From NCBI RefSeq assembly GCF_902833145.1, contig NZ_CADFEN010000001.1, positions 683,994 to 747,993 of the forward strand: DNA of 64,000 nucleotides, given 5' to 3'. Positions 1 through 64,000 of the stretch are shown here, piece by piece (within the stretch, counting starts at the first letter, position 1; each line of letters begins with the position of its first letter). The DNA is from Burkholderia sp. BCC0506 (GTDB taxonomy: Bacteria > Pseudomonadota > Gammaproteobacteria > Burkholderiales > Burkholderiaceae). The notes beneath the pieces are model-generated. The model did not search any database. It was given only the letters and a program-made list of their open reading frames with translations, and was not told the origin of the DNA. The translations under genes were made by a program, and so were the position numbers.

Positions 1-119
1 TCGGACTGCTGGCGGGCGGGTACGGCAGCGACGAGCTGGAACGGGCGGGGGCGCTGCGCGTGTACGACGATCCGGCGGATCTGCTGTGGCATCTGGACGA
101 GGTGGCTGCGCGGCCGTGA
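1..119 (+). CDS. HAD-superfamily hydrolase, C-terminal end (partial)
   Basis: Only the last 38 codons lie in the window; the gene begins to the left. The readable tail contains GGYGSDELERAGA followed by VYDDPADLLWHLDEV. This is the usual end of phosphoglycolate-phosphatase-like HAD hydrolases: the loop after the last catalytic aspartate region, then a helix with an alanine-rich stretch and a terminal DPADLL..L helix. The stop is TGA at 117-119. It converges with sdhB, whose stop is only a few bases away. Substrate cannot be judged from this fragment. Confidence 0.7.
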   Translation, partial: GLLAGGYGSDELERAGALRVYDDPADLLWHLDEVAARP

Positions 120-122
120 GCG

Positions 123-830
123 CTACACCGTCCGCCTGACCAGCATCGTCCGGATCTCCGAAATCGCCTTCGTCGGATTCAGCCCCTTCGGGCACACGTC
201 CGTGCAGTTCATGATCGTCCGGCAGCGGAACAGCCGGTACGGATCCTCCAGATCGTCGAGCCGCTCGGCCGTCGCGAGATCGCGCGAATCGGCGATGAAG
301 CGGTACGCCTGCAGCAGCCCGGCCGGGCCGACGAATTTGTCCGGGTTCCACCAGTAGCTCGGGCACGACGTCGAACAGCACGCACACAGGATGCATTCGT
401 ACAGCCCGTCGAGCTGGTCGCGCTCTTCCGGCGATTGCAGCCGCTCGCGCGCGGGCGGCGTCGTGTCGTTGATCAGGTATGGCCGGATCGAGTGGTACTG
501 GTTGAAGAAGTCGGTCATGTCGACGATCAGGTCGCGCACCACCGGCAGCCCCGGCAACGGCCGCAGCACGATCTCGCGCGGCAGCGTCTGCATGTTGGTC
601 AGGCACGCGAGGCCGTTCTTGCCGTTGATGTTCATCGCATCGGAACCGCAGATGCCTTCGCGGCACGAACGCCGGTACGCGAGCGTCTCGTCGTCGCGCT
701 TCACGCGGCCGAGCACGTCGAGCAGCATGCGGTCGGCCGGGTCCACGTCGATCTCGTAACGTTGCAAGTATGGCTGCGCGTCGCGATCGGGGTCGTAGCG
801 GTAGATATGCAGGGTGCGCGGGTCGCTCAT
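123..830 (-). CDS. sdhB: Succinate dehydrogenase/fumarate reductase iron-sulfur subunit (orphan)
   Basis: This 235-residue protein is full length for SdhB, which carries electrons from the flavoprotein to the quinone site through three iron-sulfur clusters. The N-terminal ferredoxin domain has CREGICGSDAMNINGKNGLAC for the [2Fe-2S] cluster. The C-terminal half has CILCACCSTSCP and CRTIMNCTDVCP for the [4Fe-4S] and [3Fe-4S] clusters. The ATG at 830 is preceded by GGAGGAACCG. An open frame continues far upstream but is not SdhB-like. No sdhA, sdhC or sdhD is present nearby, so this is a solitary copy, presumably a paralogue of a housekeeping sdhB elsewhere. A sigma-54-like promoter lies about 70 bases upstream. 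Confidence 0.9.
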   Translation of the reverse strand: MSDPRTLHIYRYDPDRDAQPYLQRYEIDVDPADRMLLDVLGRVKRDDETLAYRRSCREGICGSDAMNINGKNGLACLTNMQTLPREIVLRPLPGLPVVRDLIVDMTDFFNQYHSIRPYLINDTTPPARERLQSPEERDQLDGLYECILCACCSTSCPSYWWNPDKFVGPAGLLQAYRFIADSRDLATAERLDDLEDPYRLFRCRTIMNCTDVCPKGLNPTKAISEIRTMLVRRTV

Positions 831-900
831 CGGTTCCTCCCGGCGTGGGCCGGCATCGGTTGACGGGGTACTGCGGGGCGCTGTCGCGGCACACGGCGCC

Positions 901-914
901 GCAAGCGCCATGCC
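901..914 (-). promoter_or_regulatory. Sigma-54 type -24/-12 promoter for sdhB
   Basis: On the minus strand the sequence reads CGGCATGGCGCTTGCG, with GG and GC exactly 10 bases apart and a good TTGC -12 element. The predicted transcript start near 889 leaves a leader of about 60 bases before the sdhB ATG at 830. It lies in the gap between sdhB and the next minus-strand gene. Confidence 0.6.
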
Positions 915-916
915 GG

Positions 917-1159
917 TCAGTCGTCGTCCACGCGCTTGTCGATCAGGTAGCGGCCGCGTTCGAGCCCTGCCCGCAACGCCTCGACCTCGGTCAGCCATTC
1001 GGGGCCGGCGGCCTCCGGAACAAACAATTCGATGCGCGCGCCGTTCACGTACACCTGCACCTCGTCGCGCCATGCGCCGCGCTCGTTGGGCCGCGCCCAC
1101 ACGAGAATCTCGTGGCCGCGATACGGGTCCCGAACCTGTGCGTCCTGTTGATGTGCCAC
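917..1159 (-). CDS. Small hypothetical protein (80 aa)
   Basis: I do not recognise a function. The protein is soluble, with a short polar N-terminus followed by a compact region containing YRGHEILVWARPNERGAW and VQVYVNGARIELFVPEA, which looks like a small beta-rich fold ending in a helix (GLERGRYLIDKR). I chose GTG at 1159 because AGGAGG sits 8 bases upstream; the longer open frame beginning at 1243 has no ribosome site and an atypical arginine-rich N-terminus. It lies divergent to the MgtC gene. No convincing -24/-12 promoter was found: the best candidate near 1191-1206 has the wrong spacing. Confidence 0.6.
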   Translation of the reverse strand: MAHQQDAQVRDPYRGHEILVWARPNERGAWRDEVQVYVNGARIELFVPEAAGPEWLTEVEALRAGLERGRYLIDKRVDDD

Positions 1160-1258
1160 GGTGGCCTCCTGTCTTATCTGCGATGGCGATGCAAAAAATG
1201 CGCGCCGCATGAGCGCCGCGCGCGCCGTCGGCCTCGCGCGCACGCGCCGTGCCCGGCC

Positions 1259-1272
1259 GGCACGCTGCTTGC
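1259..1272 (+). promoter_or_regulatory. Sigma-54 type -24/-12 promoter for the MgtC operon
   Basis: The sequence CGGCACGCTGCTTGCG matches the -24/-12 consensus at every strongly conserved position. The predicted start near 1284 is about 50 bases before the ATG at 1336. Confidence 0.75.
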
Positions 1273-1335
1273 GTCCCTTTTCCGCATCGAAGCACTAGCG
1301 GGCCCGCATCGCACCGGCCCGAAAGGATGCACATC

Positions 1336-2031
1336 ATGATCGGCCACCTCGAACTACTCGGACGCCTGCTGCTGGCCGCGCTGCTCGGCAGCGTGATCGG
1401 GCTCGAACGCGAACGCCTGAACTGGGCCGCCGGGCTGCGCACGCACATGCTCGTGTGCGTGGGCTCCGCGCTGGTGATGCTGGTATCGACGTTCGGCTTC
1501 GAGGACGTGCGCGGGCAAAACGGCGTCGTGCTCGATCCGTCGCGGGTCGCCGCGCAGGTGGTGTCCGGCATCGGCTTTCTCGGCGCCGGCTCGATCCTGC
1601 TGCGCGGCGAAGTGGTGCGCGGGCTGACGACGGCCGCGAGCCTGTGGGCGGTGGCCGGCGTCGGGCTCGCGGCGGGCGGCGGCATGGTGGTTGCGTCGGT
1701 CGGCGCGACGGCGATCGTGCTCGCGATCCTCGCGGGCGTGAAGCCGCTCGAGCGCCGCTTCATCGCGCAGCGCCAGCAGCGCACGCTGCTGCTCGTGGCC
1801 GAGCGCGGCGGCCTGACGCTCGGCACGCTGCACGAGGCGCTCGGCCCCGGCCGCGTGCGCGTGAAACGGTTCATCGTTCAGCAGTCGGACGACGATCCGG
1901 ACACCGACGACATCTCCGTCTCGTTCTCGCGCACGAGCGGGCCGGAATTCGCGGCGATCTGCGAGACGCTGCAAAACATCGCGTGCGTACGGACCTGTCA
2001 ACCCGACACCTCGTCAAGGAGTTTCGTGTGA
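1336..2031 (+). CDS. MgtC/SapB family membrane protein
   Basis: The 231-residue protein has an N-terminal membrane domain of about 130 residues with the family signatures GSVIGLERERLNWAAGLRTH and VVSGIGFLGAGSI, followed by a cytoplasmic domain of about 100 residues with an ACT-like pattern. MgtC proteins promote survival in low magnesium, low pH or within host cells, partly by affecting the F1Fo ATPase; the exact role here is unknown. I chose the ATG at 1336, 8 bases after GAAAGGA; an in-frame ATG at 1327 is a possible alternative. The stop overlaps the GTG start of the next gene, suggesting translational coupling. It is first in an operon reaching about 5848. Confidence 0.85.
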   Translation: MIGHLELLGRLLLAALLGSVIGLERERLNWAAGLRTHMLVCVGSALVMLVSTFGFEDVRGQNGVVLDPSRVAAQVVSGIGFLGAGSILLRGEVVRGLTTAASLWAVAGVGLAAGGGMVVASVGATAIVLAILAGVKPLERRFIAQRQQRTLLLVAERGGLTLGTLHEALGPGRVRVKRFIVQQSDDDPDTDDISVSFSRTSGPEFAAICETLQNIACVRTCQPDTSSRSFV

Positions 2032-2351
2032 CCCAGACCGACCTGCTCTCCTATCTCGTGACGAGCCAGCTCGCCGCGCGCATGCGCACCGGCGCCTGGC
2101 TCACGACCAGCCAGCTGGTCGGTGCGCTGCGCGCGTGGCTCGCGTGCCGGCGCGCCGAATGCGACTGGCTCGACCGGATCAGGATCGCATACGCGTCGGC
2201 GACGATCGCGCAGGAAATCTACGACGTCGCGGTCGCGCACGGCGAGCATGCGCGGCTCGACGCGCATTCGCCGGAGTGGCAGGCGCTGCGCGCACGCTGC
2301 GATGCGCTGCTGCAGCGGATCGACGGCGACCGGGACGTCGGCGCCCGATGA
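2028..2351 (+). CDS. Hypothetical protein coupled to the MgtC gene (107 aa)
   Basis: I do not recognise this protein. It is 107 residues long, predicted mostly helical, soluble and without a signal peptide. It contains VTSQLAARMRTGAWLTTSQLVGALRAWLACRRAECDW followed by a helix rich in alanine. The start is GTG at 2028, overlapping the MgtC stop (GTGA), with AAGGAG 7 bases upstream. Its own stop overlaps the ATG of the phospholipase-D gene (ATGA). Tight coupling on both sides makes it very likely to be a real gene acting with the lipid-active neighbours. Confidence 0.7.
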   Translation: MTQTDLLSYLVTSQLAARMRTGAWLTTSQLVGALRAWLACRRAECDWLDRIRIAYASATIAQEIYDVAVAHGEHARLDAHSPEWQALRARCDALLQRIDGDRDVGAR

Positions 2352-4546
2352 TCGCACCGGATCGCGTGACCGGCGCCGAGGATCGGCGCATGGATGCCGC
2401 GCCGGCGGACGGCCCGCCGCGGCACGGCCTGCTCGACCGCGGACGCAACTGCGACGCGATCCGCCGCGCGGACCGCTTCGCGATGCTGGTCGACGGCGAC
2501 GCGTATTTCTCGACGCTGCGCGCCGCGCTGCTGCGCGCGCGCCATACGGTGTTCATCGTCGGCTGGGACGTGGACAGCCGGATGCGGCTCGCACCGGGCG
2601 GCGCCAACGACACGCTGCCCGACACGCTCGCGGCCTTCCTCCACGCGCTGGCGTCCGCCCGCCACAACCTGCGCATCTACGTGCTGGCGTGGGATTTCGC
2701 GATGATCTACGCGCTGGAGCGCGACTGGCCGCCCGTGTATCGGGCCGGCTGGCGCGCGCATCGCGGCATCCGCTTTCGCCTCGACGACGCGCACCCGCGC
2801 GGCGCCTCGCATCACCAGAAGCTCGTCGTGATCGACGACCGGCTCGCGTTCGTCGGCGGCCTCGACCTGACGCGCGCCCGCTGGGACACGCCCGCGCATG
2901 CGGCCGACGATCCGCGCCGCCGCGACGAGCACGGCATGCCGTACGGGCCGTTCCACGACGTGCACGCGATGTTCGACGGCGAGGCGGCCGCCGCGATCGG
3001 CGAACAGGCACGCGCGCGCTGGCTGCAGGCCTGCGGGCGTCCGATCGCGATCCGCGCGCGGCGGCATCTCGACCGGCCGGACGACGAGGATCCGTGGCCG
3101 CCCGGTGCGCGCGTCGACGTGCGCGACGTGCGGCTCGGCATCGCATATACGGCGCCGCGTCACGGCGGCCGCGAGCCGGTCACGCAGGTGCGCGCGCTCG
3201 TCGAGGACACGATCCGCGCCGCGCAGCGGCACCTGTATATCGAAAACCAGTATTTCACCGCGGCGGTGGTGCGCGAAGCGTTGTCCGCGCGCCTCGCCGA
3301 TACGGAAGGGCCGGACGTGACGGTGGTCGCGCCGCGCGTGCAGAGCGGCTGGCTGCAGGAGGCGACGATGGGCGTGCTGCGCGCGCGGCTGCATGCGACG
3401 CTCGCGTCGGCCGACCGCTTCGATCGCTACCGGCTGCTGTATCCGCACGTCGACGGGCTCGGCGACGGGTGCGTGAACGTGCACAGCAAGGTCGCGATCG
3501 TCGACGACGAATGCATCGTGATCGGCAGCGCGAACCTGAACAACCGCTCGATGCTGCTCGACACCGAATGCTGCATCGCGCTCGTCGCGGCCGGCGATCC
3601 GCGCATTCGGGCGGCGATCGCCGGCATGCGCGAACGGCTGCTGGCCGAGCATCTCGACATGCCTCCCGCGGCGGTGGCCGACGCGTTCGCGTGTCGGGAA
3701 CGGCCGAACGCGGTGCTCGACCGCCTGCGCGCGAAGCCGGGCCGCACGCTGCGCACGCTCGATCCGGCCGTGTCGCCGCAATTGGAGGCGCTCGTGCCGG
3801 TCAGCGCGCGGCTCGACCCCGAGCAGCCGATCGAACCCGACCGGTTCGTCCGCGAATTCGTGCCGCACGAGCAGCATCGCTCGCTCACCGCGCGCTTTTT
3901 CGTGCTGGGCGCGATCGTGCTCGCGATCGCCGCGCTGGCGCTCGCGTGGCGCTTCACGCCGCTGGGCGCGCACCTGAACGTCGCGTCGCTGTCGCGCGCG
4001 GTGGCCGGCATCGCGCGGCTGCCCGCTGCACCGGCGCTGCTGCTCGCCGCCTACGTGGTCGCGGCGACCTTCGCGGTGCCGATCACGCTGCTGATCGCCG
4101 CGACGGGGCTCGTGTTCGGCGCGTGGCCGGGTTTTGCCTATGCGGGCGTGGGGTCGATGGCGGCCGCCGCCGCGACCTACGCGCTCGGCCGCTGGCTCGG
4201 GCGCGACGCGGTGCGCCGGCTGGCCGGCGCGCGCGCGAACCGGCTCAGCGAGCACATCGGCCGGCGCGGCGTGGTCGCGATGGCCGTGCTGCGGCTGCTG
4301 CCGATCGCGCCGTTCACGGTCGTGAACCTCGTCGCCGGCGCGTCGCACATCGGGCTGCGCGACTATTTGATCGGCACCGCGCTCGGGATGCTGCCGGGCA
4401 TCGTGCTGACCGTCACGTTCGCGCACCAGTTGACCGCGGCGCTCAGCCATCCGGGCCCCGGCGCGTTCGCGTGGCTCGCCGCGATCGGCCTGGCGCTGGT
4501 CGGCGTGTCGATCCTGCTCGTGAGGGTGCTGCGACGATGGCGCTGA
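2348..4546 (+). CDS. Phospholipase D / cardiolipin-synthase-like protein fused to a VTT (DedA-like) membrane domain
   Basis: The protein has 732 residues. The first 500 or so carry two HKD motifs: HHQKLVVIDD (His156, Lys158) and NVHSKVAIVDD (His379, Lys381), the paired catalytic sites of phospholipase D and cardiolipin synthases. From about residue 515 there is a membrane region, and about 560-700 is a VTT/SNARE-associated (DedA-like) domain with the segment ITLLIAATGLVFGAWPG. VTT proteins are linked to lipid scrambling or carrier recycling, so the fusion suggests a phospholipid remodelling enzyme of the inner membrane. ATG 2348 overlaps the previous stop. The C-terminus overlaps the downstream EEP gene by 10 bases. 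Transphosphatidylation versus hydrolysis cannot be told from sequence. Confidence 0.85.
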   Translation: MIAPDRVTGAEDRRMDAAPADGPPRHGLLDRGRNCDAIRRADRFAMLVDGDAYFSTLRAALLRARHTVFIVGWDVDSRMRLAPGGANDTLPDTLAAFLHALASARHNLRIYVLAWDFAMIYALERDWPPVYRAGWRAHRGIRFRLDDAHPRGASHHQKLVVIDDRLAFVGGLDLTRARWDTPAHAADDPRRRDEHGMPYGPFHDVHAMFDGEAAAAIGEQARARWLQACGRPIAIRARRHLDRPDDEDPWPPGARVDVRDVRLGIAYTAPRHGGREPVTQVRALVEDTIRAAQRHLYIENQYFTAAVVREALSARLADTEGPDVTVVAPRVQSGWLQEATMGVLRARLHATLASADRFDRYRLLYPHVDGLGDGCVNVHSKVAIVDDECIVIGSANLNNRSMLLDTECCIALVAAGDPRIRAAIAGMRERLLAEHLDMPPAAVADAFACRERPNAVLDRLRAKPGRTLRTLDPAVSPQLEALVPVSARLDPEQPIEPDRFVREFVPHEQHRSLTARFFVLGAIVLAIAALALAWRFTPLGAHLNVASLSRAVAGIARLPAAPALLLAAYVVAATFAVPITLLIAATGLVFGAWPGFAYAGVGSMAAAAATYALGRWLGRDAVRRLAGARANRLSEHIGRRGVVAMAVLRLLPIAPFTVVNLVAGASHIGLRDYLIGTALGMLPGIVLTVTFAHQLTAALSHPGPGAFAWLAAIGLALVGVSILLVRVLRRWR

Positions 4547-5328
4547 GCAAGCACCCGGCCCCGCCGCCGCACGTCGTCACGGCCGACGCGGCGCCCGCCG
4601 CCGCGCCGGGCGGGCGCGACCTGCGGATCGCGACCTACAACATCCGCGGCGGCTACGGCGCGTGGCCGGCGCGCGCGGCCGACCGGATCGCGGCCGTGAT
4701 CGACGAACTCGACGCGGACGTAATCGCGCTGCAGGAAGTGCCGCTGGGCGGCACGCGTGCGCCCGACGTGCTCGCGCACCTGCGCGACGCAACCGGCATG
4801 CATGCGGTGGCCGGCCCGACGATCGACACGCCCGAGCGCCGCTACGGCAATGCGGTGCTGTCGCGCTGCCCGATCCGCGCGGCGCGTACGCTCGACCTGT
4901 CGTTCCACCCGCGCGAGCCGCGCGGCGCGCTCGACGCCGACATCGACTGCAGCGCGGGCCCGATCCGCGTGGTCGCGACGCATCTCGGGCTGTCGGCCAG
5001 CGAGCGCAGCGCGCAGGTGCAGCGGCTGCTCGCGGCATTCGACACCGGCACGATGCCGGTGATCCTGCTCGGCGACATCAACGAGTGGTTCGTGCGCGGC
5101 CGCGCGTTGCAGGCGCTCGTCACGCGATTCCGGCGCGCGCCGGCGCCGCGCACGTTCCCGACCGTGTGCCCGGTGTTCTCGCTGGACCGGATCTGGATCC
5201 ATCCGGGCGAGCTGCTGGTCGACGTGGTCGTGCACCGCAGCGCGCGGGCGCGGCACGCGTCGGACCACTATCCGCTCGTGGCCCGGATGCGCTCCACGCC
5301 CGCGACGGGCACGGCGCTTGCGCGGTGA
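4537..5328 (+). CDS. Endonuclease/exonuclease/phosphatase (EEP) family protein
   Basis: The 263-residue protein has the EEP fold motifs in order: ATYNIRGG, ALQEV (metal-binding Glu), ATHLG, GDINEW (catalytic Asp/Asn) and SDHYPL (catalytic Asp-His). No signal peptide is evident, but residues 1-27 are a proline/alanine-rich tail. The family hydrolyses phosphodiesters of nucleic acids, phosphoinositides or phospholipids. Pairing with a phospholipase-D protein recalls the E. coli ybhP-clsB arrangement, which supports a lipid role rather than DNA repair. ATG at 4537 overlaps the upstream gene. Confidence 0.85.
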   Translation: MALSKHPAPPPHVVTADAAPAAAPGGRDLRIATYNIRGGYGAWPARAADRIAAVIDELDADVIALQEVPLGGTRAPDVLAHLRDATGMHAVAGPTIDTPERRYGNAVLSRCPIRAARTLDLSFHPREPRGALDADIDCSAGPIRVVATHLGLSASERSAQVQRLLAAFDTGTMPVILLGDINEWFVRGRALQALVTRFRRAPAPRTFPTVCPVFSLDRIWIHPGELLVDVVVHRSARARHASDHYPLVARMRSTPATGTALAR

Positions 5329-5359
5329 GCCATTTCTTTCGATCCGAAGGAGGCCGCCC

Positions 5360-5848
5360 ATGCGAACCGACGCACTCGACGGAAAGGATCTCGACTACTG
5401 GTGCGCACGCGCGTTGTGCGCCGACGACGAAGACACGCTGCGCTTCACGGCCGTCGCGCCGACCGTCGTCGTGACGGCCGCCTGCGACGCGTTCCGGCAC
5501 CTCGATGCGCCGTTCGCGCCTTCGGCGTCGTGGGCCGATGCGGGCGCGGTGCTCGATTGCGTGGAGGACCTGCGGATCGCCCGCCGCGGCGACGATGTCG
5601 AATGCGACGCGACCTTCGTCGACGGCCCGTCGACCTGCGCCGCCCACGGCCGCGATGCGCGCGTGGCGCTGCTGCGCGCGTTCGTGCGTGCGCGCTTCAG
5701 CGACGAGGTGGACGCGCCGCCGCCGTTCCCGCACCGGATCGAACATGGCGCGGTGGTGCGCTACGACCCGGGCGCGCCGATTCCGACCACGGACGACGAT
5801 CCCGCGACGGGCGACAGCTCGGATATCCGTTCCATTCCGCGCATGTAG
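5360..5848 (+). CDS. DUF2591 (NinX-like) domain protein
   Basis: The 162-residue protein begins with the LDGKDLDYWCARAL signature of the DUF2591 family, first described from phage NinX proteins and common in Burkholderia as chromosomal genes. The function is unknown. The middle contains FRHLDAPFAPSASWADAG, matching the family's FxPSxxWxxGG-like region. The ATG at 5360 follows AAGGAGG by 7 bases. It begins 31 bases after the EEP gene and probably ends the MgtC-led operon. Confidence 0.75.
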   Translation: MRTDALDGKDLDYWCARALCADDEDTLRFTAVAPTVVVTAACDAFRHLDAPFAPSASWADAGAVLDCVEDLRIARRGDDVECDATFVDGPSTCAAHGRDARVALLRAFVRARFSDEVDAPPPFPHRIEHGAVVRYDPGAPIPTTDDDPATGDSSDIRSIPRM

Positions 5849-5940
5849 TACATGCGTGGGCCCGGCGCTCATGTAAAAACGACAGGCCCCTTCACACCCG
5901 CCTCCCGCACGCGCGCTGCTCCGCGCGCAATCGCGCGGCA

Positions 5941-5954
5941 GGCACGCCGGTTGC
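5941..5954 (+). promoter_or_regulatory. Sigma-54 type -24/-12 promoter for the glgE operon
   Basis: The sequence AGGCACGCCGGTTGCG has a perfect GGCACG -24 and TTGC -12 with 10-base spacing. The predicted start near 5966 lies 33 bases before the glgE ATG. The 150-base gap upstream also holds an A-rich stretch near 5870-5880 (ATGTAAAAACG) that could contribute to activator binding. Confidence 0.75.
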
Positions 5955-5998
5955 GACGCACCGGCGTTACCGTTCGCCGCCCCCATCCGCGCCACGCC

Positions 5999-8900
5999 AT
6001 GGATTCCACACCGCCGTTCGCTCCGCACGTCTACTTCTGCGACGCCCGCCTCGTCGGGCCGCTCGACGCATGGCCGCAGACCTTCGCGCACATCGCCGGG
6101 ATGGGCTTCGACCACGTGCTCGTCGGCGCGTTCTGGGCCGCGAGCGTCGCCGGCTTCCCGCGCCACGTGGCGGATTTCCGGCGGCCGGCCCAGTCGTTTG
6201 AGACGCGCGCGAGCGCGCTCGAAACCTTCTCGCGGCTCGCGCAACTGGCGAAGGGCCACGGGCTGCGCCTGCTGCTCGAAGTCGTGCCCGATCGCATCGC
6301 GCGCGAGAATCCGCTGCGCACCGAGCATCCGGACTGGTACGTCGAGCATCCGCACGACGACGCGCTGATCGACCCGCGCGGCACCGCGCACGCGCTGGAT
6401 ATCGCGCACGCGAACACCGGCGACGAAGCGGTGCGCGACGCGCTGTCGGCATGGTGGTGCGCGCATCTCGCGACGTTCGCCGACGCGGGCGCGGCCGGCT
6501 TCCTGATCGACGCGCCGCATCATCTGCCGGCCGACTGGTGGCCCGGCTGGCGCGCGGCGCTGCGCCGTGCGCGCCCGGACGTCGCGGCGCTCGCCGGCGT
6601 GCCCGGCCATGCGCGCGATGCACTCGCGCAATTGGAGGCCGCCGGGTTCGACGCGGTGTTTTCGTCGGTGCGCTGGTGGGACCTGCGCGCGCCGTGGTTC
6701 GCGGACGAGCACCGGCTGCTGCGGCGCATCGGCGCGCCGATCGCGTTTCCCGACGCGCCGGACGGCCCGCGCCTCGCCGACGACTGGCCCGACGCATCGG
6801 ACGACGCCGTCGCCCGCGCGTATCGCCGCGCACTGTGGACGGCCGCGGCCGTCGGCACCGGCTGGCTCGTGCCGATGGGCTTCGAGCGCGGCGTGACGGT
6901 GCCGCTGATGGCGCGCGACGCGGATGCCGCGCGCTACCGCGCCGCATTCGAGCAGGCCCGTTTCGACCTGTCGGGCGCGCTCGCCGATGCGAACGCGTGG
7001 CGACGCGCCACGCCGGTCGCGGCGGCGCGCGGCGAAATCGTGCAACTGAGCGCGCCGGGCGCGAGCGCGACCGCGTTGCTGCGCGGCACCGGGCTCTTGC
7101 TCGAACACGACGACGCCGCGTTGCTGATCGCATTGAATCCCGATCTCGACGCGCCGGCCACGCTCGACCCCGCGACGATCCTGCCCGGCGTGCCGGGCGG
7201 CTTCACGCGCGTGGTCACGCAGGACGGCGCGCACACGCATCCGCCGGCCGCGCTCGAGCCGTTCACGCTCGCGCCCGGTGCCTATGCGCTGCTGCATGCG
7301 TGGCGGGCGCCGCCCGTCACGTCGCGTCCCGACGCCGCGCGCGAGCGCACCGTGCTGTCGACGGCGCTCGCGGCCGACCGGATCGCGATCGAGCGCGTCG
7401 AGCCGTCGGTCGACGGCGGCCGCTTCGCGATCAAGCGCGTGATCGGCGAGCCGCTCGTCGTGAGTGCGTCGATCTTCACGGATGGCCACGCGCATCTGGC
7501 GGCCGTGCTCCAGTGGCGCGCCGCCGACGAAGACGCCTGGCGCGAAATCCCGTTCGACGCCGAGCCGAACGACCGCTGGCATGCGCGCGTCACGCTCGAC
7601 CGGCTCGGCCGTCACGAATTCCGCGTGGTCGCGTGGCGCGACGACTGGGCGTCGCTCGTCACCGACATCGCGAAGAAGCGCGCGGCCGGCCAGGATGTGG
7701 CGCTGGAGGTGCGCGAAGCGCAACTGCTGCTCGCGACCGCGCTGAAGCTCGCCGATCCGGCCGATCCGCGCGCGCTCGCGCGGATGGAACGGCTCGCCGC
7801 CGAGCTCAGGGACGCGTCGCCCGACGATCGCCTCGCGCTGATCGGCGCGCCCGCGCTCGCCGACGCGTACGCGGCGCTGCGCTACCGCCCGTTCGTCACG
7901 CACGACGCGACGACCTACCCGGTCGACGTCGAACGCCGCAAGGCGCGCTTCTCGAGCTGGTACGAGATGTTTCCGCGCTCGGCGAGCGACGATCCGCACC
8001 GGCACGGCACGTTCGACGACGTGATCGCGCATTTGCCGCGCATCCGCGACATGGGTTTCGACGTGCTGTATTTCCCGCCGATCCACCCGATCGGCATGTC
8101 CGCGCGCAAGGGCCGCAACAACAGCCTGACCGCGGGCCCCGACGACGTCGGCAGCCCGTATGCGATCGGCTCGCCCGACGGCGGGCACACGGCCGTGCAT
8201 CCGCAGCTCGGCACGCTCGAATCGTTTCGCGCGCTGGTCGAGGCCGCGCGCGGGCACGGGCTCGAGATCGCGCTCGATTTCGCGATCCAGTGCTCGCCCG
8301 ACCACCCGTGGCTCGCCGCGCATCCGGGCTGGTTCGCGTGGCGGCCCGACGGCTCGCTGCGTTTCGCGGAGAATCCGCCGAAGCGCTACCAGGACATCGT
8401 GAACCCCGATTTCTATGCGCCGGACGCGCTGCCCGGCCTGTGGCTCGCGCTGCGCGACGCGGTGCTGTTCTGGGTCGACGCGGGCGTGCGGATCTTCCGC
8501 GTCGACAACCCGCACACGAAGCCGCTGCCGTTCTGGGCATGGATGATCGACGACGTGCGCGGCCGGCATCCGGACGTCGTGTTCCTGTCCGAGGCATTCA
8601 CGCGCCCGGGGATGATGTACCGCCTCGCGAAAGTCGGCTTCTCGCAGTCGTACACGTACTTCACGTGGCGCGAGTCGAAGCGCGAGTTCATCGACTACCT
8701 GACCGAGCTGACGGCCGGCCCGCCGCGCGAATTCTTCCGGCCGAACTTCTTCGTCAACACGCCCGACATCAATCCGCGCCACCTGCAGAACGCGCCGCGT
8801 TCGCAGTTCGTGATCCGCGCGGCGCTCGCGGCGACGCTGGCCGGCTCGTGGGGCCTGTACTCGGGCTTCGAGCTCGGCGAATCGGCGCCGCTGCCGGACA

Positions 8901-9387
8901 GCGAGGAATACGCGGATGCCGAGAAATACGAGCTGCGCGCGCGCGACTGGAGCAAGGCCGCGCACATCGGCACGGAGATCGCGCGGCTGAACCGCGCGCG
9001 GCGCGATCACCCGGCGCTGCAGACGCATCTCGGGCTCACGTTCGTCGAGGCCGACAACGATTCGGTGCTCGTGTTCATGAAGGCGACGCCCGCGTTCGAC
9101 AGCGTGGTGGTGGTCGCGATCAGCCTCGATCCGTGGCATCCGCAGGCCGCGAACTTCACGCTCGATGCGGCGCTGTGGCGCGGCCTCGGGCTGGCCGACG
9201 GCGAACCGCTCGATGCGCTCGAACACGATGCCGCGCACGCGCAAGCCTGGCGCGGCCATCGCCAGTACGTGTCGCTCGATCCGCACGTGCGGCCGTACGC
9301 CATCTGGCGGCTCACGCCGTCTCCGGGCGCCGCGCGGGCGGCAGCGCCCGCACCGGACGACGCCCGACCTGTCTCGGGAGCCCACGG

Positions 9388-9391
<4 letters not shown>
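5999..9391 (+). CDS. glgE: Alpha-1,4-glucan:maltose-1-phosphate maltosyltransferase with extra N-terminal GH13-like domain
   Basis: GlgE extends linear alpha-1,4-glucan using maltose-1-phosphate. The conserved core spans about residues 460-1130: a DUF3416-type N-domain, then the GH13 catalytic barrel. [13 protein letters not shown] carries the predicted nucleophile Asp836, FLSEAFTRP the acid/base Glu865 and NTPDIN Asp923; the spacing is close to that of characterised Streptomyces GlgE. The protein is 1130 residues, far longer than the usual 650-700, because of an N-terminal extension of about 455 residues. That extension resembles a degenerate alpha-amylase barrel ([22 protein letters not shown]). 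No clear Shine-Dalgarno precedes ATG 5999. The stop overlaps treS (ATGA). It is the first gene of the storage operon. Confidence 0.93.
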
Positions 9392-15008
<5,617 letters not shown>

Positions 15009-15045
15009 TTGCCCACGCCCTGCCCTCGACACGGAGACCCGCCCC

Positions 15046-17175
15046 ATGCCGACCGCCCTGCCCGACCGTCTCGAACCCGGCCGCAGCTATCCGCTCGGCG
15101 CGACCTGGGACGGCCTCGGGACCAACTTCGCGGTATTTTCCGCGCACGCGCAGCGCATCCAGCTGTGCGTGTTCGATCCGACCGGCCGCAAGGAACTCGC
15201 GCGCCTCGACCTGCCCGAATGCACCGACGAGGTGTGGCACGGCTACCTGCCGAACGCGCATCCGGGCACCGTGTACGGGTTTCGCGCGGACGGCCCGTAC
15301 CAGCCGCAGCACGGCCATCGCTTCAATCCGACCAAGCTGCTGCTCGACCCGTACGCGCGCAAGCTGGTCGGCCAGTTCCGCTGGTCCGACGCGCTGTTCG
15401 GCTATCGCGTGCATTCGAACCGGGCCGACCTGTCGATGGACCGCCGCGATTCGGCGCCCGCGATGCCGAAAGCCGTGGTCGTCGACGAAGCGTTCGACTG
15501 GAGCAACGACCGCCGCCCGAACGTGCCGTGGCGCAGCACCGTGATCTACGAAACCCACGTGCGCGGCGCGTCGATGCGCCGCGCCGGGCTGCGCCCACCG
15601 GAGCGCGGCACGTTCGCGTCGCTCGCGCATCCGGCGTTCGTCGATCACCTGCTGTCGATCGGCGTGACGACGGTCGAGCTGCTGCCGATCCATGCGTTCC
15701 TGCAGCAGCGCGAACTCGTGAAACGCGGGCTGCGCAACTACTGGGGCTACGACACGGCCGCGTTCTTCGCGCCGGAACCGTCGTATCTGACGACGCGGCG
15801 GCTCGACGAAATGCGCATCGCGGTGCGCCAGCTGCATGCGGCCGGCATCGAGGTCGTGCTCGACGTGGTCTACAACCACACGTGCGAAGGCAACCAGCTC
15901 GGGCCCACGCTGTCGTGGCGCGGCCTCGACAACGCGAGCTACTACCGGCTGCTGCCCGACGACCCGCGTTACCACGTCGACGAAACCGGCTGCGGCAACA
16001 CGCTGAACATGTCGCATCCGCGCGTCGTGCAGATGGTGATGGATTCGCTGCGCTACTGGGCCACCGCGTTCAACATCGACGGCTTCCGCTTCGATCTCGG
16101 CGTGACGCTCGGCCGCGAGGATCACGGCTTCGAGCCCGGTGCGGGGTTCTTCGACGCGTTGCGGCAGGACCCGGTGCTCGCGCAGCGCAAGCTGATCACC
16201 GAGCCGTGGGATCTCGGCCCCGGCGGCTATCAGCTCGGCCGCCATCCGCCCGGCTTCGCCGAATGGAACGACCGGTTTCGCGACACCGTGCGGCGCTTCT
16301 GGCGCGGCGACGCGGGCCAGCGGCCGGAGCTGGCCGCGCGCCTGTCGGGCTCGGCCGACCTGTTCAACCACGGCCGGCGCCGCACGTGGGCATCGGTCAA
16401 TTTCGTCACCGCGCACGACGGCTTCACGCTGGCCGACCTCGTGTCGTATGCGGGCAAGCACAACGACGCGAACGGCGAGGACAACCGCGACGGCCGCGAC
16501 GACAACTGCAGCGCGAACTGGGGCGTCGAAGGCGCGACCGACGACGCGGCGATTCGCGACGTGCGCGCGCGCGTCGCCCGCTCGATGCTCGCGACGCTGT
16601 TCACCGCGCTCGGCACGCCGATGCTCGTGGCCGGCGACGAATTCTGCCGCACGCAGCAGGGCAACAACAACGCGTATTGCCAGGATAACGAACTATCGTG
16701 GCTCGACTGGGATCTGGCCGGCAGCGAGGAAGGCGTGCAGATGACCCGTTTCGTGTCGCGGCTCGCCGCGCTGCGGCGCATGTATCCGGTGATGTCGGCG
16801 CCGCGCTACCCGTCGGGCGACCGCGACGGCGCGCCGGGCATGCGCGAGATCGAGTGGTTCGACGAACGCGGCGACGCGCTCAGCGTGCCCGCGTGGGAAG
16901 ACGGCGAACGCCGCGCGCTGACGATGCGGCGCGTCGGCACCGGCCGCACCGGCCGCACCGAGGCGTTGCTCGTGATGCTGAACGCGTCGGCCGGCACGAT
17001 CAGGTTCAAGCCGCCCGCGCCCGTGCTCGATTACCGGATCCTGCTCGACACCGCGACACCCGACGCCGGCCCGCGCTCGTGGCCGGAAGCCGGTCTCGAC
17101 GTCGCCGCGCATGCGGCCGCGATCGCGGTCGCGGCCGTGCCGCCGCCCGATCAGTCTTCCGGAGGACCGCCATGA
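15046..17175 (+). CDS. glgX: Glycogen debranching enzyme GlgX
   Basis: GlgX hydrolyses alpha-1,6 linkages of branched glucan, releasing linear chains. The 709-residue protein has an N-terminal CBM48-like module (GTNFAVFSAHAQRIQLCVFD) and a GH13 isoamylase-type barrel with GFRFDLGVTLGREDHGF (Asp350), LITEPWDLGPGGYQLG (Glu386) and the GlgX hallmark QGNNNAYCQDNELSWLDW. ATG 15046 is preceded by CACGGAGA. The stop overlaps treZ (ATGA). Since TreY acts on linear chains, debranching here feeds trehalose formation. Confidence 0.95.
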   Translation: MPTALPDRLEPGRSYPLGATWDGLGTNFAVFSAHAQRIQLCVFDPTGRKELARLDLPECTDEVWHGYLPNAHPGTVYGFRADGPYQPQHGHRFNPTKLLLDPYARKLVGQFRWSDALFGYRVHSNRADLSMDRRDSAPAMPKAVVVDEAFDWSNDRRPNVPWRSTVIYETHVRGASMRRAGLRPPERGTFASLAHPAFVDHLLSIGVTTVELLPIHAFLQQRELVKRGLRNYWGYDTAAFFAPEPSYLTTRRLDEMRIAVRQLHAAGIEVVLDVVYNHTCEGNQLGPTLSWRGLDNASYYRLLPDDPRYHVDETGCGNTLNMSHPRVVQMVMDSLRYWATAFNIDGFRFDLGVTLGREDHGFEPGAGFFDALRQDPVLAQRKLITEPWDLGPGGYQLGRHPPGFAEWNDRFRDTVRRFWRGDAGQRPELAARLSGSADLFNHGRRRTWASVNFVTAHDGFTLADLVSYAGKHNDANGEDNRDGRDDNCSANWGVEGATDDAAIRDVRARVARSMLATLFTALGTPMLVAGDEFCRTQQGNNNAYCQDNELSWLDWDLAGSEEGVQMTRFVSRLAALRRMYPVMSAPRYPSGDRDGAPGMREIEWFDERGDALSVPAWEDGERRALTMRRVGTGRTGRTEALLVMLNASAGTIRFKPPAPVLDYRILLDTATPDAGPRSWPEAGLDVAAHAAAIAVAAVPPPDQSSGGPP

Positions 17176-19043
17176 CTTCCCGTTCCGCCCGCCCCACCGG
17201 CACGCATGCATTCGAATCGTCGTTCGGCGCGACCTGCGTCGATGCCGACCACACGCGCTTCCGGCTGTGGGCGCCCGCGTGCCGCACCGCCGCCGTCGAG
17301 CTGCAGGACGAAGGCGGTCGCGCGACGCCGATGACGCCGGCCGGCGACGGCTGGTTCGAGACGGTCGCGCCGTGCGGCGCCGGCACGCTGTACCGCTACG
17401 TGCTCGACGGCACGCTTGCGGTGCCCGATCCCGCGTCGCGCTTCCAGCCGTACGACGTGCACGGCCCGAGCCAGGTCGTCGATCCCGGCGCGTACCGCTG
17501 GCGCCACGACACGTGGCGCGGCCGCCCGTGGCACGAGACGGTGCTGTACGAACTGCACGTCGGCGCCTGCGGCGGCTACGCGGCCGTCGAGCGGCGGCTG
17601 CCGGCGATCGCCGAACTCGGCGTGACCGCCGTCGAGCTGATGCCCGTCAACGCATTCCCCGGCGCGCGCAACTGGGGCTACGACGGCGTGCTGCCGTTCG
17701 CGCCCGATGCGTCGTACGGGCGGCCCGAGGAACTGAAATCGCTGGTCGACACCGCGCACGGGCTCGGGCTGCAGGTGTTCCTCGACGTCGTGTACAACCA
17801 CTTCGGCCCCGACGGCAACCTGCTGCCGCGCTACGCGCCCGGATTCTTCCGCGCGGACCGGCAGACCGCGTGGGGGCCGGCGATCGACTTCTCCCGCCCG
17901 CAGACGAGCGCGTTCTTCCTCGACAACGCGCTGTACTGGCTCGACGAATACCGTTTCGACGGGCTGCGCATCGACGCCGCGCACGCGATCGACGACGACG
18001 CGTGGCTGCGCGCGCTCGCACGCCGCGTGCGGGCATACGCGGGCGACGCGCGCCACGTGCATCTCGTGCTGGAAAACGAGCGCAATACCGCGAGCCTGCT
18101 CGGCCCCGGCGGCTTCGACGCGCAATGGAACGACGACTTCCACAACAGCGCGCACGTGCTGCTGACCGGCGAGCGCGACGGCTACTACCGCGCGTACGCC
18201 GATGCGCCGCTGCGCCATTTCGCGCGCACGCTCGGCGAAGGCTTCGCGTACCAGGGCGAACCGTCGCCGCTGCACGACGGCGCGCCACGCGGCGAGCCGA
18301 GCGCGCACCTGCCGCCGAGCGCGTTCGTCGTGTTCCTGCAGAACCACGACCAGATCGGCAACCGCGCGTTCGGCGAGCGGCTGCGCGCGCTCGCGAACGA
18401 CGACGCGGTGCGCGCGGCCACCGCGCTGATGCTGCTCGCGCCGTCGATCCCGCTGCTGTTCATGGGCGAGGAAGACGGCAGCACGCAGCCGTTCCAGTTC
18501 TTCACCGACTATCGCGGCGCGCTCGCCGACGCGGTGCGCGAAGGCCGGCGCCGCGAGTTCGCCGCGTTTCCCGCGTTCGCCGACGCCACGCATCGCGACG
18601 CGATTCCCGACCCGAACGAGATCGCGACCTTCGTGCGCTCGTCGTCGCACCATCCGCCCGACGAGTCGTGGCCCGACGCGGCCGCCTGGCGGCGCTTCTA
18701 CCGCAGCGCGCTGGCCGTGCGCGCGGCGCTCGTGACGCCACACCTGGCCGGCGCACGCGCGCTCGGCGTCGACCTGCTCGCGGGCGACGGCGATCCGCCG
18801 GCACTGGTCGCGCGCTGGCGCCTCGGCGACGGCAGCACGCTGACGATCGCGCTGAATCTCGGCTCGCACGACGCGACGCTGCCCGCGCTGCCGGCCGGCA
18901 AGATCGTGTTCGAGACGCCGCCGCGAGCGCGCGACCGGCTGCCCGGCGGGCACGTGCCGCCGCGTGCGTGCATCGCGTGGCGCGACGGCGCGGTCAACCA
19001 GGATGCGCGGCATCACCGCGCGAACGGACGGAGCAACGGATGA
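17172..19043 (+). CDS. treZ: Malto-oligosyltrehalose trehalohydrolase
   Basis: TreZ releases free trehalose from maltooligosyl-trehalose made by TreY. The 623-residue protein has an N-terminal sandwich (TRFRLWAPACRTAAVEL) and a GH13 barrel with GYDGVLPFAPDASYGRPEEL, DVVYNHFGPDGN, GLRIDAAHAI (Asp268), LVLENERNTA (Glu301) and the family-specific FLQNHDQIGNRAFGER. Start ATG 17172 overlaps the glgX stop after CCGGAGGA. The stop overlaps malQ. The enzyme is separated from its partner treY by malQ. Confidence 0.95.
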   Translation: MTSRSARPTGTHAFESSFGATCVDADHTRFRLWAPACRTAAVELQDEGGRATPMTPAGDGWFETVAPCGAGTLYRYVLDGTLAVPDPASRFQPYDVHGPSQVVDPGAYRWRHDTWRGRPWHETVLYELHVGACGGYAAVERRLPAIAELGVTAVELMPVNAFPGARNWGYDGVLPFAPDASYGRPEELKSLVDTAHGLGLQVFLDVVYNHFGPDGNLLPRYAPGFFRADRQTAWGPAIDFSRPQTSAFFLDNALYWLDEYRFDGLRIDAAHAIDDDAWLRALARRVRAYAGDARHVHLVLENERNTASLLGPGGFDAQWNDDFHNSAHVLLTGERDGYYRAYADAPLRHFARTLGEGFAYQGEPSPLHDGAPRGEPSAHLPPSAFVVFLQNHDQIGNRAFGERLRALANDDAVRAATALMLLAPSIPLLFMGEEDGSTQPFQFFTDYRGALADAVREGRRREFAAFPAFADATHRDAIPDPNEIATFVRSSSHHPPDESWPDAAAWRRFYRSALAVRAALVTPHLAGARALGVDLLAGDGDPPALVARWRLGDGSTLTIALNLGSHDATLPALPAGKIVFETPPRARDRLPGGHVPPRACIAWRDGAVNQDARHHRANGRSNG

Positions 19044-21268
19044 CAACCGACGTCCCGATCGCGGTGCTCGCCCGTGCGGCCGGCCTGGAACCCGAATGGA
19101 CCGACGCGGGCGGCGGCGCGCGGCGCGTGGACGACGACGCGCTCGTCGCGCTCGTCGACGCGCTCGGCTGGCCGTGCGGCACGGCGATCCAGCGGGTCGA
19201 CAGCGCGGCGGCGCTCGCCGATGCGAACGCGTCGCCGCCGCGTACCGTGACCGGCGACGCCGGCCTGCCGCTGACGCTGCCCGCGAGCGTCGCGTCGCCG
19301 GGCGCGCGCTTCCGGATCTCGCTCGAAAGCGGCGGGCACGTCGATGGTCGCGTGGGCGGCGCGGGCGAACACGGCACGCTGCCGCCGCTCGCGATGCCCG
19401 GCTATCACGCGCTCGACGTCGGCGAGCAGCGCATCGGGCTCGCGATCGCGCCGCCGCGGGCGCAGCCGTTCGACGCGCTCGCCCGCACCCGCGACGCGAG
19501 CCGCCGCTGGGGCATCGCGGCGCAGCTCTACAGCCTGCGCCGCAGCGGCGACGACGGCGCGGGCGATTACACGGCGCTCGCGCGGCTCGCCGCGCACGCG
19601 GCGCGACACGGCGCGCAGGCGGTGGCGATCAGCCCGACGCACGCCGGCTATCCGGCGCTTCCCGCGCACGACAGCCCGTATTCGCCGTCGTCGCGCCGCT
19701 GGCACAACGTCGCGTATCTCGACTGCGATGCGGTGCCGGGCGCCGGCGCCGCGTCTCGCGCATCCGCCGCCGCGGACGACGCCGCGCTGATCGACTGGCC
19801 CCGCGTGCTGCCGATGAAGCTGCGCCGCCTGCGCGCATGCTTCGACGCATGGCGCGCCAGCGACGATCCGTCGCGCGACACGTTCCAGCGGTTTCGCGCG
19901 GCGGGCGGTGCCGCGCTCGACGCGCATGCGCGCTTCGATGCGCTGCAGGCGTTCTGCATCGAGCACGGGATCGGCGCGGACTGGCGGCAGTGGCCCGCGC
20001 CGTGGCGCATGCCGGGATCGGCGGAAGTCGACGCGTTCGCGCACGCGCATGCCGACACGATCGCGTTCCACACCTTCCTGCAATGGTGCGCGTCGCGCGC
20101 GCTAGGCGATACGCAGCACGCGGCGCGCGGCGCCGGCATGGCGACCGGCCTGATCGCCGATCTCGCGGTCGGCTCGGATCGCGCCGGCAGCGACGCGTGG
20201 GCGCACGGCACGACGCTGCTGCGCGGCGTGTCGCTCGGCGCGCCGCCCGACCTGTTCAATGCCGCCGGCCAGGCGTGGGGCGTGACGACCTGGACGCCCG
20301 CCGCGCTGCGCGCCGACGGCTTCGTGCCGTTCATCGAGCTGCTGCGCGCGGCGTTCGCGCACGCGGGCGGCATCCGCATCGATCACGTGCTCGGCTTCGC
20401 GCGGATGTGGATCGTGCCGGACGGCGGCTCGCCGCGCAGCGGCGCGTACCTGCGCTATCCGCTCGACGATCTGGTGCGGCTCGTCGCGCTCGAAGCCGCC
20501 CGCCATCGCGCGATCGCGATCGGCGAGGATCTCGGCACCGTGCCGCCCGGGTTGCGCGAGCGGCTCGGCGCGCAGGGCATCGCGGGCATGCGCGTGCTGT
20601 GGTTCGAGCGCGATGCGGATGGCGCGTTCCGGCCGCCGTCCGCGTGGGATCGCGACGCGATCGCGACGACCTCGACGCACGATTTGCCGACCGTGGCCGG
20701 CTGGTGGCGCGGCGTCGATCTCGCGTGGCGGCGCGTCGCGGCCGAGGCCGAAGCCGCGAAGCGGCGCGACGACACGCCGCCGCGCGACGTGGCCGCACCG
20801 GCGCCGGACGACGCGAGCGCGCACGATTCGGACGAGATCGTGCAAAGCATGGCGTACGGCCACGACACCGTGCAGGGCCCCGAACCGAATCGCTCGACGC
20901 CTCCGCCGGCGTCGCCGCCCGAGTTGCTCGCCGCTCACGCGGAACGCGCCACCGAGCGCGCGGCGCTGTGGCGCGCGCTGCAGCAGGCCGGGTGCGTGCC
21001 GGCCGGCGCCGCGGTGCCGCCGGCCGACATGCCGCCGGTGAACGCCGTCCTGGAATACGTCGCGGGCAGCCCGTCGCCGCTCGCGCTGCTGCCGCTCGAG
21101 GATCTGCTCGCGCTCGACGCGCAGCCGAACCTGCCTGGGCCGCCGTGCGGCCACCCGAACTGGCGGCAGCGACTGCCGCGCGCGATCGACGCGCTGTTCG
21201 ACGCCGACGTACGCACGCGCATCGCCGCCGTCGTGCAGGCGCGCCGCTCGCGGGAGCGCCGCCCATGA
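19040..21268 (+). CDS. malQ: 4-alpha-glucanotransferase (amylomaltase) with linker insertion
   Basis: MalQ disproportionates malto-oligosaccharides, recycling chains too short for TreY or GlgE. The 742-residue GH77 protein shows SPYSPSSRRWHNVAYLD, GIRIDHVLGFARMWIVPDGG (Asp448), AIGEDLGTVPPG (Glu496) and the late motif STHDLPTVAGWWRG. It is about 50 residues longer than usual. The excess is a charged, proline/aspartate-rich insertion at about residues 572-630, after the third catalytic motif. Start and stop overlap treZ and treY respectively. Confidence 0.92.
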   Translation: MTTDVPIAVLARAAGLEPEWTDAGGGARRVDDDALVALVDALGWPCGTAIQRVDSAAALADANASPPRTVTGDAGLPLTLPASVASPGARFRISLESGGHVDGRVGGAGEHGTLPPLAMPGYHALDVGEQRIGLAIAPPRAQPFDALARTRDASRRWGIAAQLYSLRRSGDDGAGDYTALARLAAHAARHGAQAVAISPTHAGYPALPAHDSPYSPSSRRWHNVAYLDCDAVPGAGAASRASAAADDAALIDWPRVLPMKLRRLRACFDAWRASDDPSRDTFQRFRAAGGAALDAHARFDALQAFCIEHGIGADWRQWPAPWRMPGSAEVDAFAHAHADTIAFHTFLQWCASRALGDTQHAARGAGMATGLIADLAVGSDRAGSDAWAHGTTLLRGVSLGAPPDLFNAAGQAWGVTTWTPAALRADGFVPFIELLRAAFAHAGGIRIDHVLGFARMWIVPDGGSPRSGAYLRYPLDDLVRLVALEAARHRAIAIGEDLGTVPPGLRERLGAQGIAGMRVLWFERDADGAFRPPSAWDRDAIATTSTHDLPTVAGWWRGVDLAWRRVAAEAEAAKRRDDTPPRDVAAPAPDDASAHDSDEIVQSMAYGHDTVQGPEPNRSTPPPASPPELLAAHAERATERAALWRALQQAGCVPAGAAVPPADMPPVNAVLEYVAGSPSPLALLPLEDLLALDAQPNLPGPPCGHPNWRQRLPRAIDALFDADVRTRIAAVVQARRSRERRP

Positions 21269-24030
21269 CCCCGCGCGCGACGCTGCGTCTGCAGCTGCAT
21301 GCGGGCTTCACGTTCGACGACGCGGCCGCGCACGCCGACTACTTCGCGCGGCTCGGCGTGAGCCACCTGTACCTGTCGCCGGTCACGACGGCCGAGCCCG
21401 GCTCGCTGCACGGCTACGACACCGTCGACTACGGCACGCTCGGCGCGGAACTCGGCGGCGAAGCCGGCTTCATGCGGCTCGTCGACGCGCTGCGCGCGCG
21501 CGGCCTCGGCATCATCGTCGACGTCGTGCCGAACCACATGGGCGTCGGCGGGTCGTCGAACGCCTGGTGGAACGACGTGCTCGAATGGGGGCCGGCGAGC
21601 CCGTACGCGCGCAGCTTCGACATCGACTGGCATCCGCCCGATCCCGCGCTCGACGGCAAGGTGCTGCTGCCGTGCCTCGGCGCGCCGTACGGCGATGCGC
21701 TCGCGGCCGGCGACATCACGCTGCGCGCCGATCCGGCCACGGGCCGCTTCACGATCGCGTGCCCCGGGCGGCAACTGCCGGTCGCCGCCGCCACCTACGC
21801 GGAGATCCTGCGCATCGCGAACCGCGCGGACCTGAACGCGCTCGCCGAGCGCTTCGACGCCGCGCCCGCACGCGGCAGCGCGCGGCTCGCCGCCGCCCAC
21901 GCGGCGCTGCGCGATCATGCGGCCGCGCACGGCCCGCACGCGCTCGACGCGGTATTGCGCGGCGCCGATCCGCGCCGCGCCCGCTCGCGCGCGTGCCTGC
22001 ACCGGCTGCTCGAACGCCAGCACTACCGGCTCGCGTGGTGGCGCACGGCCGCCGACGAGCTGAACTGGCGGCGCTTCTTCGACATCGCGACGCTCGCGGC
22101 CGTGCGCGTCGAAGACGACGCGGTGTTCGACGCCGTGCATGCGCTGCCGCTGCGCCTCCATGCGGCCGGGCTCGTCGACGGCGTGCGCGTCGATCACGTC
22201 GACGGGCTCGCCGATCCGCGCGCGTACTGCCGGCGGCTGCATGCGCGGCTCGCCGCGCAACGCGACGCGCGGCCGTTCATCGTCGTCGAGAAGATCCTCG
22301 CACCCGGCGAGGCGCTGCGCGCCGACTGGGGCGTCGACGGCACGACCGGCTACGACTTCATGAACGACGTCGGCGCGCTGCTGCACGACCCGGCCGGCGC
22401 CGAACCGCTCGCCGCGCACTGGGCGGCCGTATCGGGCTCGTCGCGCACGTTCGCGCAGGAAGCGCTCGACGGCAAGCGGCGCGTGCTGATGCGCCAGCTC
22501 GCCGTCGAGCATGCGCGGGTCGCACGGTTGCTGCACGGAATTGCACGGGCATCGCCCGCGACGCGCGACGTGAGCCTGGTCGCGATCCGGCGCGTGCTCG
22601 GCGAACTCGCGGTGCGGCTGCCCGTGTACCGGATGTATCCGGCGCGGGGCGAGGAGCCGGCCGACGCCGATCGCCGCGTGCTCGCGCATGCCTACGACGG
22701 CGCGTACGCGGCGGTCGATCCGGCCGACCGGTTCGCGCTCGAACGCGTCGCCGCATGGCTCGGCTTGCCGGTCGTGCGCGTGCCGCGCGCGAACGCCGAT
22801 GCGCTCGTCGCGGCGCGCATCGCGTTCGCGCAGCTCACCGCGCCGCTCGCCGCGAAGGGCGTCGAGGATACGGCCAACTACCGCTACGGCCGGGTGCTGT
22901 CGCGCAACGAGGTCGGCGCCGACGCCGGCGACTTCAGCCTGTCGCGCGGCGCGTTCCATGCGCGCAACCGGCGCCGCGCGCGCACCGTGCCGCACGGGCT
23001 CGTTGCCACGGCCACGCACGATCACAAGCGCGGCGAGGACGCGCGAGCGCGACTCGCGGTATTGAGCGAAGTGCCCGATGCATGGCGCGCGGTGTCGCTC
23101 GACTGGTCGGCGCTGAACGGGCCGCATCGCGGCGGCGCGCACCGCGACCTCGCGTGGACGCCCGGGCCGGCCGCCGAGGCGATGCTGGTCCAGACGCTCG
23201 TCGGCTGCTGGCCGCCGACGCTCGCGCCCGACGACGCGGCCGGGCTCGACGCGCTCGCGACGCGCGTCGTGCAGTGGCAGACGAAGGCGCTGCGCGAAGC
23301 GAAGCAGTACACCGACTGGCTCGCGCCCGAACCGGATTACGAGCGCGGCTGCGAAGCGTTCGTCCGCGCGATCCTGACGCCGCGCGGCGCGGGCGATTTT
23401 CCGCATCGGTTGCATGCGTTCGTCGCGCGGATCGCGCCGGCCGGCGTCGTCAACAGCCTCACGCAGACGACGCTGCGGATCGCGTCGCCCGGCGTGCCCG
23501 ATCTGTATCAAGGTACCGAGTCGTGGGATCACTCGCTCGTCGATCCGGACAACCGGCGCGACGTGCCGTTCGCGACGCTGGCGGCCGAACCGGTCGACGG
23601 GCCCGTTGCGTCGTATCTGCCGACGTGGCCCGATGCGCGCGTGAAGCGCGCGCTGATCGAGCGGATGCTGGCGCTGCGGGCGCGGTGGCCGGCGACGTTT
23701 GCGGACGGCGCGTACGTTCCGCTGCGGGTGCGCGGCAAGCTGGCGCGGCACGCGGTGGCGTTCGCGCGGTGCGACGACGCGGCGACCGTGGTGGTGGTCG
23801 CGACGCGCCTCGCGTGCCGGTTGCTGGGCGACGCGCCCGGGCTGCCGCGCGTCGAGCCGGCGCAATGGGGCGATACGGCGGTGGTGCTGCCGCGCGGGGT
23901 TGAAGGGCCGTGGGACGACTGGCTGAATGCGAGCGACGCGATCGACGCGCCGGACGGTGCGCTGCCGCTCGATCGCTGTCTGGCCGAATTACCTGTGGCG
24001 GTGCTCGTCGCGGCGCGGCGCGGGAATTGA
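21265..24030 (+). CDS. treY: Malto-oligosyltrehalose synthase
   Basis: TreY converts the reducing-end alpha-1,4 bond of a linear glucan into alpha,alpha-1,1, making maltooligosyl-trehalose for TreZ. The 921-residue protein begins MTPRATLRLQLHAGFTFDDA and has YLSPVTTAEPGSLHGYDTVD, VDVVPNHMGVG, GVRVDHVDGLADPRAY (Asp310), FIVVEKILAPGEAL (Glu342) and TQTTLRIASPGVPDLYQGTE. All are TreY signatures. The start overlaps malQ (ATGA). It is the last gene of the operon; no obvious hairpin terminator follows, and the next 149 bases are notably A+T-rich without a gene. Confidence 0.95.
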   Translation: MTPRATLRLQLHAGFTFDDAAAHADYFARLGVSHLYLSPVTTAEPGSLHGYDTVDYGTLGAELGGEAGFMRLVDALRARGLGIIVDVVPNHMGVGGSSNAWWNDVLEWGPASPYARSFDIDWHPPDPALDGKVLLPCLGAPYGDALAAGDITLRADPATGRFTIACPGRQLPVAAATYAEILRIANRADLNALAERFDAAPARGSARLAAAHAALRDHAAAHGPHALDAVLRGADPRRARSRACLHRLLERQHYRLAWWRTAADELNWRRFFDIATLAAVRVEDDAVFDAVHALPLRLHAAGLVDGVRVDHVDGLADPRAYCRRLHARLAAQRDARPFIVVEKILAPGEALRADWGVDGTTGYDFMNDVGALLHDPAGAEPLAAHWAAVSGSSRTFAQEALDGKRRVLMRQLAVEHARVARLLHGIARASPATRDVSLVAIRRVLGELAVRLPVYRMYPARGEEPADADRRVLAHAYDGAYAAVDPADRFALERVAAWLGLPVVRVPRANADALVAARIAFAQLTAPLAAKGVEDTANYRYGRVLSRNEVGADAGDFSLSRGAFHARNRRRARTVPHGLVATATHDHKRGEDARARLAVLSEVPDAWRAVSLDWSALNGPHRGGAHRDLAWTPGPAAEAMLVQTLVGCWPPTLAPDDAAGLDALATRVVQWQTKALREAKQYTDWLAPEPDYERGCEAFVRAILTPRGAGDFPHRLHAFVARIAPAGVVNSLTQTTLRIASPGVPDLYQGTESWDHSLVDPDNRRDVPFATLAAEPVDGPVASYLPTWPDARVKRALIERMLALRARWPATFADGAYVPLRVRGKLARHAVAFARCDDAATVVVVATRLACRLLGDAPGLPRVEPAQWGDTAVVLPRGVEGPWDDWLNASDAIDAPDGALPLDRCLAELPVAVLVAARRGN

Positions 24031-24179
24031 CGCCGACGTCCGGCGGCCACACGCCCCGCGTCACCGAAATCGATTGTGTGCAAAACGTAAATGATCGATC
24101 TTGCCCACGCGTAATCGAATTTTCACGAAAACGGCCGATCGAAAACGATCCTGCGCAGTCGACGAAAGGCGTCGACACC
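24031..24179. other. A+T-richer intergenic segment after treY
   Basis: No gene is seen. The segment contains TGTGCAAAACGTAAATG and the self-complementary GATCGATC near 24090-24105. These could be regulatory, but no start site can be assigned. It separates the end of the glgE operon from a convergent small gene. Confidence 0.3.
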
Positions 24180-24443
24180 TCACGACCACTCCTCCGGCGG
24201 CATCTCGCCGCGGTCGTCTTCCCACAGCGGTTTTCCTGCCTCTTCCCCGCGGCTCGGCGTCACCGGGCCGTTTCCGCTCGAGCCGCCGTCGCCCCGCCCG
24301 GCCCGCCGCGCGCCGTCGCGCGGCACCGCCGCATGCGCACGGGCCCGCGTGCGCGTCGGCGTCACGGTCCGCTGCCCGCTGCTGCTGCGCTCGTCCATCG
24401 CTTCCGCGTCGTTCGTCTGTCGTCCGTTCGAAGCTGTCGCCAT
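24180..24443 (-). CDS. Small hydrophilic hypothetical protein (87 aa)
   Basis: I do not recognise a family. The protein is very hydrophilic and probably disordered: serine, threonine, arginine and glycine dominate, and it ends with GKPLWEDDRGEMPPEEWS. I chose the ATG at 24443 because CAGGAGAACAG lies immediately before it; an ATG at 24461 precedes that ribosome site and is unlikely. It is convergent with treY and divergent from the decarboxylase gene at 24565. Low-complexity composition makes this a moderate-confidence gene. Confidence 0.55.
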   Translation of the reverse strand: MATASNGRQTNDAEAMDERSSSGQRTVTPTRTRARAHAAVPRDGARRAGRGDGGSSGNGPVTPSRGEEAGKPLWEDDRGEMPPEEWS

Positions 24444-24492
24444 TCTGTTCTCCTGAGTCATCTCATCGAAACAAACCGGTCGCCCGAAGGCA

Positions 24493-24506
24493 GCAATTTC
24501 GATACC
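24493..24506 (-). promoter_or_regulatory. Possible sigma-54 type promoter for the 87-aa gene
   Basis: The minus-strand sequence CGGTATCGAAATTGCT keeps GG, the 10-base spacing and TTGC, but the -24 element departs from GGCAC. Its predicted start is about 37 bases before ATG 24443. It lies 9 bases from an oppositely oriented, better promoter. Confidence 0.35.
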
Positions 24507-24513
24507 GTGCGGC

Positions 24514-24529
24514 GGGCAAGCGTCTTGCT
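24514..24529 (+). promoter_or_regulatory. Sigma-54 type -24/-12 promoter for the decarboxylase gene
   Basis: The sequence GGGCAAGCGTCTTGCT has GG and GC 10 bases apart and a perfect TTGCT -12. The predicted start near 24540 is 25 bases before ATG 24565. Confidence 0.65.
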
Positions 24530-24564
24530 ACCCCGACTGGACCGAAACCGCTCCGGAGGTGACG

Positions 24565-25815
24565 ATGCCGACGAACCGCAACACGCCGCCCGCCACACGC
24601 CGCCGTCTCGGCGGCTGGATGGCCAGCGAGGAATCGCACATGGCCGCGTTCCGCGAAAAAATCGCGAACGAAGCGCGCGCGCAGGCCGGCGACCGGCTGC
24701 GCACGCCGGCCGTGCAGGACCTCGCGCGGCTGTTCGACGACAACGCGGTGCTGCGCATGAACCTGACCCGCGCGATCGACGAAGCGCGCGAAGCGGGATA
24801 CCGGCTCGGCTACGCGTCGATCGGCGAATTGATGACCGTGCTCGACCATCTGATGACGTACACGCCGCCGTTCAGCGAGGAAAGCCTGATCGTGTGCCCG
24901 CTGAACGCGTTCTTCGACTGGCCGATGTGCATGCCGTCGGGCCACGCGGTGTTTCGCGACGCGGCCGTCAACGCGCAATTGAAGCGCGTGCTGAACGTGT
25001 GGTGCGACTTCCTCGGCGGCCCGCATTCGCGCGCGCATCTCGACACGGCCGCGCCCGACGGCTGGTTCTGCGACGCAGCGCGCCAGCGCCTCGGGCTGTC
25101 GCAGTTCCAGTATCGCGAGGACCAGCCGCACTGGGGCTTCGATTCGTGGAACGACTTCTTCACGCGGCGCTTTCGCGACGGCGCGCGGCCCGTCGCGGCG
25201 CCCGACGATCCGCACGTGATCGTCAGCGCGTGCGAAGCCGCGCCCTATCACACCGAATCCAACGTGAAGCTGCGCGACACGTTCTGGATCAAGTCGCAGC
25301 CGTACTCGCTGCGCGACCTGTTCACGCCCGCATCGCTGTCGCTCGCCGAGCGCTTCGTCGGCGGCGACGTCTACCAGGCCTACCTCAGCGCGTACAACTA
25401 CCACCGCTGGCACGCGCCGGTGCGCGGCGTCGTCACGCATGCGTACCGGGTGGACGGCACCTACTACTCGGTCGCCGAAGCGGAAGGCCCCGACCCGGCC
25501 GGGCTCAACGACTCGCAGGGCTACATGACGTCGGTCGCCGCGCGCGCGGTGGTCGCGATCTCGAGCGACGATCCGGGCCTCGGCACCGTGGCGGCCGTGT
25601 TCGTCGGGATGGGCGACGTGTCGTCGTGCGTGATCGAGGTCGTGCCGGGCCAGCGCGTCGACAAGGGCGACGAGATCGGCTACTTCCAGTTCGGCGGCTC
25701 GACCTACTGCCTGCTGTTCGAGCCGGGCGTGATCGACCGCTTCCTGTACGCGCCGCCGTTCGAAGGCCGGCCGCCCGTCGTGCAGGTCAATGCATCGGTC
25801 GCGATCGCGCGGTGA
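24565..25815 (+). CDS. Phosphatidylserine-decarboxylase-like pyruvoyl enzyme
   Basis: The 416-residue protein belongs to the family with an N-terminal PSD-associated domain (LMTYTPPFSEESLIVCPLNAFFDWPM, about residues 90-190) followed by a phosphatidylserine decarboxylase domain. It has the self-cleavage motif GGST (Ser379), which would generate the alpha chain with a pyruvoyl prosthetic group, and HRWHAPVRGVV, the usual catalytic-histidine region. Related long soluble members include fungal L-tryptophan decarboxylase PsiD, so an amino-acid substrate is as likely as phosphatidylserine. No membrane anchor is visible. ATG 24565 follows CCGGAGGTGACG; a GTG at 24559 lies within the ribosome site and is rejected. 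Confidence 0.85.
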   Translation: MPTNRNTPPATRRRLGGWMASEESHMAAFREKIANEARAQAGDRLRTPAVQDLARLFDDNAVLRMNLTRAIDEAREAGYRLGYASIGELMTVLDHLMTYTPPFSEESLIVCPLNAFFDWPMCMPSGHAVFRDAAVNAQLKRVLNVWCDFLGGPHSRAHLDTAAPDGWFCDAARQRLGLSQFQYREDQPHWGFDSWNDFFTRRFRDGARPVAAPDDPHVIVSACEAAPYHTESNVKLRDTFWIKSQPYSLRDLFTPASLSLAERFVGGDVYQAYLSAYNYHRWHAPVRGVVTHAYRVDGTYYSVAEAEGPDPAGLNDSQGYMTSVAARAVVAISSDDPGLGTVAAVFVGMGDVSSCVIEVVPGQRVDKGDEIGYFQFGGSTYCLLFEPGVIDRFLYAPPFEGRPPVVQVNASVAIAR

Positions 25816-25836
25816 GCACCGCGTGCGCCGCGTGCG

Positions 25837-26091
25837 TCATGCGTCCGTCACGTCGGCGGCGTCGTTCAGGTCGATCGCTCGCGGCGCGGCAGCGTCATGG
25901 CGCTGCACGCACCGCAGCATCGACAGTCCGTCGGCCGTCAGGGCGGGCCGGTGCGCGCCCGACGCGGCGTCGCGCTCCATCACGATCAGGTGTTGTTCGA
26001 CGAGCGCGACGACATCGTCGCGGTCGATCTGGATCTGTTCCGGTGCGTGATGCGCGAGGAACAGTGCGGCAAATTCGTGGGCGGTCAGCAT
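25837..26091 (-). CDS. Small hypothetical protein (84 aa)
   Basis: I do not recognise a function. The soluble protein contains MLTAHEFAALFLAHHAPEQI, then IDRDDVVALVEQHLIVM and a region ending HRPALTADGLSML. This suggests a small helical, winged-helix-like fold, but no DNA-binding motif can be claimed. ATG 26091 follows GGGGAAACGAGC. It converges with the decarboxylase gene and has a strong -24/-12 promoter about 95 bases upstream. Confidence 0.65.
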   Translation of the reverse strand: MLTAHEFAALFLAHHAPEQIQIDRDDVVALVEQHLIVMERDAASGAHRPALTADGLSMLRCVQRHDAAAPRAIDLNDAADVTDA

Positions 26092-26182
26092 GCTCGTTTC
26101 CCCGTTGACGGCTACGCACGACGCGACAGCGGCGTCGCATCGGCCCGCGGCGCGAATCGTGCGCCGGTGACGTAACGAGCAT

Positions 26183-26196
26183 GCAGGGATCGTGCC
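26183..26196 (-). promoter_or_regulatory. Sigma-54 type -24/-12 promoter for the 84-aa gene
   Basis: The minus strand reads TGGCACGATCCCTGCA. It has the full TGGCACG -24 and CTGC instead of TTGC at -12. The predicted start is near 26171, 80 bases upstream of ATG 26091. Confidence 0.65.
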
Positions 26197-26272
26197 AATC
26201 GATCCCGTCCAACCGGTGTCCGCCCGGTGCGCGCGCCGCGCGATGTGGCACCGTGCGGGGCGGGTCGGCCGC

Positions 26273-26285
26273 TGCAAAGTTTTCA
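26273..26285. promoter_or_regulatory. Candidate upstream activator dyad
   Basis: TGCAAAGTTTTCA is an imperfect inverted repeat (TGCAA-N3-TTTCA), 77 bases upstream of the -24 element at 26196. The surrounding 26 bases, 26271-26296, are nearly repeated at 27439-27464. Activator binding is inferred. Confidence 0.4.
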
Positions 26286-26368
26286 ACGGCATGTAAGGGC
26301 TGGCAGGCGGACGCGACCGCGACAGATGCACGGGACCGCACCGAAAATTCGCCCCCGCTCGCGCCCGC

Positions 26369-26698
26369 TCACGGCCGCCGCGCGCGAAACGATCCGGCCC
26401 GCCTTCGCCCGGCCGGCGCACGGAAATACCCGCTGTGGAGCACCACTTCGTCGTTGCCGCTCGCCAGCACGTCCGCGCACGCGGCTTCGATACGTTCGCG
26501 GCCATGCTCGAACGCGTCGCGCAGGTCGGCTTCCAGCGCGGAGCGCGCGCCGAAATGATCTTCGAGCGCCTCCACGGTGATCGCGCAAGCCAGCGGCGCA
26601 CCGTCGACGTCGACGACGAAGCGCAACTGCAGCGCCGCGCCGTCGAACGTCGGCGGTTCGTCGGTGAGCGTCACGGGGCGCGGGGCATCGGCCGTCAT
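26369..26698 (-). CDS. DUF1488 family protein
   Basis: The 109-residue protein has the DUF1488 pattern: PTFDGAALQLRFVVDVDGAPLACAITVEALEDHFGA, then a helix with AFEHGRERIEAACADVL. The family is short, cytoplasmic and uncharacterised. ATG 26698 lies 4 bases from the stop of the PfpI gene, with GGGGAG upstream, so it is probably co-transcribed with that gene. The last 15 residues are arginine-rich, longer than in most relatives. Confidence 0.7.
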   Translation of the reverse strand: MTADAPRPVTLTDEPPTFDGAALQLRFVVDVDGAPLACAITVEALEDHFGARSALEADLRDAFEHGRERIEAACADVLASGNDEVVLHSGYFRAPAGRRRAGSFRARRP

Positions 26699-26702
26699 CG
26701 GC

Positions 26703-27251
26703 TCATGCTCCCCGCGCAGCGAGACGCTCGACCAGCGCGCCGTTGAACGCGGGCAGGTCGGCCGGCTTGCGGCTCGTGATCAGGTTGCCGTCGCGCACGA
26801 CTTCCTCGTCCACCCACTTGCCGCCCGCGTGACGGATATCGTCCTGCAGGCTCGGCCAGCTCGTCATCGTCTTGCCGTCGACGAGCCCGGACGACACGAG
26901 CAGCCAGCCGCCGTGGCAGATCGCCGCGATCGGCTTGCCGGCGCCGGCGGCCGCCGTCACGAATTCGCGTGCGGCCGGCACCATGCGGATCGCATCGCCG
27001 TTGATGACGCCGCCGGGCAGCACGACCGCGTCGTAGTCGCCTTCGCGCGCATCGTCGAACGTGCGGTCCACCTTCACGCGCTCGCCCTTGTCGACGTGCC
27101 GGAAGCCCTGGATTTCGCCGCGCTTTTCCGAAATCACGTCCACCTGCGCGCCTTCGGCCGCGAGCGCGCGCTGCGGTTCGACGAGTTCGGCTTCCTCGAA
27201 ACCGTCGACCGCGAGAATCGCTACCTTGCAATGATCCAGCCTGCCGCTCAT
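26703..27251 (-). CDS. DJ-1/PfpI family protein (stress deglycase/protease-like)
   Basis: The 182-residue protein has the DJ-1/PfpI fold with the nucleophile elbow AICHGGW (Cys112 followed by His113) and the upstream VVLPGGVINGDA loop. Length and motifs match the YhbO/PfpI group, described as stress-protective glyoxalase/deglycase enzymes or intracellular proteases. ATG 27251 is preceded by CGGAGGCATTC; the longer frame to 27365 is arginine-rich and lacks a ribosome site. It leads a two-gene unit with the DUF1488 gene. Confidence 0.9.
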   Translation of the reverse strand: MSGRLDHCKVAILAVDGFEEAELVEPQRALAAEGAQVDVISEKRGEIQGFRHVDKGERVKVDRTFDDAREGDYDAVVLPGGVINGDAIRMVPAAREFVTAAAGAGKPIAAICHGGWLLVSSGLVDGKTMTSWPSLQDDIRHAGGKWVDEEVVRDGNLITSRKPADLPAFNGALVERLAARGA

Positions 27252-27307
27252 GAATGCCTCCGTGGATAGGGTTGGGACGGCACGCGTCGTACCGTGCCGG
27301 TCGCCGA

Positions 27308-27321
27308 GCAAGCGCCGTTCC
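27308..27321 (-). promoter_or_regulatory. Sigma-54 type promoter for the PfpI gene
   Basis: The minus strand reads CGGAACGGCGCTTGCT: one deviation in the -24 (GGAACG for GGCACG) and a perfect TTGCT -12. The predicted start is near 27296, 45 bases before ATG 27251. Confidence 0.55.
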
Positions 27322-27440
27322 GGCCGCGCCCGCCGCTGCGCGCCGGCGCGCGCCGGCTCATGCACGGACGAGCCGTCGGGGAACGACCCGCGATCGCGCC
27401 CGGTCGGCGCGTGCGCGCAGCGGCCCGGCCCGCGCCCGGC

Positions 27441-27453
27441 TGCAAAGATTTCA
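27441..27453. promoter_or_regulatory. Candidate upstream activator dyad
   Basis: TGCAAAGATTTCA repeats the dyad at 26273 with one base changed, and the similarity continues to GATGTAA at 27464. It lies about 120 bases upstream of the -24 element at 27321. Confidence 0.4.
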
Positions 27454-27492
27454 ACGGGATGTAACGCGACGCCGTGCGCCGCCGCGACGCGA

Positions 27493-27858
27493 TTACTGCA
27501 GGTGACGCACGGAATCGAGCATCGCGTCGGTCAGTTCGATCGTCAGCGTCAGGTTCTCGTCGGTATCGGGCAACTGCTCCAGCGTCTGCTGCACGGCTTC
27601 GTGCAGCATCGCATGCACGCGCATGCGCGCGCCGTCGTCGAGATCCGCGTAGCGTTCCATCGTCGAGCATTCGAGCGCGAGCACGACCGAATGCCGGGCC
27701 GCCTCCGGCGGCGCATCGACGGCATTCGCCCACGCCGCATGGAACATGACCCTGCCCGTTTCGACGTCCACGTGGACCGTCGTGTCGAGATCGTCCGTGT
27801 CGCTGGCATCGCCGTCGATCTCGTCGTGCTCCAGGAAAATCCGGGAATTCGATTGCAT
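27493..27858 (-). CDS. Small acidic hypothetical protein (121 aa)
   Basis: The function is unknown. The protein is acidic, with an N-terminal DEIDGDASDTDDLDTTVHVDVETG stretch, then a beta-strand-rich part and ERYADLDDGARMRVHAML. The last motif resembles [18 protein letters not shown] in the 128-aa protein at 36430, so the two may be distant paralogues of a Burkholderia-type small-protein family (possibly DUF3022). ATG 27858 follows CAGGAGGACATC. Confidence 0.65.
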   Translation of the reverse strand: MQSNSRIFLEHDEIDGDASDTDDLDTTVHVDVETGRVMFHAAWANAVDAPPEAARHSVVLALECSTMERYADLDDGARMRVHAMLHEAVQQTLEQLPDTDENLTLTIELTDAMLDSVRHLQ

Positions 27859-27895
27859 GATGTCCTCCTGCGTGGTGGCGGCGCGCCCGTGCCGG

Positions 27896-27909
27896 GCAAC
27901 GGCGCCGCC
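27896..27909 (-). promoter_or_regulatory. Possible sigma-54 type promoter for the 121-aa gene
   Basis: The minus strand reads TGGCGGCGCCGTTGCC. GG/GC spacing and TTGC are right, but the -24 core is degenerate. The predicted start is 26 bases before ATG 27858. Confidence 0.35.
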
Positions 27910-27943
27910 ATCGCGCCGTGCCGGCCGCGCCGGCACGACACCG

Positions 27944-28423
27944 TCAATAACCGCTCGAACCGCCGCCCGTCCCGCCGGCCCCGCCGCCGCCCGTGCCGGT
28001 CGAACCCGGCGAGCCGCCGTTGCCGGCGCCCGTACCGCCGGCGCCGCCCGAGCCCCCCATGCCGCCGGCCCCGCCCGCGCCGCCGGAGCCGCCGCCGACG
28101 CCGCCGCCGGTGGTGCCGCTACCGCCCTCGCCCGCGCCGTTCGGGCCGCCGCCCGGCTTCACGTGGCCGGCCGACCCGCTGTGCGAACGCATGCCGTGGT
28201 GCTTCGTGCCGTGCCGCTGCGTCCCCGCCGGCGGAGGCGGCGCGGCCGTATTGCCGTTGGCGCCCGGCGTCGACATGTCCATCGACGGGTTCGGTGCGCC
28301 GGTGCCCTCGTCCGAACGCTGCGAGTTCTGCGCCCACGCGGCCGGCGCGGCCGCGACGATCGCGACGGCCGCGCAGGCGAGCACGTGCCGCGCGACACAC
28401 TTCGATTCGAATGCTGATTTCAT
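27944..28423 (-). CDS. Secreted glycine-rich low-complexity protein
   Basis: The 159-residue protein has a clear signal peptide (hydrophobic core VLACAAVAIVAAAPAAWA, cleavage after AWA-Q). The mature part begins with a polar, proline-containing region, then a His/Lys patch (QRHGTKHHGMRSH), and from about residue 92 is almost pure Gly/Ser/Thr/Ala repeats ending GGGSSGY. It is probably a periplasmic or extracellular flexible protein; the function is unknown. ATG 28423 follows GGGAGAAAACGCC. Glycine-rich secreted proteins are often linked to desiccation, but that is inference. Confidence 0.7.
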   Translation of the reverse strand: MKSAFESKCVARHVLACAAVAIVAAAPAAWAQNSQRSDEGTGAPNPSMDMSTPGANGNTAAPPPPAGTQRHGTKHHGMRSHSGSAGHVKPGGGPNGAGEGGSGTTGGGVGGGSGGAGGAGGMGGSGGAGGTGAGNGGSPGSTGTGGGGAGGTGGGSSGY

Positions 28424-28478
28424 GGCGTTTTCTCCCTATGGATGATCGCGTGATGGAATGTCCTGCTCCGACCTTTCA

Positions 28479-28492
28479 GCAAGGCCCATGCC
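28479..28492 (-). promoter_or_regulatory. Sigma-54 type promoter for the glycine-rich protein gene
   Basis: The minus strand reads CGGCATGGGCCTTGCT. The predicted start near 28467 is 44 bases before ATG 28423. It is divergent from the promoter at 28516. Confidence 0.65.
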
Positions 28493-28515
28493 GTCGTCGG
28501 CGACGGGCGCGACGC

Positions 28516-28529
28516 GGCACGCGATTTGC
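28516..28529 (+). promoter_or_regulatory. Sigma-54 type promoter for the DUF3175 gene
   Basis: CGGCACGCGATTTGCG is a perfect -24/-12. The identical 16 bases recur on the minus strand at 50133-50148 before the BON gene. The predicted start is near 28541, 42 bases before ATG 28583. Confidence 0.75.
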
Positions 28530-28582
28530 GTCCCCCTTTTGCGCACGACTGTCCTGCGACCCCATACGGAGCCCTCTGCCTC

Positions 28583-28939
28583 ATGCCTTCCGCTTCCGCT
28601 TCCCACGCACACGGCAAGCGCCATACGCGCCGCCCCGGCCGCGCGCGCAGCGCCCATCCGGACCACCGCAAGCGCTGGTCCGGCGAAGTCACGCAAAAAA
28701 GCGATGCGCTCGACATCGAACGCGACATCTTCAAATCCGACGATCCGGCGGCGATCGCCGCGTCGCTGAAGCGCTCGGCCGAACACAGCCGCCGCCGCAA
28801 GGCGTCGCCGTTCCAGTCGGCGATGTCGATGCTGAACTTCTACGTGAACCGCGCGGGCCGCAACCTGCCGAAAACGCGCCGCGCGACACTCGAGCGCGCG
28901 AAGCGCAAGCTGCGCGAGGCGTTCGGCCGCAAGCCCTGA
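28583..28939 (+). CDS. DUF3175 domain protein
   Basis: The 118-residue basic protein has a 30-residue arginine/histidine-rich tail and then the DUF3175 domain: KRWSGEVTQKSDALDIE, AASLKRSAEHSRRRKASPFQ and SAMSMLNFYVNRAGRNL. The family is found in stress-gene clusters of soil bacteria and has no assigned function; a net positive charge suggests nucleic-acid contact, which is inference. ATG 28583 follows ACGGAG. A 42-base gap separates it from the antiporter gene, so they may be co-transcribed. Confidence 0.75.
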   Translation: MPSASASHAHGKRHTRRPGRARSAHPDHRKRWSGEVTQKSDALDIERDIFKSDDPAAIAASLKRSAEHSRRRKASPFQSAMSMLNFYVNRAGRNLPKTRRATLERAKRKLREAFGRKP

Positions 28940-28981
28940 CGGGCGGCGCGCCGCCTTCATCCCCCTGCTGCGATCGCACGC

Positions 28982-30304
28982 ATGCACGAAACGCTCTGGT
29001 ATCTCATCATCGGCGCGGTGCTGCTGGGCATGGGTGTCGCGACGTCCGCGCTGCGCCACCTGCCATGCAGCACCGCGATGATCTATCTGGTGCTCGGCGT
29101 CGCGCTCGGCCCGACGGGCGCCGGCCTGCTGCATCTCGACCTCGAACGCGACGGCCCGCTGCTGCGCGAGATCGTCGAAGTCGCGCTGCTCGTGTCGCTG
29201 TTCGCGATCGGGCTGCGGCTGCGCGTGCCGCTGTCCGACAAGCTGTGGCTGGTGCCGTGCCGGCTCGGGCTGCTCGCGATGGTCGTCACCGTGCCGCTGC
29301 TCGCCGCGTGCGCGGTGCTCGCGCTGGGCCTCGACTGGGGGCCGGCGCTGCTGCTCGCGGCGATCCTCGCGCCGACCGACCCGGTGCTCGCGCACGACGT
29401 CCAGGTGCACGATCCGGGCGATCGCGACCTGGTGCGCTTCGCGTTGTCCGGCGAGGGCGGGATGAACGACGGGATCGCGCTGCCGTTCGCGCTCGCGGGG
29501 CTCGCGCTGTGCGGCGCACCGGGCGCGACGCACGGCATCCCGCCGCTGTCCGGCACGTTCGCGCTGGTCGCGCTGTGGGGCATCGCGGGCGCGGCCGCGA
29601 TCGGCGGCGGCCTCGGCTGGATCACGACGAAGACGATCGGCTGGCTGCGCACGCGCCACGCGCAGGCGCTCGGCCTCGAAGGCTTCTTCGCGCTGGCGCT
29701 GATCGTGCTGTCGTTCGGCGCCGCGCAGCTCGCGCACACGTTCGGCTTCATCGCGACGTTCGCGGCCGGCGTCGCGATGCGGCGCGTCGAGCATCGCGCG
29801 AGCGGCGACCGCCCGCCGCGCGAAGTGATCGGCCAGATCGATTCGGAAGACGTCGTCGCGACCGAGAAGCATCCGGAAAAGGCGCATGCGTTCATGGCCG
29901 AATCGGTGCTGGGCTTCACGATCGAGCTCGAACGGATCGCCGAGGCGATCGTGATGACGATGGTCGGCAGCGTGCTCGCGACGCTGCCCGGCCCGCTGCT
30001 CACGTGGGGCGCCGCCGCGCTGGCCGCCGTGCTGTTCGTCGCCGTGCGCCCGCTCGCGGTGCTGGTCACGCTCATCGGCTCGCGCGCGACGCATGCGCAG
30101 CGGCGGCTGATGGCGTGGTTCGGCATCCGCGGGATCGGCTCGTTCTACTACCTGCTGTTCGCGCTCGAGCACGGGCCGTCCGACGCCGTGCGCCCGCTCG
30201 CGGCGCCGGTGCTGGCCGTCGTGTCCGCCTCGGTGGTCGCGCACGGGATTTCCGCGACGCCGCTGATGAACTGGTATTACCGGCTGCAGCAGCATCGACG
30301 CTGA
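28982..30304 (+). CDS. Sodium/hydrogen exchanger family cation:proton antiporter
   Basis: The 440-residue inner-membrane protein has about 11-12 hydrophobic segments and the CPA-type core: ILAPTDPVLAHDVQVHD (the conserved TDP) and FALSGEGGMNDGIALPFAL (the ExxxND region). An uncharged Gly/Ala-rich helix follows. Members exchange Na+ or K+ for protons in pH and osmotic homeostasis; the ion here is unknown. It ends 4 bases before the convergent ligD stop. No strong ribosome site precedes ATG 28982. Confidence 0.85.
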   Translation: MHETLWYLIIGAVLLGMGVATSALRHLPCSTAMIYLVLGVALGPTGAGLLHLDLERDGPLLREIVEVALLVSLFAIGLRLRVPLSDKLWLVPCRLGLLAMVVTVPLLAACAVLALGLDWGPALLLAAILAPTDPVLAHDVQVHDPGDRDLVRFALSGEGGMNDGIALPFALAGLALCGAPGATHGIPPLSGTFALVALWGIAGAAAIGGGLGWITTKTIGWLRTRHAQALGLEGFFALALIVLSFGAAQLAHTFGFIATFAAGVAMRRVEHRASGDRPPREVIGQIDSEDVVATEKHPEKAHAFMAESVLGFTIELERIAEAIVMTMVGSVLATLPGPLLTWGAAALAAVLFVAVRPLAVLVTLIGSRATHAQRRLMAWFGIRGIGSFYYLLFALEHGPSDAVRPLAAPVLAVVSASVVAHGISATPLMNWYYRLQQHRR

Positions 30305-30308
30305 CGGT

Positions 30309-33089
30309 TCATGCGTCGGCGTCGAGCCGCGCGCGCATCGCCGCGGTGATGCGCTGGCGCGCCTTCGCATAACCTTCCCACGGGTCGCGCTTCAGCCCGT
30401 CCAGCCGTTCGTGCAGCGTGTCGATCGTCCATTGCGCGCCGCCCGTCGTCTCGGGCACCTCGTCCCACTCGAGCGGTACCGATACGCCCATGCCGGGCCG
30501 CGCGCGCACCGAATACGCGGCGATCGTGCTTGCGCCGCGCCCGTTGCGCAGATAGTCGACGAAGATCTTGCCGCGCCGGTGGCGCGGCCCCATCGTCGCG
30601 GTGAAACGCTCGGGCAGCGTGCCGGCCACGTGCTGCGCGACCGCGCGCGAAAAGTCCTTCACGTCGTCCCAGCCCGCATGCCGCGTGAGCGGCACGACGA
30701 CGTGCAGCCCCTTGCCGCCGCTCGTCTTGCAGAACGACACGAGCCCGAGTTCGTCGAGCAGCCCGCGCACGAGCTGCGCGGCGTCGATCATCGTGCGCCA
30801 CGGCAGCGCCGGATCGGGATCGAGGTCGAACACGATGCGGTCGGGCCGCTCGATGTTCGACGCGTGCGCATTCCACGTGTGCAGCTCGACCGTGCCCATC
30901 TGCGCGGCGCCGAGCAGCGCGTCGACGCTGTCGATCGACAGCAGCGGCCCGTGGCCGGGGTCGAGCCCTTCGTGCTGCGTGACGAACGGAATCTCGCGGC
31001 GCTCCGCGTGCTTCTGGAAGAACAGTTCGCCGGCGATGTCGTCCGGCGCGCGCACCAGCGAGACGGGGCGGCCTTTCAGGTCGGGCAACAACCACGGCGC
31101 GACCCACTGCCAGTAACGCGCGAGATCGATCTTGCGCGTGCCGCTTTGCGGGTCGAGCACGCGCTCGGGATGCGTGACGCGTACGCGCCCGATCCGGTCG
31201 GGGCCGGACGCGTCGCCTTTGGTGCGGGCGGCTGCACGGGCAGGCGCGGCGCGCTTGCGATCGGCGGTTTCGCCCGCGGCGTGCGACGCGCGCCGGCGTT
31301 TGTCGTCGTGGGTGGTCGGGCGTTGATCCATCGTCACCTCCGTTTCCGTGTGTTTCGGCATCTCGCGGACGATCTGCTCCGCCGGCTTGTCCTCGCGCAG
31401 CGCGATGAACGCGGCCTGCCGCACGATCCCGTCGCCGGTCCATTCGGCGAATTCGCATTCGGCGACGAGCGTCGGCTCGACCCAGTGCACGCGCGTGCGC
31501 GTGCGCTCGCGCGGCGGCGCATCGAACGGCATCGTGTCGCGTTCGTGCTTGCGCAGGATCGCGGCGAGCCGGTCGAGCATCCGCGCGTCGAAGCCGGTGC
31601 CGACGCGGCCGACGTAGCGCAGCGGCCCGGGCCCGCGCCGCCGTTTGCCGGCCGGAGGCGGTTCATGCACGCCGAGCAGCAGCGCGCCGAAGCCGTGCCG
31701 GCTGCCCGACGGCTCGGTAAAGCCGCCGATCACGAACTCCTGCCGGCGCCGGCATTTGAGCTTGATCCACGCGGGCGACCGGCCGGCGCGGTAGCGCGAT
31801 TCCGCGCGCTTGCCGATCAGCCCTTCGAGGCCGGTATCGCACGCGCTCGCGATCAGCGACGCGACGTCCTCGCCGAGATCGGGCGAAAACCGCACGCGCG
31901 CCGGATCGCTGTTCGCGAGCAGCGGTTCGAGCAGCGCGCGGCGATCGGTGAGCGACGCGTCGCGCAGGTCGTATCCGTCGAGATAAGGCAGATCGAACAC
32001 GAAGAAGGTGATCGCGTCCGAGCGGTCCGTGCCGAACGCGTTCTGCAGTGCCTGGAAATCGGGCAGGCCGTTTTCGCCGAGCACGACGGCTTCGCCGTCG
32101 AGCCACGCGTCGTCGACGTCGAGCGCCGCGAGCGCGTCGCGCTGCGCGCGCAGCTTCGCGGTCCAGTCGCGGCCTTCGCGCGTCATCAGCGTGACGCGCC
32201 GGCGCGTGCCCTTGCCGGCAATGCGCGCGAGGATCCGGTAACCGTCGAACTTCAGTTCGTAGCACCAGCCGCCCTGCGTCGGCGGGGCGTCGACCAGCGT
32301 CGCGAGTTGCGGCGCGACGCGCTCGGGCAGCGGCGCGCGCACCGCCCCTTCGACTTGCGACGGGGCGGCCGGGCGGCGGCTTTCGTCGCCTTCGTGTCGC
32401 GCGTGATGCGCATCGCCGTTCGCGCCCGTCGAGCCGCCGCGTCGCGTCGCACGCTTGCGCGCCGCGCCGTTGGACGCACCGTCGTGCACGCTGCCCGGCC
32501 GCTCGCCGACCACGTCGAATTCGTCGGCGCTGCGCGCGTCGTCGTCGCGTTCCTTGATCAGCAGCCACTGCTCCTGGCGCCCTTCCTGCCGCCCGCTGCG
32601 CACGAGCGCCCAGCCGCCGTGCAGCTTCTCGCCGTCGAGGCGGAACGTCAGCTTGCCCGCCCGATAGCCTTCGCGGGCCTGCGCGAGGCCGCCGTCGGGC
32701 GTCCACGTGCCTTCGTCCCAGACGACGACCGACCCCGCGCCGTAATGCCCGGCCGGAATCTCGCCTTCGAACGCCGCATATTCGAGCGGATGGTCCTCGA
32801 CATGCACCGCGAGCCGCTTCACCTGCGGATCGAAGCTCGGCCCCTTCGGCACGGCCCACGATTTCAGCGTGCCGTCGAGTTCGAGCCGGAAGTCGTAGTG
32901 CAGCCGGCGCGCGTGGTGCTCCTGGATCACGAAGCGCAGCGGGCGCCGTTCGCGTGCGGCGGGCTTCGCCTTCGGCTTGCTTTGCGCTTTCGTATCGGCC
33001 TTCGCGCGACGCTTGCCGTGCGCCCCTTCGGGCTCGGGCGTCGCGCCGAAATGGCGTTTGCGGCGATACGGATCGAGCTTGCCGGCCAT
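30309..33089 (-). CDS. ligD: DNA ligase D (phosphoesterase-ligase-polymerase)
   Basis: LigD is the processing and sealing enzyme of bacterial non-homologous end joining. The 926-residue protein has the Pseudomonas-type domain order. The 3'-phosphoesterase is about residues 45-190 (FVIQEHHARRLHYDFRLEL, EIPAGHYGAGSV). The ATP-dependent ligase is about 255-560 with the adenylated lysine in ELKFDGYR (Lys280). The primase-like polymerase is about 640-926 (IVFDLDPDPALPW, SGGKGLHVVVPL). Linkers are basic and disordered. ATG 33089 follows GAGGTGACGCG. It starts 39 bases after ku, so the two form one unit. Confidence 0.95.
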   Translation of the reverse strand: MAGKLDPYRRKRHFGATPEPEGAHGKRRAKADTKAQSKPKAKPAARERRPLRFVIQEHHARRLHYDFRLELDGTLKSWAVPKGPSFDPQVKRLAVHVEDHPLEYAAFEGEIPAGHYGAGSVVVWDEGTWTPDGGLAQAREGYRAGKLTFRLDGEKLHGGWALVRSGRQEGRQEQWLLIKERDDDARSADEFDVVGERPGSVHDGASNGAARKRATRRGGSTGANGDAHHARHEGDESRRPAAPSQVEGAVRAPLPERVAPQLATLVDAPPTQGGWCYELKFDGYRILARIAGKGTRRRVTLMTREGRDWTAKLRAQRDALAALDVDDAWLDGEAVVLGENGLPDFQALQNAFGTDRSDAITFFVFDLPYLDGYDLRDASLTDRRALLEPLLANSDPARVRFSPDLGEDVASLIASACDTGLEGLIGKRAESRYRAGRSPAWIKLKCRRRQEFVIGGFTEPSGSRHGFGALLLGVHEPPPAGKRRRGPGPLRYVGRVGTGFDARMLDRLAAILRKHERDTMPFDAPPRERTRTRVHWVEPTLVAECEFAEWTGDGIVRQAAFIALREDKPAEQIVREMPKHTETEVTMDQRPTTHDDKRRRASHAAGETADRKRAAPARAAARTKGDASGPDRIGRVRVTHPERVLDPQSGTRKIDLARYWQWVAPWLLPDLKGRPVSLVRAPDDIAGELFFQKHAERREIPFVTQHEGLDPGHGPLLSIDSVDALLGAAQMGTVELHTWNAHASNIERPDRIVFDLDPDPALPWRTMIDAAQLVRGLLDELGLVSFCKTSGGKGLHVVVPLTRHAGWDDVKDFSRAVAQHVAGTLPERFTATMGPRHRRGKIFVDYLRNGRGASTIAAYSVRARPGMGVSVPLEWDEVPETTGGAQWTIDTLHERLDGLKRDPWEGYAKARQRITAAMRARLDADA

Positions 33090-33128
33090 CGCGTCACCTC
33101 GTCGGAATCGGAATCGACGCCATCGACG

Positions 33129-34139
33129 TCACGCCGCATGCTTGCGGCGCGCGGCGGTTTTCTTCGCCGCGGCGTCGCCGGCCGCGCCGCGTTTCGCGGC
33201 CGTCCGCTTCGCCGCGGTTTTCGTCGCCGCACCTTTCGATGCGGATTTCGATGGCGGCTTGCGGCGCGCGCCGCTTCGCGACGACGACGCCTCGTCCGCC
33301 TCTTCGCCGCGCTCCTCGCGCAAATCGGCCGCGCGCGCACCGGCGCCGCCCTTCAGGCTGCGCTTGAGCAGCTCGGTGAGATCGACCACGTTGGTCGCCG
33401 CGCGGCCGGTCTGCGCGGGCCGGTCCTCGATCTCCTCGATCTTGCCCGCGCGCACCTTGCGCTCGACCAGTTCGAGGATGTCGTCGCGGAACGTGTCGTG
33501 ATATTCGTCGGGCGTCCATGTGCCGGACATGTCGTCGATCAGCTTCTTCGCCATCCCGAGTTCGCGCGCGGTGACGCCCGCGCGCTTCGCGTCGTCGGCC
33601 GGCACCGACAGCTCGTCGAGCGGGCGCAGTTCCTCCTGCCAGCGCAGCGTATCGAGCGCGAGCATCGGCCCGACCGGAATCAGCGCGCCCAGATGCTGGC
33701 GGTCGCGCATCACCACGAGCGCGATGCCGATCTTGCCGCTGTCCTTCAGCGCGTCGCGCAGCAGCGCATAGACCTTCTCGCCCTTGCGGTCCGGCACCAG
33801 GTAGTACGGCGTGTCGAGATAGAGAAACGACACGGCGTCCTCGTCGACGAAGGTCAGGATGTCGACGGTCTGCGTCGATTCCGGATTCGCCGCGCGAATC
33901 TCTTCGTCGGTCAGCACGACGTAACGCTCCTTCTCGTACTCGTAGCCGCGCACGATGTCCTCGCGCGTGACTTCCTTGCCGGTGCGCTTGTTGATCTGCC
34001 GATAGCCGATCGGGTCCATCGAACGCTTGTCGAGCATCCGGAACGACGGCTTCACGGTGCGCGTCGCCGGAAACAGCTGCACCGGCACGTGCACGAGCCC
34101 GAAGCTGATCGCGCCTTTCCATATCATCCGCGGTGCCAT
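33129..34139 (-). CDS. ku: Ku DNA end-binding protein
   Basis: Bacterial Ku homodimer binds double-strand ends and recruits LigD. The 336-residue protein has the beta-barrel core from MAPRMIWKGAISFGLVHVPV through SFLYLDTPYYLVPDRKGEK and the helical LigD-interacting region (about 215-260). The C-terminal 75 residues are a Lys/Ala/Arg-rich tail typical of Ku proteins that bind DNA internally. ATG 34139 follows AGGAACAGC. The gap to katE is 69 bases without a visible promoter, so ku may be read from katE or rpoN. Confidence 0.95.
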   Translation of the reverse strand: MAPRMIWKGAISFGLVHVPVQLFPATRTVKPSFRMLDKRSMDPIGYRQINKRTGKEVTREDIVRGYEYEKERYVVLTDEEIRAANPESTQTVDILTFVDEDAVSFLYLDTPYYLVPDRKGEKVYALLRDALKDSGKIGIALVVMRDRQHLGALIPVGPMLALDTLRWQEELRPLDELSVPADDAKRAGVTARELGMAKKLIDDMSGTWTPDEYHDTFRDDILELVERKVRAGKIEEIEDRPAQTGRAATNVVDLTELLKRSLKGGAGARAADLREERGEEADEASSSRSGARRKPPSKSASKGAATKTAAKRTAAKRGAAGDAAAKKTAARRKHAA

Positions 34140-34208
34140 GCTGTTCCTCCTTGCCGGGTGCGCGCCCGCCCGCCGGCAGGCGCGCCGTACCGCGAGCCGC
34201 TGTCGGCC

Positions 34209-36314
34209 CTATGCCGGCAGCTCCGCCGCCTGCTGTTCGCGCGCCCACACGCGATGCTGACCGAGGTAATCCGACAGCGTGTTCAGCACCGCGTCGAGAT
34301 CGACGGCCTGCCCGACGCACACCCCTTCGGCCGGATCCGGCAGGTGCGCGGCGCTGAGCAGTTGCCGCCCCGAGCCGACGGCCGCGATCGGCTTCAGGTG
34401 CTTGAACGCCTCGCGCACGAAATGGCGGGCGTCGGCGCTGTGCGCGAGATCGCGGCCGTCGCCGTCGCCGCCGCACACGAACACCGCGTCGAACATCACC
34501 GACGGCATGCCGACGAGCGTTGCTTCCGGCACGAGGCCGCCGATCGGCGCGAGCGTCGGCGCGACGAGCGTCGGCACCGCGTGCGCGGCCTGCAACGCAT
34601 CGCGCACCTGCTCGACCAGCACCGGGTTCACGCCGGGCGTCGCGATCAGCGCGATCTTGCGCGAGCGGATACCGGGCTTCGCGCGGCCGATCAGGCTCAG
34701 CGCGGGCGAGGGTTGCGGGACGGCCGGCGTCGCGGCCGCCTGCGGCGCGGGCAGCCCGAGCCGTTCGGCGACCTGCGCGGCGAGCCCCGCGTCGAAGCGC
34801 GCGATGATCTCGTTGACCACCCGCTCGCGAATATGCGGCTGCGTCACCTTGCCGAGTTCGAAGCAGTACGCGTCGCGGATATGCCGCTGCTCGACGTCGG
34901 TCATGCTCTGGTAGAACAGCGCGGCCTGCGAGAAATGGTCGGCGAACGATTCGCTGCGCACGCGCACCTTGTGGCCCTCGAGCGGCTCGGGCACGGTCTC
35001 GAACCCGCCGCCGGACGGCGCGGGCGGCGTCTCGCGCGGCCAGCCGCCGCTCGTCGAATTCGGCTCGTACGACGCCTGTCCGACGTTGATCGTCTGACGG
35101 TGCAGCGCGTCGCGCTGGTTGTTCGCGAACGGGCACACCGGCCGGTTGATCGGAATCTCGTGGAAATTCGGGCCGCCGAGCCGGCTCAACTGCGTATCGG
35201 TGTACGAGAACAGCCGCCCCTGCAACAGCGGATCGTTCGTGAAATCGATGCCCGGCACCACGTGGCCCGGGTGAAACGCGACCTGCTCGGTCTCCGCGAA
35301 GAAGTTGTCGGGGTTGCGGTTCAGCGTCATCCGGCCGATCGGCCGCACCGGCACGCGTTCTTCCGGCACGAGCTTGGTCGGATCCAGCAGGTCGAAGTCG
35401 AATGTGTCCGCGTCGGCCGGGTCGATCATCTGCACGCCCAGCTCGAACTCCGGATAGTCGCCGCGCTCGATCGCCATCCACAGGTCGCGCCGGTTGAAAT
35501 CCGGGTCGTGGCCGGCGATGCGCTGCGCTTCGTCCCACAGCAGCGAATACGCGCCGCTCACCGGGCGCCAGTGGAATTTCACGAAGCGCTCGACGCCGGC
35601 CGCGTTCACGAAGCGGAACGTGTGCACGCCGAAGCCGTCCATCGCGCGATAGCTCGCCGGCAGCGCGCGGTCCGACATCAGCCACAGCACCATGTGCGCG
35701 GTTTCCGGCACCAGCGACACGAAATCCCAGAACGTGTCGTGCGCGGACGCGCCGGTCGGCATCTCGTTCGGCGCCTCGGGCTTCACCGCATGCACGAAGT
35801 CGGGAAACTTGATCGCGTCCTGGATGAAGAACACCGGCATGTTGTTGCCGACGAGATCGTAGTTGCCCTCCTCGGTATAGAACTTCACCGCGAAGCCGCG
35901 CACGTCGCGCACGGTGTCGGACGACCCGCGCGGCCCCTGCACGGTCGAGAAGCGCACGTATACGGGCGTTTCGGCCGCCGGGTCCTGCAGGAACGCGGCC
36001 TTCGTATAGTCGGCCATCGGCTCGTACACGCGGAACACGCCGTGCGCGCCCGAGCCGCGCGCGTGCACCACCCGCTCCGGAATGCGCTCGTGATCGAAAT
36101 GCGTGATCTTCTCGCGCATGATGAAGTCTTCGAGCAGCGACGGGCCGCGCGCGCCGCCGCGCAACGTGTTCTGGTTGTCGGCGATCCGCACGCCCTGGTT
36201 GGTGCGCAGCGCCTCGCCGTCGGGCCGCGCACGGTTCGCTTCGAGCTGACGCGATTTCGCGCTGTCCTGCGGCTGCGTCGGTGGCGTGTAGCCGGCGGAT
36301 GGGGGAGTCGTCAT
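34209..36314 (-). CDS. katE: Large-subunit catalase (HPII/KatE type)
   Basis: This monofunctional haem catalase decomposes hydrogen peroxide. The 701-residue length and a C-terminal DJ-1/GATase-like domain (from about residue 530, [19 protein letters not shown]) mark the HPII class. Core motifs include [16 protein letters not shown] (distal His), [16 protein letters not shown] (distal Asn) and [15 protein letters not shown] (proximal Tyr haem ligand). I chose ATG 36314, nine bases after GAGGA; an in-frame ATG 21 bases upstream has no ribosome site. It sits downstream of rpoN and the DUF1328 gene in the same direction with short gaps. Confidence 0.95.
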
Positions 36315-36429
36315 CGTCAGGTGTCCTCGTGGCATTCGGTAGGGAACCGCCGCCGCGCGGCGCCGGCGCGCGTGCGGACGGCAGGGAGAGCCGGCCCGCC
36401 GCGCGACGCGTGCGCGGGCCGGTGCGGCA

Positions 36430-36816
36430 TCAGGGCGCGCGCAGCGCCGCGTCGAATTCGGCGGCCGTCACGTCGAGCGCCACGTTGCATTCGATCGCGG
36501 CGTCCTCGACGCGCGGCTTGTGCTCGTCCACCGCGCGCCGCGCGCGGTCGCACAGCTGCGTGCGCACGCGCAGCCGGTCGGCCGTGTCCAGCATCGCGTA
36601 GCGTTCGATCACGTCCGCGTCGAACCGCATGTCGACCGAGCAGCGCCATTGGCGCGCGTCCTCGTCGGACGGCACGCGCACCCACGTCACGTTGATCGTC
36701 AGCCGCCCGGACGCGTCGTCCGCATGCACGACGACGGTCGACTGCGACGGAAAACCGATCGCGAGCGCGTGCTCGAGTTCCGCGACGCGCTGCGCCCGGT
36801 CGGGCGTGGCCGTCAT
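36430..36816 (-). CDS. Small hypothetical protein (DUF3022-like, 128 aa)
   Basis: The soluble 128-residue protein contains [41 protein letters not shown] and [18 protein letters not shown], followed by a helical tail. It seems to belong to a small Burkholderia family (DUF3022 is my tentative name) with no known function. It shares the ERYAxLD...RxRV motif with the 121-aa protein at 27493. ATG 36816 overlaps the stop of the DUF1328 gene (ATGA). Confidence 0.6.
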
Positions 36817-36974
36817 CGGCGCACGACCCCCAGCAACAGCGTGACCAGGAAGATCACGACGAAGATGTAGAACAGGATCTTCGCGATCTCGGCCGCGCCG
36901 GCGGCGATGCCGCCGAACCCGAACACGGCCGCGATGATCGCGATGATGAAGAAGATGATGGCGTATCGAAGCAT
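36813..36974 (-). CDS. DUF1328 small membrane protein
   Basis: The 53-residue protein is nearly all membrane: [39 protein letters not shown], two segments separated by [14 protein letters not shown]. It matches the DUF1328/YtjA family in length and sequence. Members are stress-induced in many Gram-negatives but have no defined role. ATG 36974 follows CCAGGAGGG; the longer frame to 37028 is arginine-rich. Its stop overlaps the next gene. Confidence 0.85.
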
Positions 36975-37020
36975 GGAACCCTCCTGGATGACAGCGGTCG
37001 TCACTAAACGTCGGCGGCGC

Positions 37021-37209
37021 TCACGCATCGTGCTTGTGTTTCGGTTTGCCGCGCGTGGGCGTGGAAGCCATTTTCTCGAGCTCTTTCTCGCTCATCGACT
37101 TGGCCATCGATTTCGACGGCGGTTTGAGATCCTTCATTTTCGTGTCGCCGCGCTTGGCCGATAGCGCGGCCCCGGCGGCGCGCTGCTGGGCCTGGGATTT
37201 GGCTGGCAT
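37021..37209 (-). CDS. DUF3008 family small basic protein
   Basis: The 62-residue protein begins [20 protein letters not shown] and continues with [17 protein letters not shown] and a Lys/His tail, the DUF3008 pattern. It is small, basic, cytoplasmic and of unknown function. ATG 37209 follows AGAGGAGCG. It lies 73 bases after rpoN and 46 before the DUF1328 gene, consistent with one transcript. Confidence 0.75.
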
Positions 37210-37282
37210 GATTGCGCTCCTCTCGTTGGCGCGCGAGCCGACCCGGACGCGCCGGCTCGCGCGTGGTTGGAACAGTGGGCCG

Positions 37283-38716
37283 TCACGCGGCGTCGCGGCG
37301 CCGCAGGTCGGCCGGCGGAATCTTCATCGCCTGGCGATACTTCGTCACCGTGCGACGCGCAAGAAGGATGCCGCGGCCCGCGAGGTTTTCCGCGAGCGCG
37401 ACGTCGGACAGCGGATCGGTATGGCGCTCGGCCGCGATCATGTCGCGGATCAGCACCTTCGCGGCCGAGGCCGAACACACGCCCTTGCCGGCCGCCTCGA
37501 GCTTGCGCGGGAAGAAATGCTTGAATTCGAACGTGCCGTGCGGCGTGGCCATGTACTTGTTGCCGGTCGCGCGCGATACCGTCGATTCGTGCAGGTCGAG
37601 CTCTTCCGCGATGTCGCGCAGCACCAGCGGCTTCATCGCGATCTCGCCGTAGCGGAAGAAATCGCGCTGCCGCGCGACGATGCATTCGCCCACGCGCTGA
37701 ATCGTGTCGAAACGCTTCTGCACGTTGCGGATCAGCCAGCGCGCTTCCTGCAGTTGCTGGCCGAGCGGCGAGTCGCGCTCGCCGCTCGACTGCGCGAACA
37801 GGGTCGCATAGCGCTCATGCAGCCGCGCGCGCGGCAGCACGGCCGGATTGATCGTCACGATCCATTCGTCGCGCACCTGGCGCACGATCACGTCGGGCAC
37901 CACGTAGTCGCCGCGCGTGCTGCCGTAGTGATTGCCGGGGCGCGGGTCCAGCCCGCGCACGAGGGCGCAGGCGGCCTGCAGCGTCTGCTGGTTGCAGCCG
38001 AGGCGCCGCTGGATCTCGGCCGTCTCGCGGCGCGCGAGCCGCTCCAGATGCTCGCGCGCGATCGCCTTCGCTTCCGCGAGCGCCGGCGTGCCGGCCGGAA
38101 TCGCATCGAGCTGCAATACGAGACATTCGGACAACGAACGGGCGGCGATGCCCGGCCGGTCGAGCATCTGCACGAGCCGCAGCGCGACCGCGAGATCCTG
38201 CTCCGACAGCAGCCATGCCGGATCGGCGGCGACCAGCAATTCGGGAAGCGCCTGACGCAGGTAGCCGTCGTCGTCCAGCGCGTCGATCACGAGACGCGCG
38301 GCTTCGCGATCGCGCTTGTTGAGCGGATAGAGCCGCAGCGCATCGTGCAGTTGCTGATGCAGCGACGGCTCGGCGGCGATCCATTCGCCGGGCGACAGAC
38401 CATCGGTGTCGTCGCCCTGGCGGCTCGTGCCGCGCGGCGCGGGGGCCGCGGTAAATGGCACCTCGCCATCCGGCGGACGGATGTCGTCGTGCTCGGACGC
38501 CGCTTCCGGCGCGGCCGCTTCGGTCGGCTGCTCGGGCGTGGCGGCGACGGATTCCTCGTCGCCCTGGCCGTCTTCGAGAAACGGGTTCATGTCGAGCGCC
38601 TGACGCAATTCCTGTTGAAACTCGAGCGAGGACAACTGCAGCAGCCGCAGCGACTGCTGAAGCCTCGGCGTAAGTGCGAGATGCTGTCGCATCTGCAGCG
38701 CAAGCGAGACGGGCAT
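37283..38716 (-). CDS. rpoN: RNA polymerase sigma-54 factor (paralogue)
   Basis: The 477-residue protein has all sigma-54 regions. Region I is glutamine/leucine-rich (MRQHLALTPRLQQSLRLLQL, then MNPFLE) and contacts activators. A short acidic region II follows (about 45-95), then the core-binding and helix-turn-helix parts (ESTVSRATGNKYM). The RpoN box is ARRTVTKYR near residue 460. Betaproteobacteria usually have a housekeeping rpoN near lptB and ptsN; none of those genes are here, so this is likely a second, dedicated copy. ATG 38716 follows GTCAGGAGGC. A -24/-12 promoter precedes it, implying that a sigma-54 drives its own gene. Downstream genes may be in its operon down to ligD. Confidence 0.93.
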   Translation of the reverse strand: MPVSLALQMRQHLALTPRLQQSLRLLQLSSLEFQQELRQALDMNPFLEDGQGDEESVAATPEQPTEAAAPEAASEHDDIRPPDGEVPFTAAPAPRGTSRQGDDTDGLSPGEWIAAEPSLHQQLHDALRLYPLNKRDREAARLVIDALDDDGYLRQALPELLVAADPAWLLSEQDLAVALRLVQMLDRPGIAARSLSECLVLQLDAIPAGTPALAEAKAIAREHLERLARRETAEIQRRLGCNQQTLQAACALVRGLDPRPGNHYGSTRGDYVVPDVIVRQVRDEWIVTINPAVLPRARLHERYATLFAQSSGERDSPLGQQLQEARWLIRNVQKRFDTIQRVGECIVARQRDFFRYGEIAMKPLVLRDIAEELDLHESTVSRATGNKYMATPHGTFEFKHFFPRKLEAAGKGVCSASAAKVLIRDMIAAERHTDPLSDVALAENLAGRGILLARRTVTKYRQAMKIPPADLRRRDAA

Positions 38717-38775
38717 CGAAAGCCTCCTGACGGTTCGGTTCGCGGGTTCGCGGTAGGTCTTCTACCGGACGTCAC

Positions 38776-38789
38776 GCAGCTTCCGTGCC
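38776..38789 (-). promoter_or_regulatory. Sigma-54 type promoter for the rpoN paralogue
   Basis: The minus strand reads TGGCACGGAAGCTGCG: full TGGCACG -24 and CTGC at -12. The predicted start near 38764 is 48 bases before ATG 38716. A T-run followed by TTACAAGG near 38860-38876 lies about 70 bases further upstream. Confidence 0.6.
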
Positions 38790-38944
38790 AGTCCTGCAAA
38801 GCGTGCTGCGGCGCGGCTCTCCGGGGTTCGTACCCCGTCTCGCCACGCGCGAAAACCGCTTTTTTACAAGGCCGGGGCAAGTTAGGGGGCACGTATTTCG
38901 CTCGCGGGAAGCGGCGCGGCCGGACGTCGCCGGACGCGGCGCCG

Positions 38945-39454
38945 TCACCGCTTCGCGTCGATGCGGTCCACCGCCGAACGATCGAGAAACGCCGTCGTCA
39001 GCTCGGGCAGGTGGCGCAGCAGCCACGCGGCCATGTCCTGCTCCTGCTGAAGGATCCGCTCGCAACAGGCGCGAATCTCCTCCTCGCCGGCCGCATGCGC
39101 GGCCGCGACGAGCGCCGTGTACGCCGCGATCTCCAACTGCTCGAACGCATAACCGGCGAGCGCCGTCTTCACCACCTCGTCGTCGGCCAGCATCCCGCTC
39201 GCGATCTGCCCGTATGCGGCGATGCGCGCCGCCAGGTCCTTCGTCGCCGACGGCGACGTGCCGAGCCGCATCAGGCACGCTTCGACGAGCGCCTGCTGGC
39301 CGAGCGTCTCGTCCAGATGCAGTCGAAGCCGGTCCTGCAGCTGCGGATGGTGGCCGACCCGCTTTATCTGCGCGTCGATCATCGTCTCGGCCTGGCGCTC
39401 CATCGCGTACGCATCGCGCAGCCATTCCTCCAGGTGCTCGTGCTGGTTCGCCAT
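38945..39454 (-). CDS. DUF892 (YciF-like) ferritin-like protein
   Basis: The 169-residue four-helix protein begins with EHLEEWLRDAYAMERQAETMI, the DUF892 signature, and has repeated acidic/His helices (HLDETLGQQALVEACL, FEQLEIAAYTALV, CERILQQEQDMAAWL) that provide a ferritin-like di-metal site. Family members such as YciE/YciF are stress-induced and possibly store iron or oxidise substrates. ATG 39454 follows CCGGAGGAACGCG. It is last in the 40464-38945 operon. Confidence 0.85.
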   Translation of the reverse strand: MANQHEHLEEWLRDAYAMERQAETMIDAQIKRVGHHPQLQDRLRLHLDETLGQQALVEACLMRLGTSPSATKDLAARIAAYGQIASGMLADDEVVKTALAGYAFEQLEIAAYTALVAAAHAAGEEEIRACCERILQQEQDMAAWLLRHLPELTTAFLDRSAVDRIDAKR

Positions 39455-39520
39455 CGCGTTCCTCCGGTCGTATCGCCGTGCGGCATGCCGCGACGCATCG
39501 CCGCGACGCGTCGTCTCAGC

Positions 39521-39835
39521 TCAGTACTGCATCGGCGGCGGCGTGCCCGGCAGCGGCGGGTCGCCCTGCGCGCCGTTCGGGCCCGGCGGCGGCACGTCGG
39601 CCGGTTCGCCGACGGTCGCGCCCGGCGGCATCGCGTTGCCCGGCGACGGACGCGTGTCGTAGCGCGTATTCGCGTCCGGCATCGTCGTGGTCGACTGCGC
39701 GCCGCGGCCGTCGGGCGGCGCGGGCGGGGCCCCGCGCGCGCCGTACGGGCCGTTGGTGGGTTGCGTGCATGCGCCCAGCGCGCACGCGGCGGCGAACGCA
39801 CAGGCGCCCACGCGTATCGTCTGGATCGTGTTCAT
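39521..39835 (-). CDS. Small proline-rich lipoprotein
   Basis: The 104-residue protein has a lipoprotein signal ending LGAC (predicted lipidated Cys22) after a hydrophobic ACAFAAACA segment. The mature part is disordered, rich in Pro, Gly and Asn, with no recognisable domain, and ends PPPMQY. It is probably anchored in the outer membrane. ATG 39835 follows ACGGAGGACTCG. It lies between the 103-aa gene and the DUF892 gene with gaps of 48 and 66 bases. Confidence 0.7.
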   Translation of the reverse strand: MNTIQTIRVGACAFAAACALGACTQPTNGPYGARGAPPAPPDGRGAQSTTTMPDANTRYDTRPSPGNAMPPGATVGEPADVPPPGPNGAQGDPPLPGTPPPMQY

Positions 39836-39883
39836 CGAGTCCTCCGTGAATCGGCGGCGCCGGGCCGGCCAGTGCGGCGCGGC

Positions 39884-40195
39884 TCAGAGCCGGTTGAAGT
39901 GAAAATCGCCCGCATACGCGGTCGGTGCGCGGCGCGCCATCATCGTGTCGAACTCGGCCGCGACGCGCGTGAGCGTGCCGCGCTGCCGCTCGACGTCGGC
40001 CCGTTCGAGCGCGGCGAACGCGTCGGCGTCGAACGTCACGGTCAGCGACGCCGGATGGCCGTCGACACGAAAGCCGATATGCAGCGCGCCGGCCGGGTGC
40101 TCCTCGACATGGAACGGCATCGCGCGCGCCTCGAAATGGCGGCCGAGCGTCTCGGCGATGTCGCGCAGCATGCCGGGTTTCACGCGAATGCTCAT
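39884..40195 (-). CDS. Small hypothetical protein (103 aa)
   Basis: The function is unknown. The soluble protein contains GMLRDIAETLGRHFEAR, HIGFRVDGHPASLTVTFDADAF and a helical region ending GDFHFNRL. The strand-strand-helix arrangement with VDG..V.F.ADAF recalls the DUF1488/DUF3022-like proteins at 26369 and 36430, but homology is uncertain. ATG 40195 follows GGAGGGCC and overlaps the stop of the upstream Pro-rich gene (ATGA). The longer frame to 40570 is arginine-rich and rejected. Confidence 0.6.
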   Translation of the reverse strand: MSIRVKPGMLRDIAETLGRHFEARAMPFHVEEHPAGALHIGFRVDGHPASLTVTFDADAFAALERADVERQRGTLTRVAAEFDTMMARRAPTAYAGDFHFNRL

Positions 40196-40464
40196 CGCAG
40201 GCCCTCCGTTCGCGGTCGCGGCGCCACGTTCACCGGCACCACGCTCACCGGCACCACGCTCACCGGCGGCGCGCGAACGGGCGGCTCGCGCGACGGCGGA
40301 TCGCGCTCGGGCGGCGCATGCCCGGGCGGGTCGCCTTCCGGTTGCCGGTACGGCTCGGGCATGTCCGGCGGCACGTCGTCGGGATCGGGCGGCTCGGGGT
40401 CCGGCTCGACGTCGGGAAGCGGCGGTTCGGGCCGTTGCAGCCATTGCACGGGTTCGTGTTTCAT
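40192..40464 (-). CDS. Proline-rich hypothetical protein (90 aa)
   Basis: About a third of the residues are proline. The N-terminal part is acidic (LPDVEPDPEPPDPDDVPPDM), followed by charged PPERDPP repeats and a repeated VSVVPVSVVPV segment encoded by a short tandem DNA repeat around 40225-40265. It has no signal peptide and no recognised family. The disordered composition lowers confidence, but ATG 40464 has GGAA upstream, the stop overlaps the next gene, and a perfect -24/-12 promoter lies 60 bases upstream. Confidence 0.55.
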   Translation of the reverse strand: MKHEPVQWLQRPEPPLPDVEPDPEPPDPDDVPPDMPEPYRQPEGDPPGHAPPERDPPSREPPVRAPPVSVVPVSVVPVNVAPRPRTEGLR

Positions 40465-40525
40465 CGGCGTTCCATCGTGGCGGGGTTCGGGTCGGATCGG
40501 CGCGATCGCCGTGTACCGGCGGTTC

Positions 40526-40539
40526 GCAAACCGCGTGCC
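40526..40539 (-). promoter_or_regulatory. Sigma-54 type promoter for the 40464-38945 operon
   Basis: The minus strand reads CGGCACGCGGTTTGCG, a perfect match. The predicted start is near 40514, 50 bases before ATG 40464. Confidence 0.75.
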
Positions 40540-40634
40540 GTCCGTTCACGTCGCCGCATGCGGGGTTCACGCGGGGATCGATACGCAGGCGCGCGGTCCG
40601 ACGCGAAGCGCCATGCCTTCGCTACACCGCACGC

Positions 40635-40647
40635 TGCAAATCTTGCA
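40635..40647. promoter_or_regulatory. Candidate upstream activator dyad (perfect)
   Basis: TGCAAATCTTGCA is a perfect inverted repeat (TGCAA-N3-TTGCA), 96 bases upstream of the -24 at 40539. It is the cleanest of three such sites and lies between the 40657 gene's stop and the promoter. Confidence 0.45.
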
Positions 40648-40656
40648 AGCGCGCCG

Positions 40657-40959
40657 CTACGCGTCGTACGCAGCCATCACGAGCCACAGCTCGCGGCCGT
40701 CGTCCCGCACCCGCGCGGCGAGCGCATACGGGTCGGACGGCTCGCACGCGCGCTGCAGCGCGAAGCGCGCGGGCTCGGTCGCGCCGAACGTCTCGTCGCC
40801 GAGCGGCCGCACGTCGGCCTTGCCTTCGAACATCCGGCGCTCGGGCCGGTAGATCAGCGGTTCGCGCTTCCACGTATCGAAATGGCTCTTCACCGAATCG
40901 AATCCGCCGCCGCATACGTTGACCTCGTAGCGCACCCCTGGTCGTCGTTTCGGAATCAT
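40657..40959 (-). CDS. Small hypothetical protein (100 aa)
   Basis: I do not recognise the family. The soluble protein contains YEVNVCGGGFDSVKSHFDTWKREPLIY, MFEGKADVRPLGDETFG and ends with a strand DGRELWLVMAAYDA, suggesting a compact alpha/beta fold. ATG 40959 follows GGGAGGCACGACG. It is a single-gene unit with a perfect -24/-12 promoter and a leader of about 78 bases. Confidence 0.7.
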   Translation of the reverse strand: MIPKRRPGVRYEVNVCGGGFDSVKSHFDTWKREPLIYRPERRMFEGKADVRPLGDETFGATEPARFALQRACEPSDPYALAARVRDDGRELWLVMAAYDA

Positions 40960-41048
40960 CGTCGTGCCTCCCGCTTGATGCGGCCGCGGCAGTCATCCGC
41001 TGTCGCGGCCGCGTCGTCATCGTCGTCGTGGTCGTCGCCGTTGCAGCG

Positions 41049-41062
41049 GCAAGTCGCGTGCC
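41049..41062 (-). promoter_or_regulatory. Sigma-54 type promoter for the 100-aa gene
   Basis: The minus strand reads CGGCACGCGACTTGCC. The predicted start is near 41037. Its -24 lies only 15 bases from the -24 of the divergent promoter at 41077. Confidence 0.7.
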
Positions 41063-41076
41063 GTGCGGGCGAACCG

Positions 41077-41090
41077 GGCACGCCGGTTGC
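41077..41090 (+). promoter_or_regulatory. Sigma-54 type promoter for the 84-aa hydrophilic gene
   Basis: GGGCACGCCGGTTGCG is a perfect GGCACG/TTGC pair. The predicted start near 41102 is 28 bases before ATG 41130. Confidence 0.75.
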
Positions 41091-41129
41091 GACACAGGCC
41101 GATCATCGTCACCGATACGGAGCACCGCC

Positions 41130-41384
41130 ATGAAGGATTCGACCCGGCACGGCCACGACGCACCGGCGCACGAGCGGCAGCCCGATCCGCAACCGCCGCT
41201 GAAGGACCAGGACCGCACGCACACGCGCCATTCGGAACGTCACATCGACAAGCAGCTGGAGGACACGTTTCCGGCCAGCGACCCGCCCGCCACCGGCGGC
41301 GTCACGCGCATCGAGCCCGACACGCCGCCCGGCACGCACGACGACGGGCCGTGGCAGGACAAGCGCAAGCGCGACGACGCGTGA
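41130..41384 (+). CDS. Small hydrophilic protein with DTFPASDPP motif
   Basis: The 84-residue protein is strongly hydrophilic (His, Asp, Arg, Pro) and probably disordered. Its only recognisable feature is DKQLEDTFPASDPPATGG, a short motif common in small proteobacterial stress proteins of unknown function. ATG 41130 follows CGGAGCACCGCC. A promoter precedes it directly, and the downstream CBS gene has its own. Confidence 0.65.
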   Translation: MKDSTRHGHDAPAHERQPDPQPPLKDQDRTHTRHSERHIDKQLEDTFPASDPPATGGVTRIEPDTPPGTHDDGPWQDKRKRDDA

Positions 41385-41404
41385 CGGGGCGCGCCGCGCA
41401 CCCC

Positions 41405-41418
41405 GGCATGCGCTTTGC
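41405..41418 (+). promoter_or_regulatory. Sigma-54 type promoter for the CBS gene
   Basis: CGGCATGCGCTTTGCT has the consensus spacing and a perfect -12. The predicted start near 41430 is 46 bases before ATG 41476. Confidence 0.7.
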
Positions 41419-41475
41419 TGGATCGCGAAAGCGCCGCAACGGCCCATTGCTTCACCCACCCGCAAGGAGAACTTC

Positions 41476-41907
41476 ATGCATCGCGTCAACGAAATCATGT
41501 CGCAGGACGTCGTGCGGATCTCGCCGACCGACTCGATCCGTCACGCCGCCCAACTGATGGAGCGCTACGACATCGGCGCGCTGCCCGTGTGCGACAACAA
41601 CCGGCTGGTCGGGATGGTGACGGACCGCGATCTCGCGGTGCGCGCGATCTCGGCCGGCAAGCCGCCGGAGACGCGGATCCACGAGGTCGCGTCCGGCCCG
41701 ATCGAATGGTGCTTCGACGACGATTCGCTGGACGAGATCCAGCACTACATGGCCGACGCGCAACTGCGCCGGCTGCCCGTCGTCGATCACGACAAGCGAC
41801 TCGTCGGCATGCTGTCGCTCGCCGACATCGCGACGCGCACGGCCAGCCCCGAGCGCGACGACGTGGCGAACACGCTCGAAGGCGTGTCGCAACCGAAGCA
41901 GACGTGA
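41476..41907 (+). CDS. Tandem CBS-domain protein
   Basis: The 143-residue protein is two CBS domains: residues about 1-65 (VNEIMSQDVVRISPTDSI, GALPVCDNNRLVGMVTDRDL) and about 70-132 (DDSLDEIQHYMADAQLRRLPVVDHDKRLVGMLSLADIA). Stand-alone CBS pairs bind adenosine nucleotides and sense energy state. No catalytic domain is attached, so a partner protein is expected. ATG 41476 follows AAGGAGAACTTC. The next gene follows after 91 bases. Confidence 0.9.
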   Translation: MHRVNEIMSQDVVRISPTDSIRHAAQLMERYDIGALPVCDNNRLVGMVTDRDLAVRAISAGKPPETRIHEVASGPIEWCFDDDSLDEIQHYMADAQLRRLPVVDHDKRLVGMLSLADIATRTASPERDDVANTLEGVSQPKQT

Positions 41908-41998
41908 CGGAGCGGCTTGCGCTTCGCCCCGCCCACCCCGCGCGACCCGCAGGGCCCATCCCGGGCACGGTCGCGCCCCACGCAGCCAGGAGGAAACC

Positions 41999-42475
41999 AT
42001 GCAGACTCCCGATCAAGGTCAGACCCGCATCATCGGCAAGGGCGCCGCGACGGCGGCCGGCCCCGGCCCCGACGTGATGGCGGCCGATACGCTGGAAGGC
42101 GACAAGGTCTATACGACCGACGGCGACGATGTCGGCAAGATCAAGGACATCATGCTCGACGTGCGCTCCGGCCGCATCGCGTACGCGGTGCTGTCGAGCG
42201 GCGGCATCCTCGGCATCGGCGACAAGCTGCACGCGATTCCGTGGAGCGCGCTGACGCTCGACACCGAGCGCAAGTGCTTCCTGCTGTCGGTATCGTCGGA
42301 GCGCATTCGCAACGCGCCGGGGTTCGACAAGGACCACTGGCCGGCCATGGCCGATCCGCAATGGGCCGAGCCGCTGCACGAGTTCTACGGCAGCACGCCG
42401 TACTGGAGCGCCGGCGACGAACTCGGGCTGACCGACCCGACCGAAGACCTGAACGACCCGCGCGGTCGCCACTGA
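41999..42475 (+). CDS. PRC-barrel domain protein
   Basis: The 158-residue protein has a PRC-barrel at about residues 28-105: DTLEGDKVYTTDGDDVGKIKDIMLDV, then GRIAYAVLSSGGILGIGDKLHAIPW. The C-terminal 50 residues contain a conserved aromatic tail (HWPAMADPQWAEPLHEFYG). PRC barrels mediate protein-protein contacts; this type is common in stress clusters. ATG 41999 follows CCAGGAGGAAACC. No convincing -24/-12 was found directly upstream, so it is probably co-transcribed with the CBS gene. A terminator hairpin follows. Confidence 0.85.
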   Translation: MQTPDQGQTRIIGKGAATAAGPGPDVMAADTLEGDKVYTTDGDDVGKIKDIMLDVRSGRIAYAVLSSGGILGIGDKLHAIPWSALTLDTERKCFLLSVSSERIRNAPGFDKDHWPAMADPQWAEPLHEFYGSTPYWSAGDELGLTDPTEDLNDPRGRH

Positions 42476-42516
42476 GCACCACGACGCGGCGCCGGTGCGC
42501 CGGCGCGTGCGTGCGA

Positions 42517-42546
42517 CACGCCCCGCCCCGCGCGGGGTGTTTTTTT
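42517..42546 (+). terminator. Rho-independent terminator after the PRC-barrel gene
   Basis: A G/C-rich hairpin (stem CCCCG 42521-42525 with CGGGG 42533-42537, extended by ACG/TGT) is followed by seven T residues at 42540-42546. It ends the CBS-PRC unit and separates it from the convergent response regulator. Confidence 0.75.
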
Positions 42547-42596
42547 GTCTGCCGTCCGGCGGCGCGGGCGCCGCGCCCGGCACGCCGTCCGCCTTT

Positions 42597-43076
42597 TTAC
42601 AAGGGTCGTGTAACCTCCCCGTCCGGCTTCACGGCGCCGCCGCTGGCCGATTCGAGGTAGCCCAGCAGCCGGTGCGGTGTCAGCGGTTTCACGCAATGCG
42701 CGTCGAAGCCGGCCTCCTTCGCCCGCTCGCAATCCCGCCGCGACACGAGCCCGCTGCATGCGATCAGCAGCATGTCCGACGTTTTCGGATCGCCGCGCAG
42801 CCGCGCGGCGAGCTGCAACCCGTCGAGGCCCGGCATCGCGATGTCGAGCACCACCGCGAACGGCTGCCAGTCGCGCGCGACGTCGCACACCGCGAACGGA
42901 TCGTCGGCGACCCGGCACTCGAAGCCGCGCGCCTCGAGCAGCAGGCGCAGCGCATCGGCCGCATCGCGATAGTCGTCGACGACCAGCACGCGGCGCGGGC
43001 GGCGCGGCACGCTGTCGGGTGCGCGCCACAACAGCACGTCGTCGGCGGCCGGATCGTCGCCGGAGTCGGGTTGCAT
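42597..43076 (-). CDS. Single-domain response regulator (CheY-like)
   Basis: The 159-residue protein is a receiver domain with a 25-residue N-terminal tail and a short C-terminal tail. It has RRVLVVDDYRDAADAL, the phosphoacceptor Asp78 in VVLDIAMPGLDG, and Lys in CVKPLTPHRLL. No output domain is present, so it works by protein contact or as a phosphate sink. ATG 43076 follows ACAGGAGAAGCACG. It is divergent to udgX from overlapping promoters. The hybrid kinase at 52719 is a possible partner, but only by proximity. Confidence 0.85.
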   Translation of the reverse strand: MQPDSGDDPAADDVLLWRAPDSVPRRPRRVLVVDDYRDAADALRLLLEARGFECRVADDPFAVCDVARDWQPFAVVLDIAMPGLDGLQLAARLRGDPKTSDMLLIACSGLVSRRDCERAKEAGFDAHCVKPLTPHRLLGYLESASGGAVKPDGEVTRPL

Positions 43077-43133
43077 CGTGCTTCTCCTGTCGTTGGACGG
43101 ATGGGCCACGCAAGGCGCGCGCCCATACCGACT

Positions 43134-43147
43134 GCATGCGGCATGCC
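43134..43147 (-). promoter_or_regulatory. Sigma-54 type promoter for the response regulator, overlapping the udgX promoter
   Basis: The minus strand reads CGGCATGCCGCATGCA: good -24, with ATGC at -12. The predicted start is near 43122, 46 bases before ATG 43076. The -24 uses the palindrome GGCATGCC that also serves the opposite promoter. Confidence 0.45.
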
Positions 43148-43153
43148 GGTTGC
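43140..43153 (+). promoter_or_regulatory. Sigma-54 type promoter for the udgX operon
   Basis: CGGCATGCCGGTTGCT has a perfect -12 and consensus spacing. The predicted start near 43165 is 23 bases before ATG 43188. Confidence 0.7.
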
Positions 43154-43187
43154 TGCACCGTTCGCATCGTCGACCCAGGAGTCTTTC

Positions 43188-43313
43188 ATGCGCCCGATGC
43201 GGCTTCGATCGTCCGGTTTGCTTCCCTTCGCGCGTGCGACCGCGCGTGCGCCGGCATGTTCCGCGCGATCGCGGCTCGGCACGCGTTCGGCCGGCACCGG
43301 AGGCGCCGCATGA
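43188..43313 (+). CDS. Short open reading frame coupled to udgX (41 aa, possible leader)
   Basis: A 41-codon frame starts at ATG 43188 after CAGGAG with 6-base spacing and ends in TGA overlapping the udgX ATG (ATGA). The peptide is basic, serine- and alanine-rich (MRPMRLRSSGLLPFARATARA at the start) and has no recognised family. It could be a leader that couples translation into udgX, or a real small protein. Position, ribosome site and overlap support translation. Confidence 0.45.
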   Translation: MRPMRLRSSGLLPFARATARAPACSARSRLGTRSAGTGGAA

Positions 43314-43981
43314 CCCGCAACACGCCCGACCGCCCGGCACCCGCGTCGCCGCCGCCCGACGACGACGCTCCGGCCACGCTCGATGCGTGCCGCCGCTGCG
43401 CGCTGTGGGAACACGCGACGCAGCCGGTGCCGGGGGCCGGGCCGGACGACGCACCGATCATGCTGGTCGGCGAGCAGCCGGGCGACCAGGAGGACCGCGC
43501 GGGCCTGCCGTTCGTCGGCGCGGCCGGTCGCATGCTCGATCGCGCCCTCGACGAAGCCGGCATCGACCGCACGCACGTGTACCTGACGAACGCGGTCAAG
43601 CACTTCAAATGGGAACCGCGCGGCAAGCGGCGGCTGCACAAGACGCCCGCGCAGCGCGAGGTGGCCGCATGCCGCTACTGGCTCGAACGCGAGCTGGACA
43701 CCGTGCAGCCGCGCGTGGTGGTCGCGCTCGGCGCGACGGCGCTGCGCGCGGTGCTGCAGGACAACGACGCGACGCTCGAGCGCACGCGCGCACCGGTGCG
43801 CACCGACGACGGCCGGCTCGTCGTCGCGACCTATCATCCGTCGTACGTGCTGCGCACGCGCGGCGCCGATTCCCGCGAACGCGCCTACCGCACGCTGGTC
43901 GACGCGTTGCGCACCGCGTCGCGCCTCGCGCGCGAGCGGCGCCACGGCAGCGGGCGGCCGTCGCACGGGGACGCCGGATGA
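43310..43981 (+). CDS. udgX: UdgX-type uracil-DNA-binding protein
   Basis: The 223-residue protein belongs to the uracil-DNA glycosylase superfamily (family-4-like) with GEQPGDQEDRAGLPFVGAAG as motif A and the insertion GKRRLH, whose His110 corresponds to the histidine that forms a covalent link to uracil-containing DNA in Mycobacterium smegmatis UdgX (motif KRRIH). The downstream motif TYHPSYVLR is the second active-site loop. It is therefore predicted to bind uracil-DNA irreversibly rather than turn over. Likely start ATG 43310 follows CGGAGGCGCCGC. Its stop overlaps the NRAMP gene. Confidence 0.88.
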   Translation: MTRNTPDRPAPASPPPDDDAPATLDACRRCALWEHATQPVPGAGPDDAPIMLVGEQPGDQEDRAGLPFVGAAGRMLDRALDEAGIDRTHVYLTNAVKHFKWEPRGKRRLHKTPAQREVAACRYWLERELDTVQPRVVVALGATALRAVLQDNDATLERTRAPVRTDDGRLVVATYHPSYVLRTRGADSRERAYRTLVDALRTASRLARERRHGSGRPSHGDAG

Positions 43982-45270
43982 GCGGACTGAACGAAGACGC
44001 GCGGCCGGCGGCCGACGCGCCGCGGCCTGCCGCGAAACCGTGGTATCGGCGGCTGGGCCCGGGCCTGCTCGCGGGGGCGTCGGATGCCGATCCGAGCAAC
44101 GTCGCCGTCTACGCGCAGGCGGGCAGCCAGTTCGGTTTCAACATGCTGTGGATGATCGTCGTCACGCTGCCGATGATGGTCGCCGTGCAGCTCGCGTCGG
44201 CGTTCATCGGGCGCCGCAATCGCGAAGGGCTCGTGGCCGGCATCCGCGCGCATTTTTCCGATCGCCTCGCGAAGACGCTGATCGCGATGGTCGTGATCGT
44301 CAACGTCGTGAACGTCGGCGCCGATCTCGCGGCGATGGGCGACGCGACGGCGCTCGTCGCCGGCGGCCGCAGCTACTGGTATGCGCCGCTCTACGGGATC
44401 GCATCGCTCGCGTTGCAGGTGACGCTGTCGTACGAACGCTATGCGCGCTGGTTGAAATGGATGACGCTCGGCCTGATCGCGTACGTGCTCGAGCTCGGCT
44501 TCGTGCACATCGACTGGGGCAACCTGCTGCATGCGCTCGTGCTGCCGCGGATCGCGTTCACGCACGACTATGCGACCACCGCGGTCGCCGTGCTCGGCAC
44601 GACGCTGAGCCCGTACCTGTTCGTGTGGCAGGCCGCGCTCGAAGTCGAGGAAACCACGGCCGAGCGACAGGACGGCGAGCGCAACACGCGCCGCGAGACC
44701 GAACGGCGCATTGCCTTCGACACGTGGACCGGCATGATCGTCACCAACGCGGTGTCGTTCTGCATCATGGTGATCGGCGCGGCGGTTTTCTTCACGCACG
44801 GCAGGCACGACATCGGCAGCACCGCGCAGGCAGCCGAGGCATTGCGGCCGCTCGCCGGCGAAGCCGCGTTCGTGGTGTTCGCGTTCGGCATCGTCGGCTG
44901 CGGGCTGCTTGCGATCCCCGCATTCGCGGGCAGCGCCGCGTACGGTTGCGCGGAAGCGTGGCGGTTTCGCGAAGGGCTGAACGAGCCCGTGCGACGCGCG
45001 CCCGCGTTCTACACGGTGCTGGCGCTGTGCGTGATCGTCGGCATCGCGATCTGCTTCAGCCCGATCGACCCGATCCGCGCGTTGTACTGGAGCGCCGTGC
45101 TCAACGGCGTCGCGGCGGTGCCGATGCTCGTGCTCGTGATGCTGCTGTCGCACAAGCGCGATGCGGCCGGCCAGCCCGGCAGCGGGCCGGTATCGAAAGT
45201 GTTCGGCTGGCTGGCGGTCGCGCTGATGGCGGCGTCGGTGGTGACGATGATCGTCGACGTGCTGACGTGA
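43978..45270 (+). CDS. NRAMP-family divalent metal transporter (variant)
   Basis: The 430-residue inner-membrane protein has about 11 segments. The first carries ASDADPSNVAVYAQAG, equivalent to the NRAMP metal-binding DPGN, here DPSN. The sixth, GTTLSPYLFVWQAALEVEE, lacks the methionine of the canonical MPH motif, so selectivity for Mn/Fe is doubtful and Mg or other ions are possible. ATG 43978 overlaps the udgX stop, so both are made from one message. A hairpin lies just after the gene. Confidence 0.85.
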   Translation: MSGLNEDARPAADAPRPAAKPWYRRLGPGLLAGASDADPSNVAVYAQAGSQFGFNMLWMIVVTLPMMVAVQLASAFIGRRNREGLVAGIRAHFSDRLAKTLIAMVVIVNVVNVGADLAAMGDATALVAGGRSYWYAPLYGIASLALQVTLSYERYARWLKWMTLGLIAYVLELGFVHIDWGNLLHALVLPRIAFTHDYATTAVAVLGTTLSPYLFVWQAALEVEETTAERQDGERNTRRETERRIAFDTWTGMIVTNAVSFCIMVIGAAVFFTHGRHDIGSTAQAAEALRPLAGEAAFVVFAFGIVGCGLLAIPAFAGSAAYGCAEAWRFREGLNEPVRRAPAFYTVLALCVIVGIAICFSPIDPIRALYWSAVLNGVAAVPMLVLVMLLSHKRDAAGQPGSGPVSKVFGWLAVALMAASVVTMIVDVLT

Positions 45271-45289
45271 CCGACGAAGGGAGATGAAC

Positions 45290-45309
45290 GAGGTTGCGTG
45301 CGCAACCTC
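45290..45309. terminator. Hairpin after the NRAMP gene
   Basis: GAGGTTGC (45290-45297) and GCAACCTC (45302-45309) form a perfect 8-base stem with a GTGC loop. There is no T-run on either strand, so it may be an RNA-stabilising or weak bidirectional terminator between convergent genes. Confidence 0.45.
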
Positions 45310-45366
45310 ATCGGGCAACCGCTCGGGCCGGCGAGCGGGCGGTCGCGCCGCCCGCCGGCCCGGCCG

Positions 45367-45978
45367 TTACATCATCTTGCCGCGCGAGCGCTCGGCACGT
45401 GCCGCATCGGCGGCGGACTCCACCTTCTTCACTTCCTCCGGCGGCGGCAGCACCGCCTTGAAGCCCATCGACTCGATCCACATTTCACGCGCCCAGCCAC
45501 GCGTGTGATACAGGTGATGATCCTCGTCGGCCTCGACTTCGTCGTGCGCCGCCTTCAGCGCCTTCGCGGCGTCGCTGTCGGGCAACTGGTCGGCCGCGTA
45601 GCCGATCAGCTCCCAGTTCAGGTGGTCCTTCGTCTCGGCCAGCACCACGCACTCGGCCGCGACGACCTGCGCGACGGCCGGGTCGGCCTGCTGCTTCGCC
45701 TGCTCGATCACCTGCACCAGCGACTGGCCGGTCGCGGCCACCGCGGCGCGACCCGGCGATTGCGCATCGGGATCGAGGCCGAGCGTCTCGAATACCTTGC
45801 GCAGCACCTCCTGGTGATGCAGCGTCTCGCGATGGTACTTCTCCCATTCCTTGTGCAGGTCCTCGTCGGTCGCGCACTGGAGCGCGGCCTCGTACACCTT
45901 CGCGCCGCCAAGCTCGGTCTCGTAAGCCTGGCAGAGCAGTTCGAGGATACCTTCGTGCTTCGATTGCCGTTGGGCCAT
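45367..45978 (-). CDS. Helical, ferritin-like hypothetical protein
   Basis: The 203-residue protein is all-helical with acidic/His pairs spaced as in ferritin-like di-iron proteins: YETELGGAKVYEAAL, EKYHRETLHHQEVLRKV, AAECVVLAETKDHLNWELI and HDEVEADEDHHLYH. No family name is certain. The C-terminal 35 residues are lysine/arginine-rich. ATG 45978 follows CGGAGAAGCAGTC. It is the third gene in a unit with the DUF4142 and SDR genes. Confidence 0.7.
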   Translation of the reverse strand: MAQRQSKHEGILELLCQAYETELGGAKVYEAALQCATDEDLHKEWEKYHRETLHHQEVLRKVFETLGLDPDAQSPGRAAVAATGQSLVQVIEQAKQQADPAVAQVVAAECVVLAETKDHLNWELIGYAADQLPDSDAAKALKAAHDEVEADEDHHLYHTRGWAREMWIESMGFKAVLPPPEEVKKVESAADAARAERSRGKMM

Positions 45979-46037
45979 GACTGCTTCTCCGAAAAAGCGG
46001 GCCGCGCGTGCGGCCCGGGGGTTGAACCGGGCGCGCG

Positions 46038-46652
46038 TTATTGCGCGCCCGCCTTGCGTGCGACCGTCTCCGCCATGCTCAGGTGATGCTTGAGCGTCGG
46101 CAGCGTGGACTTCGCGAACGCGCGCAGTTGCGCGTCCTTGCCGTCGCGCGCTTCGTCCTCGAACAACGCGACCGCCTTCTTGTGCGCATCGGGGCCGGCC
46201 GCCGCGAGATACGCGCTGTCGAAGTCGCGCCCGCTCTTGCCGCGCAGCGCCTCGACGTCGGGGTCCGAGAGCGGGTCGACCTGCGGCTTCATGCCCTTGC
46301 GCGCGGCGATTTCGCTGAGCTTCGCGTTCGCCTTGCCGTGATCCGCGACCATCCGTTTCGCGAACGCCCGTACGTCCGGCGACTGCGCCTGCTTCAGCGC
46401 GAGCTGGCTGGCCTGCACTTCGGCCTTGCCGGCCATCGCGGCCTTGTCGACGAACTCCGCGTCGGCGCCCTTCGGCGCTTTCGCGATGCCGGGGTCGCCC
46501 GCGGCGCCCGCGCCCGACGACGGATTGATCACGCCGCCCGGCACGTGCGAATTCGACGCGGGCGGCTCGCTCGGCATCTGCGCGCGGGCGAGCCCCGATG
46601 CGGCGAGCACGCCGGCGGCGAGCGCCGCGATCGTCCAGTTGGGTTGTCTCAT
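46038..46652 (-). CDS. DUF4142 family secreted protein
   Basis: The 204-residue protein has a signal peptide (AALAAGVLAASGLARA, cleavage after ARA-Q), a 35-residue flexible linker and a DUF4142 four-helix domain: FVDKAAMAGKAEVQASQLALKQ, VRAFAKRMVADHGKANAKL and ending LPTLKHHLSMAETVA. The family is periplasmic, ferritin-like in fold and stress-associated. ATG 46652 follows CCAGGAGAAAGCAG. It lies 34 bases after the SDR gene. Confidence 0.85.
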   Translation of the reverse strand: MRQPNWTIAALAAGVLAASGLARAQMPSEPPASNSHVPGGVINPSSGAGAAGDPGIAKAPKGADAEFVDKAAMAGKAEVQASQLALKQAQSPDVRAFAKRMVADHGKANAKLSEIAARKGMKPQVDPLSDPDVEALRGKSGRDFDSAYLAAAGPDAHKKAVALFEDEARDGKDAQLRAFAKSTLPTLKHHLSMAETVARKAGAQ

Positions 46653-46686
46653 CTGCTTTCTCCTGGTGCTTGCGTGGAAACAGCCA

Positions 46687-47544
46687 TCAGCCGCCGACGA
46701 TCGAGCCGCCGTTCGGATGCAGTGTCTGCCCGGTCATGTAGCTCGCGCCTGCCGAGGCGAGCAGCACGTAGCAGTCGATCAGTTCGTCCGGCTGGCCCGG
46801 CCGCTTGAGCGGCACGTTCGAGCCGAACTTCGCGACCTGTTCGGGCGTGAACGTCGACGGAATCAGCGGCGTCCAGATCGGCCCCGGCGCGACCGCGTTC
46901 ACGCGGATGTCGCGCTCGGCCAGCTCGATCGACAGCGAGCGCGTGAACGCGACGATCGCGCCCTTCGTCGCCGAGTAGTCGGGCAGTTTCGGGCTGCCGT
47001 GATAGGCGGTGACCGACGCGGTATTGACGATGCGGCCGCCCGCCTTCATGTGCGCCAGCGCGGCCTGCGTGCAGAAGAACATCCCGTACAGGTTCGTGCG
47101 GAACGTGCGTTCGAGCTGTTCCTCGCTCACCTCCTCGATACCCGGCTGCGGATGCTGCTCGCCCGCGTTGTTCACGAGCACGTCGAGACGGCCGAGCCGC
47201 TCGACCGTGCGCGCCACGGCGTCGCGCGCCTGCCGGCGATCGCCGACGTCGCATGCGATCGCCTCGCAGCGCCGGCCGGCCTGCTCGATCAGCTTCTTCG
47301 TATGCGCGGCATCGTCGGACTCCTTCAGATAGACGATCGCGACATCCGCGCCTTCCTTCGCGAAGCCGATCGCCACGGCGCGGCCGATCCCGCTGTCGCC
47401 GCCCGTCACGAGCGCGACCTTGCCGGCGAGCTTGCCGCTGCCGACGTAGTCGGCCGCCTCGTCGCGCGGCTTCGGATGCATGTCGCGCTCGGTGCCCGGC
47501 TGCTGCGTCTGTTTCTGCGGCGGTGGAGTCTGTGCGGTGGTCAT
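46687..47544 (-). CDS. SDR oxidoreductase of the YghA / general-stress-protein-39 type
   Basis: The 285-residue enzyme has the NAD(P)-binding motif VTGGDSGIGRAVAIGFAKEG, the NNAG motif, and the catalytic YSATK (Tyr-x-x-x-Lys) after a serine in NTASVTAYHG. A 35-residue proline/glutamine-rich N-terminus and the LDVLVNNAGEQHPQ segment are typical of the glucose-dehydrogenase-like stress SDRs (B. subtilis YdaD, E. coli YghA). The substrate is unknown. ATG 47544 follows CAAGGAGGAACCC. It leads a three-gene unit from its own -24/-12 promoter. Confidence 0.9.
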   Translation of the reverse strand: MTTAQTPPPQKQTQQPGTERDMHPKPRDEAADYVGSGKLAGKVALVTGGDSGIGRAVAIGFAKEGADVAIVYLKESDDAAHTKKLIEQAGRRCEAIACDVGDRRQARDAVARTVERLGRLDVLVNNAGEQHPQPGIEEVSEEQLERTFRTNLYGMFFCTQAALAHMKAGGRIVNTASVTAYHGSPKLPDYSATKGAIVAFTRSLSIELAERDIRVNAVAPGPIWTPLIPSTFTPEQVAKFGSNVPLKRPGQPDELIDCYVLLASAGASYMTGQTLHPNGGSIVGG

Positions 47545-47578
47545 GGGTTCCTCCTTGAACGGGTGCCGCCGATGCTGC

Positions 47579-47592
47579 GCAAGCGGCATGCC
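47579..47592 (-). promoter_or_regulatory. Sigma-54 type promoter for the SDR-DUF4142 unit
   Basis: The minus strand reads CGGCATGCCGCTTGCG. The predicted start is near 47567, 23 bases before ATG 47544. Further upstream, 47630-47655 has TTTTCAGGGG and GTTGCAAGCG, a loose echo of the candidate activator dyads. Confidence 0.7.
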
Positions 47593-47671
47593 GCGCGCGG
47601 CGCACGCCGGCCCGCACGCGGCGGCAGGGTTTTCAGGGGTGACGTTGCAAGCGTCCGGAAAAACGGCGTCG

Positions 47672-48238
47672 TCAGCGCGGGCCGCCGGACGGCGCTTCGT
47701 CGGGGCGGCGCACCGGATCGAAATCGCGCCATTCGCCGTCCTGCCAGTCGCCTTCGACGCGCTCGATCGACTTCGCGCCGGTCGCGCGCAGCACGTCTTC
47801 GGCGGCCGTCGCGGTATCGGGCGTCACGCGCGCGGCGAGGATCACGCCCGTCTCGCTCCGCGCGAGCGTGCCCTTGCCTTCGGCCTGCTCGCCGCGCATC
47901 CGGCCGAGCGCGCCGCCGAACGCGCCGAGATACGCGCCGGCCAGCGCGGCGGCGGCCGGCACGAACCAGTAGCGCAGGCCGAGCGCATAGACGATCAACC
48001 CGACGACGACGCCGATCAGCAGCCCGCGCATCGCGCCGACCATCGCGCCGCGCCCGCCCGGTTTCGCCGCCGTATCGGCATACACGTCGCCGCCGATCGG
48101 GAAGCGTGCGTGCTGGCCGCCGGGGTTCAGGAAGAAGATCGACACGTCGTCGGGCCCGAACGCGCGCTCGTAAAGGTGACGCGCCCCACCTTCCGCTTCA
48201 TCGAACGTCGTGAAACGGCCTGCGACGATCATCGCCAT
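47672..48238 (-). CDS. Membrane protein with glycine-zipper segment
   Basis: The 188-residue protein has an N-terminal soluble alpha/beta domain (MAMIVAGRFTTFDEAEGGA, DDVSIFFLNPGGQH), a membrane hairpin of about 60 residues (GLLIGVVVGLIVYALGLRYW, then AAALAGAYLGAFGGALGRM with GxxxG spacing) and a C-terminal domain similar in pattern to the first (VILAARVTPDTATAAEDVL). The internal symmetry suggests a ferredoxin-like domain repeated around a membrane hairpin. The function is unknown. ATG 48238 follows CGAGGAGCACGACC. Confidence 0.7.
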   Translation of the reverse strand: MAMIVAGRFTTFDEAEGGARHLYERAFGPDDVSIFFLNPGGQHARFPIGGDVYADTAAKPGGRGAMVGAMRGLLIGVVVGLIVYALGLRYWFVPAAAALAGAYLGAFGGALGRMRGEQAEGKGTLARSETGVILAARVTPDTATAAEDVLRATGAKSIERVEGDWQDGEWRDFDPVRRPDEAPSGGPR

Positions 48239-48299
48239 GGTCGTGCTCCTCGTGATGGACGCACCGCGCGCACAGGCACGCGGCGCAACGGGGCGACGC

Positions 48300-48599
48300 T
48301 CACATCAATCGCCCGAGCTCCTTCGATACCGATGCCGGCGTGTCGTACTCGCGCTCCGGAATCTGGCGCAGCATGTCGAGCACCTCGGGGTCCGCGTGCG
48401 AGCGTTCCGCGCACTGCACGACGTCCGCCTTGCTCGCCGGGTAGTCCATCCCCTTCAGCGCCTTCTGCACGTCGACCGGGCTCGGCGGCTTGCCGTGGCC
48501 CGCCTGATGGCCGCCCTTGTCGTGGTCCTGCTGCGTGCGCTCGCCTTCGTGCGCGCGCGAGTGGCTGTATTCGTGGCCCGTATGTTGTCGGGATGTCAT
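48300..48599 (-). CDS. DUF2795 domain protein
   Basis: The 99-residue protein has a His/Gln/Asp-rich N-terminal 40 residues followed by a DUF2795 domain (DVQKALKGMDYPASKADVV, CAERSHADPEVLDMLRQIPE). The domain is a small helical fold common in actinobacterial and proteobacterial stress genes, of unknown function. ATG 48599 follows CCAAGGAGGCTTTC. It is co-directional with the SDR gene 27 bases upstream. Confidence 0.8.
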   Translation of the reverse strand: MTSRQHTGHEYSHSRAHEGERTQQDHDKGGHQAGHGKPPSPVDVQKALKGMDYPASKADVVQCAERSHADPEVLDMLRQIPEREYDTPASVSKELGRLM

Positions 48600-48626
48600 G
48601 AAAGCCTCCTTGGAAAATGAACGAAA

Positions 48627-49655
48627 TCACGCGGTCTGCCGGCGCGAGCGCGCGAACGCGGCGAACACCAGCGCCGCCGCCCCCAGCGCGACCGCGCCGG
48701 CGACCTTCGGCCGCTGCACCACCGTGTTGTACGCACAGCTGCGCAGCACCGGCCCTTCCATGCCTTCGCGCTCGTGCAGCGCGTGGCGCGAGTCGTACAG
48801 CGCGTTGTCGTCGCGCGGCCGCGCGGGCCGCACCGTGCGCTGGCCGCGCGAGAACAGCGTGGCCGCGACGCGATCGAACAGGCGCGGCGCGTGGTACGCG
48901 CTCGCCGACGTGAACTTCGCGGCGCCGCCGACGAACAGCGTGCGGCGCGGATGCGCGGCCGCGAACAGGATCGCGTCGGCCACGAGGTCGGGGTCGTAGA
49001 TCGGCGGCGGCAGCTTCGCCTCGACGTTCATGTAGTTCTTCGCGTGCATCACGAACATCGTGTCGATCGCGGCCGGCTTGATCAGCGTGACCGACACCGG
49101 CAGGTGATCGGCCTCCATCTCGAGCCGCAGCGAATCGGTGAAGCCCTTCACCGCGTGCTTCGACGCGACGTACGCGCTTTGCAGCGGCACCGGCGCGTCG
49201 GACGCCTCGCTGCCCATGTTGATGATCGCGCCGCCGTGGAAATCGCTCTTGCGCCGGAAATGATCGGCCGCGACGAGCGAGCCGTGCACGACGCCCCAGT
49301 AGTTGGTGTCGAACAGCCGGCGCTGATCCTCGAGCGGCACCTGGGCCGCCGTGCCGAAGATCGATACGCCCGCGTTGTTGACCCAGGTATCGAAGCCGCC
49401 GTACGTGTCGGCCGCCGCCGCAGCCGCGCGCTGCAGATCCTCGACGTTGCCGACGTCGCCGGCGACCGGCACCGCGAGGCCGCCGTGCTGGCGGATTTCC
49501 TCGCACAGCGTGTTCAGCGCGTCCTCGTTGCGCGCGAACAGCACGAGCTTCGCGCCGCGCCGGGCCGCCTTGCGCGCGGTGACGAGACCGATGCCGCTCG
49601 TCGCGCCGGTAATCACGATCGTCTGTTCGCCGACCGGTTTGAGCATGCAGTTCAT
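48627..49655 (-). CDS. SDR oxidoreductase with C-terminal membrane segment
   Basis: The 342-residue protein has an SDR domain (ITGATSGIGLVTARKAARRG, WVNNAGVSIFG, NMGSEASDAPVPLQSAYVASK with catalytic Ser-Tyr-Lys) for about 265 residues. It then has a charged stretch (TVRPARPRDDNALYDSRH) and a final hydrophobic segment VAGAVALGAAALVFAAFA, likely a single membrane anchor. The substrate is unknown. ATG 49655 follows ACAGGAGTCCAGCG. It lies 30 bases downstream of the BON gene and is probably co-transcribed with it. Confidence 0.85.
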   Translation of the reverse strand: MNCMLKPVGEQTIVITGATSGIGLVTARKAARRGAKLVLFARNEDALNTLCEEIRQHGGLAVPVAGDVGNVEDLQRAAAAAADTYGGFDTWVNNAGVSIFGTAAQVPLEDQRRLFDTNYWGVVHGSLVAADHFRRKSDFHGGAIINMGSEASDAPVPLQSAYVASKHAVKGFTDSLRLEMEADHLPVSVTLIKPAAIDTMFVMHAKNYMNVEAKLPPPIYDPDLVADAILFAAAHPRRTLFVGGAAKFTSASAYHAPRLFDRVAATLFSRGQRTVRPARPRDDNALYDSRHALHEREGMEGPVLRSCAYNTVVQRPKVAGAVALGAAALVFAAFARSRRQTA

Positions 49656-49685
49656 CGCTGGACTCCTGTGACGGTCGTGCCGCGG

Positions 49686-50081
49686 TTATTTGGGCCGGAT
49701 GGTCAACTGGTCGCGCACGTCCTGCACGCCGTCGACCTGCTTCACGACGCTCACGGCCTGCGTGCGCTGCTGCTCGTCGGGCACGCTGCCCGTGAGCGTC
49801 ACGGTGCCGTGCCGGGTCTTCACGTGGATGTCGCCGGTCGACAGGCCGCTCGTGCCGACCAGTTCGGCCTTCGCCTTGGTCGTGATCGTCGCGTCGCGGA
49901 TCTTCGTGCCGGTGCTCGAATGCGACGACGACGATGCGGCGCCGTCGTCGCCGGCGGCGAGCGCGTTCGGCGCGACGACCATGCACGCGGTGGCCGCGGC
50001 GATCGCGACCGCCATGCCGGTGCGCAACGCGCGCGGGCGACGGATGCGCGGCGAGCGGGCTTGCAGCGGGAATTCCTTCAT
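49686..50081 (-). CDS. Periplasmic BON-domain protein
   Basis: The 131-residue protein has a basic N-terminus (MKEFPLQARSPRIRRPRAL), a hydrophobic signal segment (AVAIAAATACMVVAPNALA) and one BON domain (IRDATITTKAKAELVG, IHVKTRHGTVTLTGSVP, VDGVQDVRDQL). BON proteins bind phospholipid membranes and are induced by osmotic stress (OsmY-like). ATG 50081 follows AAAAGGAGGTCACG. It leads a minus-strand unit of BON, SDR, DUF2795 and glycine-zipper genes. Confidence 0.88.
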   Translation of the reverse strand: MKEFPLQARSPRIRRPRALRTGMAVAIAAATACMVVAPNALAAGDDGAASSSSHSSTGTKIRDATITTKAKAELVGTSGLSTGDIHVKTRHGTVTLTGSVPDEQQRTQAVSVVKQVDGVQDVRDQLTIRPK

Positions 50082-50133
50082 CGTGACCTCCTTTTCATCG
50101 GGCCGGCCGAGCCGGCGGGTGAACCGAGATCGC

Positions 50134-50147
50134 GCAAATCGCGTGCC
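50134..50147 (-). promoter_or_regulatory. Sigma-54 type promoter for the BON operon
   Basis: The minus strand reads CGGCACGCGATTTGCG, identical over 16 bases to the promoter at 28516. The predicted start near 50122 is 41 bases before ATG 50081. Confidence 0.75.
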
Positions 50148-50256
50148 GCGCCGCGTGCGCCGCATGCCTGCGCGCCATCGCGATCAGACGCCCTTTCATC
50201 CAACGCGTTGTAATTTTTTCGGCACACCGGGAAGCGGTTCTCCCCGTCAAGCAGCG

Positions 50257-50270
50257 GGCATGCCGATTGC
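50257..50270 (+). promoter_or_regulatory. Sigma-54 type promoter for the GT4 gene
   Basis: GGGCATGCCGATTGCC has consensus spacing and TTGC. The predicted start near 50282 is 44 bases before ATG 50326. The -24 lies in the palindrome GGCATGCC; read on the other strand it also gives GGCATG with CTGC at 50251. Confidence 0.65.
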
Positions 50271-50325
50271 CGGGTCGTCGGTGACGGTGGCCCATGTGCG
50301 CGGCCCCGATACCGGGAGCAAGACC

Positions 50326-51645
50326 ATGCAAAGAATCGCGTTGATCAGTGAACATGCATCGCCGCTGGGGGTGATCGGCGGCGTCGATGCCGGCGGTCAG
50401 AACATCTATGTCGCGAACGTCGCGAAGCAGCTCGCGGAGCGCGGCCTCGACGTCGACGTCTACACGCGCTGCGACAATCCGCATTTGCCGGAAGTCGTGT
50501 CGATCGGCCCGCGCATGCGCGTGATCCACGTGCCGGCCGGGCCGCCGACCGACGTGCCCAAGGAGCGGCTGTTGCCGTACATGGGCGCGTTCGCGCACTA
50601 CATGATCGCGCGCATGCGGCGCGAACCCGACCCGGTCGACGTGATGCACGCGAACTTCTTCATGTCGGGCGACGCCGCGCTGCGCGTGAAAAAGGCGCTC
50701 GGCATCCCGCTCGTCACGACGTTCCATGCGCTCGGCCGCGTGCGGCGGCTGCACCAGGGCACGGCCGACGGCTTCCCCGATGCGCGCTTCGCGATCGAGG
50801 ACACGCTCGCGCGCCGCTCGGACCGCCTGATCGCCGAATGCCCGCAGGACGCGCTCGACCTGACGACGCACTATCGCGCCGACACCTCGCGCATCGAGAT
50901 CGTCCCGTGCGGCTTCGACGCGCGGGAATTCCGGCCGGTGCCGCGCATCGATGCGCGCGCGCGGCTGGGCTGGCCGCAGGATGCGTTCGTCGTGCTGCAA
51001 CTGGGCCGCCTCGTGCCGCGCAAGGGCATCGATACCGTGATCGACGCGCTCGCGCGCATGCCGCGCGATCCGCAACGGCCGACGCACCTGTACGTCGTCG
51101 GCGGCAGCCACGCGACGCCCGACCCCGCGCGCGACCCGGAACTCGCGCGGCTCGCCGCATTCGCGCACGAACTCGGGATCGCGAACCGCGTGACCTTCGT
51201 CGGCCGGCGCGACCGCGATGCGCTGCACCTGTACTACAGCGCGGCCGACGTGTTCGTGACGACGCCGTGGTACGAGCCGTTCGGCATCACGCCGGTCGAG
51301 GCGATGGCGTGCGCGACGCCGGTGATCGGCAGCAACGTCGGCGGCATCCGCACGACCGTCGACGACGGCACGACCGGCTATCTCGTGCCGCCGCGCGACC
51401 CGGCCGCGCTCGCCGCGCGCCTCGTGCAGCTGCGCGCGCAACCGGCGCTGTGCGCGGCGCTCGGCCGCGCCGGCTACCTGCGCGCGCATCGCTTCTACAC
51501 GTGGCAGGGCGTGGCCGACCGGCTCGTCGCCATTTACCGCGACGTCGCCCACGCGCAGCGCGCCGGCACGTCGGCCGGCACCGGCCGGCGCACACCCGTC
51601 GGGACCGCGCAACGCGTGCTCGCACACCGCAAGGAGAATACGTAA
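50326..51645 (+). CDS. GT4-family glycosyltransferase (MshA/sucrose-synthase-like)
   Basis: The 439-residue protein has two Rossmann-like domains. The N-terminal part has [20 protein letters not shown], typical of MshA and sucrose-phosphate synthases. The C-terminal part has [37 protein letters not shown] and the nucleotide-sugar motif [20 protein letters not shown] with the ExxxxxxxE pair. It should transfer a sugar from a nucleotide donor to a small acceptor or glycan; neither is identifiable. ATG 50326 follows GGGAGCAAGACC. Its TAA overlaps the next ATG (TAATG). Confidence 0.85.
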
Positions 51646-52691
51646 TGAAGGGCTACGATCGAAAACGCGTCCTCGTCACCGGCGGCGCCGGCTTCCTCGG
51701 TTCGCATCTGTGCGAACGGCTCGTGACGGCCGGCCACGACGTGCTGTGCGTCGACAATTTCTACACGGGCACGAAGGACAACATCGCGCACCTGCTCGAT
51801 GCGCCGAACTTCGAGCTGATGCGGCACGACGTGACGTTTCCGCTCTACGTCGAAGTCGACGAGATCTACAACCTCGCGTGCCCGGCATCGCCTGTTCACT
51901 ACCAGCGCGACCCCGTGCAGACGACGAAGACGAGCGTGCACGGCGCGATCAACCTGCTCGGCCTCGCGAAACGCGTGAAGGCGCGCATCCTGCAGGCATC
52001 GACGAGCGAGGTGTACGGCGACCCCGACGTCCATCCGCAGGACGAGCACTATTGCGGCCGCGTCAATCCGACCGGCATCCGCGCATGCTACGACGAAGGC
52101 AAGCGCTGCGCGGAAACGCTGTTCGCGGACTATCACCGCCAGTACGGCGTCGACGTGCGGATCGCGCGGATCTTCAATACGTACGGCCCGCGCATGCATC
52201 CGGCCGACGGGCGCGTCGTGTCGAACTTCGTCACGCAGGCGCTCGCGGAACAGCCGTTGACCGTCTACGGCGACGGCAAGCAGACGCGCTCGTTCTGCTA
52301 CGTGGACGACATGGTCGATGCGTTGATCCGGCTGATGGACGAACCGGGCGACGCGAGCGAGCCGGTCAATCTCGGCAGCGACGTCGAGATCGCGATGATC
52401 GACGTCGCGCGCGAGGTCGTGCGGATCGTCGGCGCGACCGTGCCGATCGAATTCCGGCCGCTGCCGGCCGACGATCCGCGCCAGCGGCGGCCGAATCTCG
52501 CCGCCGCGCAGAAGCGGCTCGGCTGGCGCGCGACGACGACCTTCGCGAACGGCCTCGCGCATACCGCGCGGTACTTCATTCAACGCCAGGTCACGCACCA
52601 CGCGCCCGGCGACCTCGTGCGCAGCACGCGAATCGCGTCGCATCTGCTCGCGCAGGTCCATACGCAGAACCGGCCGGCGCCGACCACCTGA
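51645..52691 (+). CDS. NAD-dependent sugar-nucleotide epimerase/decarboxylase (UDP-glucuronate decarboxylase type)
   Basis: The 348-residue extended SDR has [18 protein letters not shown], the active-site triad in STSEVYGDP and [10 protein letters not shown] (Tyr-x-x-x-Lys), and [21 protein letters not shown]. These motifs match UDP-xylose synthases, which decarboxylate UDP-glucuronate; a dTDP-glucose dehydratase is less likely. The C-terminal 30 residues are an unusual extra tail. It is translationally coupled to the GT4 gene (TAATG), and so may supply its donor sugar. Confidence 0.85.
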
Positions 52692-52718
52692 CGCGGCCGC
52701 TACGCGGCGCGCGGCGCA

Positions 52719-55025
52719 TCAGCCGTCGCGCTTCGTCACGTGCGCGATCTTGTGCGCCAGTTCGCGCACGTCGACCGGCTTGCACAGGTAGCCGTCGAAG
52801 CCGGCTTCCAGCGCGCGGCGTTCGTCGGCGAGGCCCGCGTGCGCGGTGACGGCCAGCACGCGTATGTCGAGCGGGCCGCCGTCGCCGTTCGGCGCGCCGC
52901 GCCGCAACGCGGCCAGCAGCCAGAAACCGTCGCCATCGGGCATCGCGAGATCGGACAGCACGACCGTCGGCCGCATGTCGGCCACCATCGCGAGCGCCTC
53001 GCGGCCCGACGACGCGATCGCGACGGCCGCGCCGAACGTGGTGAGCGCGGCCGTGAGGCTCGCGCGCGTGGTCGCGTCGTCGTCGACGATCAGGATGCGC
53101 TGCGTATCGAGCACGAGCGGCTCGCGGCGGCCGCTCGCGTGCAGGAGGCTCCACGCCATCGCGCCGCCCGGCTGCCACCCGGCCGGCAGCGTCACCGTGA
53201 ATGTCGTCCCGCGATCGCGGCCCGCGCTCGCGACGCTCACGCGGCCGCCGTGCAGCTCCGCGATGTGCCGCACGATCGACAGGCCCAGACCGAGGCCGCG
53301 CCGCGGCGACGCGGGCGAATCGTCGGCACGGCGGAACATGTCGAACACGTACGGCGCGAACTCCGTCGCGATGCCCTGCCCCGTATCGGACACGCTCAGC
53401 ACCGCGTGCGTGTCGTCGCGCGCGAGGCCGACCGTCACGCTGCCGCCGCCCGGCGTGAATTTCAGCGCATTCGAGATGAGGTTCGACAGCATCTGCCGCA
53501 ACCGCTCGGCATCGCCCGACACGATGCACGCGGACACGTCGCAGTCGAATTCGAGCATGATGCCGGCGGACGACGCGGCCGTCTGGAACGTGCCGACCAC
53601 GTCGGAGAACAGCCGCACGACGTCGACCGGCGTCGCGTCGAGCCGCAGCTTGCCGGTCGCGAGCGACGACGCATCGAGGATGTCGCCCACCATCCGCGTG
53701 AGCGAGCGCGCGCTGCGGTCGATCGCGTCGATCGCCTGATGCTGCAACGCCTGCTCGCCCGAGTTGCGCAGCACCTCGATCCACCCGTAGATCACGTTCA
53801 GCGGCGTGCGCAATTCGTGCGACACCGTGGCCAGCAGTTCGTCCTTCATCCGGTTCGACGTATCGGCCTGGTCGAGCGCGTTGCGCGCGCCTTGCAGCGA
53901 GCGCTGCGCACGCAGGTCGCGGCGGCGCTGCGCACCGGTTTCGCGCAGCGTCAGCGACAGCGCGACGCTGGCGCGCGCGTCGCCCTGCACCGGGCACGCG
54001 GACACCGTCGCCCGAAAACGCCGGCCGTCGCGCCGCACGCACAGCAGTTCGAGCGGCCCGACCGGCTCGCCCATCGCGTCGACTGCGTCGGCGAGCGGGT
54101 TGAGCCGAAGCCAGCGGCGCGCGATCAGCGTGTCGAACCGGCGGCCGCACGCGTCGGCCTCGTCGTAGCCGAAGATCCGCTGCGCAGCCGGATTCCAGCT
54201 CGCGATCCGGCCATCGCCATCGATCCCGACGATGGCGTCCGGCGACGCCTCGACGACCGCCTGCTGGCGCCGCGACGCATCGACGCGCGCGCGGTCCGCG
54301 CCGGCATCGCGCAGCAGCAGCACCGCGCCGTCGAGGTTGCCGTCGGCATCGCCGATCGGCGACGCGACCGCGACGATCGGCACCCGATCGCCGTCGCCGG
54401 CCTGCAGCCAGTGCCGGTCGGACGTCGCCTCGGCGCCGCCCAGCGCATGATCGAGCGGCGTGGTCGGCACGCGGCGGCCTTCGCGATCGACGATCCGCAC
54501 GACGTCGCGCACCGGCCGCCCGATTGCCTCGTCCGGCCGGCAGCCGACGAGTGCGGCCGCGGCCGCGTTGAGATAGGTGAGCCGACCGTTCGGGTCGGTC
54601 GCGATCACGCCGTGCGGCAGCGCGCGCAGCACGGCTTCGAGCTGCCGGCGCGCGGCCGTCTCGCGTCGGCGCGCGCGATCGTTCGCGACGCGCGTGCGAT
54701 GCAGCATCGACGCGACCGCGCACACCAGCGCGCCGATCAGCATGAACGTGCCGAGCTGCACGAGCCGTTCGGGCAACGGCGCCGGATAGGCCGCCGGATC
54801 GGACAGGAACAGCGTCCAGACGAGCAGCCCGCTGACCACCGTCGACACGATGCCGAACAGGAACGACGTCGCCCACGCGGCGCCGGCGAGCAGCGGGTAA
54901 TACAGCACGAACGGCAGATTCACGCCGCCGAAGCGGATCGCGAGCGTCTGCAGCACGGTCGCGATCGCGACCAGCATCACGGCCGTTGCGTAATTTCCGG
55001 CCTGCGGCCGTGCAATTTCGGTCAT
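52719..55025 (-). CDS. Hybrid sensor histidine kinase with membrane domain and PAS domains
   Basis: The 768-residue protein has four predicted membrane segments at residues about 10-125 (KdpD/DUF4118-like), two PAS domains (about 150-270 and 285-400), a HisKA domain with SHELRTPLN (His403), an HATPase domain (NLISNALKFTPGG, SDTGQGI, GLGLGLSIVRHIAELHGG) and a receiver with the phosphoacceptor Asp in VVLSDLAMPDGDG. There is no Hpt domain. ATG 55025 follows GCAGGAGCTTCTCCC. It converges with the UDP-glucuronate decarboxylase gene. The NtrC-type regulator at 56766 is a plausible partner by proximity only. Confidence 0.9.
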   Translation of the reverse strand: MTEIARPQAGNYATAVMLVAIATVLQTLAIRFGGVNLPFVLYYPLLAGAAWATSFLFGIVSTVVSGLLVWTLFLSDPAAYPAPLPERLVQLGTFMLIGALVCAVASMLHRTRVANDRARRRETAARRQLEAVLRALPHGVIATDPNGRLTYLNAAAAALVGCRPDEAIGRPVRDVVRIVDREGRRVPTTPLDHALGGAEATSDRHWLQAGDGDRVPIVAVASPIGDADGNLDGAVLLLRDAGADRARVDASRRQQAVVEASPDAIVGIDGDGRIASWNPAAQRIFGYDEADACGRRFDTLIARRWLRLNPLADAVDAMGEPVGPLELLCVRRDGRRFRATVSACPVQGDARASVALSLTLRETGAQRRRDLRAQRSLQGARNALDQADTSNRMKDELLATVSHELRTPLNVIYGWIEVLRNSGEQALQHQAIDAIDRSARSLTRMVGDILDASSLATGKLRLDATPVDVVRLFSDVVGTFQTAASSAGIMLEFDCDVSACIVSGDAERLRQMLSNLISNALKFTPGGGSVTVGLARDDTHAVLSVSDTGQGIATEFAPYVFDMFRRADDSPASPRRGLGLGLSIVRHIAELHGGRVSVASAGRDRGTTFTVTLPAGWQPGGAMAWSLLHASGRREPLVLDTQRILIVDDDATTRASLTAALTTFGAAVAIASSGREALAMVADMRPTVVLSDLAMPDGDGFWLLAALRRGAPNGDGGPLDIRVLAVTAHAGLADERRALEAGFDGYLCKPVDVRELAHKIAHVTKRDG

Positions 55026-55079
55026 GGGAGAAGCTCCTGCGGGGACAGTCGATGCCGGCCTGCGTGGCTGCCGCCGGCG

Positions 55080-55093
55080 GGCACGGTGCATGC
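55080..55093 (+). promoter_or_regulatory. Possible sigma-54 type promoter for the deacetylase operon
   Basis: GGGCACGGTGCATGCT has a perfect GGCACG -24 and ATGC at -12. The predicted start near 55105 is 40 bases before ATG 55145. Confidence 0.5.
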
Positions 55094-55144
55094 TGGCCGA
55101 TCGGGACCGGCGGCCCGGCCGCTCACGATGGAGATCTTCACGCC

Positions 55145-55840
55145 ATGCCCGACCCGACACGCTGGCTCGTCGTCTCGCCGCATCTCGACGATGCCGTCTT
55201 CAGTTGCGGGCAACTGCTCGCGCAGGCGCCCGGCTCGATCGTCGTGACCGTGTTCGCGGGGATACCGCCGCGCGGCACCCCCGCGCCGCCGTGGGATCGC
55301 CGCGCGGGCTTTCGCCACGCCGACGAAGCGATGCGCGCGCGCCGCGACGAAGACCGCCGCGCGCTCGCGCTGCTCGACGCGCGCCCCGTGTGGCTCGACT
55401 TCCTCGACGATCAGTACGGCATACCGGCCACGTCGAACGCGATCGCGGCGCGCGTGGCCGCGGCGATCGACGCACACCCGGGCTTCGGCGTGCTCGCGCC
55501 GGCCGGCCTGTTCCATCGCGATCACCTGCAGGTGCAGGAGGCCATGCTGTGGCTGCTGCGCGACGACGATGCGTCGCATGTCTGGCGCTTCTACGAGGAC
55601 GTGCCTTATCGCCGCATCGACGGGCTGATGGCCAGGCGCGTGATCGGCTGGCGCGAGCGCGGCTGGATCGCGCATCCGGTCGCGGCGCCGGCCGGCGGCG
55701 ATACGCGAGGCGCGAGCGCGAAAGCGGCCGCCGTCGACGCGTATGCCAGCCAGGTCACGCTGCTCGAGCCTCATATGCGTGCCGCGCTCCGCGAACCCGA
55801 AACGCTCTGGCGGCTCGAATGCGACGTCACGTCCGCGTAA
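55145..55840 (+). CDS. PIG-L family deacetylase
   Basis: The 231-residue protein has the zinc-binding signature PHLDDAVFSCG (PHxDD) near the N-terminus and GLFHRDHLQVQEAM (HxxH) further on, as in LmbE, MshB and PIG-L enzymes that deacetylate N-acetylglucosaminyl substrates. Length is normal. The substrate cannot be assigned; a polysaccharide or small GlcNAc conjugate is likely. ATG 55145 has GGAG 11 bases upstream. Its 3' end overlaps the following GT2 gene by 22 bases. Confidence 0.85.
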   Translation: MPDPTRWLVVSPHLDDAVFSCGQLLAQAPGSIVVTVFAGIPPRGTPAPPWDRRAGFRHADEAMRARRDEDRRALALLDARPVWLDFLDDQYGIPATSNAIAARVAAAIDAHPGFGVLAPAGLFHRDHLQVQEAMLWLLRDDDASHVWRFYEDVPYRRIDGLMARRVIGWRERGWIAHPVAAPAGGDTRGASAKAAAVDAYASQVTLLEPHMRAALREPETLWRLECDVTSA

Positions 55841-56736
55841 CGCCCGCACGCGTCGCGCTGCCGCCGGGCGAGCCGCGCGTGACCGCCGTCGTGCTCACCT
55901 GCCGGCGCCCGGCCGAACTCGCGCGCACGCTCGACCGTCTTTCGGCGCTGCCCGACCGGCCGGCGATCGTCGTCGTCGACAACGCGGCAGAGGCCGACAC
56001 GGCCGCGCTGATCCGCGACCGCTTCCCGCACGTCGCGCTGGTGCAGGCGCCGGGCAACCTCGGCGCGGCCGGCCGCAACCTCGGTGTCACCGTCGCCCGC
56101 ACGCGCCACGTCGCGTTCTGCGACGACGACACGTGGTGGGCGCCCGGCTCGATCGCCGAAGCCGCGAACCTGCTCGACGCGTATCCGCACGTCGCGGCCG
56201 TCACCGCGCGCGTGCTGGTCGGCCCCGACGAACGCGAGGACCCGACGTGCCGACTGATGGCCGACAGCCCGCTCGACGCGAGCGTCGCGCTGCCGGGCCG
56301 GCCGATCCTCGGGCTGCTGGCCGGCGCGACCGCGTTCCGGCGCGACGCGTTCGTGCGCGCGGGCGGCTACCACCCGCGCTACTTCCTCGGCGGCGAGGAA
56401 GCGCTGCTCGCGCTCGACCTGACTCGCGCCGGCCACTGGCTCGTGTACGCGCCCGGCCTCACGGTCCATCACTACCCGTCGACGCAGCGCGACCGGCCCA
56501 CGCGCGCGCGCACCGCCGCCCGCAACGCGGTGTGGACCGCGTGGCTCAGATGGCCGGCCGCCGCCGCGTGGCTGCATACGGTGCGAATGCTGCCGCGGCT
56601 GCGCCGCGAACGCACGATCGTGCGCACGTTCGCCGGCCTGCCGTGGATCCTGCGCGAACGACGCGCGATCCCGCCGCACGTCGAGCGCATGCGCCGCCGG
56701 CTCGCGCGCGACACGCAGGCCGGAACGGGCACATGA
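55819..56736 (+). CDS. Glycosyltransferase family 2 protein
   Basis: The 305-residue GT-A fold enzyme has VTAVVLTCRRPAELARTL, GNLGAAGRNLGV, the metal-binding FCDDDTWW (DxD) and GGYHPRYFLGGEEALLALDL. Arginine-rich helices at the C-terminus suggest a membrane-associated enzyme. The sequence type is near rhamnosyl/glucosyl transferases of O-antigen or exopolysaccharide clusters. The start ATG 55819 lies within the deacetylase gene, so the pair is translationally coupled. It converges on the NtrC-type gene. Confidence 0.85.
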   Translation: MRRHVRVTPARVALPPGEPRVTAVVLTCRRPAELARTLDRLSALPDRPAIVVVDNAAEADTAALIRDRFPHVALVQAPGNLGAAGRNLGVTVARTRHVAFCDDDTWWAPGSIAEAANLLDAYPHVAAVTARVLVGPDEREDPTCRLMADSPLDASVALPGRPILGLLAGATAFRRDAFVRAGGYHPRYFLGGEEALLALDLTRAGHWLVYAPGLTVHHYPSTQRDRPTRARTAARNAVWTAWLRWPAAAAWLHTVRMLPRLRRERTIVRTFAGLPWILRERRAIPPHVERMRRRLARDTQAGTGT

Positions 56737-56765
56737 GCGGGAACACGAACGCGATCGTAGCGGCA

Positions 56766-58133
56766 TCAGGAATCGGGCTTTTCCGCTTCGTCTTCCAGTT
56801 GCGCGAGCCGGTTGTAGATCGTCTTCAGGCTGACGTCGAGCACCTCGGCCGCCTGCGCCTTCACGCCGCCGCATTGGGCGATCGTGCCGAGGATCAGCTT
56901 GCGATCGACTTCCTCCAACGGCGTGCCGAACGGCACCGTCACGCGATCTTCATGCGAATCGACCATGCTGGACAGTTCGTCCATGATCGGCGGCGGCAGC
57001 GTGTCGATCACGTCGGCATCGGTGAAGATGCTCGCGCGCTGCACGAAATTGCGCAGCTCGCGCACGTTGCCCGGCCATTCGTAGGTCTTCAGCGCTTCGC
57101 GTGCGGCCGGCGAGAAACGCAGGTTGCGGCCGCTCTCCTCGTTGTAGCGCTGCAGGAACGCATCGGCGAGCATCGGGATGTCGTCGCCGCGTTCGCGCAG
57201 CGACGGCAGCGGAATCGGGAACACGTTGATCCGGTGGAACAGGTCGGGCCGCAGCTTGCCGTCCGCCATCGCGGCTTCCGGGTCGCGGTTCGTCGCGGCG
57301 ACGATGCGCACGTCGACGTCGATCTCGCGCGTCGAGCCGAGCCGCGTGACGCGCCCGGTTTCGAGCACGCGCAGCAGCTTGACCTGCGATTCGAGCGGCA
57401 TCTCGGTGATCTCGTCGAGAAACAGCGTGCCGCCGTCCGCGCGTTCGAAGAAACCCTTGTGCTGGCGCTCCGCGCCGGTGAAGCTGCCGCGGTCGTGGCC
57501 GAACATCTCGCTCTCGACGAGGTTCGCGGCGATCGCGCCGCAGTTCACCGCGAGGAACGGGCCGCGCCGGCGCAGGCTGAGGTCGTGCACCGTCTGCGCG
57601 GCGAGCTCCTTGCCGGTGCCCGATTCGCCGGTGAGCAGCACCGATGCTTCGGTGCGCGCGACGCGGCCGATCGCGTCGTAGACGGCCTGCATCGCGGGCG
57701 AGCTGCCGAGCATGCGGCCGAAGCGGCCGAGGCGCTGCAGCTCCGAGCGCAGTTCCGCGATTTCCTCGTGCAGCGCGGTCGTGCGCGGCACGCGCGCGAA
57801 GATGCTGTTCAGCCGCTGCATGTTGAGCGGCTTCACCAGGTAATCGGTCGCGCCGCGCCGCAATGCGTCGATCGCGGTTTCGAGGCTCGCGTGGCCGGTG
57901 GTCAACACCATTTCGCAATGCCCGCGCTTGGGCAATGCGTCGAACAGATCCATCCCGTTGCCGTCGGGCAGCACGAGGTCGCACAGCACGAGATCGGGGG
58001 TATGCGTCGAGACGAGCGTGCGCGCTTCTTCAAGCGTCGCGGCCGTATCGCACGAAAGCTGCTGCGTGCGTGCGAGCGTGGCCAGCATCGTTCGCGTATC
58101 GGCGTCGTCTTCGACGATCAGGACGTAAGGCAT
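56766..58133 (-). CDS. NtrC-family sigma-54-dependent response regulator
   Basis: The 455-residue protein has a receiver domain (VLIVEDDADTRTM, phosphoacceptor Asp52 in VLCDLVLPDGNG, Lys in YLVKPLNM), a central AAA+ domain with Walker A GESGTGKE, the sigma-54-contacting loop GSFTGA, Walker B GGTLFLDE and the R-finger region, and a C-terminal Fis-type helix-turn-helix (AEVLDVSLKTIYNRL). It activates sigma-54 polymerase when phosphorylated. ATG 58133 follows CCAGGAGCCTCG. It is divergent from the second activator gene. Confidence 0.95.
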   Translation of the reverse strand: MPYVLIVEDDADTRTMLATLARTQQLSCDTAATLEEARTLVSTHTPDLVLCDLVLPDGNGMDLFDALPKRGHCEMVLTTGHASLETAIDALRRGATDYLVKPLNMQRLNSIFARVPRTTALHEEIAELRSELQRLGRFGRMLGSSPAMQAVYDAIGRVARTEASVLLTGESGTGKELAAQTVHDLSLRRRGPFLAVNCGAIAANLVESEMFGHDRGSFTGAERQHKGFFERADGGTLFLDEITEMPLESQVKLLRVLETGRVTRLGSTREIDVDVRIVAATNRDPEAAMADGKLRPDLFHRINVFPIPLPSLRERGDDIPMLADAFLQRYNEESGRNLRFSPAAREALKTYEWPGNVRELRNFVQRASIFTDADVIDTLPPPIMDELSSMVDSHEDRVTVPFGTPLEEVDRKLILGTIAQCGGVKAQAAEVLDVSLKTIYNRLAQLEDEAEKPDS

Positions 58134-58478
58134 CGAGGCTCCTGGTAATGCGGCCCGGCCCTGCGTCGGCCGGCACCGCGACACGTGCGGCGCAATGCAC
58201 GTCACTGAGCCCGTGACGGCATCTTCAACGCTGCACACGAATGGGCAGACAAGCTGCCCTGCTCGGAAAACGCGTGCTTAGCAGTATAGAAGAATGGTGT
58301 CGCGCATTCGTCGTTCATCGAATAAATCTATCCGCCGATGTCGATCGCATTGCCAGATTCAATGTCGTCGCGCCTGCATAAAAGGTATCCTGAATACGTA
58401 AAAACCGGCGCATGCCACGTCGTTTTTTACCTGCTCACGACACATTCGGTCAAAACTTCCCAATCCGGTTATTACTCC
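58134..58478. other. 345-base A+T-richer intergenic region between two activator genes
   Basis: No gene is supported. An open frame does extend the downstream gene back to ATG 58338, but that stretch has A+T-rich codons unlike the rest of the window. The region holds runs such as ATAAATCTATCC and CATAAAAGGTATCCTGAATACG, suggesting ordinary (sigma-70 type) promoters. I found no convincing -24/-12 here, so these regulators may not be sigma-54-dependent. Confidence 0.45.
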
Positions 58479-59516
58479 ATGTCGAAATCCGACGATGACG
58501 GCACGCGACTGTTCGGGCGTTCGCGAACAATTCAGGATCTGCTGCTGAAAGTCTCGCGTGTCGCCGCCACCCGCGTGAGTGTGCTGGTGGTCGGCGAAAG
58601 CGGTGCGGGCAAGGACATCGTCGCCCGGCTCATTCACGACATGAGCCCGCGCCGGCGCGGCCCGTTCGTGCCCGTCAACTGCGGCGCGATTCCGAAGGAT
58701 CTCGCGGAGTCGCACCTGTTCGGTCACGAAAAAGGCAGCTTCACGGGCGCCGTCGCGCAACATGTGGGCATGTTCGAAGCCGCGCGCGGCGGCACGCTGT
58801 TTCTCGACGAGATCGCCGAGATGCCGCTCGAATTGCAGGTCAAGCTGCTGCGCACGCTCGAAACCAACACGATCGTGCGCGTGGGCGGCCACGACGCGAT
58901 TCCGCTCGACGTGCGGATCGTCGCGGCCACGCATCACGATCCGGTCGAGGCGTTGCGCAGCGGCCGGCTGCGCGAAGACCTGTTCTACCGGATCGCGCCG
59001 ATCGCGCTGCACGTGCCCGCGCTCAGGCAGCGCGAGGACGACGTCGGCGACATCGCGCTGCAGATCGTCGAACGGCTGAATGCGCGGCACCGCACGAGGA
59101 AGCGGCTGTCGACGCAGGCGATGAAGGCGCTGCGCGCGTATACGTGGCCCGGCAACGTGCGCGAACTGCGCAATGCGCTGGAGCGCGCGTTCATCCTCGC
59201 CGACGAGCAGATCGAGCTGCAATTGCCGCGCCGCGCGCCGCCGCGCGAGGAAGTGCGCCACAACGCGATGACGCTGCACATCGGCACGACGCTCGCGCAT
59301 ACGCAGCAGCGCTTCATCGTCGCGTCGCTGCGGCATTTCAACGGCGACAAGCCGCGCACCGCGAAGGCGCTCGGCATCAGCCTGAAAACGCTGTACAACC
59401 GGCTCGCGCTGCTGCCCGAGAGCGAGCGCAACGCAGTGAGCGGCAACGCGCCGCCGGCGCCGAATGCCGCGAATGGCGGCAGCGCATCCGGTTCACCGCC
59501 CGCGACGACGCCGTAA
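58479..59516 (+). CDS. Sigma-54 activator without receiver domain (PspF-like architecture)
   Basis: The 345-residue protein is a bare AAA+ activator: Walker [15 protein letters not shown] loop, Walker B GGTLFLDE, sensor residues, then a C-terminal Fis-type helix-turn-helix ([15 protein letters not shown]) and a 30-residue disordered tail. It has no N-terminal sensory domain beyond about 15 residues, so it may be constitutively active or controlled by a partner, as PspF is by PspA. I chose ATG 58479 because the upstream extension (58338-58478) has foreign codon use; neither start has a clear ribosome site. A perfect terminator hairpin follows. Confidence 0.88.
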
Positions 59517-59548
59517 GTGCGGCGGCACGCGCGCCGCCGCACTTACGG
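59511..59548. terminator. Perfect 16-base inverted-repeat terminator between convergent genes
   Basis: CCGTAAGTGCGGCGGC (59511-59526) is fully complementary to 59533-59548 with a 6-base loop. It lies between the stop of the activator gene (overlapping it) and the stop of the glycosyltransferase gene on the other strand, and can serve both directions although T-runs are absent. Confidence 0.7.
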
Positions 59549-59550
59549 CC

Positions 59551-60501
59551 TCACGCCGTCATGTCGCGCAGCGCCGCGTCCCACTCGCGCGCGAAGCGTT
59601 CGATGCCGAATCGCTCGCACGCGTCGCGCCTGGCCGCCGCGCCCCACTCGCGCGCCAGTTCCGGATCGCGGATCAGCATCCGCATCGCGTCGATCAGCAC
59701 GGCCGGCCGCGTGTCGGCCACGCCGTTGCTGCCGGTCTTCACGAGTTGCGCCATCTCGGTCGTCGCGAGCGCGACGATCGGCAGCCCGATCATCATCGCC
59801 TCGATCACCGCGAGCCCGAGGCTCGTGTAGCGGATCGGATTGAAGAAGAACCGGTAGTGCGACAGGAACTGCGGCAGCGCCGGATTCGGCACTTCGCCGA
59901 TTCCGCCGAGTTCGCACGAGCCCATCCCGACCAGGTCGATCGGCACGCTGTGCCGCACGACCTCGAACAGATCCGCGCCGAGGCGCCGGCCGCGGCGCGC
60001 GAGGTTGTTCACGACGGCCACGCCCTTCGGCAGCGTGCCGTGGTACTCGACCCCTTCCGGCACCAGCACGCCGTGCTCGATCACGCGCGTCGGCGTCACG
60101 CCGTTGTCCCACATCAGCGCGTTGAACGGCGTCACGTGCACCAGCAACACGTTCGGGTCCTGCACCGGATGCAGCGTGTCGGTCGGATGCTCGCGCGGCG
60201 GATCGTGCTCGACGAACAGCGTCGGCAGCGCGCGCTGCGCTTCGCTCAGCAGCCGCAGGCGGTCGTGCTGGTAATGCTTCACGTGCTGGTACAGCACGCA
60301 GTCGAAGGCGGTGTCGCGCACGCACTCGGCCGGCACCTCGTGCACGTTGTCGCCCCACGGCAGGTGCCCGACGCGGCCCGCATAGCCGGGCGGATGCTGC
60401 GGCTTCGTCACGATGTAGAAATCGTGCGGCGCCTGCGACAGGTAATACAGGTAGTTGCCATGCACGTGCCAGGTGAGCACGCGCAACCGCTTACGTGACA
60501 T
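59551..60501 (-). CDS. Glycosyltransferase (GT4-like)
   Basis: The 316-residue protein has an atypical N-terminal domain (RVLTWHVHGNYLYYLSQAPHDFYIV) and a C-terminal GT-B-like domain with NPIRYTSLGLAVIEAMMIGLPIVAL, resembling the GT4 donor-binding motif. It lacks obvious membrane segments. It is likely to act in assembly of the surface glycan encoded by the rest of this operon; the donor is unknown. ATG 60501 overlaps the stop of the GT9 gene by 11 bases. Confidence 0.75.
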   Translation of the reverse strand: MSRKRLRVLTWHVHGNYLYYLSQAPHDFYIVTKPQHPPGYAGRVGHLPWGDNVHEVPAECVRDTAFDCVLYQHVKHYQHDRLRLLSEAQRALPTLFVEHDPPREHPTDTLHPVQDPNVLLVHVTPFNALMWDNGVTPTRVIEHGVLVPEGVEYHGTLPKGVAVVNNLARRGRRLGADLFEVVRHSVPIDLVGMGSCELGGIGEVPNPALPQFLSHYRFFFNPIRYTSLGLAVIEAMMIGLPIVALATTEMAQLVKTGSNGVADTRPAVLIDAMRMLIRDPELAREWGAAARRDACERFGIERFAREWDAALRDMTA

Positions 60502-61579
60502 GACGTCTCTCCTCCGCGAGCAGCTCGCCCGCCCGGTCGATCACGTCGCCGACGCCGATCGCCGTCGCGCACTCGTGCCCGTACGGACACGACTCGAACA
60601 TGCACGGGCGGCACGCCGGGTAGTTCGCGAGCACGCGATGGCGTTCGGCGTCGAGCGGCGCCCAGCGGGCCGTATCGCTGCCGCACGCGACGACGATGCT
60701 CGGCGTGCCGAGCGCCGCCGCGACATGCGACACGCCCGTGTCGTTGCACAACAGCAGCCGCGCGCGGGCGATCAGCGCGGCCAGCGCGCCGAGCGGCGTG
60801 CGCCCGCACAGGTTCACGCACGGCCGCGCGAGGTGCTCGGCGAACGCGCCGGCCAGCGCCAGTTCCGCGCGCGTGCCGGTCAGCACGATCTGCCAGCCGT
60901 CGTCGGCGAGCTGCCGCGCGGCGAGCGCGAAGCGTTCGACCGGCCAGCGCCGCGACGCCATCCGCGCGCCGGGATGGACGATCACGTAGCGGCCGGGATC
61001 GAGCGCATGTTCGTCGCAGAGCACGTGCCACAGCGCGTAGTCGAGGCCGCCGAGCGGAAATTCGAGGTAGTCGCCCCAGTCCGCGTAGCCGAGCCGGCGC
61101 GTGAGCGCCAGATAGCGCGTCACTTCCGGCTCGTCGTCGCGCCACACGAGCGCGCAGTCGAGCGCGGTCGTGCCGCCGTCGGCCGGCACGAAGCCGGCCG
61201 TGCGCGTCGCGCCGAGCGACGCGACGATCGCGTTCGTGTGCGCGCCGCTGCCGTGCAGCTGGATCGCGAGGTCGAAGTCGCGCGCGCGGCATTCGGCGAC
61301 GAACGCCTCGCGCGTGGCCGCGTCGGGTTCCGGCTGTTCGCCGAGACCGGGCGCGCCGGGGAAGGCGATGAAATTGTCGATGTAGTCGGAAAAGCGCGAC
61401 GCGAATTCGCGCGCCCACGGCAGGCCGATCAGCGTGATGCGCGCGTCGGGTTCGCCGCGCCGCAGCGCACGCAGCGCGGGCACCGCGCACAGCATGTCGC
61501 CGAGCTGCAACGCGCGGAACACCGCGATCCGCTTCGGGCCGCGCGGGCCGTCGGAATCGACGCTGGGATCGAGCTTCAT
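60491..61579 (-). CDS. Heptosyltransferase-like GT9 glycosyltransferase
   Basis: The 362-residue protein is a GT9 (ADP-heptose:LPS heptosyltransferase) family member: RIAVFRALQLGDMLCAVPALRAL, ITLIGLPWAREFA, VIVHPGARMASRRWPVERFA and LLLCNDTGVSHVAAALGTPSIVV. A C-terminal cysteine cluster (CRPCMFESCPYGHEC) is seen in a subset. I chose ATG 61579 after CGGAGCAACTG; the longer frame to 61651 runs into the adjacent mobile element and is rejected. The mobile element now separates this gene from its upstream operon partner. Confidence 0.85.
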   Translation of the reverse strand: MKLDPSVDSDGPRGPKRIAVFRALQLGDMLCAVPALRALRRGEPDARITLIGLPWAREFASRFSDYIDNFIAFPGAPGLGEQPEPDAATREAFVAECRARDFDLAIQLHGSGAHTNAIVASLGATRTAGFVPADGGTTALDCALVWRDDEPEVTRYLALTRRLGYADWGDYLEFPLGGLDYALWHVLCDEHALDPGRYVIVHPGARMASRRWPVERFALAARQLADDGWQIVLTGTRAELALAGAFAEHLARPCVNLCGRTPLGALAALIARARLLLCNDTGVSHVAAALGTPSIVVACGSDTARWAPLDAERHRVLANYPACRPCMFESCPYGHECATAIGVGDVIDRAGELLAEERRHVT

Positions 61580-61597
61580 CAGTTGCTCCGAGAAACC

Positions 61598-61613
61598 CCG
61601 TCCTTCAGGACGG
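61598..61613. repeat. Left-end hairpin of the tnpB element
   Basis: CCGTCC-TTCA-GGACGG is a perfect stem of 6 bases, of the type found near IS605-family ends. It lies only 19 bases upstream of the GT9 start codon. Confidence 0.6.
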
Positions 61614-61668
61614 AGAGGAAAGGCGTGCTGTTGACAGGCAGCTTCTTCCACGGGTCAGGATCGCCTGC

Positions 61669-62310
61669 ATGATCCTTGTCTATCGCTACCGGGTGAAATC
61701 GCTCAACGGACTGCTCAACAAGCAGAGCCGTGCGGTGAACTACGTCTGGAACTTCTGCAACGACACGCAGAAGCACGCGCTCAAGTGGAGCAAGACCGGC
61801 GAGAAGCTGCCCAATGACCCGTTCGGCCGACGCGCGGCGGAAAAGCTGGCGAAAGCGCAGCGAGCACGAAAGCACAGGCGGCATATCGCGAAGCTGCACG
61901 CCAAGGTCGCGAACGCCCGTGCCGACTTCCAACACAAGCTCGCGCTCGATCTGGTGCGGCGTTTCGATTACATCGCGATCGGCAACGTGTCGGCCGCGGA
62001 GCTCGCCAGAACCAGGATGGCAAAGAGCGTCTACGACGCGTCCTGGTCGTCCTTCCGAAACAAGCTCCGCTACAAGGCGATCGCGCACGGGGCCACGTTC
62101 GAGGAAGTCGACGAAAGCGGTTCGACCCAGTCCTGTTCGTCGTGCGGGTCGAAAGACAGCACGACGCGGCCGAAAGGTATCGCGGGACTGCGAACAAGAG
62201 AGTGGGCTTGTAGTGACTGTGGTGTCGTGCATGATCGTGATACCAACGCTGCGTTGAACATTCTCCGATGCGGACGTGCATCGCCAGGTGTGGGAATCCT
62301 CTCCCTTTAG
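61669..62310 (+). pseudogene. tnpB: TnpB remnant with in-frame internal deletion
   Basis: The 213-codon frame has a normal TnpB start (MILVYRYRVKSLNGLLNKQS) and a normal C-terminal half: KAQRARKHRRHIAKLHAKV, a four-cysteine zinc finger (CSSCG and CSDCG) and RuvC-III with HDRDTNAALNIL. Full proteins of this type have roughly 370-400 residues. Around residue 42-46 the sequence jumps from the N-terminal domain to TGEKLPNDPFGRR, which normally follows the RuvC-I aspartate motif. The deletion removes that catalytic Asp, so nuclease activity is very unlikely. Codon use is less GC-biased than in the neighbours. Confidence 0.75.
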
Positions 62311-62315
62311 GGAGA
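62300..62315. repeat. Right-end hairpin of the tnpB element
   Basis: TCTCCC-TTTA-GGGAGA is a perfect 6-base stem overlapping the tnpB stop, where IS605-family right ends and the guide RNA scaffold usually lie. Confidence 0.55.
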
Positions 62316-62323
62316 TGAGGGCG

Positions 62324-63325
62324 TCAAAGGAAGAGCACCCTGAAATGAAGCGCACCGCGCATGCGCCAGTACAGCGACACGGGCGGAATCGCGATGGACG
62401 TGACGATCATCTCCGCCACATGCGACACCGTGAGCTGCGTGCCGCGCAGCCGTTTCGCGCAAAACCCCGCGGTAATCGCGGCCCACACCGCCGCGCACAC
62501 GATGCCCGGCGCCGGCCAGCCGGCGGCGAAACAGCCGATCGCGCCGAGCGCGGCGAGCACGGCCGCGTAGTAATGCCACGGCGGCGTCGGCCGGATATGG
62601 CGCCGGTAGGTCGCGCGATGCTTCTTGTACAGCAGCGCATCGAAATACACCTTCGACTGCGCGCCGATGCTCGACCCCCAGCGCGCGGGGCGCACCGGAT
62701 GCACGATGCGCGCGGCGTCGGCGCCGACGATCGGCCCCGCATGCTCGCGCAGCGCGAACATCAGGTCGGCGTCCTCGCGCCACGCGCGCGTGAAGCGTTC
62801 GTCGAAGCCGCCGACGCGCTCGAGCGCCGCGCGCCGCACGAAGCAGTTCGCGGTCGCGAATTCCGCGTGCGCCAGCCCCGCCGCATCGCGTTCGTAGTCG
62901 GTCGGGCACGGCCGCAACGGCACGTCGATCCGGCCGGCCGCGGCCGCCGCCGACGGCGCGGCTTGCAGCGCGGCCGCACCGTGGCGCAGCCAGTCCGGAT
63001 CGGGGATCGTGTCGTCGTCGGTGAACGCGATCAGCGCACCGCCCGCGCTGCGCCAGCCGACGTTGCGCGCGCCGGCCGGGCCTTGCGTGTCGGGCGCGGT
63101 CATGTAGCGGATCGCCGGCACGCCGGTCACGCGCGCGCGGCACGCATCGACGACGGCGCGCGCGCTGCCGGCCGGATCGTCGTCCACCACGACGATCTCG
63201 TAGGCGGTCGGATCGAACGCCTGCGCGCACAGCGCATCGAGGCAGCGTTCGAGCAGGTCGGGCCGCCGGTAGGTCGGCACGACGACCGACACCACCGGCG
63301 GCAGATGCGTGGCGCGCATGTTCAT
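62324..63325 (-). CDS. Glycosyltransferase family 2 protein with C-terminal membrane region
   Basis: The 333-residue protein has a GT-A domain (VVSVVVPTYRRPDLLERCL, DDDPAGSARAVVDACR, FTDDDTIPDPDWL with the DxD, and GGFDERFTRAWREDADLMF) followed by two hydrophobic segments near residues 250-290 (YYAAVLAALGAIGCFAAGW). It is probably a membrane-associated glycosyltransferase. ATG 63325 overlaps the stop of the carbamoyltransferase gene (ATGA); a second in-frame ATG lies six bases on. Its 3' end abuts the tnpB element. Confidence 0.85.
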   Translation of the reverse strand: MNMRATHLPPVVSVVVPTYRRPDLLERCLDALCAQAFDPTAYEIVVVDDDPAGSARAVVDACRARVTGVPAIRYMTAPDTQGPAGARNVGWRSAGGALIAFTDDDTIPDPDWLRHGAAALQAAPSAAAAAGRIDVPLRPCPTDYERDAAGLAHAEFATANCFVRRAALERVGGFDERFTRAWREDADLMFALREHAGPIVGADAARIVHPVRPARWGSSIGAQSKVYFDALLYKKHRATYRRHIRPTPPWHYYAAVLAALGAIGCFAAGWPAPGIVCAAVWAAITAGFCAKRLRGTQLTVSHVAEMIVTSIAIPPVSLYWRMRGALHFRVLFL

Positions 63326-64000
63326 CTGGGCTTCTCCAGCAGGAACGGGCCGATCACGAGCGCGTCGAGCGGCGACGTCCAGAAGCATTCGATCGCGTCG
63401 CGCGGCGAGCACACGATCGGTTCGCCGCGCGTGTTGAACGACGTGTTGACGAGCACCGGCACGCCGGTGAGCGCGTCGAACTCGGTCAGCAGCGCATGCA
63501 GCAGCGGATGCTGCGCTTCGTCGACGGTCTGCACGCGCGCGGTGCCGTCGATATGGCGCACGGCCGGAATCTTCTCGGCGCGCTCGGGCACCACGTCGTA
63601 CACGAACAGCATGAACGGCGCGCGCAGCGGCGTGCGCCGGCCGCCGCTGAACCAGTGGTGCGCGCGATCCTCGAGCACGACCGGCGCGACCGGCCGGAAA
63701 TCCTCGCGATCCTTGATCCGGTTCAGCTTGTGCTGCATGTCCGGGTCGATCGGCGACGCGAGGATCGACCGGGCGCCGAGCGCGCGCGGGCCGAACTCCA
63801 TGCGCCCCTGGAACCAGCCGATCACGCGGTTCGCCGCGAGCAGCGCGGCCGTTTGCGCGGCGACGTCGGCGAGCCGCCGGTATGGCAACTGCGCTTCCTT
63901 CAGGAACGCCTCGATCGCCTCGTCGCCGTACGCCGGCCCGAGATACGCGTGGTCCATCCGCCAGTCGCCGCGCGCGCCGCGCATCCGGAAGTCGGTCCAC
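63322..64000 (-). CDS. Carbamoyltransferase (NodU/CmcH family), C-terminal part (partial)
   Basis: The gene runs off the right edge; only the C-terminal 225 residues are seen. They contain GPAYGDEAIEAFLKEA, GWFQGRMEFGPRALGARSILA and VLVNTSFNTRGEPIVCSP, the signatures of the YrdC-like/ATP-binding C-terminal domain of NodU, CmcH and related O-carbamoyltransferases. These enzymes carbamoylate sugars of Nod factors, antibiotics or surface polysaccharides. With three neighbouring glycosyltransferases it points to a carbamoylated glycan. Its stop overlaps the GT2 start. Confidence 0.9.
   Translation of the reverse strand, partial: WTDFRMRGARGDWRMDHAYLGPAYGDEAIEAFLKEAQLPYRRLADVAAQTAALLAANRVIGWFQGRMEFGPRALGARSILASPIDPDMQHKLNRIKDREDFRPVAPVVLEDRAHHWFSGGRRTPLRAPFMLFVYDVVPERAEKIPAVRHIDGTARVQTVDEAQHPLLHALLTEFDALTGVPVLVNTSFNTRGEPIVCSPRDAIECFWTSPLDALVIGPFLLEKPR

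Follow-up and report, generated by a model that had tools for sequence, protein, structure and literature searches.

Why does a 64-kb stretch of Burkholderia DNA (the window) carry sigma-54-type promoter sequences in front of so many genes for surviving drought and other stress? Most known roles of sigma-54 concern nitrogen, flagella, and envelope genes, and similar target families (KatE, BON, DUF892, PRC-barrel, and trehalose enzymes) belong to the general stress response under RpoS or EcfG, which are sigma-70-family factors that do not need an ATPase activator. We propose, with a probability of roughly 0.68, that RpoN2 and an NtrC-type regulator run the block as a dedicated regulon for stress and trehalose, on the replicon corresponding to Burkholderia chromosome 3.

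A rescan of the window recovered as exact GGCAYG-N4-TTGC matches all 13 positions listed in a first-pass annotation and added two, one at 1681 (within the MgtC gene) and one at 5308 (overlapping the end of the gene preceding 5360). These 15 matches compare with a mean of 0.52 and a maximum of 3 in 100 dinucleotide shuffles, close to the 0.4 chance matches estimated earlier. With refined gene starts, 13 of the 15 are intergenic (12 of 15 with the first gene calls, because the gene behind 47579 was there given a longer start that takes in the site). Twelve of these 13 lie 34 to 89 bases before a start codon, roughly the 23 to 78 bases first reported, a range that does not hold for 43140, which is 156 bases from the chosen UdgX start. 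The GG and GC elements have the fixed spacing of -24/-12 promoters, and re-spaced patterns drop to background.

When heads of transcription units are defined by a gap rule between genes and one mismatch is tolerated, 21 of 29 heads in 800-55160 bear a site, versus 4 of 60 in the farther flanks; the reversed pattern yields 2/29 and 3/60. One of the 21 heads (before 37209) rests on a site inside rpoN2. The statement that nearly all transcription units start with such a promoter was therefore somewhat strong, since eight heads are without a site. Seven of these belong to same-strand genes 59 to 115 bases behind their neighbor, which may be internal to operons, and the remaining one is the hybrid kinase gene. 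Genome-wide, the exact pattern occurs 95 times and the reversed pattern 46 times, and 23 of the 95 matches cluster within 127 kb of the 7.29-Mb genome, at C1:635-762 kb (binomial P ~7e-20, for an interval picked after the sites were seen).

Could a GC-rich sequence with a favored word produce these sites by chance? The local G+C content, ~70 to 72%, is indeed above that of most flanks. However, the shuffles preserved dinucleotides, and around rpoN2 in 80 homologous loci we counted 239 sites versus 6 to 26 for reversed and re-spaced patterns; the sites are oriented and intergenic (111 of 115 in the 25 Burkholderia loci). Together with the comparison of unit heads, these controls refute a chance origin, which we regard as vanishingly improbable. 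The sites and the genes behind them are as follows, with conservation given as rows of the comparison across species.

901..914, minus strand: C-class site before an SdhB/FrdB-like gene (123-830)
1259..1272, plus strand: C-class site before an MgtC-family gene (1336-2031)
5308..5321, plus strand: exact site, not listed earlier, before a NinX-like gene (5360-5848); at most one mismatch in loci L178, L179, and L180
5941..5954, plus strand: exact site before glgE and the trehalose/glucan run
5999..24030, plus strand: GlgE, TreS-maltokinase, GlgB, GlgX-like, alpha-amylase/DUF3459 (TreZ-like), GH77, and alpha-amylase (TreY-like), the enzyme names being deduced from the domains and the order of the genes
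24515..24528, plus strand: one-mismatch site before a phosphatidylserine decarboxylase gene (24565-25815)
26183..26196, minus strand: one-mismatch T-class site, T-GGCACGATCCCTGC, before a small gene (25837-26091)
27308..27321, minus strand: one-mismatch site before a DJ-1/PfpI gene (26703-27251); exact in 7/8 rows, the window having the mismatch
28479..28492, minus strand: exact site before the gene 27944-28423; exact in 5/5 rows (window included)
28516..28529, plus strand: exact, divergent site before a DUF3175 gene (28583-28939); exact in 13/14 rows
40526..40539, minus strand: exact site before the gene 40192-40464; exact in 4/4 rows
41049..41062, minus strand: exact site before the gene 40657-40959; exact in 13/13 rows
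41077..41090, plus strand: exact, divergent site, 14 bases away from the preceding one, before the gene 41130-41384; exact in 8/14 rows, one mismatch in 6/14
41405..41418, plus strand: exact site before a CBS-domain gene (41476-41907); exact in 11/15 rows, one mismatch in 2, more than one in 2
42597..43076, minus strand: stand-alone receiver protein; one-mismatch sites at 43110 and 43134, with no more than one mismatch in 7/8 rows (window included)
43140..43153, plus strand: exact site before UDG-superfamily (UdgX) and Nramp genes; exact in 8/8 rows
47579..47592, minus strand: exact site before an SDR gene (46687-47544); exact in 5/5 rows
50134..50147, minus strand: exact site before a BON gene (49686-50081); at most one mismatch in the 17/17 rows in which BON was found (20 Burkholderia loci and the window searched, window included)
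50257..50270, plus strand: exact site before GT4 and NDP-sugar epimerase genes; 12 of 13 rows exact and 1 with one mismatch, among RpoN2-bearing Burkholderia in which GT4 was found (window included)
55080..55093, plus strand: one-mismatch site before a PIG-L gene (55145-55840); one mismatch in 13/13 rows, among RpoN2-bearing Burkholderia in which the gene was found

Across species the site is kept before the first genes of units and not before most inner genes. In front of glgE, exact sites lie within 151 bases in L178, L180, and L182; L179 has none, and L183 has an exact T-type site 394 bases away. We infer that transcription starts at the sites. Would sigma-54 then be only a minor input, with RpoS- or sigma-70-type promoters that are also present carrying most of the transcription? 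The gene families, usually RpoS or EcfG targets, would fit such an arrangement, as would the katE-ku-ligD genes, for which we found no clear sigma-54 site of their own. B. pseudomallei katE is moreover reported to be under both RpoN2 and RpoS in the available text of that study (PMC4745423). We nevertheless consider this arrangement rather unlikely, because the sites are precisely conserved, mostly 30 to 90 bases before first genes, over many species.

The dedicated regulon that we favor requires a sigma factor and an activator, and the window encodes RpoN2, two sigma-54 activators, and a hybrid kinase.

30309..36974, minus strand: LigD, Ku, catalase HPII (KatE), DUF3022, and DUF1328
37021..37209, minus strand: small DUF3008 gene, between rpoN2 and DUF1328
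37283..38716, minus strand: rpoN2, second sigma-54 (477 amino acids); Pfam AID, CBD, and DBD; NCBIfam NF009118, 826.9 bits (cutoff, 396)
38776..38789, minus strand: one-mismatch T-class -24/-12 site, T-GGCACGGAAGCTGC, 59 bases upstream of rpoN2
52719..55025, minus strand: hybrid histidine kinase (DUF4118, two PAS, HisKA, HATPase, and REC)
56766..58133, minus strand: NtrC-type response regulator and sigma-54 activator (REC, AAA+, and HTH_8; GSFTGA loop)
58338..59516, plus strand: second sigma-54 activator, without a receiver domain (GSFTGA loop)

The first-pass annotation mentioned "each rpoN copy" but left rpoN2, the two activators, and the kinase of the same window unused. RpoN2 has the activator-interacting, core-binding, and DNA-binding domains, and its helix-turn-helix aligns with that of RpoN1. 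Its RpoN box reads ARRTVTKYRQ, versus ARRTVAKYRE in RpoN1 of the same genome, and the usual glutamate is replaced by Q, H, or R in RpoN2 proteins. The LigD-Ku-KatE-DUF3022-DUF1328 genes show no clear sigma-54 site themselves and probably continue the rpoN2 operon. Both activators carry, as GSFTGA, the GAFTGA-type loop of bacterial enhancer-binding proteins. The regulator scores 389 bits, below the TIGR01818 equivalog cutoff of 558.6, and is therefore NtrC-type but not NtrC itself. A sequence search did not find an activator binding site. The regulator is the probable partner of RpoN2, and the hybrid kinase, which in genus g11 stays close to the regulator in six genomes, is the probable sensor.

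Does RpoN2 read the sites, or could housekeeping RpoN1 do so, with the NtrC-type regulator alone giving specificity and RpoN2 a redundant or autoregulating copy? Many g3 and several g11 genomes with only RpoN1-level matches contain relatives of the regulator (best E-values, 1e-135 to 1e-212), so the regulator can work with RpoN1; in six such g11 genomes a block of regulator, kinase, and glycosyltransferase genes has sigma-54 sites. B. pseudomallei rpoN2 complements an E. coli rpoN mutant for amino acid use, as the available part of the report states (PMC4745423), so RpoN2 can use ordinary sites as well, which argues against strict separation of the paralogues. However, RpoN2 is kept with an open frame in 147 of 150 genomes among the matches listed (one stop in the other 3), and the regulator orthologue is present in 36/36 RpoN2-bearing and 0/5 RpoN2-lacking genomes of the genus (41 genomes). 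The two genes lie 3.2 to 9.9 kb apart in seven other genera (63 of 65 genomes among the matches listed), a tie of a paralogous RpoN to one activator that is loosened in genus g20 (unlinked in 35/35 genomes among the matches listed). According to excerpts of the same report, a B. pseudomallei rpoN2 mutant has no katE transcript at 48 to 72 h (PMC4745423). We thus consider it unlikely that RpoN1 is the main reader.

The base before the -24 GG also points to RpoN2. Genomes with RpoN2 have on average 49.9 C-GGCAYG sites and those lacking it 26.8 (P = 0.0005; background from the reversed pattern, 18.1 and 14.0), a difference that may simply reflect absent genes, since glgE and a close PfpI orthologue are missing from all five RpoN2-lacking genomes. 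Such targets are not obligatory, as 2 of 7 RpoN2-bearing genomes tried are without glgE and 4 of 8 without the close PfpI orthologue. A- and G-GGCAYG sites are also somewhat commoner with RpoN2 (22.4 versus 15.6; P = 0.012), whereas T-GGCAYG sites do not track it (19.8 versus 21.0; P = 0.76; background, 7.8 and 4.4). The -11 base varies by gene and genus: it is G or T in most Burkholderia-locus sites and A in 25 of 29 otsA sites. In Caballeronia, g13, g20, and g25 the regulator has a trehalose-6-phosphate synthase gene as its neighbor, with a sigma-54 site in 29 of 30 loci.

The promoter of rpoN2 itself differs from most other sites: T precedes its -24 GG in 80/80 homologous loci, versus 21/224 of the other exact sites there, and besides rpoN2 only the head at 26183..26196 is T-class in 901..55093. 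This T-class promoter is a new observation and suggests an RpoN1-to-RpoN2 cascade. In its full form, which we put forward tentatively and with the odds somewhat against it, a one-base promoter code would underlie a sigma-54-to-sigma-54 cascade: RpoN1 would read the T-GGCAYG promoter of rpoN2, and RpoN2, having lost the RpoN-box glutamate, would prefer a non-T base at -26 and drive, with its own NtrC-type regulator, a stress and trehalose regulon conserved in Burkholderia and related genera.

Is the block then a genomic island? This earlier label is not supported, given that 36 of the 41 genomes compared within the genus carry rpoN2 and that no integrase was found among the 58 proteins scanned with Pfam. 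A search for a tRNA border gave only a doubtful tRNA call. There is one TnpB-like fragment at 61669. A conserved regulon is the best reading of the block. The motif statistics speak strongly for the sigma-54 stress regulon first proposed, as do the conservation and position of the sites and their linkage to rpoN2 and its probable activator. A rewired general-stress response is plausible because RpoS or EcfG usually controls gene families of this kind.

We hypothesize that the membrane hybrid kinase perceives a signal and probably passes it to the NtrC-type response regulator, which the receiver-less activator would help. The activators would drive RNA polymerase with RpoN2 at GGCAYG-N4-TTGC promoters. 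The operons behind these encode redox and DNA-repair enzymes and small stress proteins, or serve trehalose/glucan synthesis and envelope sugars. Because rpoN2 has its own sigma-54 promoter of a slightly different type, its synthesis is probably begun by RpoN1 or by RpoN2 itself. Our sequence comparisons suggest that these bacteria run part of their stress defense with a dedicated second sigma-54; if true, the role of sigma-54 would extend to a whole stress and trehalose regulon that has a sigma-54 copy and an activator to itself. Genomes with and without rpoN2 offer a natural comparison for what makes sigma-54 paralogues differ, the base at -26 and the altered residue of the RpoN box being concrete candidates.

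The closest known case is B. pseudomallei, which likewise has a second rpoN on a secondary chromosome and in which RpoN2 control of katE was already shown: RpoN2 controls the KatE catalase in late stationary phase, with a predicted RpoN box before katE (PMC4745423). Here, we see no clear site for katE itself, which is probably carried by the rpoN2 operon. As far as its available text goes, that work covers katE, amino acid use, and a partial proteome and describes no activator, regulon, promoter class, or cluster (PMC4745423). The accessible text of the B. cenocepacia J2315 biofilm transcription-start map lacks the term sigma 54 (PMC4603805), which would count against our reading if J2315 carries RpoN2. 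In Cereibacter (Rhodobacter) sphaeroides, as here, the paralogues RpoN1 to RpoN4 are paired with their own activators and with small promoter differences, but in the sections available the regulons are nif, flagella, and xrpA rather than stress and trehalose, and the promoter difference lies at -11 rather than before the -24 GG (PMC11999139, PMC3162934). Xanthomonas campestris also has two sigma-54 copies, RpoN1 and RpoN2, between which labor is divided, with flagellar and fatty-acid roles and, in the available portion of the paper, no stress gene cluster; the same portion calls the determinants of paralogue specificity unknown (PMC7280030). In Borrelia, sigma-54 heads a sigma cascade, as proposed here, but its second step is reported to be the sigma-70-family factor RpoS (PMC6719511), whereas in Burkholderia it would be a second sigma-54.

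The window contains 15 exact matches to the sigma-54 (-24/-12) promoter pattern GGCAYG-N4-TTGC (hereafter exact sites); 100 shuffles that preserved dinucleotides averaged 0.52 matches and never exceeded 3. All 13 sites reported by the first-pass annotation are exact and, with revised gene starts, all intergenic; two further ones, at 1681 and 5308, are within coding sequence or overlap it. We defined a unit head as a gene with a divergent neighbor or a gap of at least 50 bases and sought a site within 220 bases. At 800-55160, a site that is exact or one mismatch away accompanies 21 of the 29 unit heads (13 exact and 8 one-mismatch sites, with one of these 8 inside rpoN2), compared with 7/35 in the left flank, 5/12 in the right flank, and 4/60 further out; the reversed pattern gave 2/29 in this part of the window and 3/60 further out. 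These counts confirm the cluster of sigma-54 sites. The genome has 95 exact sites, 23 of which fall in the 127 kb around the window; because the reversed pattern reaches 46, many sites elsewhere are background or belong to other sigma-54 genes. At 28479-28529 and 41049-41090, sites stand back to back with just 23 and 14 bases between them; an upstream activator site of one promoter would therefore fall in the transcribed region of the other.

The first-pass annotation saw in this cluster a genomic island and suggested a general stress response rewired to sigma-54. We rejected the island, based on Pfam scans of the window proteins, the distribution of rpoN2 in the genus, and a tRNA search; the single ARAGORN tRNA call (21817-21907) is doubtful and lies inside a coding gene. 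The remainder was partly supported and can be sharpened to a stress regulon that probably has its own sigma-54 paralogue and activator. The window, part of a 927-kb contig of a Burkholderia genome, encodes the following candidate components of such a system:

37283-38716, minus strand, second sigma-54 factor (RpoN2)
42597-43076, minus strand, stand-alone receiver protein
52719-55025, minus strand, hybrid histidine kinase
56766-58133, minus strand, NtrC-type response regulator (the regulator)
58338-59516, plus strand, receiver-less sigma-54 activator

RpoN2 carries the full set of three sigma-54 domains, falls in NCBIfam subfamily NF009118, and is 97% identical to RpoN2 on chromosome 3 of both B. 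anthina AZ-4-2-10-S1-D7 and Burkholderia sp. MS389. The sigma-54 DNA-binding domain has two matches in the genome, one in the window and one on contig C6. A GSFTGA loop is present in both the regulator and the receiver-less activator. The site-bearing genes include a GlgE/TreS/GlgB trehalose-glucan run and genes for DJ-1/PfpI, DUF3175, CBS, UDG-superfamily, SDR, BON, and GT4 proteins. The same-strand series rpoN2, DUF3008, DUF1328, DUF3022, katE (HPII), ku, and ligD is probably cotranscribed from the rpoN2 promoter as one operon, with the reservation that visual inspection showed a hairpin-like repeat following rpoN2.

Several other genes deserve mention. The GlgE-like protein at 5999-9391 (1,130 amino acids) has its GlgE domains only from residue 461; residues 1 to 460 have no Pfam match at an E-value of 0.001. 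A phage P22 NinX-like protein (5360-5848) lies behind a conserved sigma-54 site, and a partial TnpB/OrfB-like gene (61669-62310; 213 amino acids) is surrounded by glycosyltransferase genes. Outside the window, a TPP-dependent enzyme (locus L115, 10543-12378) has an exact site, and in genomes of the genus g11 a TPP enzyme likewise preceded by a site adjoins the hybrid kinase. To the right of the window (locus L117, 7617-9027), a second BON protein and a 120-amino-acid protein each have an exact site before them.

Most likely, osmotic, drying, or starvation stress would signal through the kinase and the NtrC-type regulator, which would activate RpoN2-polymerase at these promoters, rpoN2 having a sigma-54 promoter of its own. 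In the 300 bases before the genes for the hybrid kinase, the regulator, and the receiver-less activator we found no site with at most two mismatches, as would suit a system kept permanently ready.

The sites are conserved. Across 80 rpoN2 loci (1.62 Mb) we counted 239 exact sites; four re-spaced patterns gave 13, 26, 14, and 17, and the reversed pattern gave 6. In the 25 Burkholderia loci, 111/115 exact sites are intergenic; the share for the other loci (123/124) was left unused, the codon model having failed to call some of their genes. Counting only loci in which the N terminus of the gene was found (4 to 26 of 26 rows, window included), unit-first genes hold an exact site across Burkholderia orthologues (DUF3175, 13/14; the gene at 40657, 13/13; UdgX, 8/8; CBS, 11/15), and the rpoN2 promoter has a one-mismatch site in 26/26 rows. 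BON in 17/17 and GT4 in 13/13 Burkholderia rows with the gene follow a site no more than one mismatch from the pattern. Some inner genes have an exact site in a minority of rows (DUF3022a, 3/15; the gene at 39521, 3/14), and Ku, KatE, DUF1328, DUF892b, and DUF4142 have no site with at most one mismatch in the Burkholderia rows in which they were found. We found glgE in five of the 12 further genomes we examined; three have an exact site no more than 151 bases from the gene and one has no site, and in genome G171 (locus L183) an exact site with T before the -24 GG lies 394 bases before glgE.

Does RpoN2 travel with the regulator? In the genus, 36 of 41 genomes (40 plus our own) have an RpoN2 orthologue, and the same 36 have a regulator orthologue (at least 80% identity); the other 5 have RpoN1-level matches only, RpoN1 being the housekeeping sigma-54, and only distant matches to the regulator. 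Outside the genus, 100 genomes have both among the matches listed. Both genes are on one contig, with starts 3.2 to 9.9 kb apart, in 63/65 cases from seven other genera among the matches listed, and the regulator is at most 10 kb from rpoN2 in 20/20 Caballeronia loci; in the genus g20 the two are linked in 0/35 among the matches listed. Caballeronia and the genera g13, g20, and g25 have a gene for trehalose-6-phosphate synthase next to the regulator (Pfam for two, tblastn for the rest), with a sigma-54 site in 29/30 loci. With a GlgE-type run here and this synthase elsewhere, different trehalose pathways lie behind the same promoter type in different genera. Relatives of the regulator also occur in many genomes of the genus g3 and several of g11 that, among the matches listed, have RpoN1-level matches only, which makes an exclusive pairing doubtful.

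The base preceding the -24 GG (-26) sets the rpoN2 promoter apart. Taking the site with the fewest mismatches, nearest the gene and within 230 bases (15 exact, 61 one-mismatch, and 4 two-mismatch sites), this base is T in 80/80 loci, compared with 21/224 of the remaining sites, which are exact only (Burkholderia, 9/115; Caballeronia, 4/68; rest, 8/41, mostly Paraburkholderia). A longer search window chose a different site in two Burkholderia rows, leaving T in 24/26. The loci are related, and P values overstate their independence; by promoter family, Burkholderia has one T family (rpoN2), whereas 0/12 target families have a T majority. In our genome, T occurs in 0/21 cluster promoters (of 23 cluster sites) but in 13/37 others (P = 0.002), the 37 being those of the 72 outside sites that are intergenic and have a gene no more than 300 bases away. 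Of all 72 outside sites, 16 are T-type, all intergenic; 36 of the 52 intergenic outside sites are non-T. Genes behind eight T-type sites were matched against NCBIfam, and the six with a named best match (PII protein, NarK-type transporter, acetaldehyde dehydrogenase, PQQ alcohol dehydrogenase, GbdR-like regulator, and citrate symporter) are nitrogen and carbon genes, all matches being below curated cutoffs and some genes being cut by the locus end.

Site numbers per genome also vary with RpoN2.

Mean exact sites per genome with RpoN2 (n = 36) and without (n = 5), with reversed-pattern background in the same order
C-type: 49.9 and 26.8 (P = 0.0005); background 18.1 and 14.0
T-type: 19.8 and 21.0 (P = 0.76); background 7.8 and 4.4
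A/G-type: 22.4 and 15.6 (P = 0.012); background 16.4 and 11.2

In 6/6 g11 genomes the GT4 promoter carries T at -26 with A at -11; in 13/13 RpoN2-bearing Burkholderia, at a nearly equal distance, it carries G at -26 with C at -11. The RpoN box of our genome's RpoN1 is ARRTVAKYREA; Q, H, or R replaces that E in every one of 79 RpoN2 boxes obtained at the 80 loci (24 from Burkholderia, 20 from Caballeronia, and 35 from elsewhere). Base -26 and the changed residue would together be a candidate for a specificity change. They are not proof, because the PIG-L and TPP-enzyme promoters of g11 are non-T, genomes lacking RpoN2 also lack glgE and the close PfpI orthologue, and related loci are not independent.

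We considered whether RpoN1 drives the T-type rpoN2 promoter and RpoN2 the non-T stress and trehalose promoters. A strict T rule for RpoN1 was rejected: six g11 genomes with RpoN1-level matches only have a non-T PIG-L promoter (6/6) and C in the TPP-enzyme promoter (6/6). A strict non-T rule for the cluster is imperfect, given T in the G171 glgE site and in a one-mismatch site at 26183-26196, inside the cluster, upstream of a small gene (25837-26091) that has no Pfam match. The CTGC -12 box of the latter is identical to that of the rpoN2 promoter, and on this likeness both could be under one sigma-54. Base -11 was rejected as a discriminator, being inconsistent across genera. These exceptions and the A/G-type excess with RpoN2 reduced our probability for the cascade to roughly one in three (0.32).

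Dyad and word searches upstream of the 21 promoters and in promoter families gave nothing convincing as a common activator site. The BON/GT4 divergent spacer has a palindrome, CAACGCGTTG, and a conserved CAACGCGTTGTAATTTTT at 50200-50218, possibly an activator site common to both promoters. Upstream of rpoN2 lies TTGTAAAAAAG (38859-38869), and a TGTAAAAA core is also kept there in Caballeronia loci, with a putative function.

The available parts of published reports provide a context. In a B. pseudomallei rpoN2 mutant, the katE transcript is absent at 48 to 72 h and complementation restores KatE activity; this RpoN2 also functions in E. coli (PMC4745423). Apart from that paper, our searches, thin on subscription literature, turned up no account of a stress or trehalose regulon under RpoN2 in Burkholderia. 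The parts available of a study of NtrC in B. cenocepacia H111 give the consensus GGcacg-N4-ttGC and lack the terms pC3, catalase, and trehalose (PMC5491218); those of two B. cenocepacia J2315 studies (PMC4603805 and PMC2830190) hold nothing on a second RpoN, the latter naming one rpoN. For B. gladioli, PMC10269826 cites earlier work on its rpoN1 and rpoN2. Stationary B. thailandensis shows no clear rise of RpoS, and RpoN is among the candidates named (PMC12322963). Some Burkholderiales have two sigma-54 variants, and paralogues of other groups differ at -11 or -12 (PMC3162934); the determinants of paralogue specificity are stated as unknown (PMC7280030). C. sphaeroides has dedicated RpoN-activator pairs (PMC11999139).
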